In this document: positions 1-64,000 of the stretch, one piece after another
How the letters are laid out: the number at the start of each line of letters is the position of its first letter
How positions within the stretch are numbered: position 1 is the first letter of the stretch
Origin: Prevotella sp.
GTDB lineage: Bacteria; Bacteroidota; Bacteroidia; Bacteroidales; Bacteroidaceae
DNA length: 64,000 bases
Direction: 5' to 3'
NCBI GenBank assembly: GCA_017538105.1
Contig: JAFYJN010000063.1
Location: 62,001-126,000 of the forward strand
Program-made: the position numbers and the translations under genes
The notes under the pieces: generated by a model
The model's input: the letters and a program-made list of their open reading frames with translations, nothing else
Told to the model about the DNA's origin: nothing
Database searches by the model: none

Positions 1-776
1 GTCTTGTTGGCCTCCAAGAGCACCAGTCCTTTCTTCTCCGCCAGGTCGAAGAGTTCCTCAGCCTGCCTCTCCTCCAGCACCATGGGTGTCTCGCAGAGCA
101 CATGCTTTCCCTGCTCCAAGGCATACTTCGTTTGCTGGTAATGTGCAAGATGGGGCGTGGCGATATAGACCGCATCAACAGAATCGACGAGTTGCTCAAA
201 ACTGGTGGAGTGTTGAGTGTTCGATGTTGAGTGTTCTTCACGCCCCCCCTCCATTTGTTGGATGAGGGCGTCGGATTGGGAGGGGTCAATATCGTAGACT
301 GCGCCGATGGTGACGGCGCTCACCTTGACCGCCTCCTTGGGGAAGCGGCAGGCGACACGTCCCGCGCCCACAATACCGATGCGCACCTCGTTGTCCTGCT
401 CCTCGCGCAGCATGGTCGACGAGATTCCCTCCGTTCGGGGAAGGTACACAACCTGGCAGTATTCGTTGAGGTAATCAAAGTGACCCACCCAATCGCTGCC
501 CACGGTGAAGATGTCCACGTCGTATTTCTGTATGTCGTCTATCTTCTGTCCGAAATAGTCCTCTATGATGATCTTGTCAGCGATGCCCGTTGCACGTACA
601 GCCTCTACGCGTTCCAGCACATTGTTCTTCACGTTGAGTTTGCCACGCAAGCGATCGAAGTTATCATTCGTTACCCCCACGATCAGGTAGTCGCCCAGCG
701 CCTTCGCCCTTTTGAGCAGGTTGATGTGCCCCTGGTGGAGCAGGTCGTAGGTTCCGTATGTGATTACTTTTTTCAT
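1..776 (-). CDS. Fused glycerol-3-phosphate cytidylyltransferase-like / Gfo-Idh-MocA oxidoreductase (3' end outside window)
   Basis: The N-terminal ~130 residues are a TagD-type nucleotidyltransferase: they open with the strand-loop TYGTYDLLHQGHINLL, which holds the HxGH motif, and end with RTEGISSTMLRE, matching the ISST region of CTP:glycerol-3-phosphate cytidylyltransferases. Directly after it, in the same frame, comes a Rossmann start (VRIGIVGAGRVA) and then VYIATPHLAHYQQTKYALE and GKHVLCETPMVLEE, typical of Gfo/Idh/MocA NAD(P)-dependent oxidoreductases. The protein is therefore a fusion, truncated here by the left window edge. It is the last visible gene of the leftward polysaccharide operon, about 50 bp below the GDPD gene. 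A role in making or activating a CDP-alditol for surface decoration is inferred from the domains. A stretch near residues 180-190, rich in His, Ser, Thr and Asn, is encoded by a repeat that looks like intergenic spacer. Confidence 0.85.
   Translation of the reverse strand, partial: MKKVITYGTYDLLHQGHINLLKRAKALGDYLIVGVTNDNFDRLRGKLNVKNNVLERVEAVRATGIADKIIIEDYFGQKIDDIQKYDVDIFTVGSDWVGHFDYLNEYCQVVYLPRTEGISSTMLREEQDNEVRIGIVGAGRVACRFPKEAVKVSAVTIGAVYDIDPSQSDALIQQMEGGREEHSTSNTQHSTSFEQLVDSVDAVYIATPHLAHYQQTKYALEQGKHVLCETPMVLEERQAEELFDLAEKKGLVLLEANK
211..236. repeat. Two copies of the 12-mer TGTTGAGTGTTC inside a coding region
   Basis: The 12-mer occurs at 211-222 and again at 225-236, within the oxidoreductase half of the fused protein. 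An exact third copy lies in the non-coding spacer at 28326-28337, and close variants occur around 23140-23175. The reading frame stays open across it. Confidence 0.85.
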
Positions 777-823
777 AGCAAATAGTTTTTCTTTATCTCG
801 TTAGTAATCTTTGTATTAGATAG

Positions 824-1630
824 TTATTCCAGATGAAGCGTTCTTTCTAACTCTCTGGCTTTTCCAGGAATATCGGTCGTCACGAAAACACCTTGTTCCA
901 AATATGATTGGATGAGGCTCTCGCCATTCACCGTCCACACCCATACCTGCATGCCCCTGTTTATGGCCTCATCTATCCAGTCAGGATAAATGTCAAACGT
1001 CTGCGATGAATAATCTATGCCTCCGTAGCCCCTGTTCCATGCCGTTTCGGGGGAAAGAGATCCACTAAGGAAAAGCGTCTTGTAGCCGAAGCCATAGCCG
1101 ATTAGCCTATCGCACAGGTTCTGGCTGAAGGAGATGAAGTCCACCCTGTTGAGCACACCGATGGAATCCACCATCAACAACAGTTTATCCACGCTGCACG
1201 ACTTGAGTTCTATGACCAGCCGCACTTTACCCGTATCATGGCTAAGGGAAATCAGGAATTCGTCCAGCAATGGCAGCGGCTCACCGTTTTCCAAAAGATG
1301 TTGACTGAGTGTGGCATAATCGGTCTTGGAAATAGTCAGTCCGGCGTACGTGGCATCATGGCAAACTACCAAACGTCCGTCCTTCGTCTGCCTCACATCA
1401 CATTCCGAGCCGTAAATGTCCATGTCAAGAGCCTTCTGGAAGGCCGCCAAAGAGTTTTGCGGCTGTCCCGTTTCCCGCCATGCTCCACGGTGGGCAATCA
1501 CCTTACTCTCAATATTGGAAACCTCCTCCGTCGGGATGACGATGTTGAGTTCCTCCTCATCCAGTCCGTGACTGCTCAGCGAACAGGAGAAGAGGAGAGA
1601 CACTAGGATTAAAGACAATAATTTTGACAT
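824..1630 (-). CDS. Glycerophosphodiester phosphodiesterase family lipoprotein
   Basis: A 268-residue protein with a lipoprotein signal (lipobox LLFSC, Cys16), so it is probably anchored in the envelope. The GDPD signature is complete: AHRG at His47-Arg48, NSLAAF at ~59-64, the SECDV metal-binding Glu76/Asp78, and CHDAT with His91. The family hydrolyses glycerophosphodiesters to glycerol 3-phosphate and an alcohol. It sits between the fused cytidylyltransferase gene and the LicD pair in the surface-polymer operon. That position suggests it trims or recycles glycerol-phosphate-like groups on the polymer rather than acting on membrane lipid (inference). The ATG at 1630 is the only start that keeps the signal peptide. 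Confidence 0.85.
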   Translation of the reverse strand: MSKLLSLILVSLLFSCSLSSHGLDEEELNIVIPTEEVSNIESKVIAHRGAWRETGQPQNSLAAFQKALDMDIYGSECDVRQTKDGRLVVCHDATYAGLTISKTDYATLSQHLLENGEPLPLLDEFLISLSHDTGKVRLVIELKSCSVDKLLLMVDSIGVLNRVDFISFSQNLCDRLIGYGFGYKTLFLSGSLSPETAWNRGYGGIDYSSQTFDIYPDWIDEAINRGMQVWVWTVNGESLIQSYLEQGVFVTTDIPGKARELERTLHLE

Positions 1631-1647
1631 ACGGAGGTCTGACAGGA

Positions 1648-2580
1648 TTATTTATCGGCAAGTATAACGGTATAGGAGCGGTCGGTATCGAAAATCACAT
1701 CACCGTGATAATTGGCTATTTGTTTCGGCGTCATATAGTCACCGTACTTGTTTTTGAGATGCGCGTCAAAGTCCTTCGGAACAGGCATTTGCACGAACTC
1801 AAAATCTAAACTGATTATGCCGTCTTCGGAATAGACGGACAAATCGTGGCCGCGATTGCTGAACTGGAAACTTAGCAGCGACCATCTCTTCTGACCCGTA
1901 CCATTGTACTGCGCACATGTCCGCTCAAACTTCTTCAGATAACGATCTTGCAAATGATACTGCCTGATAAAAGAACCAAACAAATAGTGACCGAACAACT
2001 TATAGGCATATTTCCAAGTAGGTTTCCTGTCAGGCGGGAAACGGTCGGTCATTTCCGACAGGATGCAAGCCTTGGCAAATAGTTTTTTAGCCTTATGGTT
2101 TTGTTGGGAGAGCAATTGATCATCATCCACAACCTCATCCATTGGAAAGATGTCAATGAATATTCCCTGGTTAAAACGATACCTTTTGTTGAACTCAAAG
2201 CACTGGATGCCCGCCGTCTGACTGTTCCTTAATCTGGCAAAACCTCTCATGAAACCCGGGTCGGTGTATTCGGTTTGGAAGAAGTAAGTATCCTTGAACT
2301 CATCCTGGGCCACTGCGCACAACTGCTCATAGTCGGCACGTGGCATCATCAAGTCAAGGTCGTCGTCCCAGGGGATGAAGCCATGGTGGCGGACAGCCCC
2401 GAGAATGGTACCTCCCGAAGCTACATAGCGGATACCATGCTTTTTGCAGACACGGTCGAACTCCACCAAGAGATCCAGTTCCACAGCCCACACCTCTTTC
2501 AACTGTCGGGTGACGGTGAATCCGCAACGTGTTTCTTCGTTGAGAAACCCTTCTGGAAGATTTATCTTCAGTGGAACCAT
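1648..2580 (-). CDS. LicD family phosphotransferase (first of a pair)
   Basis: A 310-residue LicD protein. The hallmark block at about residues 54-77 reads VASGGTILGAVRHHGFIPWD followed by DDLDL, which is the nucleotidyltransferase-fold GG and DxD core used by LicD, fukutin and related enzymes to transfer phosphocholine or alditol phosphate from a CDP donor. The ATG at 2580 overlaps the stop codon of the upstream gene as TGATG, so the two are probably translationally coupled. A GTG one codon earlier is less likely. CDP-alditol donors could come from the cytidylyltransferases at the two ends of the same operon (inference). No choline kinase is visible, so phosphocholine is not the favoured substrate. 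Confidence 0.85.
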   Translation of the reverse strand: MVPLKINLPEGFLNEETRCGFTVTRQLKEVWAVELDLLVEFDRVCKKHGIRYVASGGTILGAVRHHGFIPWDDDLDLMMPRADYEQLCAVAQDEFKDTYFFQTEYTDPGFMRGFARLRNSQTAGIQCFEFNKRYRFNQGIFIDIFPMDEVVDDDQLLSQQNHKAKKLFAKACILSEMTDRFPPDRKPTWKYAYKLFGHYLFGSFIRQYHLQDRYLKKFERTCAQYNGTGQKRWSLLSFQFSNRGHDLSVYSEDGIISLDFEFVQMPVPKDFDAHLKNKYGDYMTPKQIANYHGDVIFDTDRSYTVILADK

Positions 2581-3467
2581 CACTGTTGTTCTTTACCCTG
2601 CTCCCTCCAGTAATAGGAGCAGAGAGCATGGTTGGATTTACGTTTATCTTCAGGCGGCAACTGCATGTAGTCGCCGTATTTCGTGCGCATGAAATGGTCG
2701 TAGCCGTTGCACACACGGAACATAGCATCTTCGAAGGGGACAAGAACGGTGGAGGTGTAGTCGCTCATCTCCTGATACTCCTTCATGCCATAGCGCAGAT
2801 AGGAACAATTCCAGAAATGCCCCGTCGCGCGCCATGGTATTTTCGAAGCCGTCTGGTTGTAATGGGAAATCACCCGCTGTGGGGTGATGAACCAATCGTT
2901 GTACACCAGTTTCTTGACGCAGGTCTTCAACTTGTCGGCGCCCCCCTTTCGGGCAGAGAGGGGCGACTTGGCCGTTCTTGCATAGCAACTTTTTCTCCAA
3001 TGCCAGCGCAACTTTTCCAACAAGAGTTCACATTCTTTCTCGTCGTCAGGAGCACCGTCCAAAGGGAAGATATCTATCCACACCCCAGTGGGTTGATTGG
3101 CCCAAGGCATCTTAACGTTTACAGCCGACGTCTTCTCCATCTCGCACACCCGTGAGAAAGCCAGGAAATTCTCCTTGCTGCCAGAGGCAAACAGTTTGTA
3201 CCCCTTTTCCGACTGGTACATCTTCAAGAACCTCTCATAGTCGGGGCGTGGCATGGCGATATCGACATCGTCGTCCCAAGGAATGAACCCTTTATGGCGG
3301 ATGGCACCGATCATCGTGCCGCCGAAGAGCGTGTAATTAATTCCGTTCGCTTCACAGAACCGGTGAACATCCTTGAGAATCTCCAGACTTACTTGCTGGA
3401 CCTCTTGCAGGGTCATTTCTTTCATCATTGAATGAACTGTTACTAAGTCATCGTCTTTTGGACGCAT
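2580..3467 (-). CDS. LicD family phosphotransferase (second of a pair)
   Basis: A 295-residue paralogue of the neighbouring LicD gene, with the same core at residues ~49-70: FGGTMIGAIRHKGFIPWDDD then VDIAMPRPDY. The pairwise similarity is confined mainly to this N-terminal half, so the two proteins may use different acceptors. The ATG at 3467 forms a TGATG overlap with the stop of the ATP-grasp gene upstream, and its own stop overlaps the next LicD start in the same way. An in-frame TTG at 3470 is the alternative start. The assignment to the family is firm; the group transferred and the acceptor are unknown. Confidence 0.85.
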   Translation of the reverse strand: MRPKDDDLVTVHSMMKEMTLQEVQQVSLEILKDVHRFCEANGINYTLFGGTMIGAIRHKGFIPWDDDVDIAMPRPDYERFLKMYQSEKGYKLFASGSKENFLAFSRVCEMEKTSAVNVKMPWANQPTGVWIDIFPLDGAPDDEKECELLLEKLRWHWRKSCYARTAKSPLSARKGGADKLKTCVKKLVYNDWFITPQRVISHYNQTASKIPWRATGHFWNCSYLRYGMKEYQEMSDYTSTVLVPFEDAMFRVCNGYDHFMRTKYGDYMQLPPEDKRKSNHALCSYYWREQGKEQQ

Positions 3468-4693
3468 CAACTTTTCTGTTTTTTCAGGATTCTCCTAATC
3501 TTGTTTTTTGATTTCCTCAACAACCGCCACATGTATAACGAGGGAAGATCCTTTTTATACTTAATAAATATCTTAAATGGCGCCATGTCATTTTCGTCTT
3601 TCAAGAAAAAGATATCGGATTCCTCCATCGCGTGTTTATACTGACAATAGCGAATTTCCTTATAAAAATACTGGTCAAGAAGAGTTTTCTCATTTACGAA
3701 ACTCGCATCGGGAACCGACTTCTTTTCCTCATGCAAATCCCCATCAACGAGATAATTGATGAAAATGGAAGGCAGGTTGACAGAGGAGGCCGTGAGCGCA
3801 TAAGCACTCGCCCCCAAACGGGCGTTAAATTCGTTGAAATACAGTTTTCCCCCACTCTCATATAAGTCGATGTCAAACATACCCAGCAATTGTGTCTTTC
3901 TTACGAAGAGAGAAAGGCTCTCTTCCAAAGAAGGAATTTTTGAAATAGGGAAGATGCGACCAGTAGCCGTTACACCGCCGTGATCGCTTAGCATTTGAAA
4001 AACGGATGGAATGATAACCTTGTCCCTTATGGATAGTCCCACGACGGCATATTCTTTTTCTATCTCATGATACTCTTCCACCAAGAATGCTCCACCGTAA
4101 AACACAGCCACTTTTTCCAACAAAGCAGCCAACTCTTCCTTGGAGTCGCACCTTTTCAAATATTGCTTTAAAGGTCCGTTATAACTTTGTATCGGTTTTG
4201 TAAAACAAGGATAAACGATATCGGCAGGGATTTGATACGCCCCCTTCTCCTTCGTACAGACCCAACCTTCGGCCACATTCATGCCGATTTCCCGCGCCAA
4301 TCGCTTTTGGGATTCCTTATCCATGACTTTTGCCATTCCACCCTGTTCGTCATTGACGGTAGGCATCAAAAAATGATCTTTCAAGCAATCGTAATGCTCG
4401 TCGATGGCCCATGCCGTGAAATCATCCGTTGGCAACAAGACAACATTCTTATCACTGTCTTGCAACGAGTTGATCAAATCTATCAAACGATTCTTATAGG
4501 GTTCATTGCAGATGTAGCACTTTCTCACATACTTGCTACTCGCGTCGATCTTGCAAATTCTCTTTTGTTGTTTTTGAGTCTGTATGACAATGACCTCACA
4601 GCCAGCCAATCCCGCTGCCCTTATCATACCCAAACGTGACGCATAATTCCTACCCATCACAATTGCGATCGGTGTCGTTTCTTTATTGTTCAT
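3467..4693 (-). CDS. ATP-grasp family ligase
   Basis: A 408-residue cytoplasmic protein with the layout of ATP-grasp carboxylate-amine or carboxylate-thiol ligases. It has an N-terminal Rossmann-like segment (IAIVMGRNYASRLGMIRAAG), an ATP-binding segment with YPCFTKPIQSYNG and AFLVEEYHEIEKEYAVVG, and the metal-binding end LYFNEFNARLGASAYAL, where Glu and Asn fit the Mg-ATP ligands. Members join amino acids or similar groups to a carboxylate, so it could add an amide-linked substituent to the polymer (inference). It is translationally coupled to the LicD pair through TGATG, which suggests that the three work on one modification. The C terminus is strongly basic (RLLRKSKNKIRRILKKQK), perhaps for membrane contact. 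Confidence 0.8.
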   Translation of the reverse strand: MNNKETTPIAIVMGRNYASRLGMIRAAGLAGCEVIVIQTQKQQKRICKIDASSKYVRKCYICNEPYKNRLIDLINSLQDSDKNVVLLPTDDFTAWAIDEHYDCLKDHFLMPTVNDEQGGMAKVMDKESQKRLAREIGMNVAEGWVCTKEKGAYQIPADIVYPCFTKPIQSYNGPLKQYLKRCDSKEELAALLEKVAVFYGGAFLVEEYHEIEKEYAVVGLSIRDKVIIPSVFQMLSDHGGVTATGRIFPISKIPSLEESLSLFVRKTQLLGMFDIDLYESGGKLYFNEFNARLGASAYALTASSVNLPSIFINYLVDGDLHEEKKSVPDASFVNEKTLLDQYFYKEIRYCQYKHAMEESDIFFLKDENDMAPFKIFIKYKKDLPSLYMWRLLRKSKNKIRRILKKQKS

Positions 4694-4713
4694 CTTTCAA
4701 GACCATTACTAAA

Positions 4714-5664
4714 TTATTCCAAAAAGGCAACTGCATATGGCGACGAAACAGCAGCCAAAGCACATTGTTTGCAGAGGACAATGTCTTCTTCAGTTCCTTC
4801 GATTACCGAGCCATGCTGCTGTGGTATGCGTTTTTTGCTTACCCAATCCTGTGTTATACGAATTCTACTACTCTCTATCGATTTTCCAGTATTAAAGATA
4901 CCCGCCAAACATTGCGCTGCAGTATAAGCCTCCAACAGGCAAGGCAGCCCTTCTTGCAAATGGGTTCCCTCATAACTCAAATATCCATAATCCCCCAAGA
5001 CCTTCAAGTGAGTGTGCAAAGCATTTTGTATGGCCGTGCCACATGGAATGACAAAATCCACCAACCCTTCTTGAAGCAATGTTTCCGCGATACTGGCGAA
5101 TTCGCCCCATTGGTCATCGAGATTGTCATCACTTAGTTTTTTGGGATTTGGCGGATCCAACATCAATGCATACGATATCGCCCCGAAATTATCTGTCAGG
5201 AACTGGCGGATATCTTGTACGGATTGCCTCATCACATCAAGTCGATTTGAACTCCACGTATTCTGCAGAATCACCAGGTCCCATTTTTTAGAACCCAGTA
5301 CGGTGCTTGCCCGTTCCCCTTTGAATGTTTGCCATACCGACTGTGATCTGTATAAGTTGACATCCGATTCAAAATCGGAATAATCTCCTATCATTCGATT
5401 ATAATGCCCAGCCAAACTTTCACTTCCCTTATAAAAAATCAACATGTTCAAGGGATTGTTCTTATCCATTTCTTCCATCAGTGCGGGAACATAACTGAAA
5501 GCGTCTCTGCTTGCGGAATTACCTATCACCAGGACATTGTGGACAGTTGTGGGCGGTGTAGGCGTATCTACGTTGTTCAGTACCTCGGCGAAATCGTCAT
5601 CGCTTCCAGAGCATGACATGAATGACAGGAAAAAAAAGAAGAAAGAGAGATTGAATAATTTCAT
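4714..5664 (-). CDS. DUF4886 / SGNH-type hydrolase lipoprotein
   Basis: A 316-residue lipoprotein: a phenylalanine-rich signal peptide, lipobox SFMSC, then an acidic SGSDDD linker. The body begins VHNVLVIGNSASRDAFSYVP, the block I in which DUF4886 and SGNH hydrolases carry the nucleophilic Ser. Near the C terminus YEGTHLQEGLPCLLEAYTAA gives a conserved Gly-Thr-His-Leu, fitting the catalytic His. SGNH proteins in polysaccharide loci usually remove or transfer acetyl groups, so it may be an O-acetyl esterase acting on the exported polymer (inference). It lies 20 bp below the ATP-grasp gene and 8 bp above the end of the GNAT gene, in the same operon direction. Confidence 0.75.
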   Translation of the reverse strand: MKLFNLSFFFFFLSFMSCSGSDDDFAEVLNNVDTPTPPTTVHNVLVIGNSASRDAFSYVPALMEEMDKNNPLNMLIFYKGSESLAGHYNRMIGDYSDFESDVNLYRSQSVWQTFKGERASTVLGSKKWDLVILQNTWSSNRLDVMRQSVQDIRQFLTDNFGAISYALMLDPPNPKKLSDDNLDDQWGEFASIAETLLQEGLVDFVIPCGTAIQNALHTHLKVLGDYGYLSYEGTHLQEGLPCLLEAYTAAQCLAGIFNTGKSIESSRIRITQDWVSKKRIPQQHGSVIEGTEEDIVLCKQCALAAVSSPYAVAFLE

Positions 5665-5672
5665 TTCAACAA

Positions 5673-6284
5673 TTATATTCCGAAACGTTTGATATATCCA
5701 GGTTTAAACCTCACCTTTGCATAGACTTTTCTTAAGAGAAACATACCTTTGCAATACCATTTGGGAAACGGGCTCTTTCCTACCCATTTAGCCATATGGA
5801 CCGCATAAATGCCACCGGTCTTGTAGGGTCGGAAGAAAACGTGGCGGAACCCATTATTTTTCAGTATCGTTTGCGAATGATAATTTCTTTCCGCGGTATC
5901 CATTTCAAAAAGTCGAAAGCCTCGTTTAATCGCATCCTCTTCTCTCAATTTGCACAAGCGGGCATAAATACCTTTTCCTTCATATTCAGGCGACACCGCC
6001 TCCAAGATAAAATAAGCAGAAACTTGGCCTTTGTCGTACCACATGTTTCTCCTAACAGGCTTATACGAACACGTTCCCACCAATTTTCCGTCCTTGATGG
6101 CTACGAAGCAACGGCCCTCGGCACCAACGACCTTTTCCAACTCATCCCCAGGAAGACTGGGATAGAGCATGTTCATACCAGCGGCTCTGTTACGTTCGTG
6201 CGCCTTCCATAACAAATCATGAATGTCGTCCCAAGTAACATGACTTGGTTTGAAGCAAAAAATAATATCAGAAAAGTCCGACAT
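5673..6284 (-). CDS. GNAT family N-acetyltransferase
   Basis: About 203 residues from the ATG at 6284; a longer reading would run into the upstream gene and is unlikely. The acetyl-CoA-binding region is seen as YFILEAVSPEYEGKGIYARL followed by CKLREEDAIKRGFRLFEMDT, and the later segment NYHSQTILKNNGFRHVF is the usual GNAT helix-strand end. The substrate is unknown; an amino sugar or an amine on the polymer precursor is plausible from the context. The start lies 4 bp after the stop of the ATP-grasp gene upstream. The C-terminal ~50 residues are basic and aromatic. Confidence 0.8.
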   Translation of the reverse strand: MSDFSDIIFCFKPSHVTWDDIHDLLWKAHERNRAAGMNMLYPSLPGDELEKVVGAEGRCFVAIKDGKLVGTCSYKPVRRNMWYDKGQVSAYFILEAVSPEYEGKGIYARLCKLREEDAIKRGFRLFEMDTAERNYHSQTILKNNGFRHVFFRPYKTGGIYAVHMAKWVGKSPFPKWYCKGMFLLRKVYAKVRFKPGYIKRFGI

Positions 6285-6288
6285 ACAA

Positions 6289-7374
6289 TTACCTAAATGT
6301 GTTTTTCTTCGGCCACAATTCTTTGAGGATCCGTTCGGTATACTTACCAAAGCCAGGGCCATAAGCCGACTGGCTCAATCCAACCCGTTGGTTCCACTCT
6401 ATCAACACGGGATCACCCTCGACGTCAATGGCGATGTCCCATCCAATCAGGTCAAAATAAGGCAATTGGAAATGCAATTTCTTTACGGTTTCTATGGCCT
6501 TATCATACGACGGCAATTGATAGCCTTCCAAAAACGTTCCGGCATCAGTCTTAAGGATATTATCCTCTTCATAGCCGCCAAAACCGAATTTTCCCAAACA
6601 ACCGTTTTCATCTATGACAGCGCTTATGCCTCCAGCACACTGGTTGTCAACGACAGAACCCATCTTCCCTATCCTGACAACAGCATAAACCAGTAGGATT
6701 TCCATATCCGAACGATAGGTAACGATTCGGATGGTATTGACAGAAGTGGGGTTGAGCGCATCCATCCGTTCATGCTGGTGCAATCTCTCTTGCAACAAGA
6801 AATTCTTACGGTACTGCCTAAAAAGTTCCTTAAGCGACAATCCATCGATATTCGTTGTTCCATCTTTGACAGTTACGCTTTGGATGCCTTTACCTTGAGA
6901 AGAAAGAGCAGGCTTAATCAAGACATCCGACAAATTCTTACATCTATCAAGTGCTTCCTGTTCGGAAACAGGTTCGCCCTCAAAATAATAATGCCCATTC
7001 ATACATTTTAGGATAGTATGTGGCATCTTTATCCCTGAAAGCAACTTATCGGTAATATTCTTGTCGCCGTAAGAAGGTATAAACGGCCAGCGGTTGGCTC
7101 TTCCCACCAACTCGACCATATAGAAATTTGTGGGAATATAGAATTTCGAATAAACACCCGTTCGGGAATAGAAATACTCGTGCGAATAGAGATCGATTTT
7201 TCGCCCGATTGTTTTTTTGTAAAAATCCTGAATCTCCTGCTTTTGTTCGGCAGAAAGTTTCATGTGGTTTTTGAGATGTTTCATATGAGAAGTTATTTCT
7301 CTCTTCAACTTCTTCATTTCCCGCCGTTTTCTGAATTCCAGCAGCAGGAGACCACCCTTCTTTTTAATATTCAT
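6289..7374 (-). CDS. Sugar-transfer-associated ATP-grasp protein
   Basis: A 361-residue protein matching the ATP-grasp subfamily found in sugar-transfer and exopolysaccharide loci. Key stretches are DVLIKPALSSQGKGIQSV (ATP-binding lysine and glycine-rich loop), NFLLQERLHQHERMDAL, TSVNTIRIVTYRS, and IEWNQRVGLSQSAYGPGFGK, where Glu-x-Asn supplies the metal ligands. The N-terminal ~60 residues are highly basic and helical (RKRREMKKLKREITSHMKHL). The chemistry is presumably ATP-dependent ligation to a carboxylate. It is the second, unrelated ATP-grasp enzyme in this operon, which strengthens the case for amide or ester substituents on the product. Confidence 0.8.
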   Translation of the reverse strand: MNIKKKGGLLLLEFRKRREMKKLKREITSHMKHLKNHMKLSAEQKQEIQDFYKKTIGRKIDLYSHEYFYSRTGVYSKFYIPTNFYMVELVGRANRWPFIPSYGDKNITDKLLSGIKMPHTILKCMNGHYYFEGEPVSEQEALDRCKNLSDVLIKPALSSQGKGIQSVTVKDGTTNIDGLSLKELFRQYRKNFLLQERLHQHERMDALNPTSVNTIRIVTYRSDMEILLVYAVVRIGKMGSVVDNQCAGGISAVIDENGCLGKFGFGGYEEDNILKTDAGTFLEGYQLPSYDKAIETVKKLHFQLPYFDLIGWDIAIDVEGDPVLIEWNQRVGLSQSAYGPGFGKYTERILKELWPKKNTFR

Positions 7375-7378
7375 AAAT

Positions 7379-8599
7379 TTATTGTTTTTCTTTTCGCGGA
7401 TTACATACCACGAGTTTGTTATTATCCATTTCCAACGTTCTCAGCAATGCCTGGCGCATACTGTCATGTTTCAAGGTGCGCTGCACAGGCTCATCTGTTT
7501 TTAACGGTTTTCCCAGAACCTTTTTCTTCCAATAACCGAGAAGAGCCTTTGTAGACTGTTTAACGGTGTATTTATGCAAAGAGGAGTCTATAATCGGAAC
7601 GACTTCTTCTATCATTATCCTCTTTACTTGCTTCTCAAAGCACTCATCATATTCCTTTTTGTCGACGAGATAATGACAGAGTTGTCGGTTGTGTTCATTC
7701 CTTGCCGGTTCGTTATCAACCACAATACCAAGGTTGTCTACATTTCTTGTATTGATGGTTTTATAAGTTATAGAACCTTCTTCTATGTTCAAGATCACAC
7801 AAAGTCCTTCATACCAGTGAGGACGGTTCCACGCTCGATAGGAATAATTCTGTTTGCTATTGAAAAGGAAATTCCCCAAACTATAGAAAATTGGCTTACC
7901 CTTGTACGTCTCCCACCCCTGGGGACAATGGGGATGTGTTCCAATTACGGCATCTGCTCCATAATCTACGAAATCACGGTATCGTGCAATGGTTTCCGGC
8001 GTGGGGATATCCACATATTCAATACCATCATGTGGAAGAACTATGAGATAATCCACCTCTTTCTTTGTACGTATGATTATATGATTGACTTGCAAGTCGT
8101 TGATGTACGCACTTCCATAGCCTTCATGACTCGTCACATCATTGAACACGCCGAAACGGGCGGCAAAAGACAATGCCAAAAAGCCTACCTTCGTACCCTT
8201 GACTTCAACAATCTTGATTTTGTAAGCCTCTTCGTATGTGCCCGAACCGAAAGGCGTATTTTGGAATGAAGCAAACGTTTTCTCATAACCCTTTAAGCCA
8301 TAATCAAACACATGATTGTTTGCGAGAGGAAAAAGATCAAAACCGAGATTCTCCAAAAAAGCCGGAGCGTCATCGCTTTGATAAAAACGACCGGCCTTAG
8401 GCTTCATCCCTTCCGGTTTTAATGGAACCTCAAAATTTACCAACTTCAAGTCGCATGAACGAATTAGGTCCGTCAATTCTTCCGACACCTTGATAGGCGC
8501 AGTAGATGGCTTTGAGCAAAAATCGCCAGCAAAGAATATGGTTATTTTACTGTTATTTTGCATATTGGACGACGTTTTCACACCATTTATAGTAGTCAT
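7379..8599 (-). CDS. CapA-family (PGA_cap) metallophosphatase-like protein
   Basis: Up to 406 residues, with the CapA/PgsA calcineurin-like fold: TIFFAGDF at the N terminus, LVNFEVPL, FPLANNHVFDYGLKG with the NNH motif, ADAVIGTHPHCPQGWETYKG, and IFYSLGNFLFN. CapA-type proteins are linked to poly-gamma-glutamate capsule formation and to related surface polymers; several act as hydrolases. No membrane anchor or signal peptide is evident, which is unusual for CapA and suggests a cytoplasmic role here. The first ATG (8599) overlaps the upstream gene by 47 bp. A second in-frame ATG at 8563 would cut the overlap to 11 bp and still keep the whole domain. No PgsB/C-like partners are seen. Confidence 0.8.
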   Translation of the reverse strand: MTTINGVKTSSNMQNNSKITIFFAGDFCSKPSTAPIKVSEELTDLIRSCDLKLVNFEVPLKPEGMKPKAGRFYQSDDAPAFLENLGFDLFPLANNHVFDYGLKGYEKTFASFQNTPFGSGTYEEAYKIKIVEVKGTKVGFLALSFAARFGVFNDVTSHEGYGSAYINDLQVNHIIIRTKKEVDYLIVLPHDGIEYVDIPTPETIARYRDFVDYGADAVIGTHPHCPQGWETYKGKPIFYSLGNFLFNSKQNYSYRAWNRPHWYEGLCVILNIEEGSITYKTINTRNVDNLGIVVDNEPARNEHNRQLCHYLVDKKEYDECFEKQVKRIMIEEVVPIIDSSLHKYTVKQSTKALLGYWKKKVLGKPLKTDEPVQRTLKHDSMRQALLRTLEMDNNKLVVCNPRKEKQ

Positions 8600-9917
8600 G
8601 GATTAGTTTTTTGTTCCGGATGTATATATGCCACGTGAGTATTAATTCACAATTATATCTCTTTGCCGACTCGATCACAGGCCTTATCTCCTCCCAAATT
8701 TCTTCTTCTGTTTTCTCCTTCCGATGGTACCGAATAACAGTATCCATAATTTGGCATGGATGCTCGCGTAAATTCATAGGCTTTCTTCTATATATATCAA
8801 AAAGAAAATAAGGAACAGCCACGCCACTTCTATATCCCAATTTGTTGTGGAACACGCAATTACTGATTTCCAAGACCCCACCTAAAGTGTTTTCAGCCAT
8901 CTTTTCCCACATCCTAAGCATTTCATAGTTGTAAAGCAAATGATGGTTACGTCCTATTTCTGGGGTAATCTCTAATAGTGTAGTTATTCTATTGCGTTCT
9001 TTCTCCCATCGCCGTTCATTTCCAAAGGTGTTTTGGGACGGGTGAAAACCCAAAACCAATTTCGGATTGTTCATTTCTTTAAGGCGTTTTACTATATCTA
9101 TAGTTTGGTCCGCATCATAATTGTAAGTACACTCTTTTTCTCCCTTATTACACACTTTGAAGTAAAACCATTCATATATGTCAAACTTCTTACATAATTC
9201 CGTGTAAAAATGGAACTGACTGAACGCATTAAACGCCTTCTTGTATTTAATCTTTTCTGTCCATGTCAAATTAAGAACTTTATTCTTAGGAGGCCCATGC
9301 CTAAGATGACGCACAATACTCTTTGCGATATCTCCATAAGAAGGTGTCAAGAACCCATCCACATCATGTGACATGACAACCTTGTATTCCCTTTTCTTGA
9401 ATAGGACTCCACAATCAGAAAGTATAAAACGAAGCAATTCCTCATACTCATGCACAATAGGACGCGAATATATGTCGTTCTTAACGGAAAAAAGATTTGT
9501 TTCATCACAATCTCCTTTTTCTTCTCTTCCCAACAAAGATTCTTCCCATCTAGATACCATAAAAAAAGTAGATGCAAAAACGTCCAACCCAATCGTTATT
9601 GTATTTCCTTCTTTTTCAAACCTGTCTTTGCCGTAAATGATGGGTATTGTGTTGTTTAATGCATGGAGAAAAATCAATTCTGTTGGAATGTTGGTCTTGT
9701 CAAGATAAGACAAGGGCTCGGGATGGTTTTTGAAGAAATGGTCCTCGATGATTATTTGCCTGTCATCAATTTGGATCATATATGATTCTGCTGTGGCATC
9801 AAAAACAATTTTGTAATCGTTTTTGCTTATTTCCAGCAATGTTTGAAAAAGAATATCAATTGCGTATGTACGCTCTGGGATATTATCATTATGACAGGTT
9901 ATTGTTATCATGGACAT
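8553..9917 (-). CDS. Polysaccharide deacetylase-like protein (NodB-fold, Bacteroidota type)
   Basis: A 454-residue protein. The N-terminal ~160 residues form the accessory domain typical of long Bacteroidota deacetylase-like proteins. The catalytic-type half starts at VVMSHDVDGF (the Asp of the metal site) and continues with LGFHPSQNTFG, GRNHHLLYNYEMLRMWEKMA, the GYRSGVAVPYFLFDI block and REHPCQIMDT. It lacks the canonical HxxxH in standard spacing, so whether it deacetylates is not certain. A second ATG is at 9911. The coding sequence is visibly AT-richer than the rmlB end of the operon. It probably modifies the polymer or a lipid-linked intermediate (inference). Confidence 0.75.
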   Translation of the reverse strand: MSMITITCHNDNIPERTYAIDILFQTLLEISKNDYKIVFDATAESYMIQIDDRQIIIEDHFFKNHPEPLSYLDKTNIPTELIFLHALNNTIPIIYGKDRFEKEGNTITIGLDVFASTFFMVSRWEESLLGREEKGDCDETNLFSVKNDIYSRPIVHEYEELLRFILSDCGVLFKKREYKVVMSHDVDGFLTPSYGDIAKSIVRHLRHGPPKNKVLNLTWTEKIKYKKAFNAFSQFHFYTELCKKFDIYEWFYFKVCNKGEKECTYNYDADQTIDIVKRLKEMNNPKLVLGFHPSQNTFGNERRWEKERNRITTLLEITPEIGRNHHLLYNYEMLRMWEKMAENTLGGVLEISNCVFHNKLGYRSGVAVPYFLFDIYRRKPMNLREHPCQIMDTVIRYHRKEKTEEEIWEEIRPVIESAKRYNCELILTWHIYIRNKKLIHDYYKWCENVVQYAK

Positions 9918-9941
9918 CCTTTCTGAAATAATGAAAAAACA

Positions 9942-11417
9942 CTATGAAGTAAATTTCTTCTTATATTTTGCTAAAATGGGGGTGACAATACTCTTTGTAT
10001 AGAGATAAGACTCTGGCTTAAAGAAATGCGACCAACAAATATAGAGCACTACAAAAATGATTAGTTTTACTGCGCCATCAGCATACAAGTTCAAATGTAA
10101 GATCGTTCCACATAAATAGCTAATGATACCCGCCACGACGACAGCTACACTTATGGGAAGAAGATCCATAAGTTGCTGAGTCCATTTGTATCCTATATGC
10201 TTAGATACCAACCAAATATTAACAAAGTAAGAAAACCAACAATTAAAAATAACCCCACCCAACAAGCCATACATCCCAAAAACCAACAATCCCACCAGTA
10301 CGGCGGTCACACCTAACACACGCTTTACTACTGTCCAAATAAACATAGTCTTGCTTTTCCCTATGGCAGCAATAGGTTGGGTGTTAACGGCAGTAAGGCA
10401 TGCGCCCAATCCTGAAATACATAAAACTTGGAAATAGGGTATACTCTCCACCCACCGGTCTGAATAGAGGATGATGAAGAGGGGGCGCGCCACCAATAAA
10501 AGGATGGCAAGCAAAGGGAAAGTGATATAAGCGATGGTTGTTGTGATACGCTTAATCATATTACGCATCGCAGGCATATCATCTTGCACTTCAACATATA
10601 GTGGATATGTAACCGAGATCATTACACCGGAAATGGTATGCGATGCCAATTTTTCGGTACTTTGTGCTTTCGAATAGTAACCTAATGTGTCTGCTCTATA
10701 GAATCTTCCAATTAAAAGGTTTTGAACTTGACCACTAAGACTATTCAACAGATGGGTAAAGAACATATATATTCCAAAGCTGAATAGTTCCTTGAACGAT
10801 TTCCAAGAGAACGTCCAAGATGGCCTCCACTTAGTATAAAACCAGAACGCTACCATTGGAATGGCTGCGCCAATGAGGTATTGAGTAACCAAGGCCCACA
10901 CACCAAATCCCAAATATGCCATGATGATAGTGACAATAAGCGCAATAATGGAAGTGGCAATCCTTGTTACCGCTATCACCTTGAATTTTAGTTGTTTCCT
11001 AAGCTGGTTACGTTGCACAAGATTAAGGGCATAAATGAAAAGAATGATTCCTTGTACACGTAACACATCACACAACACAGGTATTTTGTAGAACCTTGCG
11101 ATGGCAGGAGCCGACAAGAACAAAGCTATATAAAAAATAACAGCTAAAAAAAGATTCCAATGAAAAACTGTAGAATAATCCGCCTGAGTAGGTTTCTTCT
11201 TTTGAATTAATGCGGCGCCAAAACCTCCGTCAATAAATGAATCCGCAAAAGTGATAAACACAGTTAGCATCCCGATGCAACCATAATCGTACGGCGTAAG
11301 CAGACGAGCGAGCACGATGCCCGAGATGAACTGAATGCCCATCTTCGAGAATTTCTGGATGGTAGTCCAGATCATTCCCGAAGCGGCTTTCTTTTTGAGA
11401 TTCTTTTTTCGAGGCAT
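9942..11417 (-). CDS. Oligosaccharide flippase (Wzx/TuaB-like, MOP superfamily)
   Basis: A 491-residue integral membrane protein with about 12-14 hydrophobic segments. It begins with a basic N terminus and the family signature AASGMIWTTIQKFSKMGIQF, followed by LARLLTPYDYGCIGML and FGAALIQKK. This is the lipopolysaccharide/teichuronic-acid exporter type of the MOP superfamily. It should move a lipid-linked polymer unit across the inner membrane. It lies between the opine-dehydrogenase-like gene (16 bp) and the deacetylase-like gene. The presence of a flippase but no ABC exporter points to a Wzx-type route, with the polymerase presumably outside the window. Confidence 0.88.
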   Translation of the reverse strand: MPRKKNLKKKAASGMIWTTIQKFSKMGIQFISGIVLARLLTPYDYGCIGMLTVFITFADSFIDGGFGAALIQKKKPTQADYSTVFHWNLFLAVIFYIALFLSAPAIARFYKIPVLCDVLRVQGIILFIYALNLVQRNQLRKQLKFKVIAVTRIATSIIALIVTIIMAYLGFGVWALVTQYLIGAAIPMVAFWFYTKWRPSWTFSWKSFKELFSFGIYMFFTHLLNSLSGQVQNLLIGRFYRADTLGYYSKAQSTEKLASHTISGVMISVTYPLYVEVQDDMPAMRNMIKRITTTIAYITFPLLAILLLVARPLFIILYSDRWVESIPYFQVLCISGLGACLTAVNTQPIAAIGKSKTMFIWTVVKRVLGVTAVLVGLLVFGMYGLLGGVIFNCWFSYFVNIWLVSKHIGYKWTQQLMDLLPISVAVVVAGIISYLCGTILHLNLYADGAVKLIIFVVLYICWSHFFKPESYLYTKSIVTPILAKYKKKFTS

Positions 11418-11433
11418 TCTTGCGGTTTAGGTA

Positions 11434-12522
11434 TTATCCTTTTATCGCTTGCTTGATATCTTCTACAGTCACATCGTCCTTGCCCAACAAATACTGTATC
11501 GTCCTTGCCCCATAACGCAGGTCTTTGTTCAACAAGGCGGAAGACAAAGCAACAATTCCTTCTTGAATAGACGTGTCAACACCTACCAACTTGGCAACTG
11601 ATATATATAGCCCCAATCCCATAGGAACATCTTCATTTAAATAACGATGGTTGATAAATGAAGGACCTTTGTTAGAAGAGTCTGCAAAGGAACGGAACAC
11701 CGTCATGGCATCTATACTCAAATCTTCCTCATTGCGCCATTTGGCAGCCTCGAAATAGTCCAAAGGCTCGCAATCGAAAGCCTGTAAGACTTTGTTCTTC
11801 TCTACGTCGAATGCCTTGATTACATTCACGACGGATGGAGTGAAAGCCTCACGATACATCCAAAACTCGCCATTGCTATATTCTATTCTCGAAGCGGAGA
11901 ATAGGATACCTATAGGATGTACTATCATGTTGGGATTGTGGAAAGCAGACTCAAGAATATGCCTACGGGTGTACTTCGTGTTGTCGAAGCAGGCTGAAAG
12001 CATGTCAACAACCTCTTGAGTACGAGACACCGGCAAGACAGAAATGGCATTTCTCGGATTATAGAAAGAGATCCTCACATATTCCGAATTAACTATTCGG
12101 CCATTATAGGCCGTTGTTTCCCACTCGCTATAAGTGATATCCTTGTTGATGTATTTCTTGAAAATCAGACTACCCATATAACCGGGAACGAGAATGATGG
12201 TTTGGCCGTCTTTTACAAATGGTGCGATTAATTGAGCTACAAATTCATGTTGCGACGTGGTTGTCGTCACCATGATAACATCTGCAAAACGAATAGCCGC
12301 CTTTACATCCCTAGTGATAAGAACAGGTTTCACAACAAATTCACGCCCATTACCCTGTATGGTATCGTCTTTGGCACGGAAGCATTTCTCTTCTTTAATA
12401 ATGTCGAAATATCTTCCGTTGGTATTTGAGGTCTTCAACAAGGCTACCTCATGACCTTTTTCATAAAGTTTGGCTGCATGTATCAAACCGGAATTGCCAC
12501 AGCCTACTATTGTAATCTTCAT
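11434..12522 (-). CDS. NAD(P)-dependent opine (octopine/nopaline) dehydrogenase family protein
   Basis: A 362-residue protein with an N-terminal Rossmann fold (MKITIVGCGNSGLIHAAKLY) and the central and C-terminal regions of the octopine dehydrogenase family: DVIMVTTTTSQHEFVAQLIA, ESAFHNPNMIVHPIGILFSA and EFWMYREAFTPSVVNVIKAF. Family members reductively couple an amino acid to a 2-keto acid; some in cell-surface loci act on other keto substrates. It sits directly between the IspD-like cytidylyltransferase gene (gap ~70 bp) and the flippase gene. It may supply the unusual building block that is then activated by CTP or ligated by an ATP-grasp enzyme (inference). No opine synthesis partner is otherwise visible. 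Confidence 0.82.
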   Translation of the reverse strand: MKITIVGCGNSGLIHAAKLYEKGHEVALLKTSNTNGRYFDIIKEEKCFRAKDDTIQGNGREFVVKPVLITRDVKAAIRFADVIMVTTTTSQHEFVAQLIAPFVKDGQTIILVPGYMGSLIFKKYINKDITYSEWETTAYNGRIVNSEYVRISFYNPRNAISVLPVSRTQEVVDMLSACFDNTKYTRRHILESAFHNPNMIVHPIGILFSASRIEYSNGEFWMYREAFTPSVVNVIKAFDVEKNKVLQAFDCEPLDYFEAAKWRNEEDLSIDAMTVFRSFADSSNKGPSFINHRYLNEDVPMGLGLYISVAKLVGVDTSIQEGIVALSSALLNKDLRYGARTIQYLLGKDDVTVEDIKQAIKG

Positions 12523-12591
12523 AATTTTTGTGATATTAACTTGGTAATAATATATTTCAAATTCTGCAAATCTATCTCTACGAACAACTAA

Positions 12592-13293
12592 TTATGAGGA
12601 TAGATTGTCTACAACTTTCTCTTTGATGGCGTTAAGGTCTTCTGGATAAGTCACCTTGATATTACGAGAGTCTCCTTCTACGACATAGATGGGTATTTCA
12701 GGCAGGTAACGTTGCACCACGCCGCAATCATCGGTGGTGACGAAAGCGGGGTCGGCCAGTGCTACATCATAGGCGCGGCGTATAGAGCCGGCACGGAAGC
12801 CCTGCGGGGTCTGTGCATTGCGAAGATGTGAGCGTGGTGGGATGTCGACAATCATCTGGTTGTCATCAACGCGGTAGATGGTGTCGGTGGTGGGAATGGC
12901 CACGGTCACAGCGTCGAAGCTTTCCAATGCCTTGACGCAGTCAGTAATGATGCGCTCACTCACGAACGGACGCACCGCATCGTGGAAAAGTAGGCAATCT
13001 TCATCGTTGTCATACACTGCAAGGGCCGCAAGGCTAGAATAGTAACGTTCCTTGCCACCGGGAAGTACCTTTTTGACCTTGCTGTATTGGTTAGAGGCCA
13101 TGAGATTTTCCATCTCGGCAAGGTGGTCGGGATGACAGACAATGGCTATCTCGTCGATGAGCGGATGGCAGTCAAAGGCATCGATAGTATACTCAATGAT
13201 CCGTTTGTCTCCCACCTTGAGAAACTGTTTGGGCGTGTCACCACCAAAACGGGTGCCGCTGCCTCCAGCAAGTATAATGGCGATGGTTTTCAC
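12592..13293 (-). CDS. IspD/TarI-family cytidylyltransferase
   Basis: A 233-residue protein with the IspD/TarI nucleotide-binding signature ILAGGSGTRFGGDTPKQFLK, then LLFHDAVRPFVSERII, RNAQTPQGFRAGSI and TTDDCGVVQRYL. These enzymes couple CTP to 2-C-methylerythritol 4-phosphate (IspD) or ribitol 5-phosphate (TarI). Because it is embedded in a surface-polymer operon with LicD proteins, and no isoprenoid gene is near, a CDP-alditol function is favoured over IspD; the sequence alone does not decide this. It uses a GTG start that overlaps the rmlB stop as GTGA. No TarJ-like reductase is adjacent; the opine-dehydrogenase-like protein takes that position. Confidence 0.82.
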   Translation of the reverse strand: MKTIAIILAGGSGTRFGGDTPKQFLKVGDKRIIEYTIDAFDCHPLIDEIAIVCHPDHLAEMENLMASNQYSKVKKVLPGGKERYYSSLAALAVYDNDEDCLLFHDAVRPFVSERIITDCVKALESFDAVTVAIPTTDTIYRVDDNQMIVDIPPRSHLRNAQTPQGFRAGSIRRAYDVALADPAFVTTDDCGVVQRYLPEIPIYVVEGDSRNIKVTYPEDLNAIKEKVVDNLSS

Positions 13294-14351
13294 CTCTTAC
13301 TATACATCTCGTCGTAGTACTTCTGGTAGTCACCAGAAGTGACACGGTCCATCCATTCCTGATGGTCGAGGTACCACTTCACCGTTTTCTCTATACCTTC
13401 CTCAAACTGCAATGACGGCTCCCAACCCAGTTCACGTTTGAGCTTGCTGGAGTCGATGGCATAGCGCAAGTCGTGGCCCTGACGGTCGGTAACGAAAGTG
13501 ATGAGGTCGTCGTCGGCTCCCTCAGGACGTCCAAGCAACCGGTCGACGGTGCGGATGAGCACATGGATGATGTCGATGTTTCGCCATTCATTGAAACCAC
13601 CGATGTTATAGGTCTCAGCGATGATGCCATGATGGAAGATGGTATCGATGGCACGTGCGTGGTCCTCCACATAGAGCCAGTCACGCACATTCTCACCCTT
13701 GCCATATACGGGTAATGGCTTGCGATGACGTATATTGTTGATGAAGAGGGGGATAAGTTTCTCGGGGAACTGGTAGGGTCCATAGTTATTCGAACAGTTG
13801 GTCACGATGGTGGGCATACCATAGGTGTCGTGATAAGCACGGACGAAGTGGTCACTCGATGCCTTCGATGCCGAATAAGGACTATGTGGCTGGTATTTCG
13901 TCTGCTCGGTGAAGAGTGTGCCATCAAACTCCAACGCGCCATAAACCTCGTCGGTGGAGATATGGTAGAACCGCTTGCCCTCGTAACGCTCGGGCAGCGA
14001 TTCCCAATACACCTTGGCGGCCTGCAATAGCGACAAGGTACCCAACACATTGGTCTTGGCGAAGGTAAAGGGGTCGCGTATTGAACGATCGACATGGCTC
14101 TCTGCGGCCAGGTGGATGATGCCGTCGATTTGGTGCTCTTGCATGAGTGCGAGCATAGTGTCGAGATCGCAGATGTCAGCTTTGACAAACGTATAGTTGG
14201 GTTTGTCCTCCACATCGGCCAAGTTCTCGAGGTTACCAGCATAAGTCAGCTTATCGACGCAAACAATGTGATATTCAGGATATTTGTTGACAAACAGTCT
14301 TACTACATGGGAGCCTATGAATCCTGCTCCACCAGTGATGATAATGTTCAT
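13290..14351 (-). CDS. rmlB: dTDP-glucose 4,6-dehydratase
   Basis: A 353-residue extended short-chain dehydrogenase. Seen directly: the NAD-binding TGGAGFIGSHVVRLF, HLAAESHVDRSI, the catalytic ISTDEVYGAL with Thr-Asp-Glu, the YSASKASSDHFVRAYH Tyr-x3-Lys motif, and NNYGPYQFPEKLIP. It converts dTDP-glucose to dTDP-4-keto-6-deoxyglucose, the branch point to rhamnose and many amino sugars. It is the first gene of the leftward operon. RmlA, RmlC and RmlD are not in the window. The ATG at 14351 follows a leader of about 280 nt from the predicted promoter. Confidence 0.95.
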   Translation of the reverse strand: MNIIITGGAGFIGSHVVRLFVNKYPEYHIVCVDKLTYAGNLENLADVEDKPNYTFVKADICDLDTMLALMQEHQIDGIIHLAAESHVDRSIRDPFTFAKTNVLGTLSLLQAAKVYWESLPERYEGKRFYHISTDEVYGALEFDGTLFTEQTKYQPHSPYSASKASSDHFVRAYHDTYGMPTIVTNCSNNYGPYQFPEKLIPLFINNIRHRKPLPVYGKGENVRDWLYVEDHARAIDTIFHHGIIAETYNIGGFNEWRNIDIIHVLIRTVDRLLGRPEGADDDLITFVTDRQGHDLRYAIDSSKLKRELGWEPSLQFEEGIEKTVKWYLDHQEWMDRVTSGDYQKYYDEMYSKR

Positions 14352-14643
14352 GAGAGAAATATGAGAAGATTAAAATTTTAAAAGATTTAAAGATTAATGC
14401 AACGAGAAGAAGGGGGATTGCGAAAGTATATGCGCGAAGCAAAGGCAACAGATGGCAGAGGGACATACTCTCTAATACTCTCATCATTTTAACAAAAAAA
14501 CGAGAGCACAAGGTAGAAATATGATGCTTCGGCCATGAGAAACCGTCGCCGCTTAGGAGATGCTGCCTAGGATGTAAATCCCTGTTGACCAGTTGGCAAC
14601 ACTCGCAGTTTCGCCATCCCACACGTTTTGCGCTGCAAAAATA
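14352..14643 (-). promoter_or_regulatory. Promoter and ~280-nt leader of the surface-polymer operon
   Basis: On the minus strand the box TATTTTTG lies at 14643-14636, a perfect TAnnTTTG -7 element. No ORF lies between it and rmlB, giving a leader of roughly 280 nt. The leader contains short inverted repeats, for example around 14582-14600, but no clear terminator. Long leaders are common before Bacteroidota polysaccharide operons, where antiterminators act; no UpxY-type gene is visible here. Confidence 0.5.
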
Positions 14644-14898
14644 CAAAATATAATTGACACTATGCGAAAAATAGAGTATTTTTTTTCAATCATTAAACAA
14701 TGGGCCATTACGTTCAAATGATAGGTGAAAAGAGGGCTGCAGGAAGGCATACGTTGACCCTCCACTCCACTCGTACACCACATTTTTTGTTAAACAATCT
14801 TTAGGAAAGTGTTTATTGTGAAGAATTATGTATTTTTGCATCGTATTATTGGGGGTCTTACCTATATGGGCCTCTCTATTAATGGAAAAACAATGCAT
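14644..14898. other. Divergent intergenic region
   Basis: AT-rich non-coding DNA between the two divergent promoters. Apart from the -7 boxes I see no gene or RNA structure here. A GTG-initiated extension of the plus-strand gene from 14809 would start upstream of its own predicted promoter and is discounted. Confidence 0.5.
14831..14838 (+). promoter_or_regulatory. -7 promoter box TATTTTTG
   Basis: Perfect TAnnTTTG box about 60 bp before the ATG at 14899. It supports that start for the DUF4468 gene. Confidence 0.55.
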
Positions 14899-15549
14899 AT
14901 GAAACGGATATTGACATTTTTGGCATGTTGCCTGTCCATGACAGCATGGGCACAATGGGAATTGCCAACTACCAGCCAGCAGTCGCAGGAGAAACAACAG
15001 GTCAACACACCTACCCAACAGGACGGGAAGGAGTATAAATACGCCTACTACTTAGGCGACGTGGTGCCGATGGTCGATGAACAGGTGGTCTGGGAGAAGA
15101 CTTTCACCAACGAGGCCAGCGCGGATGCCAACTATGAGGCGATGCTGACTTACCTCAATGAACTGACACACGAAGAAAACCAAACAGAACAGAGCATGGT
15201 GGCTCTGGTGAACAAGGCTGAACACAGCATCGCGTGTCGTATGGAAGAGTGGTTGACCTTTTCCAGTTCATTGATTTCATTGGACCGTGCCAAGATGGTC
15301 TATACGCTGGCGGTGTTCTGCGCCGACGGATCAGTAAGGATAAAGGCCTATCGCATCCATTACATCTATCCCCAGCAACACCGTAAGGACGAGCTTTATC
15401 TTGCCGAGGAATGGATTACCGACGAATATGCGGTGAACAAGAAACACACCCGTCTGTTGCCCCATTCGGGCAAATTCCGCAGAAAGACCGTCGACCGTAT
15501 GGAGGAGTTGATGAAAAACTTCGAGCTCCATGTGAAGGTGGTGAGATAA
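14899..15549 (+). CDS. Secreted DUF4468 domain protein
   Basis: A 216-residue protein with a clear signal peptide (MKRILTFLACCLSMTAWAQ). The mature part fits the DUF4468/TBP-like-fold family of Bacteroidota: VVWEKTFTNEASADANYEAM early, WLTFSSSLISLDRAKMVYTL in the middle and RIKAYRIHYIY later. The C terminus (KHTRLLPHSGKFRRKTVDRM) is the usual end in which a phosphate-like cluster of basic residues follows. The function is unknown, and the protein is presumably periplasmic. The start was chosen because it lies after the -7 box and begins the signal peptide. It is followed within ~60 bp by a small membrane protein gene in the same direction. Confidence 0.75.
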   Translation: MKRILTFLACCLSMTAWAQWELPTTSQQSQEKQQVNTPTQQDGKEYKYAYYLGDVVPMVDEQVVWEKTFTNEASADANYEAMLTYLNELTHEENQTEQSMVALVNKAEHSIACRMEEWLTFSSSLISLDRAKMVYTLAVFCADGSVRIKAYRIHYIYPQQHRKDELYLAEEWITDEYAVNKKHTRLLPHSGKFRRKTVDRMEELMKNFELHVKVVR

Positions 15550-15611
15550 GAGGTTGGGAGCAAGGAGCAAGAAATTGCCCTTAGGAGTCTAAACAATGAA
15601 ATGGCAATCAC

Positions 15612-15881
15612 GTGAAAGAGAAAAGCGACAACGGAACAGAACAGGTCAACGAGAAAGTAGTGGAACAGCAGTTTGAGGAGGGATTCCGCCGAAAACACCG
15701 TCGGGGACAACCCGACCGTTTCTACGCCGTACGCAATGTGCTGAACCTGCTGTTCATGATAGTGGCCGTGGTGGGAGTGGTTATCTATTGCACCAACGAC
15801 GACAAGACTACAGGCACCATCGTGGTGCTGGCGGCCATGGCGCTGAAAATTGTAGAGTGTGCGCTTCGTTTCATCCATTAA
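15612..15881 (+). CDS. Small membrane protein
   Basis: An 89-residue protein with a GTG start. The N-terminal half is charged (RRKHRRGQPDRFYAVRN), followed by two hydrophobic segments, NLLFMIVAVVGVVIYC and TIVVLAAMALKIVECALRF, separated by a short polar turn NDDKTTG. This predicts a two-pass inner-membrane protein with both ends in the cytoplasm. No known family is recognised. It lies between the DUF4468 gene and the porin gene, all in the same direction, and is probably co-transcribed with one of them. Confidence 0.6.
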   Translation: MKEKSDNGTEQVNEKVVEQQFEEGFRRKHRRGQPDRFYAVRNVLNLLFMIVAVVGVVIYCTNDDKTTGTIVVLAAMALKIVECALRFIH

Positions 15882-15938
15882 TACAATAAAATGAGCGAAA
15901 CGAATTAACTCCCACTTTAACTCCCTATTTATTTCACA

Positions 15939-18155
15939 ATGAGAAAGGTCATTGGCTTCTTACTATTATTGGTGTGCTGCTGCAACCTGAAGGCGCAAGA
16001 GTACAACCAAATCAACGAGGACGGCACCATTACCACGGCCGCCCATCGACGCAGCGACAGCATACAGAGCCAACACAAGGAAATACACCGCGGACTGAAG
16101 GTGTGGACCATTGACGAGCGTTTCGGAGACCGCACACCAGCGAAACCCGACACTGTGCAATACCTGTTCATGAACAGCATTTTCACCACCGGGATGAGGG
16201 GGGAATACAACACGACTGGCAACTTAGGCGCGGCACGACAGAACCGCATCTTCGTCGACCGCCACGAACAAGGGCACTTCGTATTCACACAACCCTACGA
16301 CTATTTCATACAACCGGTAGGAACGTTCCATTTCACCAACACCTACACACCTATCACCAACCTCACTTTCAACACTTGTGGCAACAGGACCAACGGTGAA
16401 GACCACTTGAAAGCCCTCTTCGCCGTGAATGCTGGCAAGGAACTGGGGATAGGCTTCAAGTTCGATTATCTCTACGGCCGGGGTTACTATTCCGACAACA
16501 GCAGCGCATTGTTCGACTACACCATGTTCGGCTCTTATATCGGCGACCGCTACCAGGCCCACCTTCTCACAAGCCTGAACCACCAAAAACAGGCTGAAAA
16601 CGGTGGTATCACCAACGACGACTATATCACTCACCCCGAGAGTTTCGGCACCAACTACAGCGAGAACGAAATTCCCACGATGCTGACCAACAACTGGAAC
16701 CGCAACGACAACCAGCACGTGTTTCTTTCCCACCGCTACAACATTGGTTTCCACCGCGAAGTGCCCATGACGCAAGAGGAGATAGCGGCAAAACGCTTCG
16801 CCATGGCCTCACAAGCGGAAAATCAGGCGGCCGAGGCCAAAGAGGCGGCACGCAATAAAGCGAGGAGAGAGGGGATTGAGTTCGACGAGGAAGAATATGA
16901 GCGGCAATTGGAGGAGCAACGTGCTCTGACGCGCCCCGAAGCCTCGGATGTAACTCCCGCCGACACAACATGGACAAAACGAGAATACGTGCCGGTGACG
17001 AGTTTCATTCACACCGCACAATTCGACAACTACAAACGTATCTACCAAGCATACAACACCCCCGAGAGCTATTATGCCAACGACTACTACGTGCCGGCAA
17101 CATATACAGGCGACTCCATACGGGACCGCACACGCCACTATGAGCTGAAGAACACCTTTGCCATCGCCATGCTCGAAGGGTTCAACAAATGGGCGAAGAT
17201 GGGAGTCAAAGCTTTCATAACTCACAGTCTGCGCCATTTCAAAATGCCCAACGAGGAAGGAAACGAGGCGTCGTGGAACGAACAAGGGGTTCTATTGGGA
17301 GGACAACTGAGCAAGACGGAGGGAGAGACGCTGCACTACAACGTGACGGGCGAGTTCGGCATCGTGGGCGAGGATGCCGGCACAATCAATATCGACGGAA
17401 AGATAGACGTGAACTTCCCACTATTGGGCGATACCGTACAACTGGCCGCCAGCGGGTTTTTCCACCACGTGAAACCTTCATTTTACTATCGGCATTACCA
17501 TAGTCGTCACTTCTGGTGGGACGATGACGACCTGAACATGATTACCCATAGCAGAGTGCAGGGACTGTTCAGTCTGCAACGTACCCGCACCCAGTTGCGC
17601 GTGGCTGTCGACAACATCACTAACTACACCTATTTTGCCACCCATTACTCAGTGGGCGACGACTATCTGCGAACAGGCAACGAAGTATTCGTTAGACAAG
17701 GAAAGACCAATGTGCTGACAGCACAATTGTCTCAGGACTTCCGTTTCGGGCCGCTCTGTTTGGATGCCGTGGCCACCTACCAGAGAAGCACCAACGAAGA
17801 TGTGCTGCCACTTCCCGCTCTCAACATTTACGGCAACCTATACATGGATTTTCTCATTGCCAAGGTGCTGAAATGCCACTTGGGAGCCGACGTGCGCTGG
17901 TTCACTAAATACCACGCACCCGACTTCGTGCCGGGTTTGGCACAATATGCCGTCCTGGAAAATACCGACAGCCGAGTCGACGTGGGCAACTACCCCATCG
18001 TAAATGTATATGCCAATTTCCATTTGAAACAGGCGCGTTTCTTCGTGATGATGAGTCATGTGAATTCCACGGCGGGCAACTATTTTCTTACGCCCCACTA
18101 TCCGCTCAACGAACGCGTTCTTCGCTTCGGCATATCGTGGAATTTCTTTAATTAG
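15939..18155 (+). CDS. Putative outer membrane porin (Porin_10 type)
   Basis: A 738-residue protein with a signal peptide (MRKVIGFLLLLVCCCNLKAQ). It follows the pattern of the large Bacteroidota putative porin family: an N-terminal linker with LKVWTIDERFGDRTPAKPDT, then TFHFTNTYTPITNLTFN and many alternating amphipathic strands rich in Tyr, Phe and Asn, ending with a terminal strand VLRFGISWNFFN whose C-terminal Phe-Asn suits outer-membrane insertion. A central insert of about 45 residues (~286-335) is predicted as a charged helix (AEAKEAARNKARREGIEFDE) and probably lies outside the barrel. The substrate is unknown. Confidence 0.82.
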   Translation: MRKVIGFLLLLVCCCNLKAQEYNQINEDGTITTAAHRRSDSIQSQHKEIHRGLKVWTIDERFGDRTPAKPDTVQYLFMNSIFTTGMRGEYNTTGNLGAARQNRIFVDRHEQGHFVFTQPYDYFIQPVGTFHFTNTYTPITNLTFNTCGNRTNGEDHLKALFAVNAGKELGIGFKFDYLYGRGYYSDNSSALFDYTMFGSYIGDRYQAHLLTSLNHQKQAENGGITNDDYITHPESFGTNYSENEIPTMLTNNWNRNDNQHVFLSHRYNIGFHREVPMTQEEIAAKRFAMASQAENQAAEAKEAARNKARREGIEFDEEEYERQLEEQRALTRPEASDVTPADTTWTKREYVPVTSFIHTAQFDNYKRIYQAYNTPESYYANDYYVPATYTGDSIRDRTRHYELKNTFAIAMLEGFNKWAKMGVKAFITHSLRHFKMPNEEGNEASWNEQGVLLGGQLSKTEGETLHYNVTGEFGIVGEDAGTINIDGKIDVNFPLLGDTVQLAASGFFHHVKPSFYYRHYHSRHFWWDDDDLNMITHSRVQGLFSLQRTRTQLRVAVDNITNYTYFATHYSVGDDYLRTGNEVFVRQGKTNVLTAQLSQDFRFGPLCLDAVATYQRSTNEDVLPLPALNIYGNLYMDFLIAKVLKCHLGADVRWFTKYHAPDFVPGLAQYAVLENTDSRVDVGNYPIVNVYANFHLKQARFFVMMSHVNSTAGNYFLTPHYPLNERVLRFGISWNFFN

Positions 18156-18246
18156 TTGGTGAGTTATTAGTTCTTGAGTTTATTAGTTGATTGTCTATGG
18201 CATTTTTCGAAACATATAACTAATAACATATAAAACTATACCGAAG

Positions 18247-18284
18247 CGGGCGAGGATGTGCTGTTTCCATCCTCGCCCGTTTTT
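18247..18284 (+). terminator. Rho-independent terminator after the porin gene
   Basis: A perfect 12-bp stem (CGGGCGAGGATG with its complement at 18268-18279), a 9-nt loop and a T5 tract. Confidence 0.9.
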
Positions 18285-18397
18285 GGTAGAGTAAATGTAC
18301 CTCAAATAAGAAAAAACAAAAAAATGCTTTCAGAGCGGGATATTTTGTGAAAACAGTCGTATATATGAATAGAAACGGTTCAAAAAAGTAAATCTCA

Positions 18398-18955
18398 GTG
18401 AATTCAGACGAACAGATAGTGGAAATCGTTAAATGCGGTGGGAACAAGGGCCTGAGGCTGATGGTCAGCCGATACGGACAACAAATCTTCGCAATGATTG
18501 TTCGTCAGGTGGGAAACCCGATGGATGCGGAGGAACTGACGCAGGACACCTTCATACGTGCTTTCAGTAACATGGGGAGCTACGACCCAGAGCGGGCTTC
18601 ACTTGCCACTTGGCTTAGCCGTATCGCCTATCGCTTGACGTTGGACTTCCTAAAACGCCATCGTCCGTTCATCGCCTCGATAGACGACACCGAGGTTTGG
18701 CAGACAGACATTACCGACGAGCAGATTGCGGCAGAACTATCCACAGGCAACGAGGATCGCATACAGCAACTGCAAACGTTGATAGATGATCTGCCGCCCA
18801 ACGAACGACTACTGCTTACGTTGCATTATTACGAAAACCGCCCACTGGTTGAATGCGCATTCATTATGGACTCCACCTCTCATGCCCTGGCCAACCGCCT
18901 CTACCGAATCCGCTTGAAACTTTATAAAAAACTGAAGCAATATGACAACCTATAA
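18398..18955 (+). CDS. ECF-type RNA polymerase sigma factor
   Basis: A 185-residue sigma-70-family protein with a GTG start. Region 2 is clear: NPMDAEELTQDTFIRAFSNM, then ERASLATWLSRIAYRLTLDF. Region 4 follows at LIDDLPPNERLLLTLHYYEN with the helix-turn-helix (VECAFIMDSTSHALANRLYR). The middle linker is acidic. The gene overlaps the next one by 14 bp. The pairing with a one-TM protein indicates an ECF sigma factor held by its membrane partner (inference). The target promoter is not identified; the secreted protein two genes down is a possible output. Confidence 0.88.
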   Translation: MNSDEQIVEIVKCGGNKGLRLMVSRYGQQIFAMIVRQVGNPMDAEELTQDTFIRAFSNMGSYDPERASLATWLSRIAYRLTLDFLKRHRPFIASIDDTEVWQTDITDEQIAAELSTGNEDRIQQLQTLIDDLPPNERLLLTLHYYENRPLVECAFIMDSTSHALANRLYRIRLKLYKKLKQYDNL

Positions 18956-19553
18956 AGATAATGACCTCCGCGAAGCCCTTCGGCGCAAGTTTGCCGACAC
19001 GCCTCAGATGCCTACCGGCATAAGCGAGCGGCTGATGAAGCGAATGGAGACAACACAGAAACCGCCCAGACGTCGCTATTGGCCATACATTACTACAGTT
19101 CTATCTATTGCAGCCAGCATACTACTGCTGATAGTACTTCTTCCCAGACAAAAAACCATTGAGCAACCTACGATGGCGACAAAGGAAAAAGCCGTTCCCA
19201 TTGATAGCGCTCAACCCTCCCTCAAATACATTGTACCCACGGAAACAACAGAGCAAACTATTATGGCTCAGACAATTCCCGACAAGAATAATACAAACAA
19301 AGCAATAGTTAACGAGCCACGAAAGCCCAAAGCCGACTCCGCTTCAGCAGCCGAGAACCTTGCCGACTGCATTGCCCGTCTTGAAGCAGAGATGGATGCC
19401 CTTGACGATAGCGTCAGAGAAGCCCATTTGGAGAAGCTCATCGCTGCAGATGCCCGTTTGCAACGGATGGTCGATCACATTGTTGGCAAACAGGCGGAGC
19501 AGGCTTTGAACGGTTTACAGAATGACAGTGCTGCCAATTATATCCACTTTTAA
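18942..19553 (+). CDS. Putative anti-sigma factor (single-pass membrane protein)
   Basis: A 203-residue protein. A short basic cytoplasmic N-terminal part (~45 residues) precedes one transmembrane segment (YITTVLSIAASILLLIVLL) and a ~130-residue extracytoplasmic domain rich in Ala, Glu and Lys. The end has helical heptad-like stretches (NLADCIARLEAEMDALDDSV). It has no recognisable zinc-binding anti-sigma HxxxCxxC motif. The role is inferred from the 14-bp overlap with the ECF sigma gene and from the topology. The next gene begins directly after its stop codon, so the three are one operon. Confidence 0.65.
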   Translation: MTTYKDNDLREALRRKFADTPQMPTGISERLMKRMETTQKPPRRRYWPYITTVLSIAASILLLIVLLPRQKTIEQPTMATKEKAVPIDSAQPSLKYIVPTETTEQTIMAQTIPDKNNTNKAIVNEPRKPKADSASAAENLADCIARLEAEMDALDDSVREAHLEKLIAADARLQRMVDHIVGKQAEQALNGLQNDSAANYIHF

Positions 19554-21284
19554 ATGAACGATAGCAACATGAAAAAACAACTATTGATAACAGCCCTCCT
19601 ACTGATGCCCGCATTATGGCTGCACGCCCAGGAGAACAAGCATGCCCAGGCCATGCGCACGGCTTTTGTAGAGACGATAAACGGCAAATTCCCCAAAAAC
19701 ATTGAGGCCAAGATGAAGAGCTTTAACGAGGACTCCATCACCGTTGCCTGGGGCGAATGGGGGTGCCTGGATGGCGGCGGTCTGGTGCCCAAAGAGAAAA
19801 TCCACGTGGTGACGCTCTCGCAGACCAAGTCGAACATCTCGGCATCCGTTGGTCCGCTTTATATCGACGGCCACCGTTTTTCTTTCAATCAAGTGCCCGA
19901 CGACCCTACACTGCCGCTGCGCCCCATGCTCGATGCTTTCGACAAGCAGGCACCCTATGCCAACAGTTATTACAGCTATATGGCGAACGACGATCAGGCT
20001 GTCTTCCCTGGAGTTAAAATTAGTTGGGGCGAGGAAGGACGGACGTTCCCCTTACAACTCTACCCAGATATGAACACCCGCATCATCAGTTTCAAGGATG
20101 ATGACGGTTTCCGCTCCACCTATCTTCTCACATGGACGGATACCGAACTGACCGATGGCGACACCAAGCACAAACGCTATCTGGTAGAAGGCATCATCTA
20201 CGAATTTCATTGTCCCAAGATAGACAATGCACCACAAATGAAATCCTACGACCCAGATGAATACCTGAACAGAACCAACACAGGATTAGGCGTGGCACAC
20301 AACTTGGTGCGCGGGCTCCAGAAGAGCGACCCTGAACGAGCCAAAACCTTGGAGACCGACACCGTGATGGAGGGGTTCAGCTACAAATATCAAGAGATGG
20401 TGGCGAAGCTTAACGGCTCGTCTGAAATACCCAATGTGTACACCAGTTACGATGCCCTACAAGCAAAAGTTCAACGTATGCTGGAATTGAGTCGTACCGC
20501 CGACATGACCGAACTGGAGGCTATCCTCCACACATTGAACAAGGAGGTTCTCAACTACCCATTCCTACTCTCTTCCCATCAAGCCGAAACACTGTGTGAA
20601 ATGACTGAAGCATTGGAGGCCACTGTCCCCCCAGGACAGAAACAACAAGTGGTCACTGCCCGTAAAAACATCTATGCCAAAATAAACCAGACGGCTGAGA
20701 TTGACAGTCTGAATGAACAAGACCAGGACTACTTAAATCGCAACTTCTGGAAACTCAGCCACGAACCCGTGGACTATGCCAAAACCCAGTTCACAGCCAC
20801 AGGAGAGCACTATAGCGGCGATGAGCGGAAAGGCTATTTGGAAGTAAGAGATGATGCAGGCAAAGGATTCGAAGCCGAGAGCACGCTGCACGGTTTGCGC
20901 CCAGGTCGCTATCGAGTCTCCGCTGTGGTGCGCGCCTCCAAAGCAGAGCATTCCAATGTCTACATCTTCGCAAAAACGGGCCGTAGTGATGTCAAAACCA
21001 AGGAGATTCCCGCAATGGGAAAAACGGGCGGCAACGTTTGGTTCTCCGCATTATGCCGCTTTGAACGGCGTGCCAGTAATAATGACTTCGTAACCGGCCT
21101 CGATATCGACAAGACTGCGGCGAATGGAGGACAGGGCTTCGGTTGGAACCGTATTTGGCTCGATGATGTCACTGTCTTTGATGATGGTAACCTGACATAC
21201 GGGGTCACCACTCGCCTCGACTCCAAATACGATGGCAGCTGGTTTTCCGCCTGCGACTTCATCGTCGAAAAAGTTGATGACTAA
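19554..21284 (+). CDS. Secreted protein of unknown function with a C-terminal jelly-roll-like domain
   Basis: A 576-residue exported protein; the signal peptide (KKQLLITALLLMPALWLHAQ) is best served by the second ATG at 19569, although an ATG at 19554 abuts the previous stop. I recognise no catalytic family. The first ~250 residues contain a beta-rich part (FKDDDGFRSTYLLTWTD), the middle is helical with Glu- and Leu-rich stretches (residues ~300-400), and the C-terminal ~170 residues look like a carbohydrate-binding-type beta sandwich (LHGLRPGRYRVSAVVRASKA and NRIWLDDVTVFDDG). It is encoded directly after the sigma/anti-sigma pair, suggesting it is part of that envelope-sensing or response unit. 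Confidence 0.6.
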   Translation: MNDSNMKKQLLITALLLMPALWLHAQENKHAQAMRTAFVETINGKFPKNIEAKMKSFNEDSITVAWGEWGCLDGGGLVPKEKIHVVTLSQTKSNISASVGPLYIDGHRFSFNQVPDDPTLPLRPMLDAFDKQAPYANSYYSYMANDDQAVFPGVKISWGEEGRTFPLQLYPDMNTRIISFKDDDGFRSTYLLTWTDTELTDGDTKHKRYLVEGIIYEFHCPKIDNAPQMKSYDPDEYLNRTNTGLGVAHNLVRGLQKSDPERAKTLETDTVMEGFSYKYQEMVAKLNGSSEIPNVYTSYDALQAKVQRMLELSRTADMTELEAILHTLNKEVLNYPFLLSSHQAETLCEMTEALEATVPPGQKQQVVTARKNIYAKINQTAEIDSLNEQDQDYLNRNFWKLSHEPVDYAKTQFTATGEHYSGDERKGYLEVRDDAGKGFEAESTLHGLRPGRYRVSAVVRASKAEHSNVYIFAKTGRSDVKTKEIPAMGKTGGNVWFSALCRFERRASNNDFVTGLDIDKTAANGGQGFGWNRIWLDDVTVFDDGNLTYGVTTRLDSKYDGSWFSACDFIVEKVDD

Positions 21285-21370
21285 AAGAAAAAAGAAAAGA
21301 GTAAGATTTGGTATAATCCAAAGAGGAAATAGACGATAACGCTGATGTTTTATTAAGTATATTCTTGTTA

Positions 21371-21418
21371 TATATTTGAGTAATTATTTAGAGACTGGAT
21401 CGTGAGATTCGGTCTCAC
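21371..21418 (+). other. Promoter-like box followed by a short hairpin in a spacer
   Basis: TATATTTG at 21371-21378 is a perfect -7 box, and GTGAGA/TCTCAC at 21402-21418 forms a perfect 6-bp stem about 25 nt later. The segment is enclosed by an inverted repeat AACGCTGA (21338-21345) and TCAGCGTT (21464-21471). No ORF is present. It may be a short RNA gene or simply the tail of the previous transcript. Confidence 0.25.
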
Positions 21419-21512
21419 TTTGAAAGTGATAAAATTACAGAATAAAAATAGAAAAGAATTATGTCAGCGTTTCCCGAGACAAATATATCTAATCTTTTAA
21501 CTCTTAACAACC

Positions 21513-22430
21513 TTATTTCCAAAGTTTAAAAGCCACGTCGATCAAAACACCTATGGTAAACAACAGACCATAAATGAAGATGTTACGGGCTGTCAATCCG
21601 AGAATCTGATTAAGAGCCTTTCCCTGCTTGATCTTCTTCATCTGCCGGTAGGTGTGGCCATGGAGAGCCAAATAGATGAAGGGCAAGGAAAAGGTGAAGT
21701 AACGCCCGGGAAAGAGGTAAACCAAACCGATAAAACAGGCCGCTAGTCCCAAACCCAGATAAAGCAGTTCTGACGCCTTCTCACCTATCAGCACCACCAA
21801 TGTACGCTTGCCATGACGGTGGTCACCCTCGCGGTCGCGGTAATTGTTCACCATGAGCAGGGTATCGACAACCATTCCGCAGGCCAACGATGACAGCAAT
21901 ACTTCCATGGTAAGCGTATGTCGCTGAATGTAATAGGTGGCGCATACGGGAACCAGACCGAAGAAGAGCAGGACCAACACGTCGCCCATTCCCCATCTCG
22001 ACAAATGGGTAGTGTAAAGAAAACAGAACACCACACAACAGACGCCCACCAACACCATCTCCCAACCGCCCCAATAGATGAGCGGTAGTCCGATGAGACC
22101 CGCCACCACAGTGGTGAGGGCGATGGCCATCACCATACCCCGTGAGGTTACCCAACCCTGCGCGCAGGCCCTTCGAGGTCCTAAACGGTGTTCATCGTCA
22201 TCACCTTTCTTATAGTCGAAATAATCGTTGACGAAATTGGCATCCACCTGCATCACAAAAGCAAAGAGCAGACATAATATAGCCGGTACGACCAGAAACC
22301 GCCGCCAACCGCCATCGGCATAAGCCAAGGCCAAACCCATCAGTACCGGAACGGCAGCACCGGTAAGCGTCTTCGGTCGGGCTGCCAACAACCAGGCACG
22401 AGGAGAATTGGTTCTTATTTGATTGAACAT
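21513..22430 (-). CDS. menA: 1,4-dihydroxy-2-naphthoate polyprenyltransferase
   Basis: A 305-residue UbiA-superfamily membrane enzyme with about 8-9 hydrophobic segments. The first aspartate-rich motif is seen at DANFVNDYFDYKKGDDDE and the second at MVNNYRDREGDHRHGKRTL, both needed to bind the prenyl diphosphate through Mg. The N-terminal AWLLAARPKTLTGAAVPVL is characteristic of MenA. It attaches the isoprenoid tail in menaquinone synthesis. The gene is 24 bp below the HD-domain gene on the same strand, so they are likely co-transcribed. No other men gene is close. Confidence 0.92.
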   Translation of the reverse strand: MFNQIRTNSPRAWLLAARPKTLTGAAVPVLMGLALAYADGGWRRFLVVPAILCLLFAFVMQVDANFVNDYFDYKKGDDDEHRLGPRRACAQGWVTSRGMVMAIALTTVVAGLIGLPLIYWGGWEMVLVGVCCVVFCFLYTTHLSRWGMGDVLVLLFFGLVPVCATYYIQRHTLTMEVLLSSLACGMVVDTLLMVNNYRDREGDHRHGKRTLVVLIGEKASELLYLGLGLAACFIGLVYLFPGRYFTFSLPFIYLALHGHTYRQMKKIKQGKALNQILGLTARNIFIYGLLFTIGVLIDVAFKLWK

Positions 22431-22454
22431 TACTATGCCTACGACTTTTACCTT

Positions 22455-23075
22455 TTAAAACAGTTTGTCGAAACGTTGTCGCATCTGCTCGGGATGGGCT
22501 ATCAGTTCGCGAAGCTCTTTGAGGTTCTGTTCGTTCTTGGAGCCAGGAATCCATAGACGGATATAGCCATGCAACGAATATTTATTGTTCATGTGCTCCA
22601 TGAACCGTTGCCAATGCTGTTCTTTGTCATATTCAGGATGCTGGGCACGCCCAAAATCGATAGTTCGTTGTATCACCGTGTTGGGATCCAAGTCACGGTC
22701 TGCCTCGGCCACAATCTTCCCATAGATGCTTCGAGGTGCCTTGGCCGCCGAGGCACGATGGTCCTCCACAGCCTCTTTCATCATCGTGAGCTGGGTGGGA
22801 GTGAACCATTTTCGCAACTTGCTGTCGGCCATCAGAATCTTACCACTGGTGACATGATGGATAGCCCTCGGCCCTTCCATTCCAAGATCATGATAGGCGG
22901 CGATGGCATACGACATGTCAAGGTCGGCACCCATCTGTCTTGCCAACTCCAATGAACGCCGTATCACGCGCGTCACGTGAGTCATGTCGTGGGCTTTGTC
23001 AAAGGCGGCATAACGAGGCAGCACCTGCTGCTCAATATATTCCATCAGATCTAAACTGACATGAATCTGGGGCAT
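22455..23075 (-). CDS. HD domain-containing phosphohydrolase
   Basis: A 206-residue HD-superfamily protein. The metal-binding residues are visible in order: FDKAHDMTHVTRVIRRSLEL (His-Asp start), IAAYHDLGM with the HD pair, and HHVTSGKILMADSKL. EAVEDHRASAAKAPRSIYGK follows, then VAEADRDLD with the final Asp. This is the pattern of small YedJ-like HD hydrolases. The substrate is unknown, presumably a nucleotide. The ATG at 23075 follows a long repeat-containing spacer. It is upstream of menA on the same strand. Confidence 0.85.
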   Translation of the reverse strand: MPQIHVSLDLMEYIEQQVLPRYAAFDKAHDMTHVTRVIRRSLELARQMGADLDMSYAIAAYHDLGMEGPRAIHHVTSGKILMADSKLRKWFTPTQLTMMKEAVEDHRASAAKAPRSIYGKIVAEADRDLDPNTVIQRTIDFGRAQHPEYDKEQHWQRFMEHMNNKYSLHGYIRLWIPGSKNEQNLKELRELIAHPEQMRQRFDKLF

Positions 23076-23409
23076 ATTTTTGGGGAGTTTGGGTGTTTAG
23101 GAGTTTGGGAGTTTGGACAATAGCCAGCGGGGGTATTTTGAATGTTGAGTTCTGATTGTTGAATGTTGAATTGTCGCTTCGAGATTGACAATAGCCAACG
23201 GGATATATTTCTTAACTCTTAATTCAACTTCCGCAAGCTCCAGTTGTAAGGAGTTAAAAGAAGATAGAAGAAGTTAGAAGCCAATAGCCCAGTACCCATC
23301 AACGTGGTTGGGCAAGGTATTGTCCTTTATCTTCGCCGCTGACAAGCGGCTATCTTCCTTTATCTTCTTTTATCTTCATAACATGCGAATTTGAATTCTT
23401 AACTAACTC
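23076..23409. repeat. Repeat-rich intergenic spacer
   Basis: No gene. The spacer is built of short repeated words: GAGTTTGGGAGTTTGG types, then GACAATAGCCAGCGGG (23116-23131) repeated with one change at 23187-23202, and TGTTGA variants between. A small stem GCCGCT-gaca-AGCGGC lies at 23335-23350, amid TATCTTC repeats. No promoter is obvious. Confidence 0.6.
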
Positions 23410-23658
23410 TTACTTTTTGTGCTGTTTCATCTTGTCTATCTGGTCGTGCATCTTTTGGTCCATCTTTTGGATAACCGCAGGTTTCTCCTCGCCTTCGCCA
23501 TATTCCTTGATGTAGTTGAAATAGATGAACGCCATGGCACCAGCCAACAATATCATGATGACCGATTTGATGAGACAACTTGCTATTTTCTTCACGAAGA
23601 AGAAAGCCAACGCAAGCACCACAATGCATACGATGATATAAGTGAGGTTTTGATCCAT
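23410..23658 (-). CDS. Small membrane protein
   Basis: An 82-residue protein with two hydrophobic segments, TYIIVCIVVLALAFFFVKKI and LIKSVIMILLAGAMAFIYF, and a charged helical C terminus (KMDQKMHDQIDKMKQHKK). It is a two-pass membrane protein with a basic cytoplasmic tail. No family is recognised. It sits 31 bp below the RluA-family gene, in the same direction. Its codon use and the spacing suggest a real gene, but no function can be assigned. Confidence 0.6.
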   Translation of the reverse strand: MDQNLTYIIVCIVVLALAFFFVKKIASCLIKSVIMILLAGAMAFIYFNYIKEYGEGEEKPAVIQKMDQKMHDQIDKMKQHKK

Positions 23659-23689
23659 TTTATTTGATTTTTACTTTTTTACCTTTCAA

Positions 23690-24580
23690 TCATTTGAATA
23701 GAGAACGGAACGATGTGGGTATTTGCGTCTGAAACTCTATACGTTCATGCGTCACGGGATGGAAAAAACAGAGGACATAGGCATGCAGGCATAGACGGTG
23801 CAAGGGGTCGTCGCCATTGCCGTATTTAATGTCACCACACACGGGATGCCCCATGTCGGCAGTATGTACGCGTATCTGATTTTTGCGCCCAGTCTCCAGA
23901 CTGAACTCCACCAGCGAATGGTCAGTGGTGCGCTGAAGGGTATGGAAATGGGTGACGGCATATTTGCCACCATTGTCGACAGGCGAAGAGTAGGCGACAT
24001 ATGCCTTGTTGTCCTTCAGCCAGTTGGCGATGGTACCACCGTCTTCCTCCATCTCACCTGAAACCACAGCCACGTATCGACGGTCGTACACCAAGTCGTG
24101 CCACTCATGCTCCAGCGTCTGCTCGGTCTGCATGTCCTTGGCGTAAATCATCAGTCCCGATGTGTCGCGGTCTAGACGATGCACCACATGGGCTGTGCAG
24201 CGCTGTTTTGACTTTTTAAAATAGTCATCAAGAACCGACTTCACATTGAGCGACTTATGGCCAGCGGCCATAGACAGAATGCCCTCTTTTTTCTCCACCA
24301 CCACCAGATAGCGGTCTTCGTAAACAATCTTCACATAGCGGCTCTTGAAAATATCGTTACGCTTCGTCTTGCTCACAGCTATCTTCATGCCGGGCTTCAG
24401 GGGGAAATCGAACTGGGTAACCACCTTTCCATTGACCTTGATGCCGCGTCCTTGCAGCGTAGCCTTCATTTTGTTTTTGCTCAACGATTTCACATGGTCG
24501 ATGAGCCAAGCCAACAATGGAGCTTCTTGTTCCACCACATAGTGATCGTAGTCGCCCCTTTGATTCGCATATTTCATCAT
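23690..24580 (-). CDS. RluA family pseudouridine synthase
   Basis: A 296-residue protein from the ATG at 24580 (24577 is also possible). It has an N-terminal S4-like RNA-binding segment (KMKATLQGRGIKVNGKVVTQ) and the RluA catalytic block VVHRLDRDTSGLMIYAKD, with the catalytic Asp in HRLDRDTSG. Later come GRKNQIRVHTADMGHPVCGD and the strand LCLHAYVLCFFHPVT. It modifies uridines in rRNA or tRNA; the target is not decided by sequence. A longer reading from 24601 begins within the predicted -7 box and is rejected. The promoter diverges from that of the ABC-F gene. Confidence 0.9.
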   Translation of the reverse strand: MMKYANQRGDYDHYVVEQEAPLLAWLIDHVKSLSKNKMKATLQGRGIKVNGKVVTQFDFPLKPGMKIAVSKTKRNDIFKSRYVKIVYEDRYLVVVEKKEGILSMAAGHKSLNVKSVLDDYFKKSKQRCTAHVVHRLDRDTSGLMIYAKDMQTEQTLEHEWHDLVYDRRYVAVVSGEMEEDGGTIANWLKDNKAYVAYSSPVDNGGKYAVTHFHTLQRTTDHSLVEFSLETGRKNQIRVHTADMGHPVCGDIKYGNGDDPLHRLCLHAYVLCFFHPVTHERIEFQTQIPTSFRSLFK

Positions 24581-24598
24581 GCATTTGTATTTTGGGTA

Positions 24599-24606
24599 CA
24601 AAGATA
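24599..24606 (-). promoter_or_regulatory. -7 promoter box TATCTTTG for the RluA-type gene
   Basis: Perfect TAnnTTTG on the minus strand, placing the transcription start about 12 nt before the ATG at 24580. Confidence 0.6.
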
Positions 24607-24629
24607 ATGTATTTTCCCAAATTTTGCAC

Positions 24630-24637
24630 TACCTTTG
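24630..24637 (+). promoter_or_regulatory. -7 promoter box TACCTTTG for the ABC-F gene
   Basis: Perfect TAnnTTTG on the plus strand, 30 bp before the ATG at 24667. It lies back to back with the minus-strand box at 24599-24606. Confidence 0.6.
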
Positions 24638-24660
24638 CACCCAAATATAATAAAAGGTAA

Positions 24661-26280
<1,620 letters not shown>

Positions 26281-26365
26281 AAAGTAAAAGGGTAAAAAAG
26301 TAAAAGGGTAAAAAAGTAAAAGAGTAAAAAGGTAAAAGGGTAAAAAGGTAAAAGGGTAAAAAACA
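26281..26365. repeat. Tandem AT-rich spacer repeat
   Basis: About five imperfect copies of a 15-16 bp unit of the form AAAAGTAAAAGGGTA, directly after the ABC-F stop codon. It is non-coding. Confidence 0.8.
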
Positions 26366-26455
26366 AGAGGGCAAATGTGCCAGGACCCAAAACACTAAAA
26401 AGCACTTTGGCAAGGTTTTTGCTGTTAGGAGTGTAAACAACAAAAAAACAACATC

Positions 26456-27067
26456 ATGGCAAAAAAAGAAAAGGAACAAGAAGAAATAAAAAACGAGCAG
26501 ACAGAAAGTCAGGACTGCATGAATCAGGAAACGGCAAACAATGAGGACGTTCAGGAAGAACAAGCCACCGAAGAGACACCGGAGGTGGCTGCCGAAGAGG
26601 AAGAGACGGCTGATTCCGACCCACTGAGCAAAGCAATGGCGGAAGCCGCCGAATGGGAGAAGAAATTCTACTACAAGTCGGCAGAGTTTGAAAACTACCG
26701 CAAACGCACCATCAAGGAGAAAGCCGAACTGATTCTCAACGGTTCGGAAAAAGCGGTGACGGCTATCCTTCCTGTCATCGACGATATGGAACGTGCCCTT
26801 GCCAATGCCGAAAAGACCGACGATGCCGTAGCTCTTAAAGAGGGCATGGAGTTGATATACAAGAAGTTCCTTAAAATACTCCAAGGCATGGGTGTGAAAA
26901 CCATCGACACTGCCGACCAAGATTTTGACACCAACTATCATGAAGCTGTGGCTATGGTGCCCGGCATGGGCGATGACAAAAAGGGCAAGGTTATTGACTG
27001 CGTGGAAACAGGTTACATGCTTAACGACAAGGTGATTCGCTTTGCCAAAGTGGCAGTGGGACAATGA
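26456..27067 (+). CDS. grpE: Nucleotide exchange factor GrpE
   Basis: A 203-residue protein. The N-terminal ~65 residues are acidic and disordered (NEDVQEEQATEETPEVAAEE). The GrpE dimerisation helix begins near KKFYYKSAEFENYRKRTIKE and the C-terminal beta domain ends in VDCVETGYMLNDKVIRFAKV-like sequence (here VIDCVETGYMLNDKVIRFA). It releases ADP from DnaK and works with DnaJ, encoded 95 bp downstream in the same direction. DnaK itself is not in the window. The arrangement grpE-dnaJ is common in Bacteroidota. Confidence 0.95.
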   Translation: MAKKEKEQEEIKNEQTESQDCMNQETANNEDVQEEQATEETPEVAAEEEETADSDPLSKAMAEAAEWEKKFYYKSAEFENYRKRTIKEKAELILNGSEKAVTAILPVIDDMERALANAEKTDDAVALKEGMELIYKKFLKILQGMGVKTIDTADQDFDTNYHEAVAMVPGMGDDKKGKVIDCVETGYMLNDKVIRFAKVAVGQ

Positions 27068-27162
27068 TAAGGTAAAAGGACAATAAAAAAGAGGAGTGAA
27101 TAGAGAACAATGGTTAATCCATCTGAACACTAAACACCCAACACTAAACAATAATTAAGATA

Positions 27163-28302
27163 GTGGCAAAACGTGACTATTATGAGGTGCTCGGCATAGA
27201 CAAGAACGCCTCGGAAGACGACATTAAGAAAGCCTATCGCAAGATAGCCATCAAATACCACCCCGACCGCAATCCAGGCAACAAAGAGGCCGAAGAGAAA
27301 TTCAAGGAAGCGGCTGAAGCATATGATGTGCTCCATGACCCTCAGAAACGTCAGCAATACGACCAGTTTGGCTTCGAGGGCCTACAAGGCATGGGAGGAT
27401 TCAGCGGTGGCGGATTCTCCATGGACGACATCTTCTCGATGTTCGGCAGCGTCTTTGGCGGTGGTGGATTCGGCGGATTCGGCGGCAGTCGTCAATCGGC
27501 ACGCCATCAGGGCAGTGACCTTAGGCTCAAAGTACGTCTTTCACTGCAAGAGGTGGCAGCTGGCTGCACCAAGAAGTTCAAGGTCAGGAAAGACATAACC
27601 TGTCCTCATTGCCACGGCAGTGGCGCCGAGGGTGGCAGTGGGTCGGAGACCTGCCCCACCTGTCATGGCAGCGGTGTAGAGGTGCGCACCAAACAAACCA
27701 TGTTCGGCATGATGCAGACACAAGCCCCCTGTCGCACCTGCGGCGGCGAGGGTTCCGTCATCAAAAACCGCTGTACTGAATGCGGTGGCAGCGGCGTGGT
27801 AAAAGGTGAGGAAGTAGTTGAAATCAACATCCCCAAAGGTGTGGGCGATGGTATGGTGTTCACCGTGAGCTGCAAAGGCAACGCGGGGCGGCGCAACGGC
27901 ATCCCCGGCGACATACAGGTATATATTGAGGAAGAAGAGAACGACACCTTCATCCGCGACGGACAGGACCTGATTTACAATCTTTTGCTCGACTTTCCCA
28001 CGGCAACCCTTGGCGGCGATGTGCGCATCCCGACCATCGAGGGCACGAAGGTGAAAATCAAGATTGAGCCGGGAACACAGCCAGGAAAGACGTTGCGTCT
28101 GCGCGGCAAAGGACTTCCCGCCGTCCAAGGTTATGGCAGCGGCTACGGCGACTTGGTAGTGAACGTGAGTGTGTATGTGCCGAAAACGCTGAGTCGCGAA
28201 GAACGCGAGACGATGGAACGGTTGAAAGACAGCGACAACTTCAAGGGCGACGCCAAGACCAAAGAGACCATCTTCCAGAAATTCAGGAATTATTTCAATT
28301 AA
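27163..28302 (+). CDS. dnaJ: Molecular chaperone DnaJ
   Basis: A 379-residue type I J-protein with a GTG start. It has the J domain ([20 protein letters not shown], then the HPD motif in KYHPDRNPG), a Gly/Phe-rich segment with repeated GGF units (~70-110), and the zinc-finger domain with four CxxCxGxG repeats ([24 protein letters not shown] and CTECGGSG). The C-terminal substrate-binding domain is complete. It stimulates DnaK ATPase and presents substrates. It is co-directional with grpE; the spacer between them holds short repeats of the ACACTAAACA type. Confidence 0.97.
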
Positions 28303-28325
28303 AGGTAGAAGGTTCAATATATTAG

Positions 28326-28360
28326 TGTTGAGTGTTCCAACGGCCGTCCGGACACTCAAC
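28326..28360 (+). repeat. Spacer inverted repeat before folC
   Basis: GTTGAGTGT (28327-28335) pairs with ACACTCAAC (28352-28360), with two further C-G pairs after a bulge. The left arm contains the same 12-mer found twice in the coding region at 211-236. It has no T tract, so it is not a standard terminator. Confidence 0.55.
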
Positions 28361-28383
28361 AATCAACACTAAACAACCAAGAA

Positions 28384-29706
28384 TTGTCATACAAAGAGAC
28401 CATTGATTACCTGTTCAAGAGTACGCCCGTATTCGAGAAAGTGGGAGCCGTGGCCTACAAGCCGGGGTTAGACACCACGTTAGCCCTGGACAAACATCTA
28501 GGCTGTCCTCATCGCTCGTTCAAGACCATCCACGTGGCGGGCACCAACGGAAAAGGCAGTGTGTCACACACTTTGGCGGCTATTCTCCAGGCCGCAGGAC
28601 ATCGCGTGGGACTATTTACTTCGCCCCATCTTGTGGACTTCCGTGAGCGCATCCGCGTCAATGGCGAGATGATTAGTGAACAGGAAGTCGTCGACTTTGT
28701 GGCTCTGCACCGCTCTTTCTTTGAGCCTCTGCACCCCTCGTTCTTCGAACTCACCACCGCCATGGCGTTCTGGTATTTCGAAAAGCAAGAGGTGGACATC
28801 GCTGTGGTGGAGGTAGGATTGGGCGGACGCCTCGACAGCACCAACATCATCACACCAATCCTCTCCATCATCACCAATATCTCTTTCGACCACACCCAGT
28901 TCCTTGGTCACACCTTGGAGATGATAGCCACGGAAAAAGCAGGCATTATCAAGGAAGGTGTGCCGGTGGTCATCGGTGAGGCCAACGAGAACACAAGGCC
29001 TGTATTCGCACGCACTGCTTTTGAACGTCGGGCTCCCATTATATTTGCCGAAGACGACAAGATCGTGGTGGGCAACCTGGCCAAAGACAGCGACAGTCCT
29101 TCCTATGTAGTTGACCTATACATCAACGATGGTAAGCGACACGGCAAAAACAGGGTGGCTTATGAGTTGCGCGGATACTACCAAGAGAAAAACGCCAACA
29201 CCGTTTTATGGGCCTGTGAAAAATTGCGACAGGATGGATGGATCAAAGGGCTGGAAGAAATACGCAAGGGATTCGCACACGTCTGCGAGATGACTGGACT
29301 GGTAGGTCGCTGGCAACAACTGCGCAAACAGCCCACCGTCATCTGCGACACAGGCCATAACGTGGGAGGATGGGAATATCTCAGTGCCCAACTCAAACGA
29401 CAGGACTGCCGTACCATGCGCATCGTTTTCGGTATGGTAGATGACAAAGATATCGACACTGTATTGGGCATGTTGCCCACCGATGCCGTCTACTATTTCA
29501 CACAAGCAACCACCCATCGCGCCATACCCTCAACCATAGTGGCAGAGAAAGCCGCCAACCACGGGTTGGACGGAAAACCCTTCGCCACTGTAGCGGATGC
29601 GTATCAGGCCGCTTTGGCCGATGCTGGAACCGACGACTTTATCTTTGTAGGCGGCAGCAGCTATGTAGTGGCTGATTTGCTCGCTGTTGTTCCTAGGATT
29701 GCCTAA
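28384..29706 (+). CDS. folC: Folylpolyglutamate synthase / dihydrofolate synthase
   Basis: A 440-residue Mur-ligase-family protein with the P-loop HVAGTNGKGSVSHTLAAI, then GLFTSPHLVDFRERIRVNGE, VVEVGLGGRLDSTNI, and SFDHTQFLGHTLEMIATEKAG with the carbamylated-Lys region. ICDTGHNVGGWEYL lies in the C-terminal ligase domain. It adds glutamate to dihydropteroate or folate. The start appears to be TTG at 28384, since no ATG occurs before the conserved N-terminal sequence. It is downstream of dnaJ, separated by the inverted-repeat spacer. It is likely housekeeping and unlinked in function to the chaperones. Confidence 0.92.
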   Translation: MSYKETIDYLFKSTPVFEKVGAVAYKPGLDTTLALDKHLGCPHRSFKTIHVAGTNGKGSVSHTLAAILQAAGHRVGLFTSPHLVDFRERIRVNGEMISEQEVVDFVALHRSFFEPLHPSFFELTTAMAFWYFEKQEVDIAVVEVGLGGRLDSTNIITPILSIITNISFDHTQFLGHTLEMIATEKAGIIKEGVPVVIGEANENTRPVFARTAFERRAPIIFAEDDKIVVGNLAKDSDSPSYVVDLYINDGKRHGKNRVAYELRGYYQEKNANTVLWACEKLRQDGWIKGLEEIRKGFAHVCEMTGLVGRWQQLRKQPTVICDTGHNVGGWEYLSAQLKRQDCRTMRIVFGMVDDKDIDTVLGMLPTDAVYYFTQATTHRAIPSTIVAEKAANHGLDGKPFATVADAYQAALADAGTDDFIFVGGSSYVVADLLAVVPRIA

Positions 29707-29862
29707 GATGAACTAGGATTGCCAAAGATTGTCTACAAGCTAAAAGCACCTTAACCCTTTTTAACTTTTCCTTTTTGCCCTTTTTCCTTGTTTCTTTCGT
29801 CATTGTCGTTTTTTTTGAGTTACTTTGCACACTACATAAACAGTAACTAAAATCAAATCGAT

Positions 29863-30945
29863 ATGATGGAAACAGAAAACTTGAGTGGTCTGCGCAGAGA
29901 AAACTTCCAGACCACTATCAACGGCAAACAGACAGATTTGTATTTCCTGAGGAACAACGCTGGCAGCGAAGTGGCCATTACCAACTATGGGGGCGCTATC
30001 GTGGCCATCATGGTACCCGACCGCGACGGCAAGTACGCCAATGTTATTCAAGGATATGACAACATCCAGGATGCGATTAACTCGTCCGAGCCTTATTTGA
30101 GCACACTCATCGGTCGTTTCGGCAACCGCATCTGCCGAGGCAAATTCCAACTCAAAGGCAAGGAATACCAACTGGCCATCAACGATGGACCCAATGCCTT
30201 ACATGGTGGACCGAAAGGGTTCCACGCACGCGTATGGGATGCCATGCAGATGAATGACAACACATTGGTGCTCAACCTCATCTCCGCCTATGGCGAGGAA
30301 GGCTATACTGGCGAAGTGAAAGTGACCGTTGTTTACACTTTCACCAACGAGAATGAACTGGTTATCGAATACATGGCCACAACCAACAAGAAAACCATCA
30401 TCAACCTGACCAACCACGGATTCTTCTCGCTTGCTGGCATCGCCGACCCCACTCCGACTATTGAAGACTTGGAGTGCGAAATCAACGCCGACTTCTATCT
30501 GCCCATCGACGAAACGAGCATCCCTACAGGCGAGATTCGTTTCGTGGAAGGCACTCCCTTCGACTTCCGCAAGTCGAAGACTTTCGGCCAAGACATCGAT
30601 GCCGACAACGAACAGATTCGCAACGGTTCCGGATATGACCACTGCTATGTTCTGAACAAGCGTGAAGAGGGAGAACTGAGTTTCGCTGCACGTATTCATG
30701 AGCCGAAGAGCGGGCGCACGATGGACGTGTTCACTACCGAACCCGGCGTGCAGGTGTACACCGACAACTTTGGCTCTGGATTCAAAGGACAGCACGGTGC
30801 CACATTCCCCCGCCGCAGTGCCGTATGCTTCGAGGCACAGCACTTCCCCGACAGCCCTAACCGTCCGTACTTCCCCTCAGTGGTACTGAAACCTGGACAG
30901 CAATACAAACAGAAGACCATCTACAAGTTTGGTGTGCAGAAGTGA
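29863..30945 (+). CDS. galM: Aldose 1-epimerase (mutarotase), cytoplasmic
   Basis: A 360-residue galactose mutarotase-like protein without a signal peptide. Family motifs are present: ITNYGGAIVAIMVPDRDGK, LIGRFGNRICRGKFQL, LHGGPKGFHARVWDA with the catalytic His, LTNHGFFSLAG with the second His, and EPGVQVYTDNFGSG; the catalytic Glu falls near CFEAQHFPDSPN. It interconverts alpha and beta sugars and supplies alpha-galactose for GalK encoded two genes down. It is the first gene of the galactose unit. A promoter-like TTACTTTG (one mismatch to TAnnTTTG) is at 29820-29827. Confidence 0.92.
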   Translation: MMETENLSGLRRENFQTTINGKQTDLYFLRNNAGSEVAITNYGGAIVAIMVPDRDGKYANVIQGYDNIQDAINSSEPYLSTLIGRFGNRICRGKFQLKGKEYQLAINDGPNALHGGPKGFHARVWDAMQMNDNTLVLNLISAYGEEGYTGEVKVTVVYTFTNENELVIEYMATTNKKTIINLTNHGFFSLAGIADPTPTIEDLECEINADFYLPIDETSIPTGEIRFVEGTPFDFRKSKTFGQDIDADNEQIRNGSGYDHCYVLNKREEGELSFAARIHEPKSGRTMDVFTTEPGVQVYTDNFGSGFKGQHGATFPRRSAVCFEAQHFPDSPNRPYFPSVVLKPGQQYKQKTIYKFGVQK

Positions 30946-31009
30946 CAATGGGCAATTATCAGCAAGCTTCGCCATCATAATGAAAAATTCACTTTGACTT
31001 TTGGACCAT

Positions 31010-31036
31010 CTGTCCCCCTCCCTTTGGAGGGGGCAG
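31010..31036 (+). repeat. Hairpin in the galM-transporter spacer
   Basis: CTG plus CCCCCTCC pairs with GGAGGGGG plus CAG around a 4-nt loop, with one bulged T. A T-rich stretch follows, so it may attenuate transcription between the two genes. Similar C5/G5 hairpins occur at 62880-62903 and, shorter, at 38475-38489. Confidence 0.5.
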
Positions 31037-31093
31037 AGATTTATTATTTTTGTCCAAGCCTAAAAACTTAAGAACTAAAAACTCAACAACTAT

Positions 31094-32380
31094 ATGGAAA
31101 ACAACAAGACAAATGGCAAACTGATTGCCATCATCACCATGTGTTTCATCTTCGCGATGATTAGTTTTGTAACCAACATGGGCGCCCCCTTCGGCAACAT
31201 CTGGGGCGAGCATTTCCCCTTCGCCAAGGCATGGGGTAACTTGATGAACTTCGCCGCATATCTCTTCATGGGAATCCCCGCCGGCAAGATGCTCATCAAA
31301 TACGGCTACAAAAAAACGGCCCTCACCGCTTTGATCGTGGGTATCGTGGGACTTGCATTCCAATATCTCTCCAGTTTGGTAGGCGCCAAAACAGGATTGT
31401 TTGAATATCAAGGAGTTACGGTAACGCTCAACTTATTTATTTATCTCTTAGGTGCTTTCATCTGCGGTTTCTGTGTTTGTATGCTCAACACCGTGGTGAA
31501 CCCGATGCTCAACTTGCTTGGTGGTGGCGGCAACAAAGGTAACCAGCTGATACAGATTGGTGGTACATTGAACTCATTGACAGGAACGTTGACCCCGTTG
31601 CTGACAGGCATCTTGGTAGGTACAGTGACGAAAGACACCCACATGAGCGATGTGTCGCCATTGCTCTTTATCGGCATGGCCGTCTTCGCCATCTCCTTTG
31701 TCATCATCAGTCGTGTGAACATACCCGAGCCCACGTTGGGTAAGGTACAACCCAAATACGAGCGTAGCCCGTTGGCCTTCCGCCACTGTCTGCTTGGCGT
31801 CATCGCCATATTCTTCTACGTGGGCATTGAAATAGGTATCCCCATGCAGCTGAATTTCTACTTGACCAACCTCGGTTTTGAAGGGGCTGCCGTGGTAGGT
31901 GGTGCCTATGCCGCAGCCTATTGGTTCCTGATGATGGTGGGTCGTTTCTGCTCCAGCTTCATCTCCGGCAAGGTGTCAACGCGCACTCAGCTGACCATCG
32001 TATCATCTGTGGCCATTGCACTGCTTGTCATCGCCATCTTCATGCCGGAAAGCTCCACGATGACAGTTTCGCTCATCAGCGACAATCCCGTACCCACGAA
32101 GAGCGTGCTCATCGCCATCTGCGGTCTGTGCACCTCCATCATGTGGGGTGGAATTTTCAACCTCTCCGTCGAAGGACTGGGCAAATACACCGAAGCTGCG
32201 TCGGGCCTGTTCATGACGATGGTGGTGGGTGGTGGCATCATGCCCCTCATCCAAGAGAGCATTGCCAAGAGTGCAGGTATCATCAACAGCTACTGGCTGG
32301 TCATCGGTATGTTGGCCTATATCCTCTTCTACGCCCTCATTGGCTCTAGAAATGTGAACAAGGACATCAAGGTGGATTGA
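31094..32380 (+). CDS. MFS sugar transporter (glucose/galactose type)
   Basis: A 428-residue major facilitator protein with about 12 hydrophobic segments. It starts with a short polar N terminus and the first TM region LIAIITMCFIFAMISFVTNM; the loop after TM2 has GIPAGKMLIKYGYKKTALTA, the family A-motif region. Between galM and galK, this matches the galactose operon arrangement in Bacteroides, where it imports the monosaccharide. No signal peptide is present. The specific sugar is inferred from context, and the FucP-like subfamily also handles fucose or glucose. Confidence 0.88.
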   Translation: MENNKTNGKLIAIITMCFIFAMISFVTNMGAPFGNIWGEHFPFAKAWGNLMNFAAYLFMGIPAGKMLIKYGYKKTALTALIVGIVGLAFQYLSSLVGAKTGLFEYQGVTVTLNLFIYLLGAFICGFCVCMLNTVVNPMLNLLGGGGNKGNQLIQIGGTLNSLTGTLTPLLTGILVGTVTKDTHMSDVSPLLFIGMAVFAISFVIISRVNIPEPTLGKVQPKYERSPLAFRHCLLGVIAIFFYVGIEIGIPMQLNFYLTNLGFEGAAVVGGAYAAAYWFLMMVGRFCSSFISGKVSTRTQLTIVSSVAIALLVIAIFMPESSTMTVSLISDNPVPTKSVLIAICGLCTSIMWGGIFNLSVEGLGKYTEAASGLFMTMVVGGGIMPLIQESIAKSAGIINSYWLVIGMLAYILFYALIGSRNVNKDIKVD

Positions 32381-32462
32381 GCAACAACCCATTGAGATTA
32401 TAAAAATGACCCACCAAGTTATTTAATCTTATCATTAATCTTTAAATATTTAATCATACATC

Positions 32463-33623
32463 ATGAACATCGAACACGTAAGAAGTCGTTTCATTAAGCA
32501 TTTTGATGGCAAGACCGGTAACATTTACCATTCGCCGGGCCGTATTAACCTCATTGGCGAACACACCGACTACAACGGGGGCTTCGTATTCCCTGGCGCC
32601 GTAGACTGCGGCATCATGGCCGAAGTGCGCCCCAATGGCCTGAACACCGTGATATGCTATGCCATCGATCTGAAGGACAAAGTGGAATTCAAAGTCGACG
32701 ACCCCGTAGGGCCACGTGCTTCATGGGCACGGTATATTTATGGCATCGTACAGGAGATGCGCAAACGTGGTGTCGACGTGAAGGGTTTCAACACCGCCTT
32801 CTCGGGTGATGTGCCCCTGGGTGCCGGCATGTCTTCGTCGGCAGCATTGGAGAGCTGCTTCGCTTTCGCCCTGAACGACCTATTCGGCGACAACAAAGTG
32901 TCGAAATGGGACATGGCACTTGCTGGACAAGCCACAGAGCACAATTACTGCGGCGTGAACTGCGGTATCATGGACCAGTTTGCCAGTGTTTTCGGACAGG
33001 CGGGCAAACTGATGCGCCTCGACTGCCGCAGCCGCGAGTTCGAATATTTCCCCTTCAACCCGAAAGGCTACAAGCTGGTGTTGCTCAACTCATGTGTGAA
33101 ACACGAACTGGCAGGCTCGCCTTACAATGACCGTCGCAACTCATGCGAGAACGTGGTGAAACACATTGCCGCCAAACATCCGGAAGGCAAATTCGAGACA
33201 CTGCGCGACTGCACGTGGGAACAGTTGGAAGAGGTGCGTACCGAGGTGGGTGAAGAAGACTACAAGCGTGCCCACTTCGTGCTGGGTGAAAAAGACCGCG
33301 TGTTGGCTGTTTGCGATGCCTTGGTGGCTGACGACTACGAGACCGTAGGCCGCATGATGTACGAAACCCACGAAGGACTGTCGAAGGAATATGAGGTGAG
33401 TTGCGAAGAACTCGACTTCCTCAACGACATCGCCCGCGATAATGGTGTCACTGGCAGCCGTATCATGGGTGGCGGATTCGGTGGCTGTACCATCAACCTG
33501 GTGAAGGACGAACTATATGAGCCGTTTATCGCGGATGCCAAGAAGCGCTACTTCGAGAAATACGGCAAAGAGCCGAAAGTCATCGACGTGGTCATCGGCG
33601 ATGGTTCGCGCCGCATCTGCTGA
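32463..33623 (+). CDS. galK: Galactokinase
   Basis: A 386-residue GHMP kinase. The galactokinase signature GRINLIGEHTDYNGGFVFPG is near the N terminus, the ATP-binding loop VPLGAGMSSSAALE in the middle, and the third GHMP motif GSRIMGGGFGGCTINLV near the end. It phosphorylates alpha-galactose, feeding galactose 1-phosphate into the Leloir pathway (GalT and GalE are not in the window). It is the third gene of the galM-transporter-galK unit, 82 bp after the transporter gene. A strong terminator follows, closing the transcript. Confidence 0.96.
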   Translation: MNIEHVRSRFIKHFDGKTGNIYHSPGRINLIGEHTDYNGGFVFPGAVDCGIMAEVRPNGLNTVICYAIDLKDKVEFKVDDPVGPRASWARYIYGIVQEMRKRGVDVKGFNTAFSGDVPLGAGMSSSAALESCFAFALNDLFGDNKVSKWDMALAGQATEHNYCGVNCGIMDQFASVFGQAGKLMRLDCRSREFEYFPFNPKGYKLVLLNSCVKHELAGSPYNDRRNSCENVVKHIAAKHPEGKFETLRDCTWEQLEEVRTEVGEEDYKRAHFVLGEKDRVLAVCDALVADDYETVGRMMYETHEGLSKEYEVSCEELDFLNDIARDNGVTGSRIMGGGFGGCTINLVKDELYEPFIADAKKRYFEKYGKEPKVIDVVIGDGSRRIC

Positions 33624-33653
33624 CCTTTTCTGGAAGTTCCCTACTACGATTAC

Positions 33654-33684
33654 CGGCTGCACCATAGGAGTGCAGCCGTTTTTT
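33654..33684 (+). terminator. Rho-independent terminator after galK
   Basis: Perfect 9-bp stem CGGCTGCAC/GTGCAGCCG, a 7-nt loop and a T6 tract. Confidence 0.92.
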
Positions 33685-33762
33685 ATTCACAGATAAAACG
33701 CTCTCATTATTTAAGCGCAATTATTCATCGATAAAGTGTTGTAAATCGTAGATTTAGCGAAA

Positions 33763-33840
33763 AAGTGTTAAAAATACACTTGTTCAAAAAAAAGTTGGAA
33801 AAACACATTGCTTTTCAAAAAAATAAGTGTAATTTTACAC
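33763..33840 (+). promoter_or_regulatory. Candidate operators and promoter before the arabinose unit
   Basis: Two related inverted repeats lie upstream of the gene at 33873: AAGTGTTAAAAATACACTT at 33763-33781 and GTGTAATTTTACAC at 33827-33840. The second overlaps the only -7-like box here (TAATTTTA). The likely ligand is AraR, encoded two genes downstream, but this is inference. Confidence 0.4.
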
Positions 33841-33872
33841 CCAAAATCTAATCATCTACAATTTACTCTCTT

Positions 33873-35042
33873 ATGAACACCAAAACAAGAAACTTTTTTG
33901 TGCTCGCAGGTGCCTGCATGGCCCTGATGTGCGGTTGCCAAAAAGATGGCAAGACTTTGACCCAGTCGGGACTCGACCCCTTGGCTTTCGACTCCGTTAT
34001 CAATGGTAAGGAAGTTCATCTCTACACTTTGAAAAACGCCAATGGCATGGAAGCATGCATCACCAACTTTGGAGGACGCGTGGTGTCGATTATGGTGCCC
34101 GACAAAGACGGCAAAATGACCGACGTGGTGCTTGGATATGACAACTTGCGCCAATACACCGACAGCGTTAACAGCCCAAGCGATTTCGGTTCTACCGTAG
34201 GACGCTATGCCAACCGCATCAAGGACGGCAAAATTACCGTTGAAGGCAAGGAATATCAATTGCCACGCAACAACTTCGGTCACTGCCTCCACGGCGGTAC
34301 CAGTGGATGGATGTATCAGGTGTATGAAGCACAGCAGCCCAACGATTCAACGCTGGTGCTCACGCTGACCTCGCCCGATGGCGACAACGGCTTCCCCGGC
34401 GAAGTGAAGGTGACCGCCACTTATTCGCTTACCGCTGACAATGCTCTCGACTGCAAATACGAGGCCACAACTGACAAGGAAACCGTTATCAATATGACGA
34501 ACCACAGCTATTTCAACCTCAACGGCGACCCCTCGCAGGAAGCTATGGACATGGTGATGTACATCAATGCTGATAACTGGACACCCGCCGATGCCACCTA
34601 TATGACCACGGGGGAAATCAAACCCGTTGAGGGCACTCCGATGGACTTCCGTGAGGCACACGCCATTCTCGACCATGTGAACGACAGCACCTTCGACCAA
34701 ATCAAGAATGCTACGGGCTATGACCACAACTGGTGTCTGAACACATATAAAGACGGTAAGGGCGACGACAGCCAAGTGGCCGTTTCGCTGTTCTCACCGA
34801 AGACAAGCATCATGCTCGAAGTATTCACCAACGAACCAGGTATGCAGGTTTACACCGGCAACTTCCAGGGAACAGGCATCTCATGTAAGCATGGCATCAA
34901 ATACCCCAAGCACGTGAGCGTGTGTCTAGAAAGCCAGAAATATCCCGACTCACCCAACAAAAAAGACTGGCCGTCGCCTTACCTGAAACCCGGTGAGAAG
35001 TACTACAGCCATCTGGTTTACAAATTTTCGGTGAAGAAATAA
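33873..35042 (+). CDS. Aldose 1-epimerase lipoprotein
   Basis: A 389-residue mutarotase with a lipoprotein signal (FVLAGACMALMCGC, lipobox MCGC). It resembles the cytoplasmic mutarotase at 29863 but is exported: ITNFGGRVVSIMVPDKDGKM, TVGRYANRIKDGKIT, LHGGTSGWMYQVYEA with the catalytic His, MTNHSYFNLNGD with the second His, and EPGMQVYTGNFQGT. CLESQKYPDSPNKKDW carries the catalytic Glu region. It probably acts on arabinose or galactose released at the cell surface before uptake by the SSS transporter encoded next. It is the first gene of the arabinose unit. Confidence 0.9.
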   Translation: MNTKTRNFFVLAGACMALMCGCQKDGKTLTQSGLDPLAFDSVINGKEVHLYTLKNANGMEACITNFGGRVVSIMVPDKDGKMTDVVLGYDNLRQYTDSVNSPSDFGSTVGRYANRIKDGKITVEGKEYQLPRNNFGHCLHGGTSGWMYQVYEAQQPNDSTLVLTLTSPDGDNGFPGEVKVTATYSLTADNALDCKYEATTDKETVINMTNHSYFNLNGDPSQEAMDMVMYINADNWTPADATYMTTGEIKPVEGTPMDFREAHAILDHVNDSTFDQIKNATGYDHNWCLNTYKDGKGDDSQVAVSLFSPKTSIMLEVFTNEPGMQVYTGNFQGTGISCKHGIKYPKHVSVCLESQKYPDSPNKKDWPSPYLKPGEKYYSHLVYKFSVKK

Positions 35043-35113
35043 TTTACAAAAGGAAGTTATAAAGGAATCCATTTTAACTCCCACTTTAACTCCCGATTAA
35101 TAATTTATCAATT

Positions 35114-36790
35114 ATGCAAACATTAGATTGGATTGTCATTGGTGTATTTTGCTGCGCACTCATTGGCATCGTTTTTTGGGTTATCAGCCAGAAGAACAAC
35201 AATTCAGCAGACTATTTCTTGGGTGGCCGTGATGCCACATGGATTGCGATTGGTGCGTCGATTTTCGCATCAAACATTGGTAGTGAACACTTGATTGGCT
35301 TGGCCGGCGCTGGAGCATCTTCAGGTATGGCTATGGCCCACTGGGAAATACAAGGCTGGATGATTTTGATATTGGGATGGGTGTTTGTGCCATTCTACAC
35401 CCGGTCGATGGTCTACACAATGCCAGAATTCTTGGAGCGCCGCTACAACACGCAGAGCCGTACCATCCTTTCCGTCATTTCCCTTATCAGCTATGTGCTG
35501 ACAAAAGTGGCAGTGACGGTCTATGCTGGAGGACTCGTGTTCCAGCAGGTGTTCGGCATCAAGGAATTGTGGGGCATCGACTTCTTCTGGATTGCAGCTA
35601 TCGGCTTGGTGTTGATCACCGCCCTCTATACCATTTTCGGAGGTATGAAGAGTGTGCTTTACACTTCTGTGCTTCAAACCCCAATCTTGTTGCTGGGTTC
35701 GCTTATCATCCTCGTGTTGGGTCTTCGTGCCTTAGGCGGTTGGGATGAAATGCTTTCTACCTGCAGTGCCGTGACGACCAATGATTATGGCGACCACATG
35801 ACCAGTCTGATACGTGACCTCAGAGACCCAGATTATCCTTGGCTCGGCGCATTGGTTGGCTCCGCTGTCATCGGTTTCTGGTATTGGTGTACTGACCAGT
35901 ATATCGTACAACGTGTGTTGTCAGGAAAGAACGAGCGTGAGGCTCGCCGCGGTACCATCTTCGGTGCTTACCTGAAGCTGTTGCCCGTGTTCATCTTCCT
36001 CATTCCCGGTATGATCGCATTCGCGCTGAGCAAGAACGGTGTGGTGGTCAATGGCGAGACATTCTCCTTGAGCACTCCCGATGCAGCCTTCCCCACCCTA
36101 GTTGCCAAATTGTTGCCTGCTGGTGTGAAGGGTCTGGTAGTATGTGGTATCCTCGCCGCCCTGATGAGTTCATTGGCCTCTCTGTTCAACTCTTCATCGA
36201 TGTTGTTCACGATTGACTTCTGGAAACGACTGAAACCTCAGACCTCTGAAAAACAATTGGTGCGTATCGGTCAGATAGCCACTGTGGTCATCGTGGTTCT
36301 TGGCATCCTTTGGATTCCCATCATGCGCAGTGTGGGTAATGTGCTTTACAACTACCTTCAGGATGTACAGAGCGTGTTGGCTCCGGGTATCGCCGCCGCA
36401 TTCTTGCTCGGTATCTGTTGGAAACGCGCCACTCCCAAGGGAGGACAGTGGGGCTTGCTCTCTGGCATCATCATTGGTCTTACTAGATTGGGATCAAAAG
36501 TTTACTTCAGCAATAATCCCGATGCTGCCGATAGTTGGTTCAAGGCCGTGTTTTACGACTTCAACTGGTTGTATTTCTGTGGTGTGATGCTGATATTCTG
36601 CTGCTTGGTAGTAATCGTGGTGAGCTTGATGACTCCCGCCCCCGACGAGAAACAGATACAAGGTCTGGTGTTCGGCACTGCTACTCCCGAGCAGAAAGCC
36701 GCCACCCGTGCCTCTTGGACGAAGTGGGATGTATTCCATACCTGCATCATCGTGGCACTGACTATAGCATTCTATATTTACTTCTGGTAA
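35114..36790 (+). CDS. Sodium:solute symporter (SSS family), probable arabinose transporter
   Basis: A 558-residue membrane protein with about 13-14 hydrophobic segments. The SSS/SGLT signature is visible: DYFLGGRDATWIAIGASIFA, SNIGSEHLIGLAGAGASSG, and MPEFLERRYNTQSRTILSV. LVVCGILAALMSSLASLFNS matches the core helix with the sodium-site Ser residues. It imports a sugar with Na+. Its position between the mutarotase and AraR, with the ara enzymes following, argues for L-arabinose; Bacteroides thetaiotaomicron has an SSS arabinose transporter in its locus. The spacer after it (36791-36943) is non-coding and has no clear terminator. Confidence 0.9.
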   Translation: MQTLDWIVIGVFCCALIGIVFWVISQKNNNSADYFLGGRDATWIAIGASIFASNIGSEHLIGLAGAGASSGMAMAHWEIQGWMILILGWVFVPFYTRSMVYTMPEFLERRYNTQSRTILSVISLISYVLTKVAVTVYAGGLVFQQVFGIKELWGIDFFWIAAIGLVLITALYTIFGGMKSVLYTSVLQTPILLLGSLIILVLGLRALGGWDEMLSTCSAVTTNDYGDHMTSLIRDLRDPDYPWLGALVGSAVIGFWYWCTDQYIVQRVLSGKNEREARRGTIFGAYLKLLPVFIFLIPGMIAFALSKNGVVVNGETFSLSTPDAAFPTLVAKLLPAGVKGLVVCGILAALMSSLASLFNSSSMLFTIDFWKRLKPQTSEKQLVRIGQIATVVIVVLGILWIPIMRSVGNVLYNYLQDVQSVLAPGIAAAFLLGICWKRATPKGGQWGLLSGIIIGLTRLGSKVYFSNNPDAADSWFKAVFYDFNWLYFCGVMLIFCCLVVIVVSLMTPAPDEKQIQGLVFGTATPEQKAATRASWTKWDVFHTCIIVALTIAFYIYFW

Positions 36791-36943
36791 CAGACAAGAG
36801 GTGAGAAGTGAGGGATATGAGGTAAGAGAATACCTGAAAAGGTTTCATCCCGCCTCAAATCCCCTACTTCTCTTCTCAAGCTACATACCCCCAAACGATA
36901 AACTTCATTTTAAACATTCAAACAACAAACTTCAAACCCCCTC

Positions 36944-37600
36944 ATGACAAGATATTATAGTGAACACAGTCAATACTTCGTGTCGGTAGACTGCATCGTT
37001 TTCGGTTTTGACGAAGGAAAGTTGAAACTGCTTATCGGTAAGCGACAGATGGATCCAGGACGTGGCGAATGGAGTCTCTACGGAGGATTCGTAGGCGAGA
37101 ACGAGAGTTTGGAAGATGCCGCCCATCGTACCCTATTGCAGCTGACGGGTTTGAAGGAGATGTATCTCAAGCAAGTGGGTGCCTTCGGTGCCATCGACCG
37201 CGACCCAGGTGAGCGCGTTATCAGTGTGGCTTACTGCGCCTTGATCAACGTGAAAGACTACAACAGGCATTTGCAGGAGGAACATGGTGTTGAATGGGTA
37301 GCCATCAATGACCTGCCTCCCCTCTACGGAGACCATCAGGTGATGGTGGAAAAAGCCATAGGAATTCTCCGGCGACGTATCGACACCGAGCCACTGAGTT
37401 TCAACCTGTTGCCCAGTCTATTCACGCTCACCCAGTTGCAGCAAGTGTATGAGGCCATCCTCGACGAGTCCATCGACAAACGCAATTTCCGGAAACGCAT
37501 GAAGTTACTAGACTTCATCGAAAAAACCGAACTGGTGGACAAACAAAGCAGCAAACGCGGAGCGGCCCTTTATCGTTTAAATAAAAAGGTGAAGGAGTAA
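36944..37600 (+). CDS. araR: AraR-type Nudix-domain transcriptional regulator
   Basis: A 218-residue protein: a Nudix-like domain (1-~145) and a winged-helix C terminus (~150-218, with [20 protein letters not shown] as the recognition region). The Nudix box position reads [20 protein letters not shown] then LTG. Relative to GX5EX7REUXEEXGU the first Glu is kept, but the REUxEE core has become RTLLQL, so it is not expected to hydrolyse nucleoside diphosphates. This is the architecture of the Bacteroides AraR, a repressor that responds to L-arabinose, encoded beside araD, araA and araB. It lies in the operon it probably controls. Confidence 0.88.
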
Positions 37601-37664
37601 GGGGGTAAGGAGCAAGGGGCAAGAGAAAACTCAAAAACTTAAAAACTCAAAAACTAAGAAAAAC

Positions 37665-38366
37665 ATGTTGGAAGAATTAAAAGAAAAAGTATACCGCGCA
37701 AACCTCGACTTGGTGAAGCATAACCTTGTTATTTTCACATGGGGTAACGTATCAGCCATCGACAGGGAGAAAGGCTTGGTAGTCATCAAACCCTCCGGTG
37801 TGAGCTATGATACGATGAAAGCCTCTGACATGGTGGTAGTGGATTTGCAGACAGGCAAGGTGGTGGAAGGCGACTTGAATCCATCGTCGGACACGCCTAC
37901 CCACCTGGTGCTCTACCGTGCCTTCCCAGAGATTGGCGGTGTGGTGCATACCCACTCCACCTACGCCACAGCTTGGGCGCAAGCAGGTAAGGACATTCCC
38001 AACATCGGCACCACACACGCCGACTATTTCCATGATGAGATACCCTGCACAGGCGATATGACCGAAGCTGAAGTAAAAGGCGACTATGAACTGGAGACGG
38101 GCAATGTCATCGTACGCCGCATCCAGGAGGGAGGCATCAACCCCGTCCACACCCCTGGCGTGTTGGTGAAGAACCATGGTCCCTTCTCATGGGGAAAGGA
38201 TGCTGACAATGCCGTCTACAACGCCGTTGTGATGGAACAGGTGGCCAAGATGGCTTTCGTGTCATTCACTGTCAACCCCGCTACTACCATGAATCCGTTG
38301 CTCATCGAAAAACATTTCAGCCGCAAACACGGTCCCAACGCTTATTACGGACAAAAGAAGAAGTAA
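37665..38366 (+). CDS. araD: L-ribulose-5-phosphate 4-epimerase
   Basis: A 233-residue class II aldolase-family enzyme. Zinc ligands are visible in [14 protein letters not shown] (two His) and in [11 protein letters not shown] (third His), and [16 protein letters not shown] contains the family-specific region of epimerases. [17 protein letters not shown] binds the phosphate. It converts L-ribulose 5-phosphate to D-xylulose 5-phosphate, the last step of arabinose catabolism. It is 64 bp after araR, and the spacer has AAAAACTCAAAAACT-type repeats. The ara genes follow on the same strand. Confidence 0.95.
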
Positions 38367-38509
38367 AAGGGCCTTCTCATCTTCCCCGAAAGGAGGATAT
38401 AAAACAATAGGTATTTTTAGCACAAATATATAACAAGAAACATAATAACTAAGACCCATGCCCCTGTATTGGTCTTCCCCTTGGGGGAATAAGAGGGGGG
38501 CTATAATCT

Positions 38510-40051
38510 ATGATCAAAGCATTTGAAAACTATGAAATTTGGTGGGTTACCGGTGCACAGTTGCTGTACGGAGGTGACGCCGTAGTACAGGTAGATGGAC
38601 ACTCCAAGGAAATGGTGGCCGGTCTGAACGACAGCGGCATCATTCCCATCAAGGTGGTATATAAAGGCACTGCCAACAGCAGCAAGGAAGTGGAAGACGT
38701 GATGAAGGCAGCCAACAACGATGAGAAATGTGTGGGCATCATCACCTGGATGCACACTTTCTCGCCTGCCAAGATGTGGATCAAAGGCTTGCAGGCCTTG
38801 CAGAAACCGATGCTTCATTTCCACACGCAATACAATGCTGAAATACCATGGGAAACCATGGATATGGACTTCATGAACCTGAACCAGAGCGCTCACGGCG
38901 ACATCGAGTTCGGACATATCTGCACCCGTATGCGTGTGGCTCGCAAGGTGGTTTGCGGCTATTGGAAAAACGAAGATGCACAAAAGAAAATCGCCGTGTG
39001 GGCACGTGTGGCTGCCGGTGTGGCCGACGCCAAGAATGTGCGCTGCCTCATGTTCGGCATGAACATGAACAACGTGGCCGTGACTGATGGCGACCGTGTT
39101 GAGTTCGAGCAGCGTATGGGTTACCACGTAGACTACTATCCCGTGAGCTCGCTCATGGAATATTACAAGAAGGTGACCGACGCCGAGGCCGACGCCTTGG
39201 TAGAGGAATACAAGAAGAAGTACACCATCAAGATTGACGAGAGCGGCGAAGAGGTTTATTGGGAGAAAGTAAAGAATTCCGCCAAGGCTGAAATTGCCCT
39301 CCGCCGTGTGTTGAAAGATGAAGGGGCTACCGCTTTCACAACCAACTTCGATGATCTGGGCGACGCCGACATCGACGACCCCAACTTCGTGGGCTTCGAC
39401 CAGATTCCAGGCCTCGCCTCGCAGCGACTGATGGAAGAAGGTTATGGCTTCGGTGCTGAGGGCGACTGGAAGACGGCCTGCTTATATCGCACGCTATGGG
39501 TTATCCAGCAAGGCATGCCCATCGGCTGTTCCTTCCTCGAGGACTACACCCTCAATTTCGCTGGCGACCGCAGTTCTTGTCTGCAGAGCCACATGCTCGA
39601 GATTTGCCCGCTCATCGCCGTAGACAAACCGAAACTCGAGGTACATTTCCTCGGCATCGGCATACGCAAGCAGCAGACAGCACGTCTGGTGTTCACATCG
39701 AAAGTGGGACGTGGAATCAAGGCCACCGTCGTCGACCTGGGCAACCGCTTCCGCCTTATTTCACAGGAGGTAGAATGCATCGAGCCAAAACCCATGCCCA
39801 ACCTGCCTGTCGCATCGGCTCTCTGGGTGCCACAACCTACATTCGAAATTGGTGCCGGAGCATGGATTCTTGCGGGTGGCACGCACCACAGTGCTTTCTC
39901 CTACGACATCACCGAGGAATACTGGGAAGACTTTGCCGAGATGCTGGGCATCGAATATGTGAGGATTAACAAAGACACCAAGACAAGTGAGTTCAAACAT
40001 GAACTCCAGATGAACGAGGTGTATTACATGCTTAACAAGGCGTTGAAATGA
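38510..40051 (+). CDS. araA: L-arabinose isomerase
   Basis: A 513-residue protein of the usual length for the family. The N terminus reads YEIWWVTGAQLLYGGDAV, typical of AraA. Further along, CVGIITWMHTFSPAKMWIKG and ETMDMDFMNLNQSAHGDIEF carry conserved residues, and EGDWKTACLYRTLW with SFLEDYTLNFAGDRSS supplies the Mn-binding Glu residues of the C-terminal part. It converts L-arabinose to L-ribulose. The ATG is about 20 nt after a spacer hairpin (38475-38489) and a G-rich tract. It overlaps araB by 4 bp (ATGA), so the two are coupled. Confidence 0.97.
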   Translation: MIKAFENYEIWWVTGAQLLYGGDAVVQVDGHSKEMVAGLNDSGIIPIKVVYKGTANSSKEVEDVMKAANNDEKCVGIITWMHTFSPAKMWIKGLQALQKPMLHFHTQYNAEIPWETMDMDFMNLNQSAHGDIEFGHICTRMRVARKVVCGYWKNEDAQKKIAVWARVAAGVADAKNVRCLMFGMNMNNVAVTDGDRVEFEQRMGYHVDYYPVSSLMEYYKKVTDAEADALVEEYKKKYTIKIDESGEEVYWEKVKNSAKAEIALRRVLKDEGATAFTTNFDDLGDADIDDPNFVGFDQIPGLASQRLMEEGYGFGAEGDWKTACLYRTLWVIQQGMPIGCSFLEDYTLNFAGDRSSCLQSHMLEICPLIAVDKPKLEVHFLGIGIRKQQTARLVFTSKVGRGIKATVVDLGNRFRLISQEVECIEPKPMPNLPVASALWVPQPTFEIGAGAWILAGGTHHSAFSYDITEEYWEDFAEMLGIEYVRINKDTKTSEFKHELQMNEVYYMLNKALK

Positions 40052-41643
40052 TGACTGCGAAACAAACCATAGAACTGGGTAAGGCCATCCTTGGCATTGA
40101 GTTTGGCTCCACCCGCATAAAGGCTGTTCTCATCGACGAAGAGAACAAACCCATTGCACAGGGATCACATGAGTGGGAGAACCAACTGGTGGATGGCCTG
40201 TGGACATACAGCACCGAAGCCGTCTGGTATGGCTTGCAGGATTGCTATGCCGACCTCCGTCGTGACGTGCTTCGTCAATACGACTGCGAAATAGAATCAC
40301 TGGCGGCCATCGGTTTCAGTGCGATGATGCACGGCTACATGGCTTTCAACGAGAAACAGGAGATATTGGTGCCTTTCCGTACATGGCGCAACACCAACAC
40401 CGGAAAAGCGGCTGCCGAGCTGAGCAAGCTGTTCAACTACAACATCCCCTTGCGTTGGAGCATCTCCCATCTCTACCAATGCATTATCGACAACGAGGAG
40501 CATGTGGCCGACATCCGTTACCTGACCACTCTGGCTGGCTACGTACACTGGCAAGTGACAGGACAGTTCGTGCTCGGTGTGGGCGATGCCTCCGGTATGA
40601 TTCCCGTCGACCCCAAGACGAAGACTTATGATGCCGAGATGGTGCGTAAGTTCGATGAGTTGGTGGCTCCGAAAGGGTTCTCGTGGAAATTGCTCGACAT
40701 TCTGCCAAAATCGCTCAATGCCGGCGCCGAAGCGGGTTTCCTCACTCCGGAAGGGGCCAAGCGCCTCGACGTAAGCGGTCATCTGAAAGCTGGTGTACCT
40801 GTCTGTCCGCCCGAAGGCGATGCCGGCACAGGCATGGTGGCCACCAACGCCGTAAAACAACGCACAGGTAATGTGAGCGCTGGCACATCATCGTTCTCGA
40901 TGATCGTACTTGAGAAAGAACTGTCACGTCCTTACGAGATGATCGACATGGTGACCACTCCTGACGGGTCTCTCGTGGCCATGGTCCACTGCAACAACTG
41001 CACCAGCGACCTCAATGCTTGGGTGAACCTGTTCAAGGAATACCAGCAACTGTTGGGCGTGCCAGTCGACATGAACGAGGTATTCGGAAAACTCTACAAC
41101 CATGCCTTGACGGGCGATGCCGACTGTGGCGGTCTGGTGTCCTACAACTACATAAGTGGCGAACCCGTCACTGGCCTGGCAGAAGGTCGTCCACTCTTCG
41201 TACGCTCAGCTGGCGACCGTTTCAACTTGGCCAACTTCATGCGTGCACATCTGTATGCGTCAGTTGGTGTGTTGAAGATAGGCAACGATATCCTGCTCAA
41301 GGAAGAGATGATACGCGTCGACCGCATCACTGGCCATGGAGGACTGTTCAAAACCAAAGGTGTGGGACAGCGCGTGCTGGCCGCCGCCATCAACAGTCCC
41401 ATCTCGGTCATGGAAACGGCAGGCGAAGGTGGCGCATGGGGCATCGCGCTTTTGGCCGCCTATGCTGTGAACAACCCCGACGAACTGTCGTTGGCCGATT
41501 ATCTCGAGATGGTGGTCTTCGCCGGCAACACAGGCACAGAGATTGTTCCTACAGCCGAGGATGTGGCTGGCTTCGAACGCTATATCGAAAACTACAAGCG
41601 CGGCTTGCCCATCGAGCAATGCGCCGTGGACAACAAGCGCTAA
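40048..41643 (+). CDS. araB: FGGY-family ribulokinase (AraB-type)
   Basis: A 531-residue FGGY kinase. The ATP-binding N-terminal domain begins ILGIEFGSTRIKAVLIDEEN, the second domain holds RTGNVSAGTSSFSMIVLE, and GRPLFVRSAGDRFNLANFMR lies nearby. It phosphorylates L-ribulose to L-ribulose 5-phosphate. The assignment to AraB rests on the operon: it overlaps araA by ATGA and follows araD. This Bacteroidota ribulokinase is not closely related to the enterobacterial AraB. The run into abfA starts a new promoter about 100 bp downstream. Confidence 0.9.
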   Translation: MMTAKQTIELGKAILGIEFGSTRIKAVLIDEENKPIAQGSHEWENQLVDGLWTYSTEAVWYGLQDCYADLRRDVLRQYDCEIESLAAIGFSAMMHGYMAFNEKQEILVPFRTWRNTNTGKAAAELSKLFNYNIPLRWSISHLYQCIIDNEEHVADIRYLTTLAGYVHWQVTGQFVLGVGDASGMIPVDPKTKTYDAEMVRKFDELVAPKGFSWKLLDILPKSLNAGAEAGFLTPEGAKRLDVSGHLKAGVPVCPPEGDAGTGMVATNAVKQRTGNVSAGTSSFSMIVLEKELSRPYEMIDMVTTPDGSLVAMVHCNNCTSDLNAWVNLFKEYQQLLGVPVDMNEVFGKLYNHALTGDADCGGLVSYNYISGEPVTGLAEGRPLFVRSAGDRFNLANFMRAHLYASVGVLKIGNDILLKEEMIRVDRITGHGGLFKTKGVGQRVLAAAINSPISVMETAGEGGAWGIALLAAYAVNNPDELSLADYLEMVVFAGNTGTEIVPTAEDVAGFERYIENYKRGLPIEQCAVDNKR

Positions 41644-41741
41644 TAACCTCTCTTATTATCCCCAAATCGCCAAAAGTGCGATTTGGGGATAACTTGTTGA
41701 AAATAATAAGAGTAAGCATCGAACAATACAAATAAATTGAG

Positions 41742-41749
41742 TATATTTG
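41742..41749 (+). promoter_or_regulatory. -7 promoter box TATATTTG for the arabinofuranosidase gene
   Basis: Perfect TAnnTTTG box. It places transcription after 41754 and so favours the ATG at 41865 over an ATG at 41754. Confidence 0.6.
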
Positions 41750-41864
41750 CACCATGAAAAGAGGGCGTGGGAGTGGGTGTATCCAACCAAATGAGAATCA
41801 CCGACAGGCAAGTCAACGGATCAATAGGTATAAGACTTCAACAATCACACAAATAAACCATCAA

Positions 41865-43457
41865 ATGAGAAAAACAATAGTTTCTTTAGCCGCTACCATC
41901 ACACTCTTTATTGCGGCAAACGCCCAGGGACAGGTCAAAGCTACCATCCACGCCAACCAACCAGGAGCGAAAATCAACAAGGAGATTTACGGTCAGTTTG
42001 CGGAACATCTGGGATCATGCATCTACGGTGGTCTGTGGGTAGGTCCTAACTCACCCATCCCTAACATCAACGGCTACCGCAAGGATGTGTTCGAGGCACT
42101 GAAAGCCATCAAGGTTCCCGTGCTGCGCTGGCCCGGCGGCTGCTTCGCCGACGACTACCACTGGATGGACGGCATCGGTCCGCAGAGTCAACGTCCCTCG
42201 CTGCGTAACAACAACTGGGGCGGCACCATCGAAGACAACTCTTTCGGCACACATGAATTCCTGAACCTGTGCGAGATGCTCGACTGCGAACCCTATATCA
42301 GTGGCAATGTAGGCAGCGGCACCGTGAAAGAGATGGCCCAATGGGTGGAATATATGACCAGTGACGGCGACACGCCGATGGCTCGCCTGCGCCGCCAGAA
42401 CGGACGTGACAAAGCCTGGCACGTAAAGTATTTCGGCATTGGCAATGAGGCATGGGGCTGCGGCGGAAATATGACACCCGAATACTACAGTAACGAGTTC
42501 CGCAAATACAACACCTACCTGCGCGACTACAGCAACAACCAACTATATCGCATCGGTAGCGGAGCAAGCGACTACGACTACGATTGGACCCGAGTGCTGA
42601 TGGAACAGATTGGCAACCGCATGAACGGTGTGAGTCTGCACTATTACACCTGTTCTGGATGGACAGGCTCGAAAGGGTCGGCCACGCAGTTCGACAACGA
42701 CCAGTATTACTGGGCCCTGGGCAAATGTCTGGAGATTGAAGATGTCATCAAGAAGCACAAGGCCATCATGGACGAGAAAGACCCCGACCATCACGTTGAC
42801 CTGCTGGTCGACGAGTGGGGAACCTGGTGGGACGAAGAACCAGGTACCATCGCCGGTCATCTCTACCAACAGAACGCCCTGCGTGACGCTTTCGTGGCAG
42901 CCCTCTCGCTGAACGTGTTCCACCGCCATACCGACCGTATCGTCATGGCGAACATCGCACAGGTGGTCAACGTGCTGCAATCGATGATTCTCACCGACCA
43001 AGAAGGAACTGGCCACATGGTGCTCACCCCCACCTACCACGTGTTCCAAATGTACACCCCGTTCATGGAAGCTACCTACCTGCCCATCGACATTGAGAGC
43101 GAAACCATCAAGGTACGCCATGACTATTTCACCGACATGGATGCTTCTCGTGCCGACGGTTTCCGCACACTGCCCCTGCTCTCCGCCTCGGCGGCAAAGG
43201 CCAAGGACGGCAGCCTCGTGCTTGCCATCACCAACGTAAGCCTCGACAAGGACCAAACCATCAACGCCAATATCGACGGTTTCACTGCGAAGAGCGTCAG
43301 CGGCAAAATTCTCACTTCAAAGTCAGTGGCTGACTACAACGACTTCGAGCATCCCGACCGCGTTACCCCACGCGAATACAAAGATGCCAAAGTGAAGAAC
43401 GGAGAACTCACGGTGAAGGTTCCAGCCAAATCACTTATCGTATTGACAATAAAATAA
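41865..43457 (+). CDS. abfA: Alpha-L-arabinofuranosidase, GH51
   Basis: A 530-residue exported glycoside hydrolase: signal peptide MRKTIVSLAATITLFIAANA then a (beta/alpha)8 barrel with a C-terminal beta domain. The acid/base Glu lies in YFGIGNEAWGCGG and the nucleophile Glu in DLLVDEWGTWWDEE, the two family GH51 active-site motifs. WPGGCFADDYHWMDGIG is a conserved substrate-binding region. It releases arabinofuranose from arabinan or arabinoxylan oligosaccharides in the periplasm, supplying the ara genes upstream. The start at 41865 begins the signal peptide and lies downstream of the promoter. Confidence 0.93.
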   Translation: MRKTIVSLAATITLFIAANAQGQVKATIHANQPGAKINKEIYGQFAEHLGSCIYGGLWVGPNSPIPNINGYRKDVFEALKAIKVPVLRWPGGCFADDYHWMDGIGPQSQRPSLRNNNWGGTIEDNSFGTHEFLNLCEMLDCEPYISGNVGSGTVKEMAQWVEYMTSDGDTPMARLRRQNGRDKAWHVKYFGIGNEAWGCGGNMTPEYYSNEFRKYNTYLRDYSNNQLYRIGSGASDYDYDWTRVLMEQIGNRMNGVSLHYYTCSGWTGSKGSATQFDNDQYYWALGKCLEIEDVIKKHKAIMDEKDPDHHVDLLVDEWGTWWDEEPGTIAGHLYQQNALRDAFVAALSLNVFHRHTDRIVMANIAQVVNVLQSMILTDQEGTGHMVLTPTYHVFQMYTPFMEATYLPIDIESETIKVRHDYFTDMDASRADGFRTLPLLSASAAKAKDGSLVLAITNVSLDKDQTINANIDGFTAKSVSGKILTSKSVADYNDFEHPDRVTPREYKDAKVKNGELTVKVPAKSLIVLTIK

Positions 43458-43493
43458 CAACAAATCATATAATAGTTTAAAAATCATTCGATT

Positions 43494-45506
43494 ATGAACG
43501 ACAACAAAGTAATGAACAAGGCAGCTGACAATATCCGTATCCTTGCAGCTGCGATGGTTGAAAAAGCCAAGAGTGGCCATCCCGGCGGTGCCATGGGTGG
43601 TGCCGATTTCATCAACACCCTCTATAGCGAGTTCCTCGTCTACGACCCCAAAAACCCCGCATGGGAAGGACGTGACCGTTTCTTCCTTGACCCCGGCCAC
43701 ATGGCTCCGATGCTCTATTCACAACTCGCCCTCATCGGCAAATTTGAATTGGAAGACCTGAAGAACCTGCGTCAGTGGGGTTCTGTCACTCCCGGACACC
43801 CCGAGCGTGAGATAGAACGTGGCATCGAGAACACCTCTGGTCCGCTCGGTCAGGGACACACCTTCGCAGTGGGTGCCGCCATCGCCGCGAAATTCCTCAA
43901 GGCTCGTCTGGGCGACGTGATGAACCAGACCATCTATGCCTATATCTCCGACGGCGGTGTTCAGGAAGAGATTTCGCAGGGCGCTGGACGTATCGCCGGT
44001 AACCTCGGACTCGACAACCTCATCATGTTCTATGATGCCAACGATATACAGCTCTCCACAAAGACCGAAGTGGTGACCTGCGAAGATACCGCAAAGAAAT
44101 ACGAGGCTTGGGGCTGGTTTGTGCAGAAGATTGACGGCAACGATGTGGACCAGATCCGCGAGGCCATCAAGAAGGCACAGGCAGAGAAAGAACGTCCGTC
44201 GCTCATCATCGGCCACTGTGTGATGGGCAAGGGTGCCCGCAAGGCCGACGGCTCCAGTTATGAGAGCAACTGCGCCACCCATGGTGCACCGCTCGGCGGC
44301 GACAACTTCGTACAGACCATGAAGAATCTGGGTGCCGACCCCGAGAACCCCTTCGTCATCTTCCCCGAAGTGAAAGAGATGTATGCCAAGCGTGCCGAAG
44401 AACTGAAAAAGATCTGTGCCGAGCGCTATGCCGCCAAGGCAGAATGGGCCAAAGGTCATCCCGAGCAGGCCAAGCAGCTTGAAGAGTGGTTCAGCGGCAA
44501 GGCTCCGAAGATTGACTGGAACAAGGTTCAGCAGAAGGCTGGTGCCGCCACCCGTGGCGCTTCCGCCACCGTGCTGAGCGTGCTGGCCGAAGAGGTGCCC
44601 AACATGATCTGCGCCTCCGCCGACTTGAGCAACTCCGACAAGACCGACGGTTTCTTGAAGAAGACCCACGACATCGTGCGCGGTGACTTCTCCGGCGCGT
44701 TCTTCCAGGCTGGTGTGGCCGAGCTCACCATGGCTTGCTGCTGCATCGGTATGGCCCTCCATGGCGGTGTCATCCCCGCCTGCGGCACCTTCTTCGTGTT
44801 CTCCGACTACATGAAACCAGCTGTGCGTATGGCTGCTTTGATGGAGCTGCCTGTGAAGTTTATCTGGACACATGATGCCTTCCGTGTGGGCGAGGATGGT
44901 CCTACCCACGAGCCTGTGGAGCAGGAAGCACAAATCCGCCTGATGGAGAAACTGAAGAACCACCACGGCAAGAATTCCGTGCTTGTGGTTCGTCCCGCTG
45001 ATGCCGAAGAGACCACCGTCTGCTGGCGTATGGCCATGGAGAACACTGACACACCGACGGCTCTCATCTTCTCCCGTCAGAACATCGACATGCTGCCCGA
45101 AGGCAACGACTACATGCAGGCTATGAAGGGTGCCTATGTGGTTGCTGGCAGCGATGAGGACTACGATGTCATCCTGCTCGCCTCTGGTTCTGAAGTATCG
45201 ACCCTCGAGGCCGGTGCCAAGCTGCTCCGTGAAGATGGTGTGAAGGTGCGCATCGTCAGCGTTCCCTCCGAGGGCTTGTTCCGCAACCAGCCGAAGGAAT
45301 ACCAAGAGAGCGTGCTGCCCGCAGGCAAGAAGAAGTTCGGTATGACCGCCGGTCTGCCTGTCACCCTCGAGGGTCTCGTAGGTGCTGACGGCACGGTTTG
45401 GGGCTTGCAGAGCTTCGGTTTCTCCGCTCCCTACAAGGTGCTCGATGAGAAACTGGGTTACAATGGCCAGAACGTGTTCGAGCAGGTGAAAAAGCTGCTG
45501 GGTTAA
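43494..45506 (+). CDS. tkt: Transketolase
   Basis: A 670-residue single-chain transketolase. The N-terminal SGHPGGAMGGADFINTLY region binds the thiamine diphosphate; YAYISDGGVQEEISQGAGRI fills the position of the GDG motif, with SDGG in place of the usual GDG, and HDAFRVGEDGPTHEPVEQEA carries the catalytic region of the second domain. It moves two-carbon units between pentose phosphate intermediates. Directly downstream of the arabinofuranosidase and upstream of rpiB, it takes xylulose 5-phosphate from the ara genes. Codon use is strongly biased, suggesting high expression. Confidence 0.95.
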   Translation: MNDNKVMNKAADNIRILAAAMVEKAKSGHPGGAMGGADFINTLYSEFLVYDPKNPAWEGRDRFFLDPGHMAPMLYSQLALIGKFELEDLKNLRQWGSVTPGHPEREIERGIENTSGPLGQGHTFAVGAAIAAKFLKARLGDVMNQTIYAYISDGGVQEEISQGAGRIAGNLGLDNLIMFYDANDIQLSTKTEVVTCEDTAKKYEAWGWFVQKIDGNDVDQIREAIKKAQAEKERPSLIIGHCVMGKGARKADGSSYESNCATHGAPLGGDNFVQTMKNLGADPENPFVIFPEVKEMYAKRAEELKKICAERYAAKAEWAKGHPEQAKQLEEWFSGKAPKIDWNKVQQKAGAATRGASATVLSVLAEEVPNMICASADLSNSDKTDGFLKKTHDIVRGDFSGAFFQAGVAELTMACCCIGMALHGGVIPACGTFFVFSDYMKPAVRMAALMELPVKFIWTHDAFRVGEDGPTHEPVEQEAQIRLMEKLKNHHGKNSVLVVRPADAEETTVCWRMAMENTDTPTALIFSRQNIDMLPEGNDYMQAMKGAYVVAGSDEDYDVILLASGSEVSTLEAGAKLLREDGVKVRIVSVPSEGLFRNQPKEYQESVLPAGKKKFGMTAGLPVTLEGLVGADGTVWGLQSFGFSAPYKVLDEKLGYNGQNVFEQVKKLLG

Positions 45507-45538
45507 GAGTATTTAATTCACAATTCATAATTTCAATT

Positions 45539-45979
45539 ATGATGGAATTCAAGACCATCGGCATAGCCAGCGACCACGCTGGCTATGCTTTGAAACAGTT
45601 CGTCAAGCAATACCTCGAAGAAAAGGGGTACGCTTACAAGGACTATGGCACCTACACGGAAGACTCATGCGACTACAGCGACTTCGGGCATGCCCTGGCA
45701 CGCGGCATTGAGGATGGCGAGGTATTTCCCGGCATCGCTGTCTGCGGCAGTGGCGAAGGCATCAGTATGACGCTCAACAAACACCAAAGCATCCGTGCCG
45801 GCCTGTGCTGGATTCCCGAGATTGCTCATCTTATCCGTCAGCACAACGATGCCAATGTGCTCGTCATGCCCGGCCGTTTCATCGACGAGGACATGGCCCG
45901 TAAGATCATGGACGAATATTTCACCACCGACTTCGAAGGTGGTCGTCACCAACGTCGTATCGACAAGATACCTGTATAA
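45539..45979 (+). CDS. rpiB: Ribose-5-phosphate isomerase B
   Basis: A 146-residue RpiB/LacAB protein. The N terminus has IGIASDHAGYALKQFVKQYL with the phosphate-binding residues, and VCGSGEGISMTLNKHQSIRA holds the catalytic Cys of the GSG loop. It interconverts ribose and ribulose 5-phosphate. An ATG at 45539 is followed by a second at 45542. It is the last gene of the abfA-tkt-rpiB unit, ending in a strong hairpin. Together with transketolase it links arabinose use to the pentose phosphate pathway. Confidence 0.93.
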   Translation: MMEFKTIGIASDHAGYALKQFVKQYLEEKGYAYKDYGTYTEDSCDYSDFGHALARGIEDGEVFPGIAVCGSGEGISMTLNKHQSIRAGLCWIPEIAHLIRQHNDANVLVMPGRFIDEDMARKIMDEYFTTDFEGGRHQRRIDKIPV

Positions 45980-46003
45980 GTTATTGCGACTTACACCCCT
46001 AAC

Positions 46004-46039
46004 ATGCTTGGGGCAGACTGTTTGGTCTGCCCCAAGCAT
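46004..46039 (+). terminator. Strong hairpin after rpiB
   Basis: A perfect 15-bp stem (ATGCTTGGGGCAGAC and its complement) with a 6-nt loop. It lacks a clear T tract, so it may also protect the 3' end. Confidence 0.8.
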
Positions 46040-46087
46040 CATAAATAAAACAAAGAACAGGCTTTACATTCTTCAAGATAACAGATT

Positions 46088-47245
46088 ATGAAAAGATTAT
46101 TTATATTTACTACGATGCTTCTCGCTTTCACTGTATGCAAAGGACAGACCAATCCCCTACCGGGCTTCATCCTGACATTGGAAGGGGACACTGTTAGAGG
46201 AACTATTGATTACCGAAGCGATTCCCACAATGCCTCCGTCTGCAAATTCCAGAAAGCAGGCGAAACCACATTCCACGATTACCATCCTGAAGATATCACT
46301 TGTTACCGAATCGACGATAACGGCGCCTATTACGTATCGATAGTTCTCCCGTTGCAAGGAAAGGACCAGCGCCTATTCGCCTTATACCTGCTACAGGGAG
46401 GCGTCGATTTGTATTATGTAAAGCATAATGGATTGAATTATTATTATGTCATAGGAGAGAATGGCGAAGTGGCTGAGATATGCGATTACGAAAGAAGCGG
46501 TCTTTCCACCGAAGATGCACTGACACTGCGACGCCAAAACCTCTCTGCGGCAGGTTCCATTTTCAGTAAAGACTTCGACACTGTCCACAAATTATGGAAG
46601 GGGAAAAACAATGCGCACAATTTAACGGAACTCGTCCGTGATTATAATGAGAAATACTGTGCTACAGCAGGAGAATGCATTATATATCAATATGATGAGG
46701 CTAAAACTGCGCCATTTACCAATAAATGGTTTTTGGAGATAGGAGGTGGTTTTTCCTCAATGAAACTATTAAGAGATAATAATGACATTTCTTTACCTTC
46801 TTCCATTTATCTGAATGGCCCAACTTTATATTTGGCTCTATGCAACGATGTTACATTCGGACGTGTTTCAAAAAAGTTTGACCTTCAGACTATCTTTCGC
46901 GCTAATTTCTTTCACGTTTCAAAGGATAAGCATAAAGCCGTTTACTTATACCCTGAGATTCTGATTGGGCCGAAATATAAGTTTTCCTCCAACGACAAAT
47001 ACACACCATTCATAAGGGCGGGACTCACCTTCAATTGTTTTCTGGGTATTCATGATGAAAAAGAGTTGGACTCGTATGTCTTACATAAACATGGTTTCTT
47101 AGAAAGATTGTTCGGTTATTACGGAGGCTTAGGTATTGACATCCATACAGAAAAACGGGACTACCGTCTATCAGCCAATTTCAATAGTTTTTCTTTTTAT
47201 AGCGGTTCATATTTTGTGACCATCGGGTTAGGGATGTCGCTTTAA
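46088..47245 (+). CDS. Secreted protein of unknown function, probably outer-membrane beta-barrel
   Basis: A 385-residue protein with a signal peptide (MKRLFIFTTMLLAFTVCKGQ). The N-terminal half has a small beta-rich domain (GFILTLEGDTVRGTIDYRSD). The C-terminal ~180 residues alternate polar and aromatic residues in 8 or so strands (WFLEIGGGFSSMKLLRD early, DYRLSANFNSFSFYSGSYFV late), suiting an OmpA-like or PorT-type barrel. No catalytic motif is seen. It stands alone between the rpiB terminator and another orphan membrane protein gene. GC content is lower than in the ara genes. Confidence 0.6.
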   Translation: MKRLFIFTTMLLAFTVCKGQTNPLPGFILTLEGDTVRGTIDYRSDSHNASVCKFQKAGETTFHDYHPEDITCYRIDDNGAYYVSIVLPLQGKDQRLFALYLLQGGVDLYYVKHNGLNYYYVIGENGEVAEICDYERSGLSTEDALTLRRQNLSAAGSIFSKDFDTVHKLWKGKNNAHNLTELVRDYNEKYCATAGECIIYQYDEAKTAPFTNKWFLEIGGGFSSMKLLRDNNDISLPSSIYLNGPTLYLALCNDVTFGRVSKKFDLQTIFRANFFHVSKDKHKAVYLYPEILIGPKYKFSSNDKYTPFIRAGLTFNCFLGIHDEKELDSYVLHKHGFLERLFGYYGGLGIDIHTEKRDYRLSANFNSFSFYSGSYFVTIGLGMSL

Positions 47246-47350
47246 TGCAACATCCATCAATCCACCATATTAAAAACCTGAATAATTGGCAATATATCAA
47301 AGTTTTCTTCTTACGGGAAAGACATAAGACCGTTGTATAATTGGTAACAC

Positions 47351-48148
47351 ATGAATGGTTTTTTAAAAATATACACATACGATCCTCAATTCGAAAAGAC
47401 ACTTGAAGAGTTCTTGCGGACGAACTATCCAGAAGCGGATATTAAGAAGAGTAAGCGCAAGGACTCTCTTGTTTTGAAAAAATCTGCAAAGGAAAGGTTA
47501 ACGATTAAGTTTGAGGGTGATCCGCAGCAAAAAGCAACAATTGTGTCTTTCCGCTACATGAAGTGGGTAGTACGAGGCATACATTATGGTCTTTTGGGTA
47601 TCTGGCCCACGCCGGTAGCTCTTTCAGACTCCAACGGTTTTGAGGAAGACTTATCAGCCCAATTAGGCCGATATATGGGTGCCAGATATGGAGTTAAGGC
47701 AGAATGTCTGAAACCTACGGGTATAAAAAACGATACTTTCTTCGTCGCAGGACTTCTTTTGCTGGGATGTCTGTTCTTTCTCTTCTCCAAGTGTTTCGAC
47801 TCTGCCAACATGTATGACATCTGGTGGTTTTCCGGATGGTATAAAAATAATATATGGGTGGCTATCATCTATACTATTACTGCATGGATTGTGTTTTTTG
47901 TGATGTGGAACAAGAAGCGAGGGCTTCCATGGTTGGCATATTGCCTGCTACCAATATGTTGCATGGCGGGATGGCTTTTGTTATCTTTAGGTTGGAATAT
48001 CAACAGACTGGCAGGACCGGGTTACTTAGCAATAATTCTTGTTAGTACGTCTATCATTATTCTCATCGTTATGGGAATTGTACTATACATTCTTTCAAGA
48101 AGACAAAAGCAACCGTCACACAAAGTCAGTATTCTATTTAATCCATAA
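47351..48148 (+). CDS. Membrane protein of unknown function
   Basis: A 265-residue protein. The N-terminal ~130 residues are soluble and charged (KIYTYDPQFEKTLEEFLRTN). Four hydrophobic segments follow: FFVAGLLLLGCLFFLFSKCF, NIWVAIIYTITAWIVFFVMW, WLAYCLLPICCMAGWLLLSL and ILVSTSIIILIVMGIVLYIL. It ends with a basic tail. No family is recognised. The gene is AT-rich and follows the orphan outer-membrane-type gene; the two could be co-transcribed. Upstream (47246-47350) no promoter box is obvious. Confidence 0.55.
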   Translation: MNGFLKIYTYDPQFEKTLEEFLRTNYPEADIKKSKRKDSLVLKKSAKERLTIKFEGDPQQKATIVSFRYMKWVVRGIHYGLLGIWPTPVALSDSNGFEEDLSAQLGRYMGARYGVKAECLKPTGIKNDTFFVAGLLLLGCLFFLFSKCFDSANMYDIWWFSGWYKNNIWVAIIYTITAWIVFFVMWNKKRGLPWLAYCLLPICCMAGWLLLSLGWNINRLAGPGYLAIILVSTSIIILIVMGIVLYILSRRQKQPSHKVSILFNP

Positions 48149-48273
48149 CCGGTTATTAAAGAATTCTCGGATTTTGGAACCACCATGCGACAGATTTTTC
48201 GGTTTAGTCAGGCTTTTGACGCAAACAAAGCAAGGTTTCGCAACCAAACAAGCATAAAACAGGCATATTATAA

Positions 48274-48303
48274 TTGACATAATATGCTATCAGGCTATCT
48301 TTG
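48274..48303 (+). promoter_or_regulatory. Orphan promoter in a gene-free spacer
   Basis: TTG at 48274-48276 and TATCTTTG at 48296-48303 are 19 bp apart, the best -33/-7 pair in the window. Downstream (+) lie only the terminator hairpin of the opposite gene and its antisense strand. The surrounding 48149-48435 holds no supported ORF. It could drive a short RNA or an antisense transcript to the lipoprotein gene. Confidence 0.4.
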
Positions 48304-48385
48304 CATCAGTATTAAAGAAACACCGCTTCAAAAGATAGCAAAGCAGATTAAAATTTGGTTAGAAATAAAGAAAAGAGAGCCGTTT

Positions 48386-48415
48386 TCCCATGCTAATGGA
48401 AACGGCCCTCATTAT
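48386..48415 (-). terminator. Terminator of the minus-strand lipoprotein gene
   Basis: GCCGTTTTCC pairs with GGAAACGGC, with one bulge. A T-rich stretch follows in the minus direction, so it ends the lipoprotein gene transcript. Confidence 0.6.
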
Positions 48416-48435
48416 TTGTTTATTTATCTTGACGC

Positions 48436-49020
48436 TTATTTCTTGATTTTCAGGCTTTTCAGAATCTTGTCAACATCAGCGTCTTCTACAGCATAACCAC
48501 CGACTTCCACCTTGATGGCTCCCTTTTCAGGCAGAGGTGCAGCCAGCACGCTGTGCTTGCCAAACTGATAGTCGTAGAAATTATACAGGTACTTCACGCC
48601 ATTGAAGGTGACTTCGGGCATTTTCTTCGTATCCTTGAACACCTTTTTGTCGTCTTCAATGAATTTCTCGGCCTTAAAAACCTCGCCATCCCATACACTG
48701 ATGTACACATTCCAACCAAAATTACCTTTCTTTTCAATGGCAGGCTTTACCAGGGGTTCAATACGACAAGAAGATTTGCTCGGATTCTTGACGAACCATC
48801 CTTCAGGAACATCCACTGTAGCACGGCCCAAATCCAAAGTGGTGGGACCTTTCACGGTGTCGGCCTTCTCGACCTTTTCGGCCTTGGCGGTGGTGTCAGC
48901 CTTCTGCTCTGTTTGTCCTGCACCATCCTCTGTTACTTCGGTTTGTCCTTTCTTGTTTCCACAAGACATTGTTGACATGGCGGCCACTGCCACCATCATC
49001 AGCATGAATGATTTTTTCAT
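48436..49020 (-). CDS. Lipoprotein of unknown function
   Basis: A 194-residue lipoprotein from the ATG at 49020 (signal MLMMVAVAAMSTMSC, lipobox TMSC). After the Cys there is a Thr, Glu and Lys-rich linker of ~40 residues (TEQKADTTAKAEKVEKADTV), then a ~130-residue beta-rich domain beginning TTLDLGRATVDVPEGWFV. VYISVWDGEVFKAEKFIEDD and YNFYDYQFGKHSVLAAPLPE are inside it. No enzyme family is recognised. The promoter (TACTTTTG) lies 62 bp upstream. The reading frame continues upstream of 49020, but a start there would lie before the promoter. Confidence 0.75.
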   Translation of the reverse strand: MKKSFMLMMVAVAAMSTMSCGNKKGQTEVTEDGAGQTEQKADTTAKAEKVEKADTVKGPTTLDLGRATVDVPEGWFVKNPSKSSCRIEPLVKPAIEKKGNFGWNVYISVWDGEVFKAEKFIEDDKKVFKDTKKMPEVTFNGVKYLYNFYDYQFGKHSVLAAPLPEKGAIKVEVGGYAVEDADVDKILKSLKIKK

Positions 49021-49081
49021 AGCTTTTTGAATGAATTTTGTTGTTGTTTGTAGTGTTAATATAGTTGAGTAAAAATCGCTG

Positions 49082-49089
49082 CAAAAGTA
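49082..49089 (-). promoter_or_regulatory. -7 promoter box TACTTTTG
   Basis: Perfect TAnnTTTG on the minus strand, before the lipoprotein gene starting at 49020. Confidence 0.6.
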
Positions 49090-49224
49090 TATCAAATTTT
49101 GATTCCCACCAAAAATCATACCGATTAATTGACAAAATATAGGGTTTCTGGGGTATAATGAATAATATCGTTGTTTCATGTTGCAAAAAAAAATTAAAAG
49201 CGATCTATAATGATGGTTTTTGTC

Positions 49225-49232
49225 TAAATTTG
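49225..49232 (+). promoter_or_regulatory. -7 promoter box TAAATTTG
   Basis: Perfect TAnnTTTG on the plus strand, 31 bp before the hydrolase ATG at 49263. A TTTTTG lies just upstream. Confidence 0.6.
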
Positions 49233-49262
49233 CATCTATAATACAATACAACAAAAAAGACA

Positions 49263-50513
49263 ATGAAAAAAGCCATCCTCTCACTTCTGCTTGTCCTAAC
49301 AACAATGACGGTGCAAGCACAGGTACAACCCACCTCGGCACTGATAGGTTCCTGGTCGGGCAAACTAAATGCCGGAGCCATCTCATTGACACTGGTACTC
49401 CATCTTGAACAGGCTGACGGCTACGTCACAGTAACCATGGACAGCCCCGACCAGGGAGCCAAGGGCTTGGCGTGTAAAAAGGATTATCTCTCTGACGACT
49501 CGATAGCCGTAACCGTCAACATTGGCGCCACTTACCGCGCAAAGTTGAAAGACGGAGCTCTCAATGGCACCTTCTCTCAGAGTGGGATGTCGCTACCCCT
49601 CGTCCTCACAAGAGGTGTGCCGGAGGTGAAACGGCCACAACGACCGCAGCCGCCCTACCCTTATGAGACGGAAGAGGTGTCTTTTAGGAATGAACAGGAC
49701 AGTGCCACGTTGGTTGGCACACTGACCTATCCCGTAGGCTATAGCAAGCAATCAAAGAGAAAGCCCGTCGTCGTGCTGCTAGTCTCTGGCAGCGGACAGC
49801 AGAACCGTGACGAAGAACTGATGAATCACTCCCCCTTCCTTGTCATCGCCGACTACTTGGCCCGACAGGGCATCGCCACACTGCGTTATGACGATCGCGC
49901 CACGGGAGCCTCCGTAGGAGGTGACGTGAAGAACGCCACGACCGAGGATTTCATGCGTGATGCGGAGGCGGGGCTTGATTTCCTGCGTCGTCAAAAAGCA
50001 TTCAGCAAGGTCGGTCTTCTCGGCCATAGTGAGGGTGGTGCCATCGCGTTTATGCTCGCTGCTCGCAAAAAGACTGATTTCATCATCTCTTTGGCTGGTC
50101 CCGGAGTGAAAGGTGACACCCTGTTGGTGGAACAAGGCAACCGCATCATGCAACTGTCAGGAACGCCTGTCACCATGACCGTTGAACAATACCGTCAGCA
50201 GCCAGAGGTGCAGCAGATGCGGTGGTTGCAATGGTTCATCGACTACGACCCCTCTGCCGACATCCGGAAGACGCGCTGTCCGGTCTTCGCGCTCAATGGC
50301 GACCGCGACTGCCAAGTGATTTCATCCCAAAACCTCACTGCCATCAGACAACTGTTACCCAAATCGAAAAAGAATCTCATCAAGGAATATCCATCGCTGA
50401 ACCACCTCTTCCAGCACTGCACCACGGGACTACCCACCGAGTACAGTGATATAGAGGAAACCATCTCTCCCGAAGTGCTCAGCGACATCGCACAGTGGAT
50501 TAACGGCTTATAA
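49263..50513 (+). CDS. Secreted alpha/beta hydrolase
   Basis: A 416-residue exported protein (signal peptide KKAILSLLLVLTTMTVQAQ). The N-terminal ~100 residues form a beta-rich lipocalin-like domain (GSWSGKLNAGAISLTLVLHL). The hydrolase fold follows: PVVVLLVSGSGQQNRDEELM (oxyanion region), LRYDDRATGAS, VGLLGHSEGGAIAFML with the nucleophile in GHSEGG, FALNGDRDCQVI with the Asp, and YPSLNHLFQHCTTG with the His. It resembles S33-type or acyl-peptidase-like esterases of Bacteroidota. The substrate is unknown. A 62-bp piece of its 3' part is duplicated at 52222-52283. Confidence 0.85.
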   Translation: MKKAILSLLLVLTTMTVQAQVQPTSALIGSWSGKLNAGAISLTLVLHLEQADGYVTVTMDSPDQGAKGLACKKDYLSDDSIAVTVNIGATYRAKLKDGALNGTFSQSGMSLPLVLTRGVPEVKRPQRPQPPYPYETEEVSFRNEQDSATLVGTLTYPVGYSKQSKRKPVVVLLVSGSGQQNRDEELMNHSPFLVIADYLARQGIATLRYDDRATGASVGGDVKNATTEDFMRDAEAGLDFLRRQKAFSKVGLLGHSEGGAIAFMLAARKKTDFIISLAGPGVKGDTLLVEQGNRIMQLSGTPVTMTVEQYRQQPEVQQMRWLQWFIDYDPSADIRKTRCPVFALNGDRDCQVISSQNLTAIRQLLPKSKKNLIKEYPSLNHLFQHCTTGLPTEYSDIEETISPEVLSDIAQWINGL

Positions 50514-50621
50514 AAAACTCTGCCAGAGAACTCTTTTTATCCATATCCCAACCATTGGAAGTGGCCAAGAATCAAAAAAAACAGAAAATAAGAGACAATA
50601 ATTGTAAGAGTAAGATCTATT

Positions 50622-50945
50622 ATGATTTCTAAGAAAAACTATATAAGTGCTTGGTGGCTTATTCAATTATGTGTGATAATATTTGGAGCGAAGCACTTAG
50701 GTCATTTGCTTGTTGTCATATTATTGCTTTTATCTATTGTAGGGTTTATAATTGGTGGTAGAAAGACCACCATATTAGCATCGTTTGGTTTTGCAGCTTA
50801 TGCTGCACTCACCTTAGTTCTCGCCATTATACATCTGTTTTTCTTCATAAACAGTTCTTGGATTTTTACCGCAATAATATCAATTGTTGCTATACTGAAC
50901 AGCATCATATCATTTCAAACACTTAAAACATCAATAAACACCTAA
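50622..50945 (+). CDS. Small multi-pass membrane protein
   Basis: A 107-residue, very hydrophobic protein with four likely membrane segments (WWLIQLCVIIFGAKHLGHLL, VILLLLSIVGFIIGG, LASFGFAAYAALTLVLAIIH and SWIFTAIISIVAILNSIIS). No family is recognised. The gene is strongly AT-rich compared with the hydrolase before it. It lies in the segment bounded by the hydrolase gene and the duplicated hydrolase fragment, together with the ATPase gene, converging on that gene. Confidence 0.55.
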   Translation: MISKKNYISAWWLIQLCVIIFGAKHLGHLLVVILLLLSIVGFIIGGRKTTILASFGFAAYAALTLVLAIIHLFFFINSSWIFTAIISIVAILNSIISFQTLKTSINT

Positions 50946-50982
50946 CGCTTGCTAAGGCGTATTGTATTGCACAATCTGTTGA

Positions 50983-52119
50983 TTATCTTCTAGTCCTCAA
51001 CCATAATGCCAAAAGAGGGTCGGCCACAGAATAACAGCCTTCAGATCTTGTCAATATGTCATACTCCAAGAGTTTCTTCGCTGCGGATTGCACCGAACTG
51101 GCAGATTTCAACCGATACCGTTTCATGAACTTAGCAGAGGTAATCCCTGTCACAGGAGCGTTCTCCTCATAGATGGCATAAAGTAATTCTTTTTGAGTTT
51201 CAGAAATAAAAGCCAACTGCTCGCGAAAACGGGTGTCACACTCTTGGATATAATCCGACATCAGCTCTTTCACCATTTCCACGACGCACTGCTCCCCCTT
51301 GGGAGTTTCATTAAACGCATCTTTCATGATTCGCTGAAGATAAAGAGTCACCCCGCCTAACGAATCATACACTGCGTCAACAGCCTCTGGAGCAATCGAT
51401 TTGCCGAAGGCCATGAACTGACGCATGGCAAAATCCCGATAATCATCTCTCGAAATGGGTTCAAGCACAATAGAACGGGCACTCATATAGAAGGGGCGTT
51501 TCTCCGAAAAAAACATCGATTCCATCAGATGCCGCTGACTGCCACAAAAGACAAAAATCACATTGTTCAGGTGCTGAATATGTGATCGCAATAACGCTTC
51601 GGCGTTCTTCTCGGTATATTTGGCCACCTGCTGGAACTCGTCTATGACAATTATGCAACGTTTATCGGCTTTCTCCATCACTTCAAATATTTCTTTAAGC
51701 GTATAATCGGGAGCGGAGATGTCACCAAGCTTGATGTCAAATGTCGGCGTGTTTTGCACAGGATCATAACCAAAACTCGCACTCAATGAGCGCATTGCAG
51801 AAGTGAACACTTTCATCATCTTTGCACTCCGTTTGGCTATGCTATCATATACCACATTACCCAATTGCTGAACAAACTCACGGAATGTGGTGGTATGCAG
51901 AATATCAATAGCCAAGGTGATGTAATTCTTTTGTATCTCATCACTCTCAAAACAATGCTCTATCAGTTTCGTCTTGCCCATGCGACGCTGTGACATCAGC
52001 AATACATGTTCATGACTGACTATGCGACGCAATATCCATTGGGTTTCTTTATCCCTGTCGCAAAAGTATCTTTCAGGTATATAACCCGATACGATAAAGG
52101 GATTAGTGATTGTTTTCAT
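50983..52119 (-). CDS. AAA-type ATPase (archaeal-ATPase-like family)
   Basis: A 378-residue P-loop ATPase from the ATG at 52119. Walker A is in LLMSQRRMGKTKLIEHCF, Walker B in RCIIVIDEFQQVAKY, and FVFCGSQRHLMESMFF is the sensor region with the family-typical SQR. The C-terminal ~90 residues look like a winged helix (LLYAIYEENAPVTGITSAKF, then LKSASSVQSAAKKLLEYDIL). This ATPase family is common in Bacteroidota and Archaea, and its role is unknown. A perfect -7 box on the minus strand supports the chosen start. The gene is low in GC and lies in a segment flanked by hydrolase-gene copies, suggesting insertion. Confidence 0.8.
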   Translation of the reverse strand: MKTITNPFIVSGYIPERYFCDRDKETQWILRRIVSHEHVLLMSQRRMGKTKLIEHCFESDEIQKNYITLAIDILHTTTFREFVQQLGNVVYDSIAKRSAKMMKVFTSAMRSLSASFGYDPVQNTPTFDIKLGDISAPDYTLKEIFEVMEKADKRCIIVIDEFQQVAKYTEKNAEALLRSHIQHLNNVIFVFCGSQRHLMESMFFSEKRPFYMSARSIVLEPISRDDYRDFAMRQFMAFGKSIAPEAVDAVYDSLGGVTLYLQRIMKDAFNETPKGEQCVVEMVKELMSDYIQECDTRFREQLAFISETQKELLYAIYEENAPVTGITSAKFMKRYRLKSASSVQSAAKKLLEYDILTRSEGCYSVADPLLALWLRTRR

Positions 52120-52145
52120 GCTACAATATGATTGATTCGCCGATG

Positions 52146-52153
52146 CAAATATA
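52146..52153 (-). promoter_or_regulatory. -7 promoter box TATATTTG
   Basis: Perfect TAnnTTTG on the minus strand, 27 bp before the ATPase ATG at 52119. Confidence 0.6.
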
Positions 52154-52221
52154 CACAATATTTCTTTATTCAAAAAAAATAATTCAAAAAAAATAATTTA
52201 TTTCGGATAAAATCATCACCC

Positions 52222-52283
52222 GCCATTAGACAGCTGTTACCCAAATCGAAAAAGAACTTCATCAAGGAATACCCATCGCTGAA
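52222..52283 (+). pseudogene. Duplicated fragment of the alpha/beta hydrolase gene
   Basis: 62 bp with 57 identities (92%) to 50340-50401 of the hydrolase gene, in the same orientation, then similarity stops. It has no start or flanking domain, so it is a remnant. It lies just beyond the ATPase gene, so the ATPase and the small membrane protein are bracketed by the intact gene and this copy. Confidence 0.85.
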
Positions 52284-52338
52284 TCTATTATTATTTCTAA
52301 AGTTCCAACTCGCCCGTAACAATCACTATCGCCCCGTT

Positions 52339-52388
52339 AAAAAAACCTACAATCGGCCAAAAGTGGTTCACTTTTGGCCGATTGTAGG
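52339..52388 (-). terminator. Strong Rho-independent terminator of the beta-propeller gene
   Basis: A perfect 20-bp stem with a 3-nt loop (52346-52388) followed, in the minus direction, by seven T. One of the strongest terminators in the window. Confidence 0.93.
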
Positions 52389-52408
52389 ATGGAGTCCAAT
52401 CTGCGATA

Positions 52409-53698
52409 TCAATCCCCGTAAGTGACACGGAAGATGTTGACGGCGTTGCCACCTTGATTGCGACGACCTTGGGAAGTGACAATAACCCACTGTCCGTCTT
52501 TGGAGATGTCGAGACCCACAGGATAGGAATCACAGGTGATACGCGCCACAGTGCGCATCTTCCTTGTGTCAACCACGCACACCTCAGAGGCGGCATTGCA
52601 GGCGGCGAACACATAGTGTCCGTCGGGGGAAATCTCGATGGTGCGGGCACCCGCTCCCACCTGACACTCCTCCCAGCCGCTCACAGAGCCAAGATGGTTC
52701 TTCATCTGCCGGGCCGCCTCCAAGAACTTCTCCAAGGGTAGGCGCTGAACATAACCCGCAGCGTTGATGCTGAGATAGAGATAGCCATTGTTGATGACAA
52801 GGTGGCGAACATTGGAGCGCATGCCTTGGACCCGTCCGAGGTATTCCATGTTTTCCATGTCGAAGACGGCGATGCCTCCTGACTGTCCCATGCATCCCAC
52901 AAGCAAGTAGCGATCGTCGGGGGTGAACACCGTTCCGCGCAAGCAATAACCGCTATTATTGTCGCGGTCTATCTGGTGCGTCATGCTGAAATTCAATGGT
53001 AACACATAGTCGACCACCAACATCCGTTCATGTCGCCACTCCTTGGGGTCGTCGCTGTCGACGCGCACCAGTCCGATGGTGTTATTGCCCCAATGGGTGA
53101 TGGCCACATATTTACCATCATGGGAACAGCACACCATCTTCGGCAATGGTCCCGTTTCCATGAGACGCACTATCTCGTCCGTTTCGGTGTCGATGATGGC
53201 CAGTGCCGAAGGATCTTGCGCATTGATGTCGTAGGTACGTCGGTAATAAGGCACCCAAAAATAGCGGCCACCGTGCGAGAAACAGCCTTCGACAGGTTTG
53301 CCTGCGAAGGTGTTGAGATTGGTCTTATAATGAGTGAACGGATAGAGGTCGGACGGAGGACTCCACAGCGCTTCTTTTGACGGATCGCAATGGTGGTTGA
53401 TCGTCTTGAGTTTGCGGTTCGTACCCATCTCAAAAACCACGGTGGCGCATCCCTCGAGCGAGTTGATGTAATATTTCTTGCCATTGGGATGGATATTGGC
53501 TGATTTGGGCGAGTTGATGGCGGTCTCGCGTGTCTGTGCGTCGCCTCCGCTGTAGTTCTGTCGCTTGTCCACAGAGGTGATGGTCAACTGTCCGTCGTCG
53601 GAACGTACCGAGGTGCCGAGGATGGAGTGTTTGAGCGGCGGTTGTGCCGAGGCTTGCAGGGCGAAGAGGGTAAGTGCTGCAAAAATTATTTTTTTCAT
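52409..53698 (-). CDS. Secreted YncE-like beta-propeller protein
   Basis: A 429-residue exported protein (signal peptide MKKIIFAALTLFALQASAQ). It contains several propeller blades of the YncE/cytochrome-D1-like type: CATVVFEMGTNRKLKTINHH, LAIIDTETDEIVRLMETGPL, IAVFDMENMEYLGRVQGMRS and VCVVDTRKMRTVARITCDSY are strands of successive blades. ISPDGHYVFAACNAASEV and ISKDGQWVIVTSQGRRNQGG follow the usual blade end. It probably binds a ligand or acts as a scaffold, and no enzyme is evident. The terminator directly after it is very strong. Confidence 0.82.
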   Translation of the reverse strand: MKKIIFAALTLFALQASAQPPLKHSILGTSVRSDDGQLTITSVDKRQNYSGGDAQTRETAINSPKSANIHPNGKKYYINSLEGCATVVFEMGTNRKLKTINHHCDPSKEALWSPPSDLYPFTHYKTNLNTFAGKPVEGCFSHGGRYFWVPYYRRTYDINAQDPSALAIIDTETDEIVRLMETGPLPKMVCCSHDGKYVAITHWGNNTIGLVRVDSDDPKEWRHERMLVVDYVLPLNFSMTHQIDRDNNSGYCLRGTVFTPDDRYLLVGCMGQSGGIAVFDMENMEYLGRVQGMRSNVRHLVINNGYLYLSINAAGYVQRLPLEKFLEAARQMKNHLGSVSGWEECQVGAGARTIEISPDGHYVFAACNAASEVCVVDTRKMRTVARITCDSYPVGLDISKDGQWVIVTSQGRRNQGGNAVNIFRVTYGD

Positions 53699-53759
53699 TT
53701 TTTATAGGATAATCTAGGAGATTCTAAGGGAAATTGGAACTCACCTCTTACCATTCCTT

Positions 53760-54692
53760 TCAATACGCTTCGCGGTATTTGCTTTCTTCTTTGTCTTCAA
53801 GCATGGAGAGATAGGAGTTGTAGCGGCTTTCGGCTATATAATGATTCTTGACAGCTTCGATGACCGCACAGTCGGGTTCATGGGTATGTGTGCAGTTGTT
53901 GAAGCGACAGGCCGCCGATATTTTGAATATCTCGCGGAAATAGGAGCACATCTCCTCCGGCTCCATATCGTAGGCCCCGAAGCCTTTTACTCCCGGCGTG
54001 TCGATGGCCCATCCGCCACAGGGTAGACGAAGCATCTCGCTGAAGGTGGTGGTGTGCATGCCCGTATTGTGTGCGTCGGATATCTCCGCCGTGCGCAATT
54101 GGACACCAGGAATGAGACGGTTGAGCAATGTCGACTTGCCCACGCCGCTGTTGCCACTGAAGAGCGTTATCTTATCGCGCAGCAATTGTTCCAGTTCGTC
54201 GACACCATCGCCCGTGGTGGCCGAAATCTCGCAGCAGGTGTACCCAATGCCCTCGTAGAGGTCGACCATCATACGCTGTAAGTGTCGTTCCTCGGGCGAC
54301 AGAAGGTCGGTCTTGTTGAAAACCATCACCACGGGTACGCTATAAGCCTCGGCCGTAGCCAGAAAGCGGTCGATGAATGTAGTTGACGTCTCGGGATAAT
54401 TGACCGTGACGAGAAGGAACGCCTGGTCGACATTGGCCGCGATGATGTGGCATTGTTTCGACAGGTTGGAAGAACGGCGTATGATATAGTTACGGCGATC
54501 ATCGATATGAGTGATGAACGCCGTACCCTCTTGGTTGGTCAGTATGGTGACACGGTCGCCAACGGCCACGGGGTTGGTGCTCCGAATGCCTTTGAGGCGG
54601 AAGTTGCCTTTGATCTTGCTGTCGATGACAGTGCCCTCGTCGGTGAGTACCGCGTACCAGCTGCCCGTATTCTTGATGACGAGTCCTTTCAT
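53760..54692 (-). CDS. rsgA: Ribosome small-subunit-dependent GTPase A
   Basis: A 310-residue circularly permuted GTPase. The N-terminal OB domain starts [20 protein letters not shown]; the G4 motif FNKTDLLS precedes G1 ([19 protein letters not shown]), as in all RsgA proteins, and G3 is [13 protein letters not shown]. The C-terminal zinc-binding domain has [20 protein letters not shown] with the Cys and His ligands. It assists maturation of the 30S subunit. It is 6 bp after frr on the same strand, so the two translation genes are co-transcribed. Confidence 0.95.
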
Positions 54693-54698
54693 GCGGGA

Positions 54699-55259
54699 TT
54701 AGACCGTCATAATTTCTTTGTTCTTCGCCGCCAGCAGTTCGTCGATTTTCTTGATGAACTTGTCGTGAATCTTCTGCAGTTCGAGTTCCGCATCTTTCTC
54801 GTTGTCTTCCGACAAACCGTCCTTGATGGCTTTCTTCAAGCGGTCCTTGATGTCGCTGCGCACATTGCGCACCTCCACCTTGGCCTTCTCGCCAATCTTG
54901 TTGCATTGTTTGGCCAGTTCGCGGCGGCGTTCCTCGGTGGGCTGGGGAATGCCCAAGCGTATGATTTCACCATTGTTCTCCGGTGTAATACCTACATCAG
55001 AGTCCATGATGGCTTTTTCGATGGCCTTGATCATTTTCTTGTCCCAAGGACGGATGGCGATGGTTCGCGGGTCGGGTGTGGACACGTTGGCCACTTGATT
55101 GAGCGGCACCATCTGTCCGTAGGAGTCCACCCTCACGCCGCTGACAATGGCTATGTTGGCTCTGCCGGCGCGGATGCGTGCCAATTGTTCTTCGAGGAAC
55201 AACGCTGCCATTTCCATTCTCTCTTCACTCTCGTTGAGTGTTGCTTTTACGTCGATCAT
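54699..55259 (-). CDS. frr: Ribosome recycling factor
   Basis: A 186-residue protein from the ATG at 55259. Characteristic sequences are LARIRAGRANIAIVSGVRVD, YYG-like Gln-Met-Val-Pro-Leu-Asn-Gln, TISTP-like STPDPRTIAIRPWDKKMIKA, IGITPEN-like DVGITPENNGEIIRLGIPQP, and the final helix IHDKFIKKIDELLAAKNKEI. With EF-G it splits the post-termination ribosome. A longer reading begins upstream of the -7 box or within the leader and is rejected. It is followed closely by rsgA. Confidence 0.95.
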   Translation of the reverse strand: MIDVKATLNESEERMEMAALFLEEQLARIRAGRANIAIVSGVRVDSYGQMVPLNQVANVSTPDPRTIAIRPWDKKMIKAIEKAIMDSDVGITPENNGEIIRLGIPQPTEERRRELAKQCNKIGEKAKVEVRNVRSDIKDRLKKAIKDGLSEDNEKDAELELQKIHDKFIKKIDELLAAKNKEIMTV

Positions 55260-55295
55260 GATATAGTTGTTATGATTGTTATAGATTATTTGCCA

Positions 55296-55303
55296 CAAAA
55301 ATA
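55296..55303 (-). promoter_or_regulatory. -7 promoter box TATTTTTG for frr-rsgA
   Basis: Perfect TAnnTTTG on the minus strand, 37 bp before the frr ATG. Confidence 0.6.
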
Positions 55304-55427
55304 GAAAGATTTCACGGAATACGCAAAAATATCTGTTTGTTTTTTTGAAAGAATTGGAGAGGGAATTGCACCGTTTTAAAATAATTGTATTATTATGGAG
55401 GGAAGGAGTATGAGGAGAAGGGGGGGG

Positions 55428-56564
55428 TTATTTGAAAGAGAACTGCGATGTTTTTCCATTTACGTTTCTGAACACCCCACTATAGGAGCCGTTAGCCCAT
55501 GTGCCCTCCAATTGCCCTGTCTTGGTGGACAGGTTTTCCACTTTCAACACCAATCGTTGAGTGTTCTCGTTGTAAGAGATAAGGGTCACCGTGCGTTGTT
55601 CCATGCCACCCACATCCACGGTCTTGCCATTGGGATTGTAGATGAGTACTCCCGTTTGACCATCGAATGTTATACGAGTTCCACATCCACCCATTATACC
55701 CTCCAAAACGAAACTAATCTGTTGCTTGGCCTTGGGCGCTTCTTTGCCATTTTGCAAATACTGCTCATATTCGTTGCCCACAGGCTTAAACTGGCTCAAA
55801 AAGTCGTCCATGGAAAGATCGCTGATATTGAGCGTCTGTCCTGTTTCCGACTCCATGCTACTGCCAAGCCTATTTGTTTTCAGCGTCACGCTCTGTCCCG
55901 CCATGACATCTTGGCCTGGCACCGTTTCTCTCTCCATGCTGCCGCCTCCCCAGTAGCCCTCCTTGTATAATATATTGTAAGCCGACCCTGGCACATTATA
56001 AGGCGAAGAGTTTTGGACGACAAATGTGACACCCTTGCTGCTAACCCACTCTCCCTCATAATAATCATCTCCCCATGTTCCCGTCTTAATGATTTTCAAG
56101 CCGCTTTTCACGCTGGCATTGAATGCCTTGAGCAAATAGTCGGGAAAGCCCTCGTCAGCAAGTCTCTCCGCATTCTCAACATCGTTGAGATTCTCATCGT
56201 ACCATCCCGTGTCTTTCGCAAACTTAAGTTTGCTTTCAGGATAAGAGAAAAGACCCTTCGATTCTTTGATGATCAGTGAATCGTTTTGGTCAGTTACCAC
56301 CTTCGCCCAAACGTTGGGAGCGAATGTAACCAAGTATTCAGTCTCATGTTCATTGCCCTCTATCCGAAGCGAATCACGATTGTAATTGAGTGTTATGCCA
56401 TTGGCTTTCACTGCATCGGGATAGAGGTGAACAATGGTGTTCTGGTCATTGTTAGCTACTGCCGTAGAAAAACGGTCAACCATTTTCTCAACTTTGTTTT
56501 CACCGCACGCCGACAAGAGAAATAACGCGAGTGTAGAAATACAGATAACCAATTCTTTTCTCAT
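55428..56564 (-). CDS. Lipoprotein of unknown function
   Basis: A 378-residue lipoprotein from the ATG at 56564 (signal LVICISTLALFLLSAC, lipobox LLSAC). The first ~100 residues hold a helical/beta domain (VEKMVDRFSTAVANNDQNTI, where Asp and His repeat); the middle contains a segment resembling SH3-like or DUF3888-type beta sandwiches (GVTFVVQNSSPYNVPGSAYN), and the C-terminal ~90 residues are beta-rich (TFDGQTGVLIYNPNGKTVDV) and end FRNVNGKTSQFSFK. No enzyme family is recognised. A run of eight G lies just after the stop codon. It is an isolated gene between frr and the fRMsr gene, in the same direction. Confidence 0.72.
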   Translation of the reverse strand: MRKELVICISTLALFLLSACGENKVEKMVDRFSTAVANNDQNTIVHLYPDAVKANGITLNYNRDSLRIEGNEHETEYLVTFAPNVWAKVVTDQNDSLIIKESKGLFSYPESKLKFAKDTGWYDENLNDVENAERLADEGFPDYLLKAFNASVKSGLKIIKTGTWGDDYYEGEWVSSKGVTFVVQNSSPYNVPGSAYNILYKEGYWGGGSMERETVPGQDVMAGQSVTLKTNRLGSSMESETGQTLNISDLSMDDFLSQFKPVGNEYEQYLQNGKEAPKAKQQISFVLEGIMGGCGTRITFDGQTGVLIYNPNGKTVDVGGMEQRTVTLISYNENTQRLVLKVENLSTKTGQLEGTWANGSYSGVFRNVNGKTSQFSFK

Positions 56565-56607
56565 CTCATCCAAATTTAAAATAATTAATAGGTAGATAAT
56601 AACAAAA

Positions 56608-57063
56608 CTACACATACAGGTTATTGCCAACGATGGAGGCGGCAGACTCGAGGAAAGCCACATCGTCGGGGGAAAAATCGGCCAGGTGCTTGCTGTCCAC
56701 ATCGAGCACGGCCATCACATGGCCATTGCCGTCGAAAAGGGGCGCAACCACCTCCGACTGACTGAGTGAGCTGCACGCGATGTGCCCGGGAAACTGGTGC
56801 ACATCGTCGACCACAATGGTTCGCCGTTCTTTCCATGCCGTACCACATACACCCTTACCATAGGCGATGTGCATGCACGCCACCGAGCCTTGGAATGGTC
56901 CGAGCGACAGCTCATCACCACGCACCACGTAGAATCCCACCCAGAAATATCCCGTCACCTCCTTGATGAGCGCTGCGGCATTGGCCAGCACACCCATCTC
57001 GTCGCGCTCGTCCTGCAACAATTCCTGCAACTGTTTCAATGCTAAATTGTAACTATCTTTCAT
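56608..57063 (-). CDS. Free methionine-(R)-sulfoxide reductase (GAF domain)
   Basis: A 151-residue GAF-domain protein with the three Cys of the fRMsr family: SVACMHIAYG, GVCGTAWKERRT and PGHIACSSLSQSE. WVGFYVVRGDELSLGPFQGS and VVDDVHQFPGH are also family-typical, and DVDSKHLADFSPDD closes the domain. It reduces free methionine-(R)-sulfoxide with thioredoxin, protecting against oxidants. It diverges from the next gene across two facing promoters. The Cys set argues against a simple cyclic-nucleotide sensor GAF. Confidence 0.92.
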   Translation of the reverse strand: MKDSYNLALKQLQELLQDERDEMGVLANAAALIKEVTGYFWVGFYVVRGDELSLGPFQGSVACMHIAYGKGVCGTAWKERRTIVVDDVHQFPGHIACSSLSQSEVVAPLFDGNGHVMAVLDVDSKHLADFSPDDVAFLESAASIVGNNLYV

Positions 57064-57097
57064 GGTGTATTTCCTTGAAAATCAACAAATGATTTCG

Positions 57098-57105
57098 CAA
57101 AAATA
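57098..57105 (-). promoter_or_regulatory. -7 promoter box TATTTTTG
   Basis: Perfect TAnnTTTG on the minus strand, before the methionine-sulfoxide reductase gene. Confidence 0.6.
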
Positions 57106-57148
57106 CGAAAAAAAAGCGATAGTTACTAATATTTTCAAAAAATACTAT

Positions 57149-57156
57149 TATCTTTG
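57149..57156 (+). promoter_or_regulatory. -7 promoter box TATCTTTG
   Basis: Perfect TAnnTTTG on the plus strand, 25 bp before the ATG at 57181. It overlaps the palindrome TTATCTTTGCAAAGATAA. Confidence 0.6.
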
Positions 57157-57180
57157 CAAAGATAATCAAAATTCCTTATC

Positions 57181-57588
57181 ATGAAAAGACTGCGCTTCCT
57201 TATATTGACCTTGACGGTGTTCCTGACGGCATCAGTTCTTGCCGATGGTATAGATTATATCGTTATTGAAAATACCGACGCGAGCACCACACAGATAGCT
57301 TTGACCGACTTCAAGCAGATTAAGTTCACCGACAGCCAAATGATGATGTTGAACGATAGCGGCAGCACCGTTGCCACTTTCATGCTGAAAGAGTTGCACC
57401 GTATGTATTTCGGTCCAACGGAAAGCAGCGACATCGACCAGCCGGAATGGGAGGCCGTCGGTGAGGTGGAAGTGTACAGCGTTTCGGGCATATTGGTCAA
57501 ACAAGGAGATATGGACCTGGAGTCGCTGCCCCGTGGCATCTACATCATCCGCCAAGGCAACAAGGTGGTAAAGGTAAGCCGTCCATAA
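57181..57588 (+). CDS. Small secreted protein with type IX secretion-like C-terminal domain
   Basis: A 135-residue exported protein: signal peptide MKRLRFLILTLTVFLTASVL, then a ~55-residue beta-rich segment (TTQIALTDFKQIKFTDSQMM) and a C-terminal domain EVEVYSVSGILVKQGDMDLE with LPRGIYIIRQGNKVVKVSRP, which matches the type A sorting domain that targets proteins to the type IX system. Little remains besides these parts, so it looks like a sorting domain with a minimal cargo. Function is unknown. It stands alone between two divergent or convergent neighbours. Confidence 0.75.
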   Translation: MKRLRFLILTLTVFLTASVLADGIDYIVIENTDASTTQIALTDFKQIKFTDSQMMMLNDSGSTVATFMLKELHRMYFGPTESSDIDQPEWEAVGEVEVYSVSGILVKQGDMDLESLPRGIYIIRQGNKVVKVSRP

Positions 57589-57653
57589 TCTTCCTTGGCG
57601 AGGGTCAATGGTTGTCTAAAGATAGGGCGGTTTCCTCCCCGTGATTGGCGTGT

Positions 57654-58442
57654 TTACAACTCTCTCGCCACTCTGTTTGTCAACTCGACAAATTCGCTCA
57701 CGGACAATTGTTCCGGGCGACGAGTCATCATCTCGTGGCCAAAGAAATCGGCAGAGGCCTGACGTTCCGTAAAGAGAGGCCGCAGACTCACCCTAAGCAT
57801 TTTTCTTCGTTGGTTGAAAGCCGTCTTCACCACACGACGGAACAACCGTTCGTCGCAACCCAAGTCTGTCACTTGGTTGCGAGTCATACGTATGACCGCG
57901 CTCTTCACTTTAGGTGGCGGGTTAAACACATTTTCGTCAACGGTAAAGAGGTATTCCACATCGTACCACGCCTGAATCATCACGCTGAGAATACCGTATG
58001 CCTTGGTGCCAGGTTTCGAGGCGATACGCTGTGCCACCTCGCGTTGAATCATTCCCGTGCAACAAGGGATAAGCTCTTTGTAATCGAGCATGTGGAAAAA
58101 AATCTGCGTCGAGATGTCGTAGGGGTAGTTGCCCGTGAGGACGAAAGGCTGCCCATGAAAAAGTGTGGATAGATCCATGCGCAGGAAATCGCCGGCGATG
58201 ACCTTTTCCGCCAGTTGTGGAAAATGTTCGTGAAGATACGCCACCGATTCGCTGTCGATCTCCACGACACGCAGTTCACGCTTTTTGGGCATGAGATATT
58301 GAGTAAGCACCCCCATGCCAGGTCCCACCTCGAGCACGGGAATGTCTGGACAAGCATCCACCGTGTCGGCGATGCGTCGTGCTATGTCAAGGTCGACGAG
58401 AAAATGTTGTCCTAAGTTTTTCTTGGGTCTTACAGTTCGCAT
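57654..58442 (-). CDS. rsmA: 16S rRNA (adenine(1518)-N6/adenine(1519)-N6)-dimethyltransferase
   Basis: A 262-residue Rossmann methyltransferase from the ATG at 58442. SAM-binding sequence: PKKNLGQHFLVDLDIARRIA, then LEVGPGMGVLTQYLM with the GxGxG loop and the acidic Glu, and FVLTGNYPYDISTQIFFHML carries the catalytic NYPY (NLPY/NIPY in others). The C-terminal domain has QRRKMLRVSLRPLFTERQAS. It methylates two adjacent adenines of 16S rRNA late in assembly. A longer reading would start before the predicted promoter (TATCTTTG at 58462-58469) and is rejected. Confidence 0.95.
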   Translation of the reverse strand: MRTVRPKKNLGQHFLVDLDIARRIADTVDACPDIPVLEVGPGMGVLTQYLMPKKRELRVVEIDSESVAYLHEHFPQLAEKVIAGDFLRMDLSTLFHGQPFVLTGNYPYDISTQIFFHMLDYKELIPCCTGMIQREVAQRIASKPGTKAYGILSVMIQAWYDVEYLFTVDENVFNPPPKVKSAVIRMTRNQVTDLGCDERLFRRVVKTAFNQRRKMLRVSLRPLFTERQASADFFGHEMMTRRPEQLSVSEFVELTNRVAREL

Positions 58443-58461
58443 AGAATTCTCTTTGTGGTTA

Positions 58462-58469
58462 CAAAGATA
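58462..58469 (-). promoter_or_regulatory. -7 promoter box TATCTTTG for rsmA
   Basis: Perfect TAnnTTTG on the minus strand, 20 bp before the rsmA ATG. Confidence 0.6.
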
Positions 58470-58681
58470 ATACAAATCGAGAGAAGAACAAAGAACTTGT
58501 TCTTTATATTCTCCAATACTTCGCATCATGCCACCGGCATATATTCTTCCCATTTATAATTCCACGCTTTCTGTCTGTTAATTTGTAGCACAACAAAGAC
58601 AAATCCTGTCAACTTGTAAGCAAAACGCTTAATAATTCTTAAAAACCGCAAGCAAAAAGAACTTTTTCTCCATTTGCGTAT

Positions 58682-58689
58682 TATCTTTG
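58682..58689 (+). promoter_or_regulatory. -7 promoter box TATCTTTG of the small-protein unit
   Basis: Perfect TAnnTTTG on the plus strand. It predicts a transcript of about 260 nt ending at the terminator at 58915-58958. Confidence 0.6.
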
Positions 58690-58707
58690 TGACAGACACA
58701 AAAAAAC

Positions 58708-58772
58708 GGGGATGTCTCCACCCCATCATTCACTAAAAATCCGTTCGGAGACAACCGGATCTTAACAGGAGG
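58708..58772 (+). promoter_or_regulatory. Structured leader with possible loop-loop pairing and a strong Shine-Dalgarno
   Basis: Hairpin 1 pairs GGGG (58708-58711) with CCCC (58721-58724) and its loop contains GTCTCC. Hairpin 2 pairs ATCCGTT (58739-58745) with AACCGGAT (58753-58760, one bulge) and its loop is CGGAGAC. The loops share a perfect 6-bp complement, GTCTCC (58714-58719) with GGAGAC (58747-58752). AGGAGG at 58767-58772 lies 7 nt before the ATG. Confidence 0.45.
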
Positions 58773-58779
58773 AAGAGTT

Positions 58780-58893
58780 ATGAACATGAGGAAAGCCGCT
58801 TTTGAAGAAGAACACGAGCACGACACGATGTACGATTGCGAAACTGACGACCTATATCCTTATGAGGCAGAGCCGTCGATTTGGTATACTTGA
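58780..58893 (+). CDS. Small acidic protein (37 residues)
   Basis: A 37-residue ORF, MNMRKAAFEEEHEHDTMYDC continuing to a C terminus EAEPSIWYT. Eleven residues are Asp or Glu and two are basic; there is one Cys, and no membrane segment. It has what few genes in this window have: a full AGGAGG Shine-Dalgarno seven bases before the ATG. It sits alone between its own promoter (58682) and a strong terminator (58915-58958), with an 85-nt leader that can fold. Its family is unknown to me. The isolation and signals make a translated small gene likely, but expression needs checking. Confidence 0.6.
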   Translation: MNMRKAAFEEEHEHDTMYDCETDDLYPYEAEPSIWYT

Positions 58894-58914
58894 TTGCATG
58901 ATTTTCATTCATAT

Positions 58915-58958
58915 TGGCGCGTCACATGTATGTCACGACATGGCGACGCGCCATTTTT
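58915..58958 (+). terminator. Rho-independent terminator of the small-protein unit
   Basis: TGGCGCGTC (58915-58923) pairs perfectly with GACGCGCCA (58945-58953), with a second internal stem CATGT/ACATG, then T5. Confidence 0.9.
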
Positions 58959-59058
58959 ATCCACCCAGCCCATATAAAGGGTGATAACATGGAAAAAACA
59001 GACCACAAGGATATTGAAAAAACACACCTGCAAATTCTTTTAGATTTTTTTTTTGCAC

Positions 59059-59066
59059 TATCTTTG
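59059..59066 (+). promoter_or_regulatory. -7 promoter box TATCTTTG
   Basis: Perfect TAnnTTTG on the plus strand, 41 bp before the FKBP-type isomerase ATG. A T10 tract and TTTGCAC lie directly upstream. Confidence 0.6.
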
Positions 59067-59106
59067 CAACAACAATCAGAAAATCACATTTACCCATTAA
59101 CATATC

Positions 59107-59691
59107 ATGACAGAGAAAGACAACAAGATGATGGCCGTGGCTTACTGCATGGAAAGCATCGACGGCGAAGAGAGAGAGATGCTGGAAGAAGCCACAGAGA
59201 GTCAGCCGTTCCAGTTTATCACAGGTATGGGCATCACCATTCCCGACTTCGAGGAGGCTGTGAAGGACCTTCAAGAAGGAGATGCGTTCGACTTCACCAT
59301 TCCCTGTGGACGCGCCTATGGCGAATACGACGACGAGCGCGTGCTTGACTTAGACAAGAGCTTGTTTGAGATAGACGGTCGTTTCGACAGCGAACATATC
59401 CGTCCCGATGCCATCATCCCATTGCAAAACGAGGAAGGACAACGTTTTCAAGCCCTGGTGATGGAGGTGGGAACCGACAAGGTGAAAGTGGACCTGAACC
59501 ATCCCTTGGCTGGCTATGACCTTCATTTCGCAGGAAAGGTGTTGATGAGTCGTCCCGCCACCCTTGAGGAGATGGAACATATGGCCAAGATGATGAGTGG
59601 CGAAGGGTGTGGAGGCTGTGGAGGCTGCGGTGAAGGCGACTGTGGCGACAAGAGCTGCGGTGAAGGCTGTGGCAGCGGTTGCTGTAATTGA
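59107..59691 (+). CDS. FKBP-type (SlyD-like) peptidyl-prolyl isomerase with Cys-rich tail
   Basis: A 194-residue protein. The FKBP domain with an IF insert is of the SlyD type: [60 protein letters not shown] with the family-typical NHPLAG. It ends in a ~30-residue tail rich in Cys and Gly ([20 protein letters not shown] and more), about nine Cys in all. In SlyD this tail is His-rich and binds nickel; here the Cys suggest soft metals such as zinc or copper (inference). It is a folding helper and possible metallochaperone. It is followed 10 bp later by aroC. Confidence 0.9.
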
Positions 59692-59701
59692 CAAAGAATA
59701 T

Positions 59702-60781
59702 ATGAGTAACACTATAGGAACCCTCTTCCGCCTCACCACATTTGGCGAGAGTCATGGACCAGCCATTGGCGGTGTCGTCGACGGTATGCCCGCCGGCATA
59801 GATATCGACATGTCGTTTATCCAACACGAGTTGGAGCGGCGGCGTCCGGGACAGAGCCATCTTACCACCTCGCGCAATGAAGCAGACAAGGTGGAATTGC
59901 TCAGCGGCGTGTTCGAAGGCAAGAGCACCGGTTGTCCCATCGGTTTCGTGGTGCACAACACCGACCATCATTCTTCCGATTATGAAGAGATGCGCCATGT
60001 CTTTCGTCCTTCGCATGCCGACTTCACCTACCATAGCAAATACGGCATCCGCGACCATCGTGGAGGCGGCCGCAGTTCAGCACGCATCACCATCAGCCGT
60101 TGTGTGGCAGGGGCCCTGGCCAAGTTGGTGCTTCAACGTCAAGGCATCACCATCCACGCCTTTACGTCACAGGTAGGGGATATCGCCATTGACCGCGACT
60201 ACCGCTTCTACGATTTGGAGAAAGCCGAGGAGAATGCCGTACGCTGCCCCGACACCGAGGCTGCCGCCCGCATGGAACGGCTTATCATGGAAGTGAAAGC
60301 CGCTGGTGACACCATTGGCGGAGTGGTTACATGTGTGGTTCGTGGTTGCCCCATCGGACTGGGCGAACCTGAATTCGGGAAACTCCACGCGGCCCTTGGC
60401 GGAGCCATGTTAAGCATCAATGCCGCCAAAGGCTTTGAGATAGGTGATGGTTTTGAGGGCGCCTGTCACCGTGGCAGTGAGCAAAACGACTTGTTTGCAC
60501 CTTCCGCCGAAGGTGTCACCACACTGAGCAACCATAGCGGCGGCATACAAGGCGGCATCTCCAATGGTCAAGACATCCATTTCAGGGTAGCCTTCAAGCC
60601 CGTGGCCACGCTCCTCTGCGAGCAGTCCACGGTAAGCGTCAACGGCGAGGCGGCGACAATCAAGGCACGTGGCCGCCATGACGCCTGCGTGCTCCCTCGT
60701 GCCGTGCCTGTGGTGGAAGCCATGGCTGCGATGACGATACTCGACAATATGCTTATCAGTGGAAGTTATCGAAGGGAATAA
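59702..60781 (+). CDS. aroC: Chorismate synthase
   Basis: A 359-residue protein from the ATG at 59702. Its signatures are [57 protein letters not shown], and [20 protein letters not shown], ending [20 protein letters not shown]. It makes chorismate from 5-enolpyruvylshikimate 3-phosphate using reduced FMN. A longer reading from 59597 lies inside the FKBP gene and is not favoured. It is co-transcribed with the FKBP-type isomerase (10-bp gap). Confidence 0.96.
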
Positions 60782-60935
60782 CAAGGGGATTTTTCACTCT
60801 GTTTTACTTCCTATCATATTCCGTTTTTTAACTCCCATTTACGGGATTCTATCTGAAAAAGGAGGGTTCCCGAAAAATAATTGTGACAAAAACACTTTTT
60901 TGTTGAAAAAATTTGGGATGTCCCAATTTATTTGT

Positions 60936-61051
60936 TATATTTGCAAACGATTAATGCGGGGTTTGTGAAAATCCCTATTTGATTTAGTTAAGTCTAGTTT
61001 AGTTTTTGTGTTGGTTGAGAGTGGTCAATTGGCCACTCTCATTTTTGTTTT
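60936..61051 (+). ncRNA. Candidate small RNA between aroC and pyrD
   Basis: A perfect -7 box TATATTTG (60936-60943) is followed ~75 nt later by a terminator with stem GAGAGTGG/CCACTCTC (61017-61040), loop TCAATTGG and T-rich ATTTTTGTTTT. The predicted transcript is about 100 nt (60950-61051) and holds no convincing ORF. The spacer ends just before the converging pyrD stop. Confidence 0.55.
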
Positions 61052-61052
61052 A

Positions 61053-61964
61053 TCATTCGTTGATGGCACCTATGATTTCTTGGATGGACTTGCATCCATG
61101 GTTATCTAGCCATTGGTTGATGCCCTTGGCCACCTTCACACTCACGGTGGGATCAATGAAGTTGGCCGTTCCAATCTCAATGGCAGTGGCCCCCGCCATG
61201 AAAAACGCGATGGCATCTTCAGTGGAACTGATGCCTCCAAGTCCGATAACAGGTATTTTCACTGCCTTGGCCACCTGCCACACCATGCGCAAGGCCACAG
61301 GTTTGACAGCTGGTCCGCTCAATCCACCAGTGGCGATGGATAACACCGGCTTTCGCCTTTCTATGTCGATGGCCATGCCCATGAGCGTGTTGATGAGCGA
61401 CACGCTGTCGGCCCCCTCTCCTTCACAAGCCTTGGCGATGTCAGCGATGTCCGTGACATTGGGCGACAGTTTCACAATGAGCGTCTTGTTATAACGCCTT
61501 CTTACTGCGCGCACAACACTTGCCGCCCCCTCGGGAGTAACCCCAAAGGCCATGCCTCCCTGTTTGACGTTCGGACAGGAGATATTTAGTTCAATAGCCG
61601 GTATTTTCTCCAACCCATCCACACGCGCAGCACATTCCGCATAATCGTCGGGAGAGGAACCACTCACGTTGACGATGATATGGGTATCGATGTCTTTCAC
61701 TTGCGGGTAAATATGTTGGCAGAAATAATCCACACCCTTGTTCTGGAGTCCCACACAGTTGAGCATCCCCTGCGCCGTCTCCGCCATGCGAGGATAGTCG
61801 TTACCCTCTCGTGGATATAGGGTAGTACCCTTGACGATAATGCCCCCCAATTCGTCCAATGACACGAGGTCGGCGAACTCCAGTCCATAACCGAAGGTGC
61901 CCGAAGCAGTGAGCACGGGGTTCTTGAAGGACATGTCATTTATTTTTACATTTATCGCAGCCAT
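61053..61964 (-). CDS. pyrD: Dihydroorotate dehydrogenase, catalytic subunit (type 1B)
   Basis: A 303-residue FMN barrel. [20 protein letters not shown] begins the FMN site, and [20 protein letters not shown] holds the active-site Cys typical of the class 1 enzymes; [20 protein letters not shown] and [20 protein letters not shown] complete the flavin site. It converts dihydroorotate to orotate in pyrimidine synthesis. Class 1B enzymes pair with PyrK, encoded just upstream with a 13-bp overlap. Both are in one minus-strand transcript. Confidence 0.95.
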
Positions 61965-62728
61965 AACAACTTCTTTATGTTAAACACAGGACCCTCCTTG
62001 CACACACACACATTCCCTTCGGTGGTCTTCTCCACACAACACAGACAAGCCCCGAGACCGCAGGCCATGGTATTCTCGAGCGACACTTCACAAGGGACAT
62101 CAACACTGTTGGCGAAACGTGCCACCGCCATCATCATCGGTTTGGGTCCACAGGAATAGACGAACGAGAAAGACTCTCGGTTAAGGATACTGTGGTTGGT
62201 GACGAACCCCTGTTCACCCTCCGACCCGTCCTCGGTGGTGATGAAAACCCGTCCGTAGGAGCGGAAGAGTGGGAGCAGCGGCAGGTCGGAAGCCGTCTTG
62301 GCTCCCAGGAGGAACGTGGGTTCCACACCCTTTTCCAAAAGCTGTTCACCCAGATAGAGCAGCGGGGCAACGCCCACGCCCCCCCCCACGAGCAACGGTT
62401 GTCCGTTGACAGCCGAAAGCATAGAGAAGCCTGTACCCAACGGAAGGAGCGTGTTGAGCGTATCGCCAGGCTTTAGGCAAGCCAGCCTTCTTGTGCCGTC
62501 ACCCACAACGGCCACGAGGAGCCACAACTCGTTGTTTTTCCTGTCAACGAAATTGATGGAGATGGGGCGACGCAAGAACGTAGTCGGCGCATCGTCAACC
62601 CGTAATTCCACGAACTGTCCAGGCTGCATCTCAGGGAGTGGTTCGGTATCGGTGAGGCGTAACAGGACATAGCGTTCGCCTACCTTTTCTATACTGTTTA
62701 CCCTGAGGTCGATTAAATATTTCTTCAT
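61952..62728 (-). CDS. pyrK: Dihydroorotate dehydrogenase electron-transfer subunit
   Basis: A 258-residue protein from the ATG at 62728, with an FAD/NAD-binding ferredoxin-reductase fold: [12 protein letters not shown] for [22 protein letters not shown] for NAD, and the 2Fe-2S Cys cluster in [16 protein letters not shown] with VCVCKEG. It passes electrons from PyrD to NAD. It overlaps pyrD by 13 bp. A run of nine G falls within the conserved GGGVGVAP codons (62379-62387), a possible slippage site. A longer reading upstream of 62728 passes the promoter and is rejected. Confidence 0.93.
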
Positions 62729-62781
62729 GTATATGATTCTCTGGCATCCTTGCCGCTTCCGAGAAGGATGGTGATTTTTTG

Positions 62782-62789
62782 CAAAAGTA
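62782..62789 (-). promoter_or_regulatory. -7 promoter box TACTTTTG for pyrK-pyrD
   Basis: Perfect TAnnTTTG on the minus strand, 54 bp before the pyrK ATG. The leader has a CATCCTT/AAGGATG stem (62745-62770). Confidence 0.6.
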
Positions 62790-62879
62790 GAGAAAAAAAG
62801 GGAAAAGAGAAAAGAGAAAGGAAAAAAACTTTGATGCCCCTCTCCAACTCCCCATGATGCGACCTCCCTGATTACAAAC

Positions 62880-62903
62880 ATCCCCCATCTTTCGAAGGGG
62901 GAT
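62880..62903 (-). terminator. Hairpin after the XRE regulator gene
   Basis: ATCCCCC (62880-62886) pairs perfectly with GGGGGAT (62897-62903). It lies ~30 bp past the regulator stop. A clear T tract is missing. Confidence 0.45.
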
Positions 62904-62932
62904 ATAGAGGAGATATAAACATAGGGTCCTAA

Positions 62933-63397
62933 CTACTTTTTCTGGGGAACGAAAGACTCGTAGGTAAGGTCATCGAAGTAAACACGGATCTCAGTGATAC
63001 TGCGCTTCTGTTTGTTAAATATTTTTACCTCATTTTCGGCCTGATTAATGGGTGTTTCTTTTACACTCGTTTGAATTGCCATTGTTTTGGGCTGTTTTTG
63101 GCGTGTAGTTTGCGGTGTTTGTTGCGGTTCATCGAAGTCGAGTGTGGGCTGTGGGTCCTGATGTTGATCAGATGTTAAGTTTTTGGCATTCAAAAACATG
63201 TCGCCTGTCCCATTAATGAGCCACGAGAGACTTATATTCGGAAATTTCGATTGTATACACTCCACCGTTTTCAAGGTAGGGTTGGTACGTCCGCCATAGA
63301 TGCTGCTAAGTGCAGCAGGCGACAGTCCGATATGATGGGCAAACTCACTTTGCGTCATTCCGGTTGTTTCCTGTATCTCTTTAATACGTTCTTTCAT
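62933..63397 (-). CDS. XRE-family helix-turn-helix regulator
   Basis: A 154-residue protein. The N-terminal ~65 residues are an HTH_3 domain (IKEIQETTGMTQSEFAHHIG, then LSPAALSSIYGGRTNPTLKT). A Gln, Pro and Lys-rich linker (TLDFDEPQQTPQTTRQKQ) precedes a short C-terminal part ending RVYFDDLTYESFVPQ. It looks like a Bacteroidota XRE regulator with no known ligand domain. Its promoter box (TACCTTTG at 63450-63457) lies inside a perfect palindrome, GTTTAC-AAAG-GTAAAC (63445-63460), which fits autoregulation. Confidence 0.82.
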   Translation of the reverse strand: MKERIKEIQETTGMTQSEFAHHIGLSPAALSSIYGGRTNPTLKTVECIQSKFPNISLSWLINGTGDMFLNAKNLTSDQHQDPQPTLDFDEPQQTPQTTRQKQPKTMAIQTSVKETPINQAENEVKIFNKQKRSITEIRVYFDDLTYESFVPQKK

Positions 63398-64000
63398 ACC
63401 ACAATTTTATGGTTAGTTAGCCAATTAGGGTTATTTTCGTTTTCGTTTACAAAGGTAAACACAAATTTTCATTTCTGCAAATATTTTTGATATTAAAATT
63501 TACTTTTTCGATTGAAAAATCTTGTTTACAAAACTAAATATACAAATTAAAAGTGCAAATTCCAGCAAGTTAATTACATTCCAATATCTTTTATTGATTT
63601 CTTTACAATGTAAAAAATGAACGAAACCCTATAACTAACAGGTTTCCAATTAGATATTTTACATTTACATACTCAAATCTACCCATTTATGCGTTTTTCT
63701 ATGCCAAATACCCTTGATTTCTTCTATGAAAATATTATTGGAATTGTATAACATACTGATTAAACTATAATTACAAGCTAATAAAGCGAACCGCATATTT
63801 ATCCATTATATTTATAAACTTGGATAGTTTACGTTTTTATATTATGATTTATGTTTGCATTGTTAAATAGTGCGAACGCTGGATGGCATTACAGTTGTAG
63901 ATTGTCGGAAGGTTTTGTTGTCTTGTTTTACACAATTAAATGTAAAGGTTTGTTAAACCAATTTTACTAACAGGTTGAAAACCGCTTATTTTCTGCGTTT
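63398..64000. other. AT-rich non-coding region at the right end
   Basis: About 600 bp without a supported gene. It has several TTTAC/GTAAA words: the palindrome at 63445-63460, TTTACA-A-TGTAAA at 63602-63614, and further TTTAC half-sites. ACTAACAGGTT occurs twice (near 63634 and 63966). A perfect plus-strand -7 box TATGTTTG is at 63850-63857, so a rightward gene probably begins beyond 64000. Confidence 0.5.
63445..63460 (-). promoter_or_regulatory. Operator palindrome over the XRE gene promoter
   Basis: GTTTAC-AAAG-GTAAAC is a perfect 6-bp inverted repeat and contains the minus-strand -7 box TACCTTTG at 63457-63450. A partial copy, GTTTACAAAAC, lies at 63523. Confidence 0.6.

Follow-up and report, generated by a model that had tools for sequence, protein, structure and literature searches.

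A 20-gene Prevotella operon predicted to build a surface glycan with phospho-alditols and amide-linked amino acids, one possibly an opine

Gene content and extent of the operon

The window analysed here is a stretch of 64,000 nucleotides (C84:62001-126000) of a longer contig, and its positions 1..14351 hold 14 long ORFs in the ORF listing, all 14 on the minus strand as originally predicted. Starting from the first gene of the operon, they encode RmlB, a dTDP-glucose 4,6-dehydratase (13290..14351; TIGR01181, 474.7 bits against a cut-off of 365.1, and PF16363), an IspD/TarI-type cytidylyltransferase (12592..13293; PF01128, 170.5 bits), an opine (octopine/nopaline-type) dehydrogenase, ODH (11434..12522), a flippase-type polysaccharide export protein (9942..11417; PF13440, 322.5 bits), a deacetylase-like protein (8553..9917; DUF7033, PF23019, 51.5 bits), a CapA-like (PGA_cap) protein (7379..8599; PF09587, 157.4 bits), an ATP-grasp ligase of the ATPgrasp_ST type (6289..7374), a GNAT acyltransferase (5673..6362, with the true start probably at 6284; PF00583, 41 bits), an SGNH-like lipoprotein (4714..5664; DUF4886, PF16227, 45.9 bits) with a lipobox-like FMSCSG spotted by eye, a second ATP-grasp enzyme, AG2 (3467..4693), two LicD phosphotransferases (2580..3470 and 1648..2583), a GDPD glycerophosphodiesterase lipoprotein (824..1630; PF03009, 59.8 bits) and a TagD-Gfo/Idh/MocA fusion cut by the window edge (1..776; PF01467 and PF01408, both above cut-off). 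The families named beforehand agree with Pfam scores above the curated cut-offs for RmlB, IspD, octopine dehydrogenase, the flippase, PGA_cap, ATPgrasp_ST, GNAT, both LicD, GDPD and the TagD fusion; in Pfam the SGNH lipoprotein falls in DUF4886 and the deacetylase in DUF7033, the latter with a distant match to VimE.

As a whole the operon comprises 20 genes on the minus strand (C84:55717-76351), and the six found past the left edge of the window, spanning about 6.3 kb, encode an SDR (C84:60635-61330), a TagF-like transferase (C84:59452-60621), a Wzy polymerase (C84:58176-59450), a third LicD (C84:57434-58222), an LbH acetyltransferase (C84:56784-57395) and one GT4 (C84:55717-56781). The notion that the operon lacks glycosyltransferases is therefore not supported, since the GT4 lies 5-6 kb and the polymerase about 3-4 kb to the left of the edge, and the caveat that this lack may only reflect the window edge proved right. 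A glycosyltransferase-rich capsule locus to the left, which had been named as evidence against the prediction, was not found here; several glycosyltransferases do occur together at C84:3-22 kb, but in a separate locus that intervening genes and about 35 kb set apart from the operon. It is unusual for a single sugar transferase to be accompanied by four phospho-alditol transferases and two ATP-grasp ligases, and no initiating transferase is found among the 20 genes.

The largest intergenic gap among the 14 operon genes in the window is 69 bases, between IspD and ODH. TAnnTTTG, a promoter element of the Bacteroidetes type, was noticed by eye upstream of RmlB near 14643, but the fuller promoter pattern has no exact match there and a simple promoter scan of the locus (L010) gave 34 sites against a shuffled mean of 31.7, which is no excess, so that the single promoter proposed for the operon cannot be shown.

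The series recurs in 32 related Bacteroidales loci with the same gene types; the titles of 13 of these mention a livestock gut site, while 14 have RUG isolate names, presumably denoting rumen genomes. The locus varies strongly between species, and the recurring series is modular: a predicted opine-forming dehydrogenase, the flippase, often an N-deacetylase, and then CapA/ATP-grasp pairs.

Enzymes of phospho-alditol transfer

The whole TagD-Gfo/Idh/MocA fusion is 457 aa long (L010:1403-2776, ending at C84:61403). Its HxGH and RT.G.SS motifs (H14, G16, H17, R114, T115, G117, S119 and S120) are invariant in 10/10 fusions and the best PDB matches of the TagD domain are the glycerol-3-phosphate cytidylyltransferases 2b7l and 1coz, with a score of 116.1 bits for NCBIfam TIGR01518 that does not reach the cut-off of 165.4. 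In the Gfo/Idh/MocA half, the EKP lysine, which is catalytic in this family, is kept in one of the ten fusions and is T, I or S elsewhere (T here), and the nucleotide motif GxGxxA is found in five of the ten, including that of this operon. An SDR adjoins the fusion in all five fusion-bearing related loci and furthermore in G009 and G019, and no match to the SDR of the operon was found beside the fusion in G012, G016, G017, G020, G024, G053 and G300. The three LicD proteins, taken in the order given above, score 147.9, 147.4 and 125.6 bits with PF04991 (cut-off 22.6) and all retain an intact WDDD(L/V/M)D motif, and the choline-transferase model Mf1 gave 73.9 and 91.2 bits, below its cut-off of 225. 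The TagD catalytic motifs, the TagF-like transferase and the three LicD thus support the proposed CDP-derived alditol phosphates on a surface polymer. The LicD, TagF, Wzy and GT parts are however not obligatory, since in L170, a close relative, the stretch from IspD to SDR occurs without any of them, the next gene lying on the opposite strand, and the related L169 continues with a distant TagF-like gene.

Deacetylase, CapA-like protein and ATP-grasp ligases

The deacetylase is a distant match to the VimE model NF053580 (89 bits, cut-off 440), its residues H184-D185-x-D187 and H292 are invariant in 6 aligned of 8 sequences, and among the 32 loci this VimE-like deacetylase is confined to those with ODH (7/7, Fisher p 0.0019). 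The best PDB match of the CapA-like protein is MslH (8gq9, E 1.9e-10), although its score with the MslH model NF038314 is 39.9 bits against a cut-off of 700. Seven of the eight MslH residues D11, E44, N87, H88, D91, H259, H261 and H295 correspond in the CapA-like protein, the position of H261 being G192, although only H295 falls in the strong part of the alignment and H259 was placed by motif. The equivalent D26, E57, N95, H96, D99, H190 and H224 are invariant in 35 aligned of 45 relatives, and D26 is found in 42/43 of another alignment. A poly-gamma-glutamate capsule synthase would have CapB and CapC next to CapA, but no CapB- or CapC-type family is present among the 20 genes.

In the related loci, 28 of 44 CapA genes are followed by ATPgrasp_ST, compared with a mean of 6.5 and a maximum of 14 when gene order was shuffled within loci. 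The ATPgrasp_ST enzyme scores 155 bits with PF14397 (cut-off 31.4), and K105, K154, D313, E326 and N328 are found in all 81 aligned of 83 sequences. AG2 falls short of its Pfam cut-off (PF02222, 23.1 bits against 27), but its earlier naming as a second ATP-grasp enzyme is in agreement with E288-x-N290-x-R292, K126, K130 and K166, which we take to be residues of the ATP-grasp kind and which are invariant in 24 aligned of 31 relatives.

Two opine-type dehydrogenases beside the flippase

ODH scores 107.6 bits with PF02317 (cut-off 30) and aligns end to end with its best PDB match, the opine dehydrogenase 1bg6 (residues 5-360, E 8.6e-28). H202 and D298 align with H202 and D297 of 1bg6, which we assume to be the catalytic His/Asp pair, and are invariant in 11 aligned of 16 sequences. 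Of the 32 related loci, 15 have ODH (merely 20% identical in one of them, L150), 11 have a second dehydrogenase type, 6 have neither and none has both. The best PDB match of the second type, searched with one member, is alpha-aminoadipic semialdehyde synthase (AASS, E 8.7e-30), the matched part presumably being the saccharopine-forming reductase (lysine-ketoglutarate reductase), and 10 aligned of its 12 members show 61-76% identity with the first one. One or the other type directly precedes the flippase in 15/25 flippase loci, against a mean of 1.2 and a maximum of 7 in 2000 shufflings of gene order within loci. Judged by sequence, two unrelated predicted opine-forming enzymes appear to substitute for each other beside the flippase, and this mutual exclusion is the best evidence for an opine as a building block. 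The amide-linked or opine-like groups of the original prediction are hence supported by the alignment of ODH with opine dehydrogenase, by the two ATP-grasp enzymes and by the series in the 32 loci.

The ODH-flippase-deacetylase cassette furthermore has a counterpart in another species with about 99% identity at the DNA level, against 87% for recA, and the shared region has sharp identity edges, from which we conclude that the cassette has been exchanged between species. Related bacteria thus seem to swap parts of the operon like modules.

Predicted product and alternative explanations

The gene content, the families and their key residues, the gene order with its recurrence, and the cassette exchange are observed directly. 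The reading that we prefer, at a probability of roughly 0.6, is that the 20 genes form an operon for an exported surface glycan that bears phospho-alditols as well as amino acids in amide linkage, including one opine; each substrate and the order of steps are what we infer. An initiating transferase encoded elsewhere would start a short undecaprenyl-linked sugar that the single GT4 would extend, TagD, perhaps with the neighbouring SDR, would provide a CDP-alditol. This is probably CDP-glycerol, and transfer of the alditol phosphate is predicted to fall to the TagF-like enzyme and the three LicD. The VimE-like deacetylase would expose an amine on an amino sugar, ODH would form an opine from an amino acid and a keto acid, and the ATP-grasp ligases would attach this opine, amino acids or both through amide linkages. 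CapA may then work on the ligated product by epimerisation or hydrolysis and GNAT may cap it, after which the flippase would export the unit, Wzy would polymerise it, and the SGNH and GDPD lipoproteins would trim it outside.

A teichoic-acid-like phosphoglycan, to which the ATP-grasp, CapA and GNAT enzymes add simple amino acids such as alanine or serine amides and in which ODH is a plain keto or imino acid reductase making no opine, seems rather unlikely to us. LicD, TagF-like and TagD proteins are all encoded and 6/32 related loci are without either opine gene, but a plain reductase is in poor agreement with the full-length alignment to opine dehydrogenase with its conserved pair, and it does not predict that a second, unrelated type, best matching a saccharopine-forming enzyme, holds the same place in other loci. 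It should also be mentioned that plain amino acids are amide-linked in many capsules and O-antigens, according to the consulted part of PMC10609480. The notion that the deacetylase, GNAT and ATP-grasp part instead makes an aminoacylated linking sugar anchoring secreted proteins (Wbp/Vim, type IX secretion system), and no polymer, stems from the 89-bit match to VimE, which together with VimA has been proposed to exchange N-acetyl for serine or glycine in P. gingivalis (excerpts of PMC7468200). This is very unlikely, however, since the match falls well short of the 440 bits set for VimE, no WbpA, WbpE or WbpD type gene is found among the 20 genes, a Wzy polymerase is encoded, and the locus varies strongly across species as is typical of polymer loci.

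The CTP activation ascribed to IspD stands as a family assignment, but a polymer-specific role is weakened by the facts that it is the only homologue above the PF01128 cut-off in the genome and that IspF of the isoprenoid pathway is encoded as well; IspD may thus serve isoprenoid synthesis as a housekeeping enzyme. Compatible with our preferred reading, although doubtful, is the possibility that IspD is of the TarI/Bcs1 type and makes CDP-ribitol, with ribitol phosphate as a main polymer component. Its best PDB match is 2vsh (115.7 bits, listed as IspD), which we take to be TarI-like, followed by 4jis, labelled ribitol-5-phosphate cytidylyltransferase (105.1 bits). Moreover, 7/17 genus members of the IspD clade have an SDR fusion, like the cytidylyltransferase-SDR layout of Bcs1, and LicD adjoins IspD in 6/17; Bcs1 is a CDP-ribitol synthase by its reaction (PMC10299916, in the part consulted). 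On the other hand, the ribitol model NF001183 is narrowly missed (159.8 bits, cut-off 166) whereas the IspD model TIGR00453 is matched above its cut-off (193.2 bits, cut-off 181.3), though the IspD equivalog NF001186 is not (162.8 bits, cut-off 253), and the SDR of the operon shares just 23-25% identity with the corresponding domain in two IspD-SDR fusions.

A bolder and unlikely version has the ATP-grasp/CapA series work as an assembly line, in which each ligase would add one residue and the adjoining CapA would invert its stereocentre, giving a non-ribosomal peptide that contains D-residues, ends in an opine and is built on an exported lipid carrier or on a glycan stub of very few sugars. 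A change of opine enzyme, or additional or different ATP-grasp/CapA pairs, would then alter the product from species to species, and surface polymers of this class would owe their synthesis mainly to ATP-grasp enzymes and not to glycosyltransferases.

If the preferred reading of an opine-bearing phospho-alditol glycan is true, a recurrent Bacteroidales gene order translates into predictable surface polymer chemistry, and O-antigen opines, which have been found by chemistry, could become predictable from DNA. The CapA/ATP-grasp pairing would likewise give CapA-like proteins a testable role beyond polyglutamate synthesis, and exchange of the ODH-flippase-deacetylase cassette between species suggests that antigens change by this unit, possibly in response to phages or the host.

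Comparison with known systems

The MslH lasso-peptide epimerase (PMC10406935, as far as consulted) is a CapA-like calcineurin-type protein with 7/8 functional residues corresponding, but H261 is replaced by G192 in the CapA of the operon, which scores far below the MslH model cut-off. The published TupA-like capsule amidoligase Cj1438C of Campylobacter jejuni is likewise an ATP-grasp enzyme making a capsule amide, but is joined to a glycosyltransferase in the account given by the consulted part of PMC11800379, whereas ATPgrasp_ST and AG2 are free-standing proteins that in relatives are often encoded in tandem. The Wbp/Vim pathway, as described in parts of PMC7468200, is similar in that N-deacetylation precedes amino acid transfer to the freed amine; the operon, however, has a distantly similar deacetylase and ATP-grasp ligases, and no Wbp genes. 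Wall teichoic acid and teichoic-like capsule systems (TagD, TagF, Bcs3; PMC10299916, in part) share CDP-alditol synthesis and polyol phosphate transfer by the TagF family, but the operon has more LicD-type transferases than TagF together with a Wzy polymerase and flippase, and amino-acid ligases make up a good part of it. The product type predicted for the operon is that of O-antigens with an opine amide-linked to sugar, namely alanopine on Qui4N in Providencia alcalifaciens O35 and carboxyethyl-lysine on GalA in P. rustigianii O14 (PMC10609480, sections consulted), a likeness by product only, to which the operon and its relatives add multiplied ATP-grasp/CapA pairs and an exchangeable opine enzyme.

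Extent and gene content of the operon

The fourteen genes filling positions 1-14351 of the window are all on the minus strand, and their Pfam names agree with the families named for them in the original prediction. The run continues beyond the window on its contig C84 (159,685 bases, in a genome 99.73% complete and 5.5% contaminated). The gene for TagMoc, a TagD cytidylyltransferase fused to a Gfo/Idh/MocA oxidoreductase domain, spans the window's left edge (1403-2776 of the left-edge stretch L010, ending at C84:61403), and left of the window it is followed, always on the minus strand, directly by an SDR and then by a TagF-like glycerophosphotransferase (PF04464, 160 bits), a Wzy-type polymerase (PF04932, 43.9 bits), a third LicD, a hexapeptide acetyltransferase (LbH) and, as the last gene, a GT4 glycosyltransferase (PF00534, 115 bits). 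Leftward extension, as originally proposed, thus recovers both a polymerase and a glycosyltransferase, and the apparent lack of the latter was an edge effect. Past GT4 there is a gap of 294 bases, and then a leucine-rich surface protein and dnaK (both named by eye) on the opposite strand; since these end the same-strand run, we can conclude that the operon comprises 20 genes across 20.6 kb (C84:55717-76351) and contains one glycosyltransferase. The operon end is matched in the related locus L141, with identities of 71% for TagF, 49% for Wzy, 43% for LicD, 33% for LbH and 59% for GT4. A poly-gamma-glutamate capsule was considered as the product and rejected, CapB and CapC being absent among the 20 genes.

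A simple sigma-70 promoter scan was at chance (34 sites against 31.7 in shuffles), a simple terminator scan was below chance (12 against 17.2), and the window yielded neither a tRNA nor an Rfam match. The pattern TTTG-N18-22-TAnnTTTG, the Bacteroidetes promoter type, occurs at seven window sites (31023, 49082, 55296, 58462, 60912, 63450 and 63529) against 1.27 expected from shuffles, none of them before RmlB. Judged by eye from ORF starts, window positions 29863-45979 hold a sugar-use cluster of aldose epimerases, a galactokinase-like protein, an arabinose isomerase, kinase and epimerase, transketolase and RpiB.

Elsewhere in the genome, glycosyltransferase loci are found at C84:3-22 kb and on contig C59, the latter with two more LicD. 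The former (L173, at C84:3-20 kb, and L174:1016-2125) is a more ordinary polysaccharide locus in which several glycosyltransferases accompany an initiating transferase. Initiating transferases of family PF02397 occur on contig C5, on C59 and at C84:3313, and none lies within the operon.

Comparison with related loci

The operon was compared with 32 Bacteroidales loci retrieved by searching with an alignment built from four ATPgrasp_ST proteins, three of them from contigs equal in length to those of L154, L170 and L171; having been found with the ATP-grasp itself, all 32 contain one by construction, and since no locus extends more than 10 kb to either side, absences may reflect locus ends. The loci are partly related: L150 and L162 share one contig, and the 25 with a flippase fall into 19 groups at 80% flippase identity. 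Their 609 ORFs were clustered and the clusters named through BLAST to annotated genes and Pfam on representatives, Pfam being applied to 20 cluster representatives and, in one batch, to 108 of the ORFs left without assignment (196 in all). Within this coverage there are about 29 glycosyltransferases (12 in a GT2 cluster, 11 in GT4 clusters, two single matches and 4 unassigned ORFs) against 126 ATP-grasps (82 ATPgrasp_ST, 30 of a second type, 8 TupA-type and 6 other), and therefore these loci seem to be characteristically poor in glycosyltransferases over the 10 kb flanking the ATP-grasp. The 25 families reported for the scanned unassigned ORFs do not include GT2, and as the smallest of them has 2 members, at most 2 more GT2 are to be added; rows of GT2 in L154 and L171 do however run contrary to the trend. 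The loci furthermore hold 44 CapA, 25 flippases, 17 GNAT and 15 octopine/opine dehydrogenases (ODH). ATPgrasp_ST genes number six in L149, five in L162 and six in L168, and some alternate with CapA; a search of the PDB with the ATPgrasp_ST profile gave 0 matches. Near the ATP-grasp genes of L144, L159 and L164, and in part in L149, L150 and L160, lies a metabolic cassette of a C-C bond lyase, an aldo-keto reductase, MmgE/PrpD and a TPP enzyme, which perhaps makes an unusual acid as a building block.

Predicted opine enzymes, flippase and deacetylases

The gene directly before the flippase is ODH (8) or a gene of the alanine-dehydrogenase/saccharopine type, the second predicted opine type (7), in 15 of the 25 flippase loci, against a mean of 1.2 and a maximum of 7 in 2000 shuffles of gene order. 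ODH is present in 15 of the 32 loci, the second type in 11, neither in 6 and both in none, for which the hypergeometric probability is 1e-4 if the loci are independent. With L150 dropped, where ODH has 20% identity to the window ODH, the counts are 14, 11 and 0 of 31 (1.5e-4, again if independent), and with one locus per flippase group the second type is found in 9, ODH in 7, neither in 3 and both in 0. ODH aligns end to end with N-(1-D-carboxylethyl)-L-norvaline dehydrogenase. For one member of the second type, alpha-aminoadipic semialdehyde synthase (E 8.7e-30) and saccharopine dehydrogenase (7.7e-13) are better PDB matches than alanine dehydrogenases (9.6e-7 at best), whereas the NCBIfam matches listed are confined to alanine dehydrogenase and transhydrogenase and fall well short of the cut-off. 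Opine dehydrogenases and saccharopine-forming reactions both join an amino acid and a keto acid into a secondary amine. Directly after the flippase, 10 of the 25 loci have a deacetylase (VimE-like in 6, YdjC in 4), and since the VimE-like family occurs solely in ODH loci (7/7) and YdjC never with ODH (0/7), we infer that this placement would couple the freed amine to the opine step. The two deacetylase families, each in 7 of the 32 loci, do not overlap, but taken alone this falls short of significance (p 0.14), as does the association of YdjC with the second opine type (4/7, p 0.20).

In 150-base steps, DNA identity to L170 and L169 stays at 97-100% between about 8,540 and 12,600 of the window and drops to 67-77% inside CapA; it is mostly 93-98% in IspD (84% in the last L170 step, near the contig end) and 82-90% in RmlB against L169. 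Gene by gene, L170 is 99.5% identical in the flippase, 99.0% in the deacetylase, 98.8% in ODH and 92.4% in IspD, with TagMoc at 77%, SDR at 79% and CapA at 65%; recA of genome G019 is at 87%. The ODH-flippase-deacetylase cassette has probably moved between the lineages after their split.

Proposed alditol supply and nature of the polymer

Full-length TagMoc fusions were found in 9 of 60 genomes searched, the present one included, and in G300. The cytidylyltransferase motifs are invariant in the 10 aligned fusions; the EKP lysine of the other half is kept in just one and five lack the nucleotide motif, so the reductase half is probably altered or inactive, and TagMoc is possibly a pseudo-oxidoreductase tied to a CDP-alditol enzyme. 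An SDR, which may make the alditol phosphate, follows TagMoc here, in genomes G009 and G019 and in all five of the related loci with TagMoc (one being the G019 contig), and no match to the operon SDR lies beside TagMoc in the seven other fusion genomes.

A second source of activated alditol would be IspD (window 12592-13293), if it were a TarI. It is however the only copy over cut-off in a genome that also has IspF. Its clade (49% identity or more) occurs in 17 of 120 genus genomes and is the sole match at E 1e-15 or better in 11 of these, a threshold that hides weaker copies (by it, 12 of the 120 have no match at all). The clade (L114-L130) is furthermore mixed, 7 of the 17 being SDR fusions and 6 adjoining LicD, and in L126 it stands beside recG (by eye), a housekeeping-like setting. 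A certain assignment as TarI is untenable, and the operon SDR is a weak candidate for its ribitol partner, being 23-25% identical to the fusion SDR halves and accompanying TagMoc in relatives, though not in all, rather than IspD. IspD may work for isoprenoid synthesis, for the polymer, or for the two together. The explanation that we favor is an exported surface glycan carrying phospho-alditols and amide-linked amino acids, one of them an opine, to which we give a probability of about 0.6, a value slightly lowered on account of the fusion genomes that lack the TagMoc-SDR pairing and of the single remote ODH among the 15.

Relation to known systems

A literature search, run largely outside the subscription journals, found no description of this gene series. 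Its elements have precedents, since opines in O-antigens (PMC10609480) and ATP-grasp amidoligases in capsules (PMC11800379) are already known. CapA precedes ATPgrasp_ST in 28 places against a shuffled mean of 6.5, and at E 0.01 or better its only PDB matches are chains of MslH, described as a peptide epimerase of calcineurin-like fold with metal ligands E44, N87, H259 and H261 and dyads H88/D91 and H295/D11 (PMC10406935). In 35 CapA proteins D26, E57, N95, H96, D99, H190 and H224 are invariant and match MslH residues, whereas H261 is replaced by an equally invariant glycine, G192. As the conserved residues also fit a phosphoesterase-type metal site, an epimerase function resembling that of MslH is a possibility for CapA rather than a finding.
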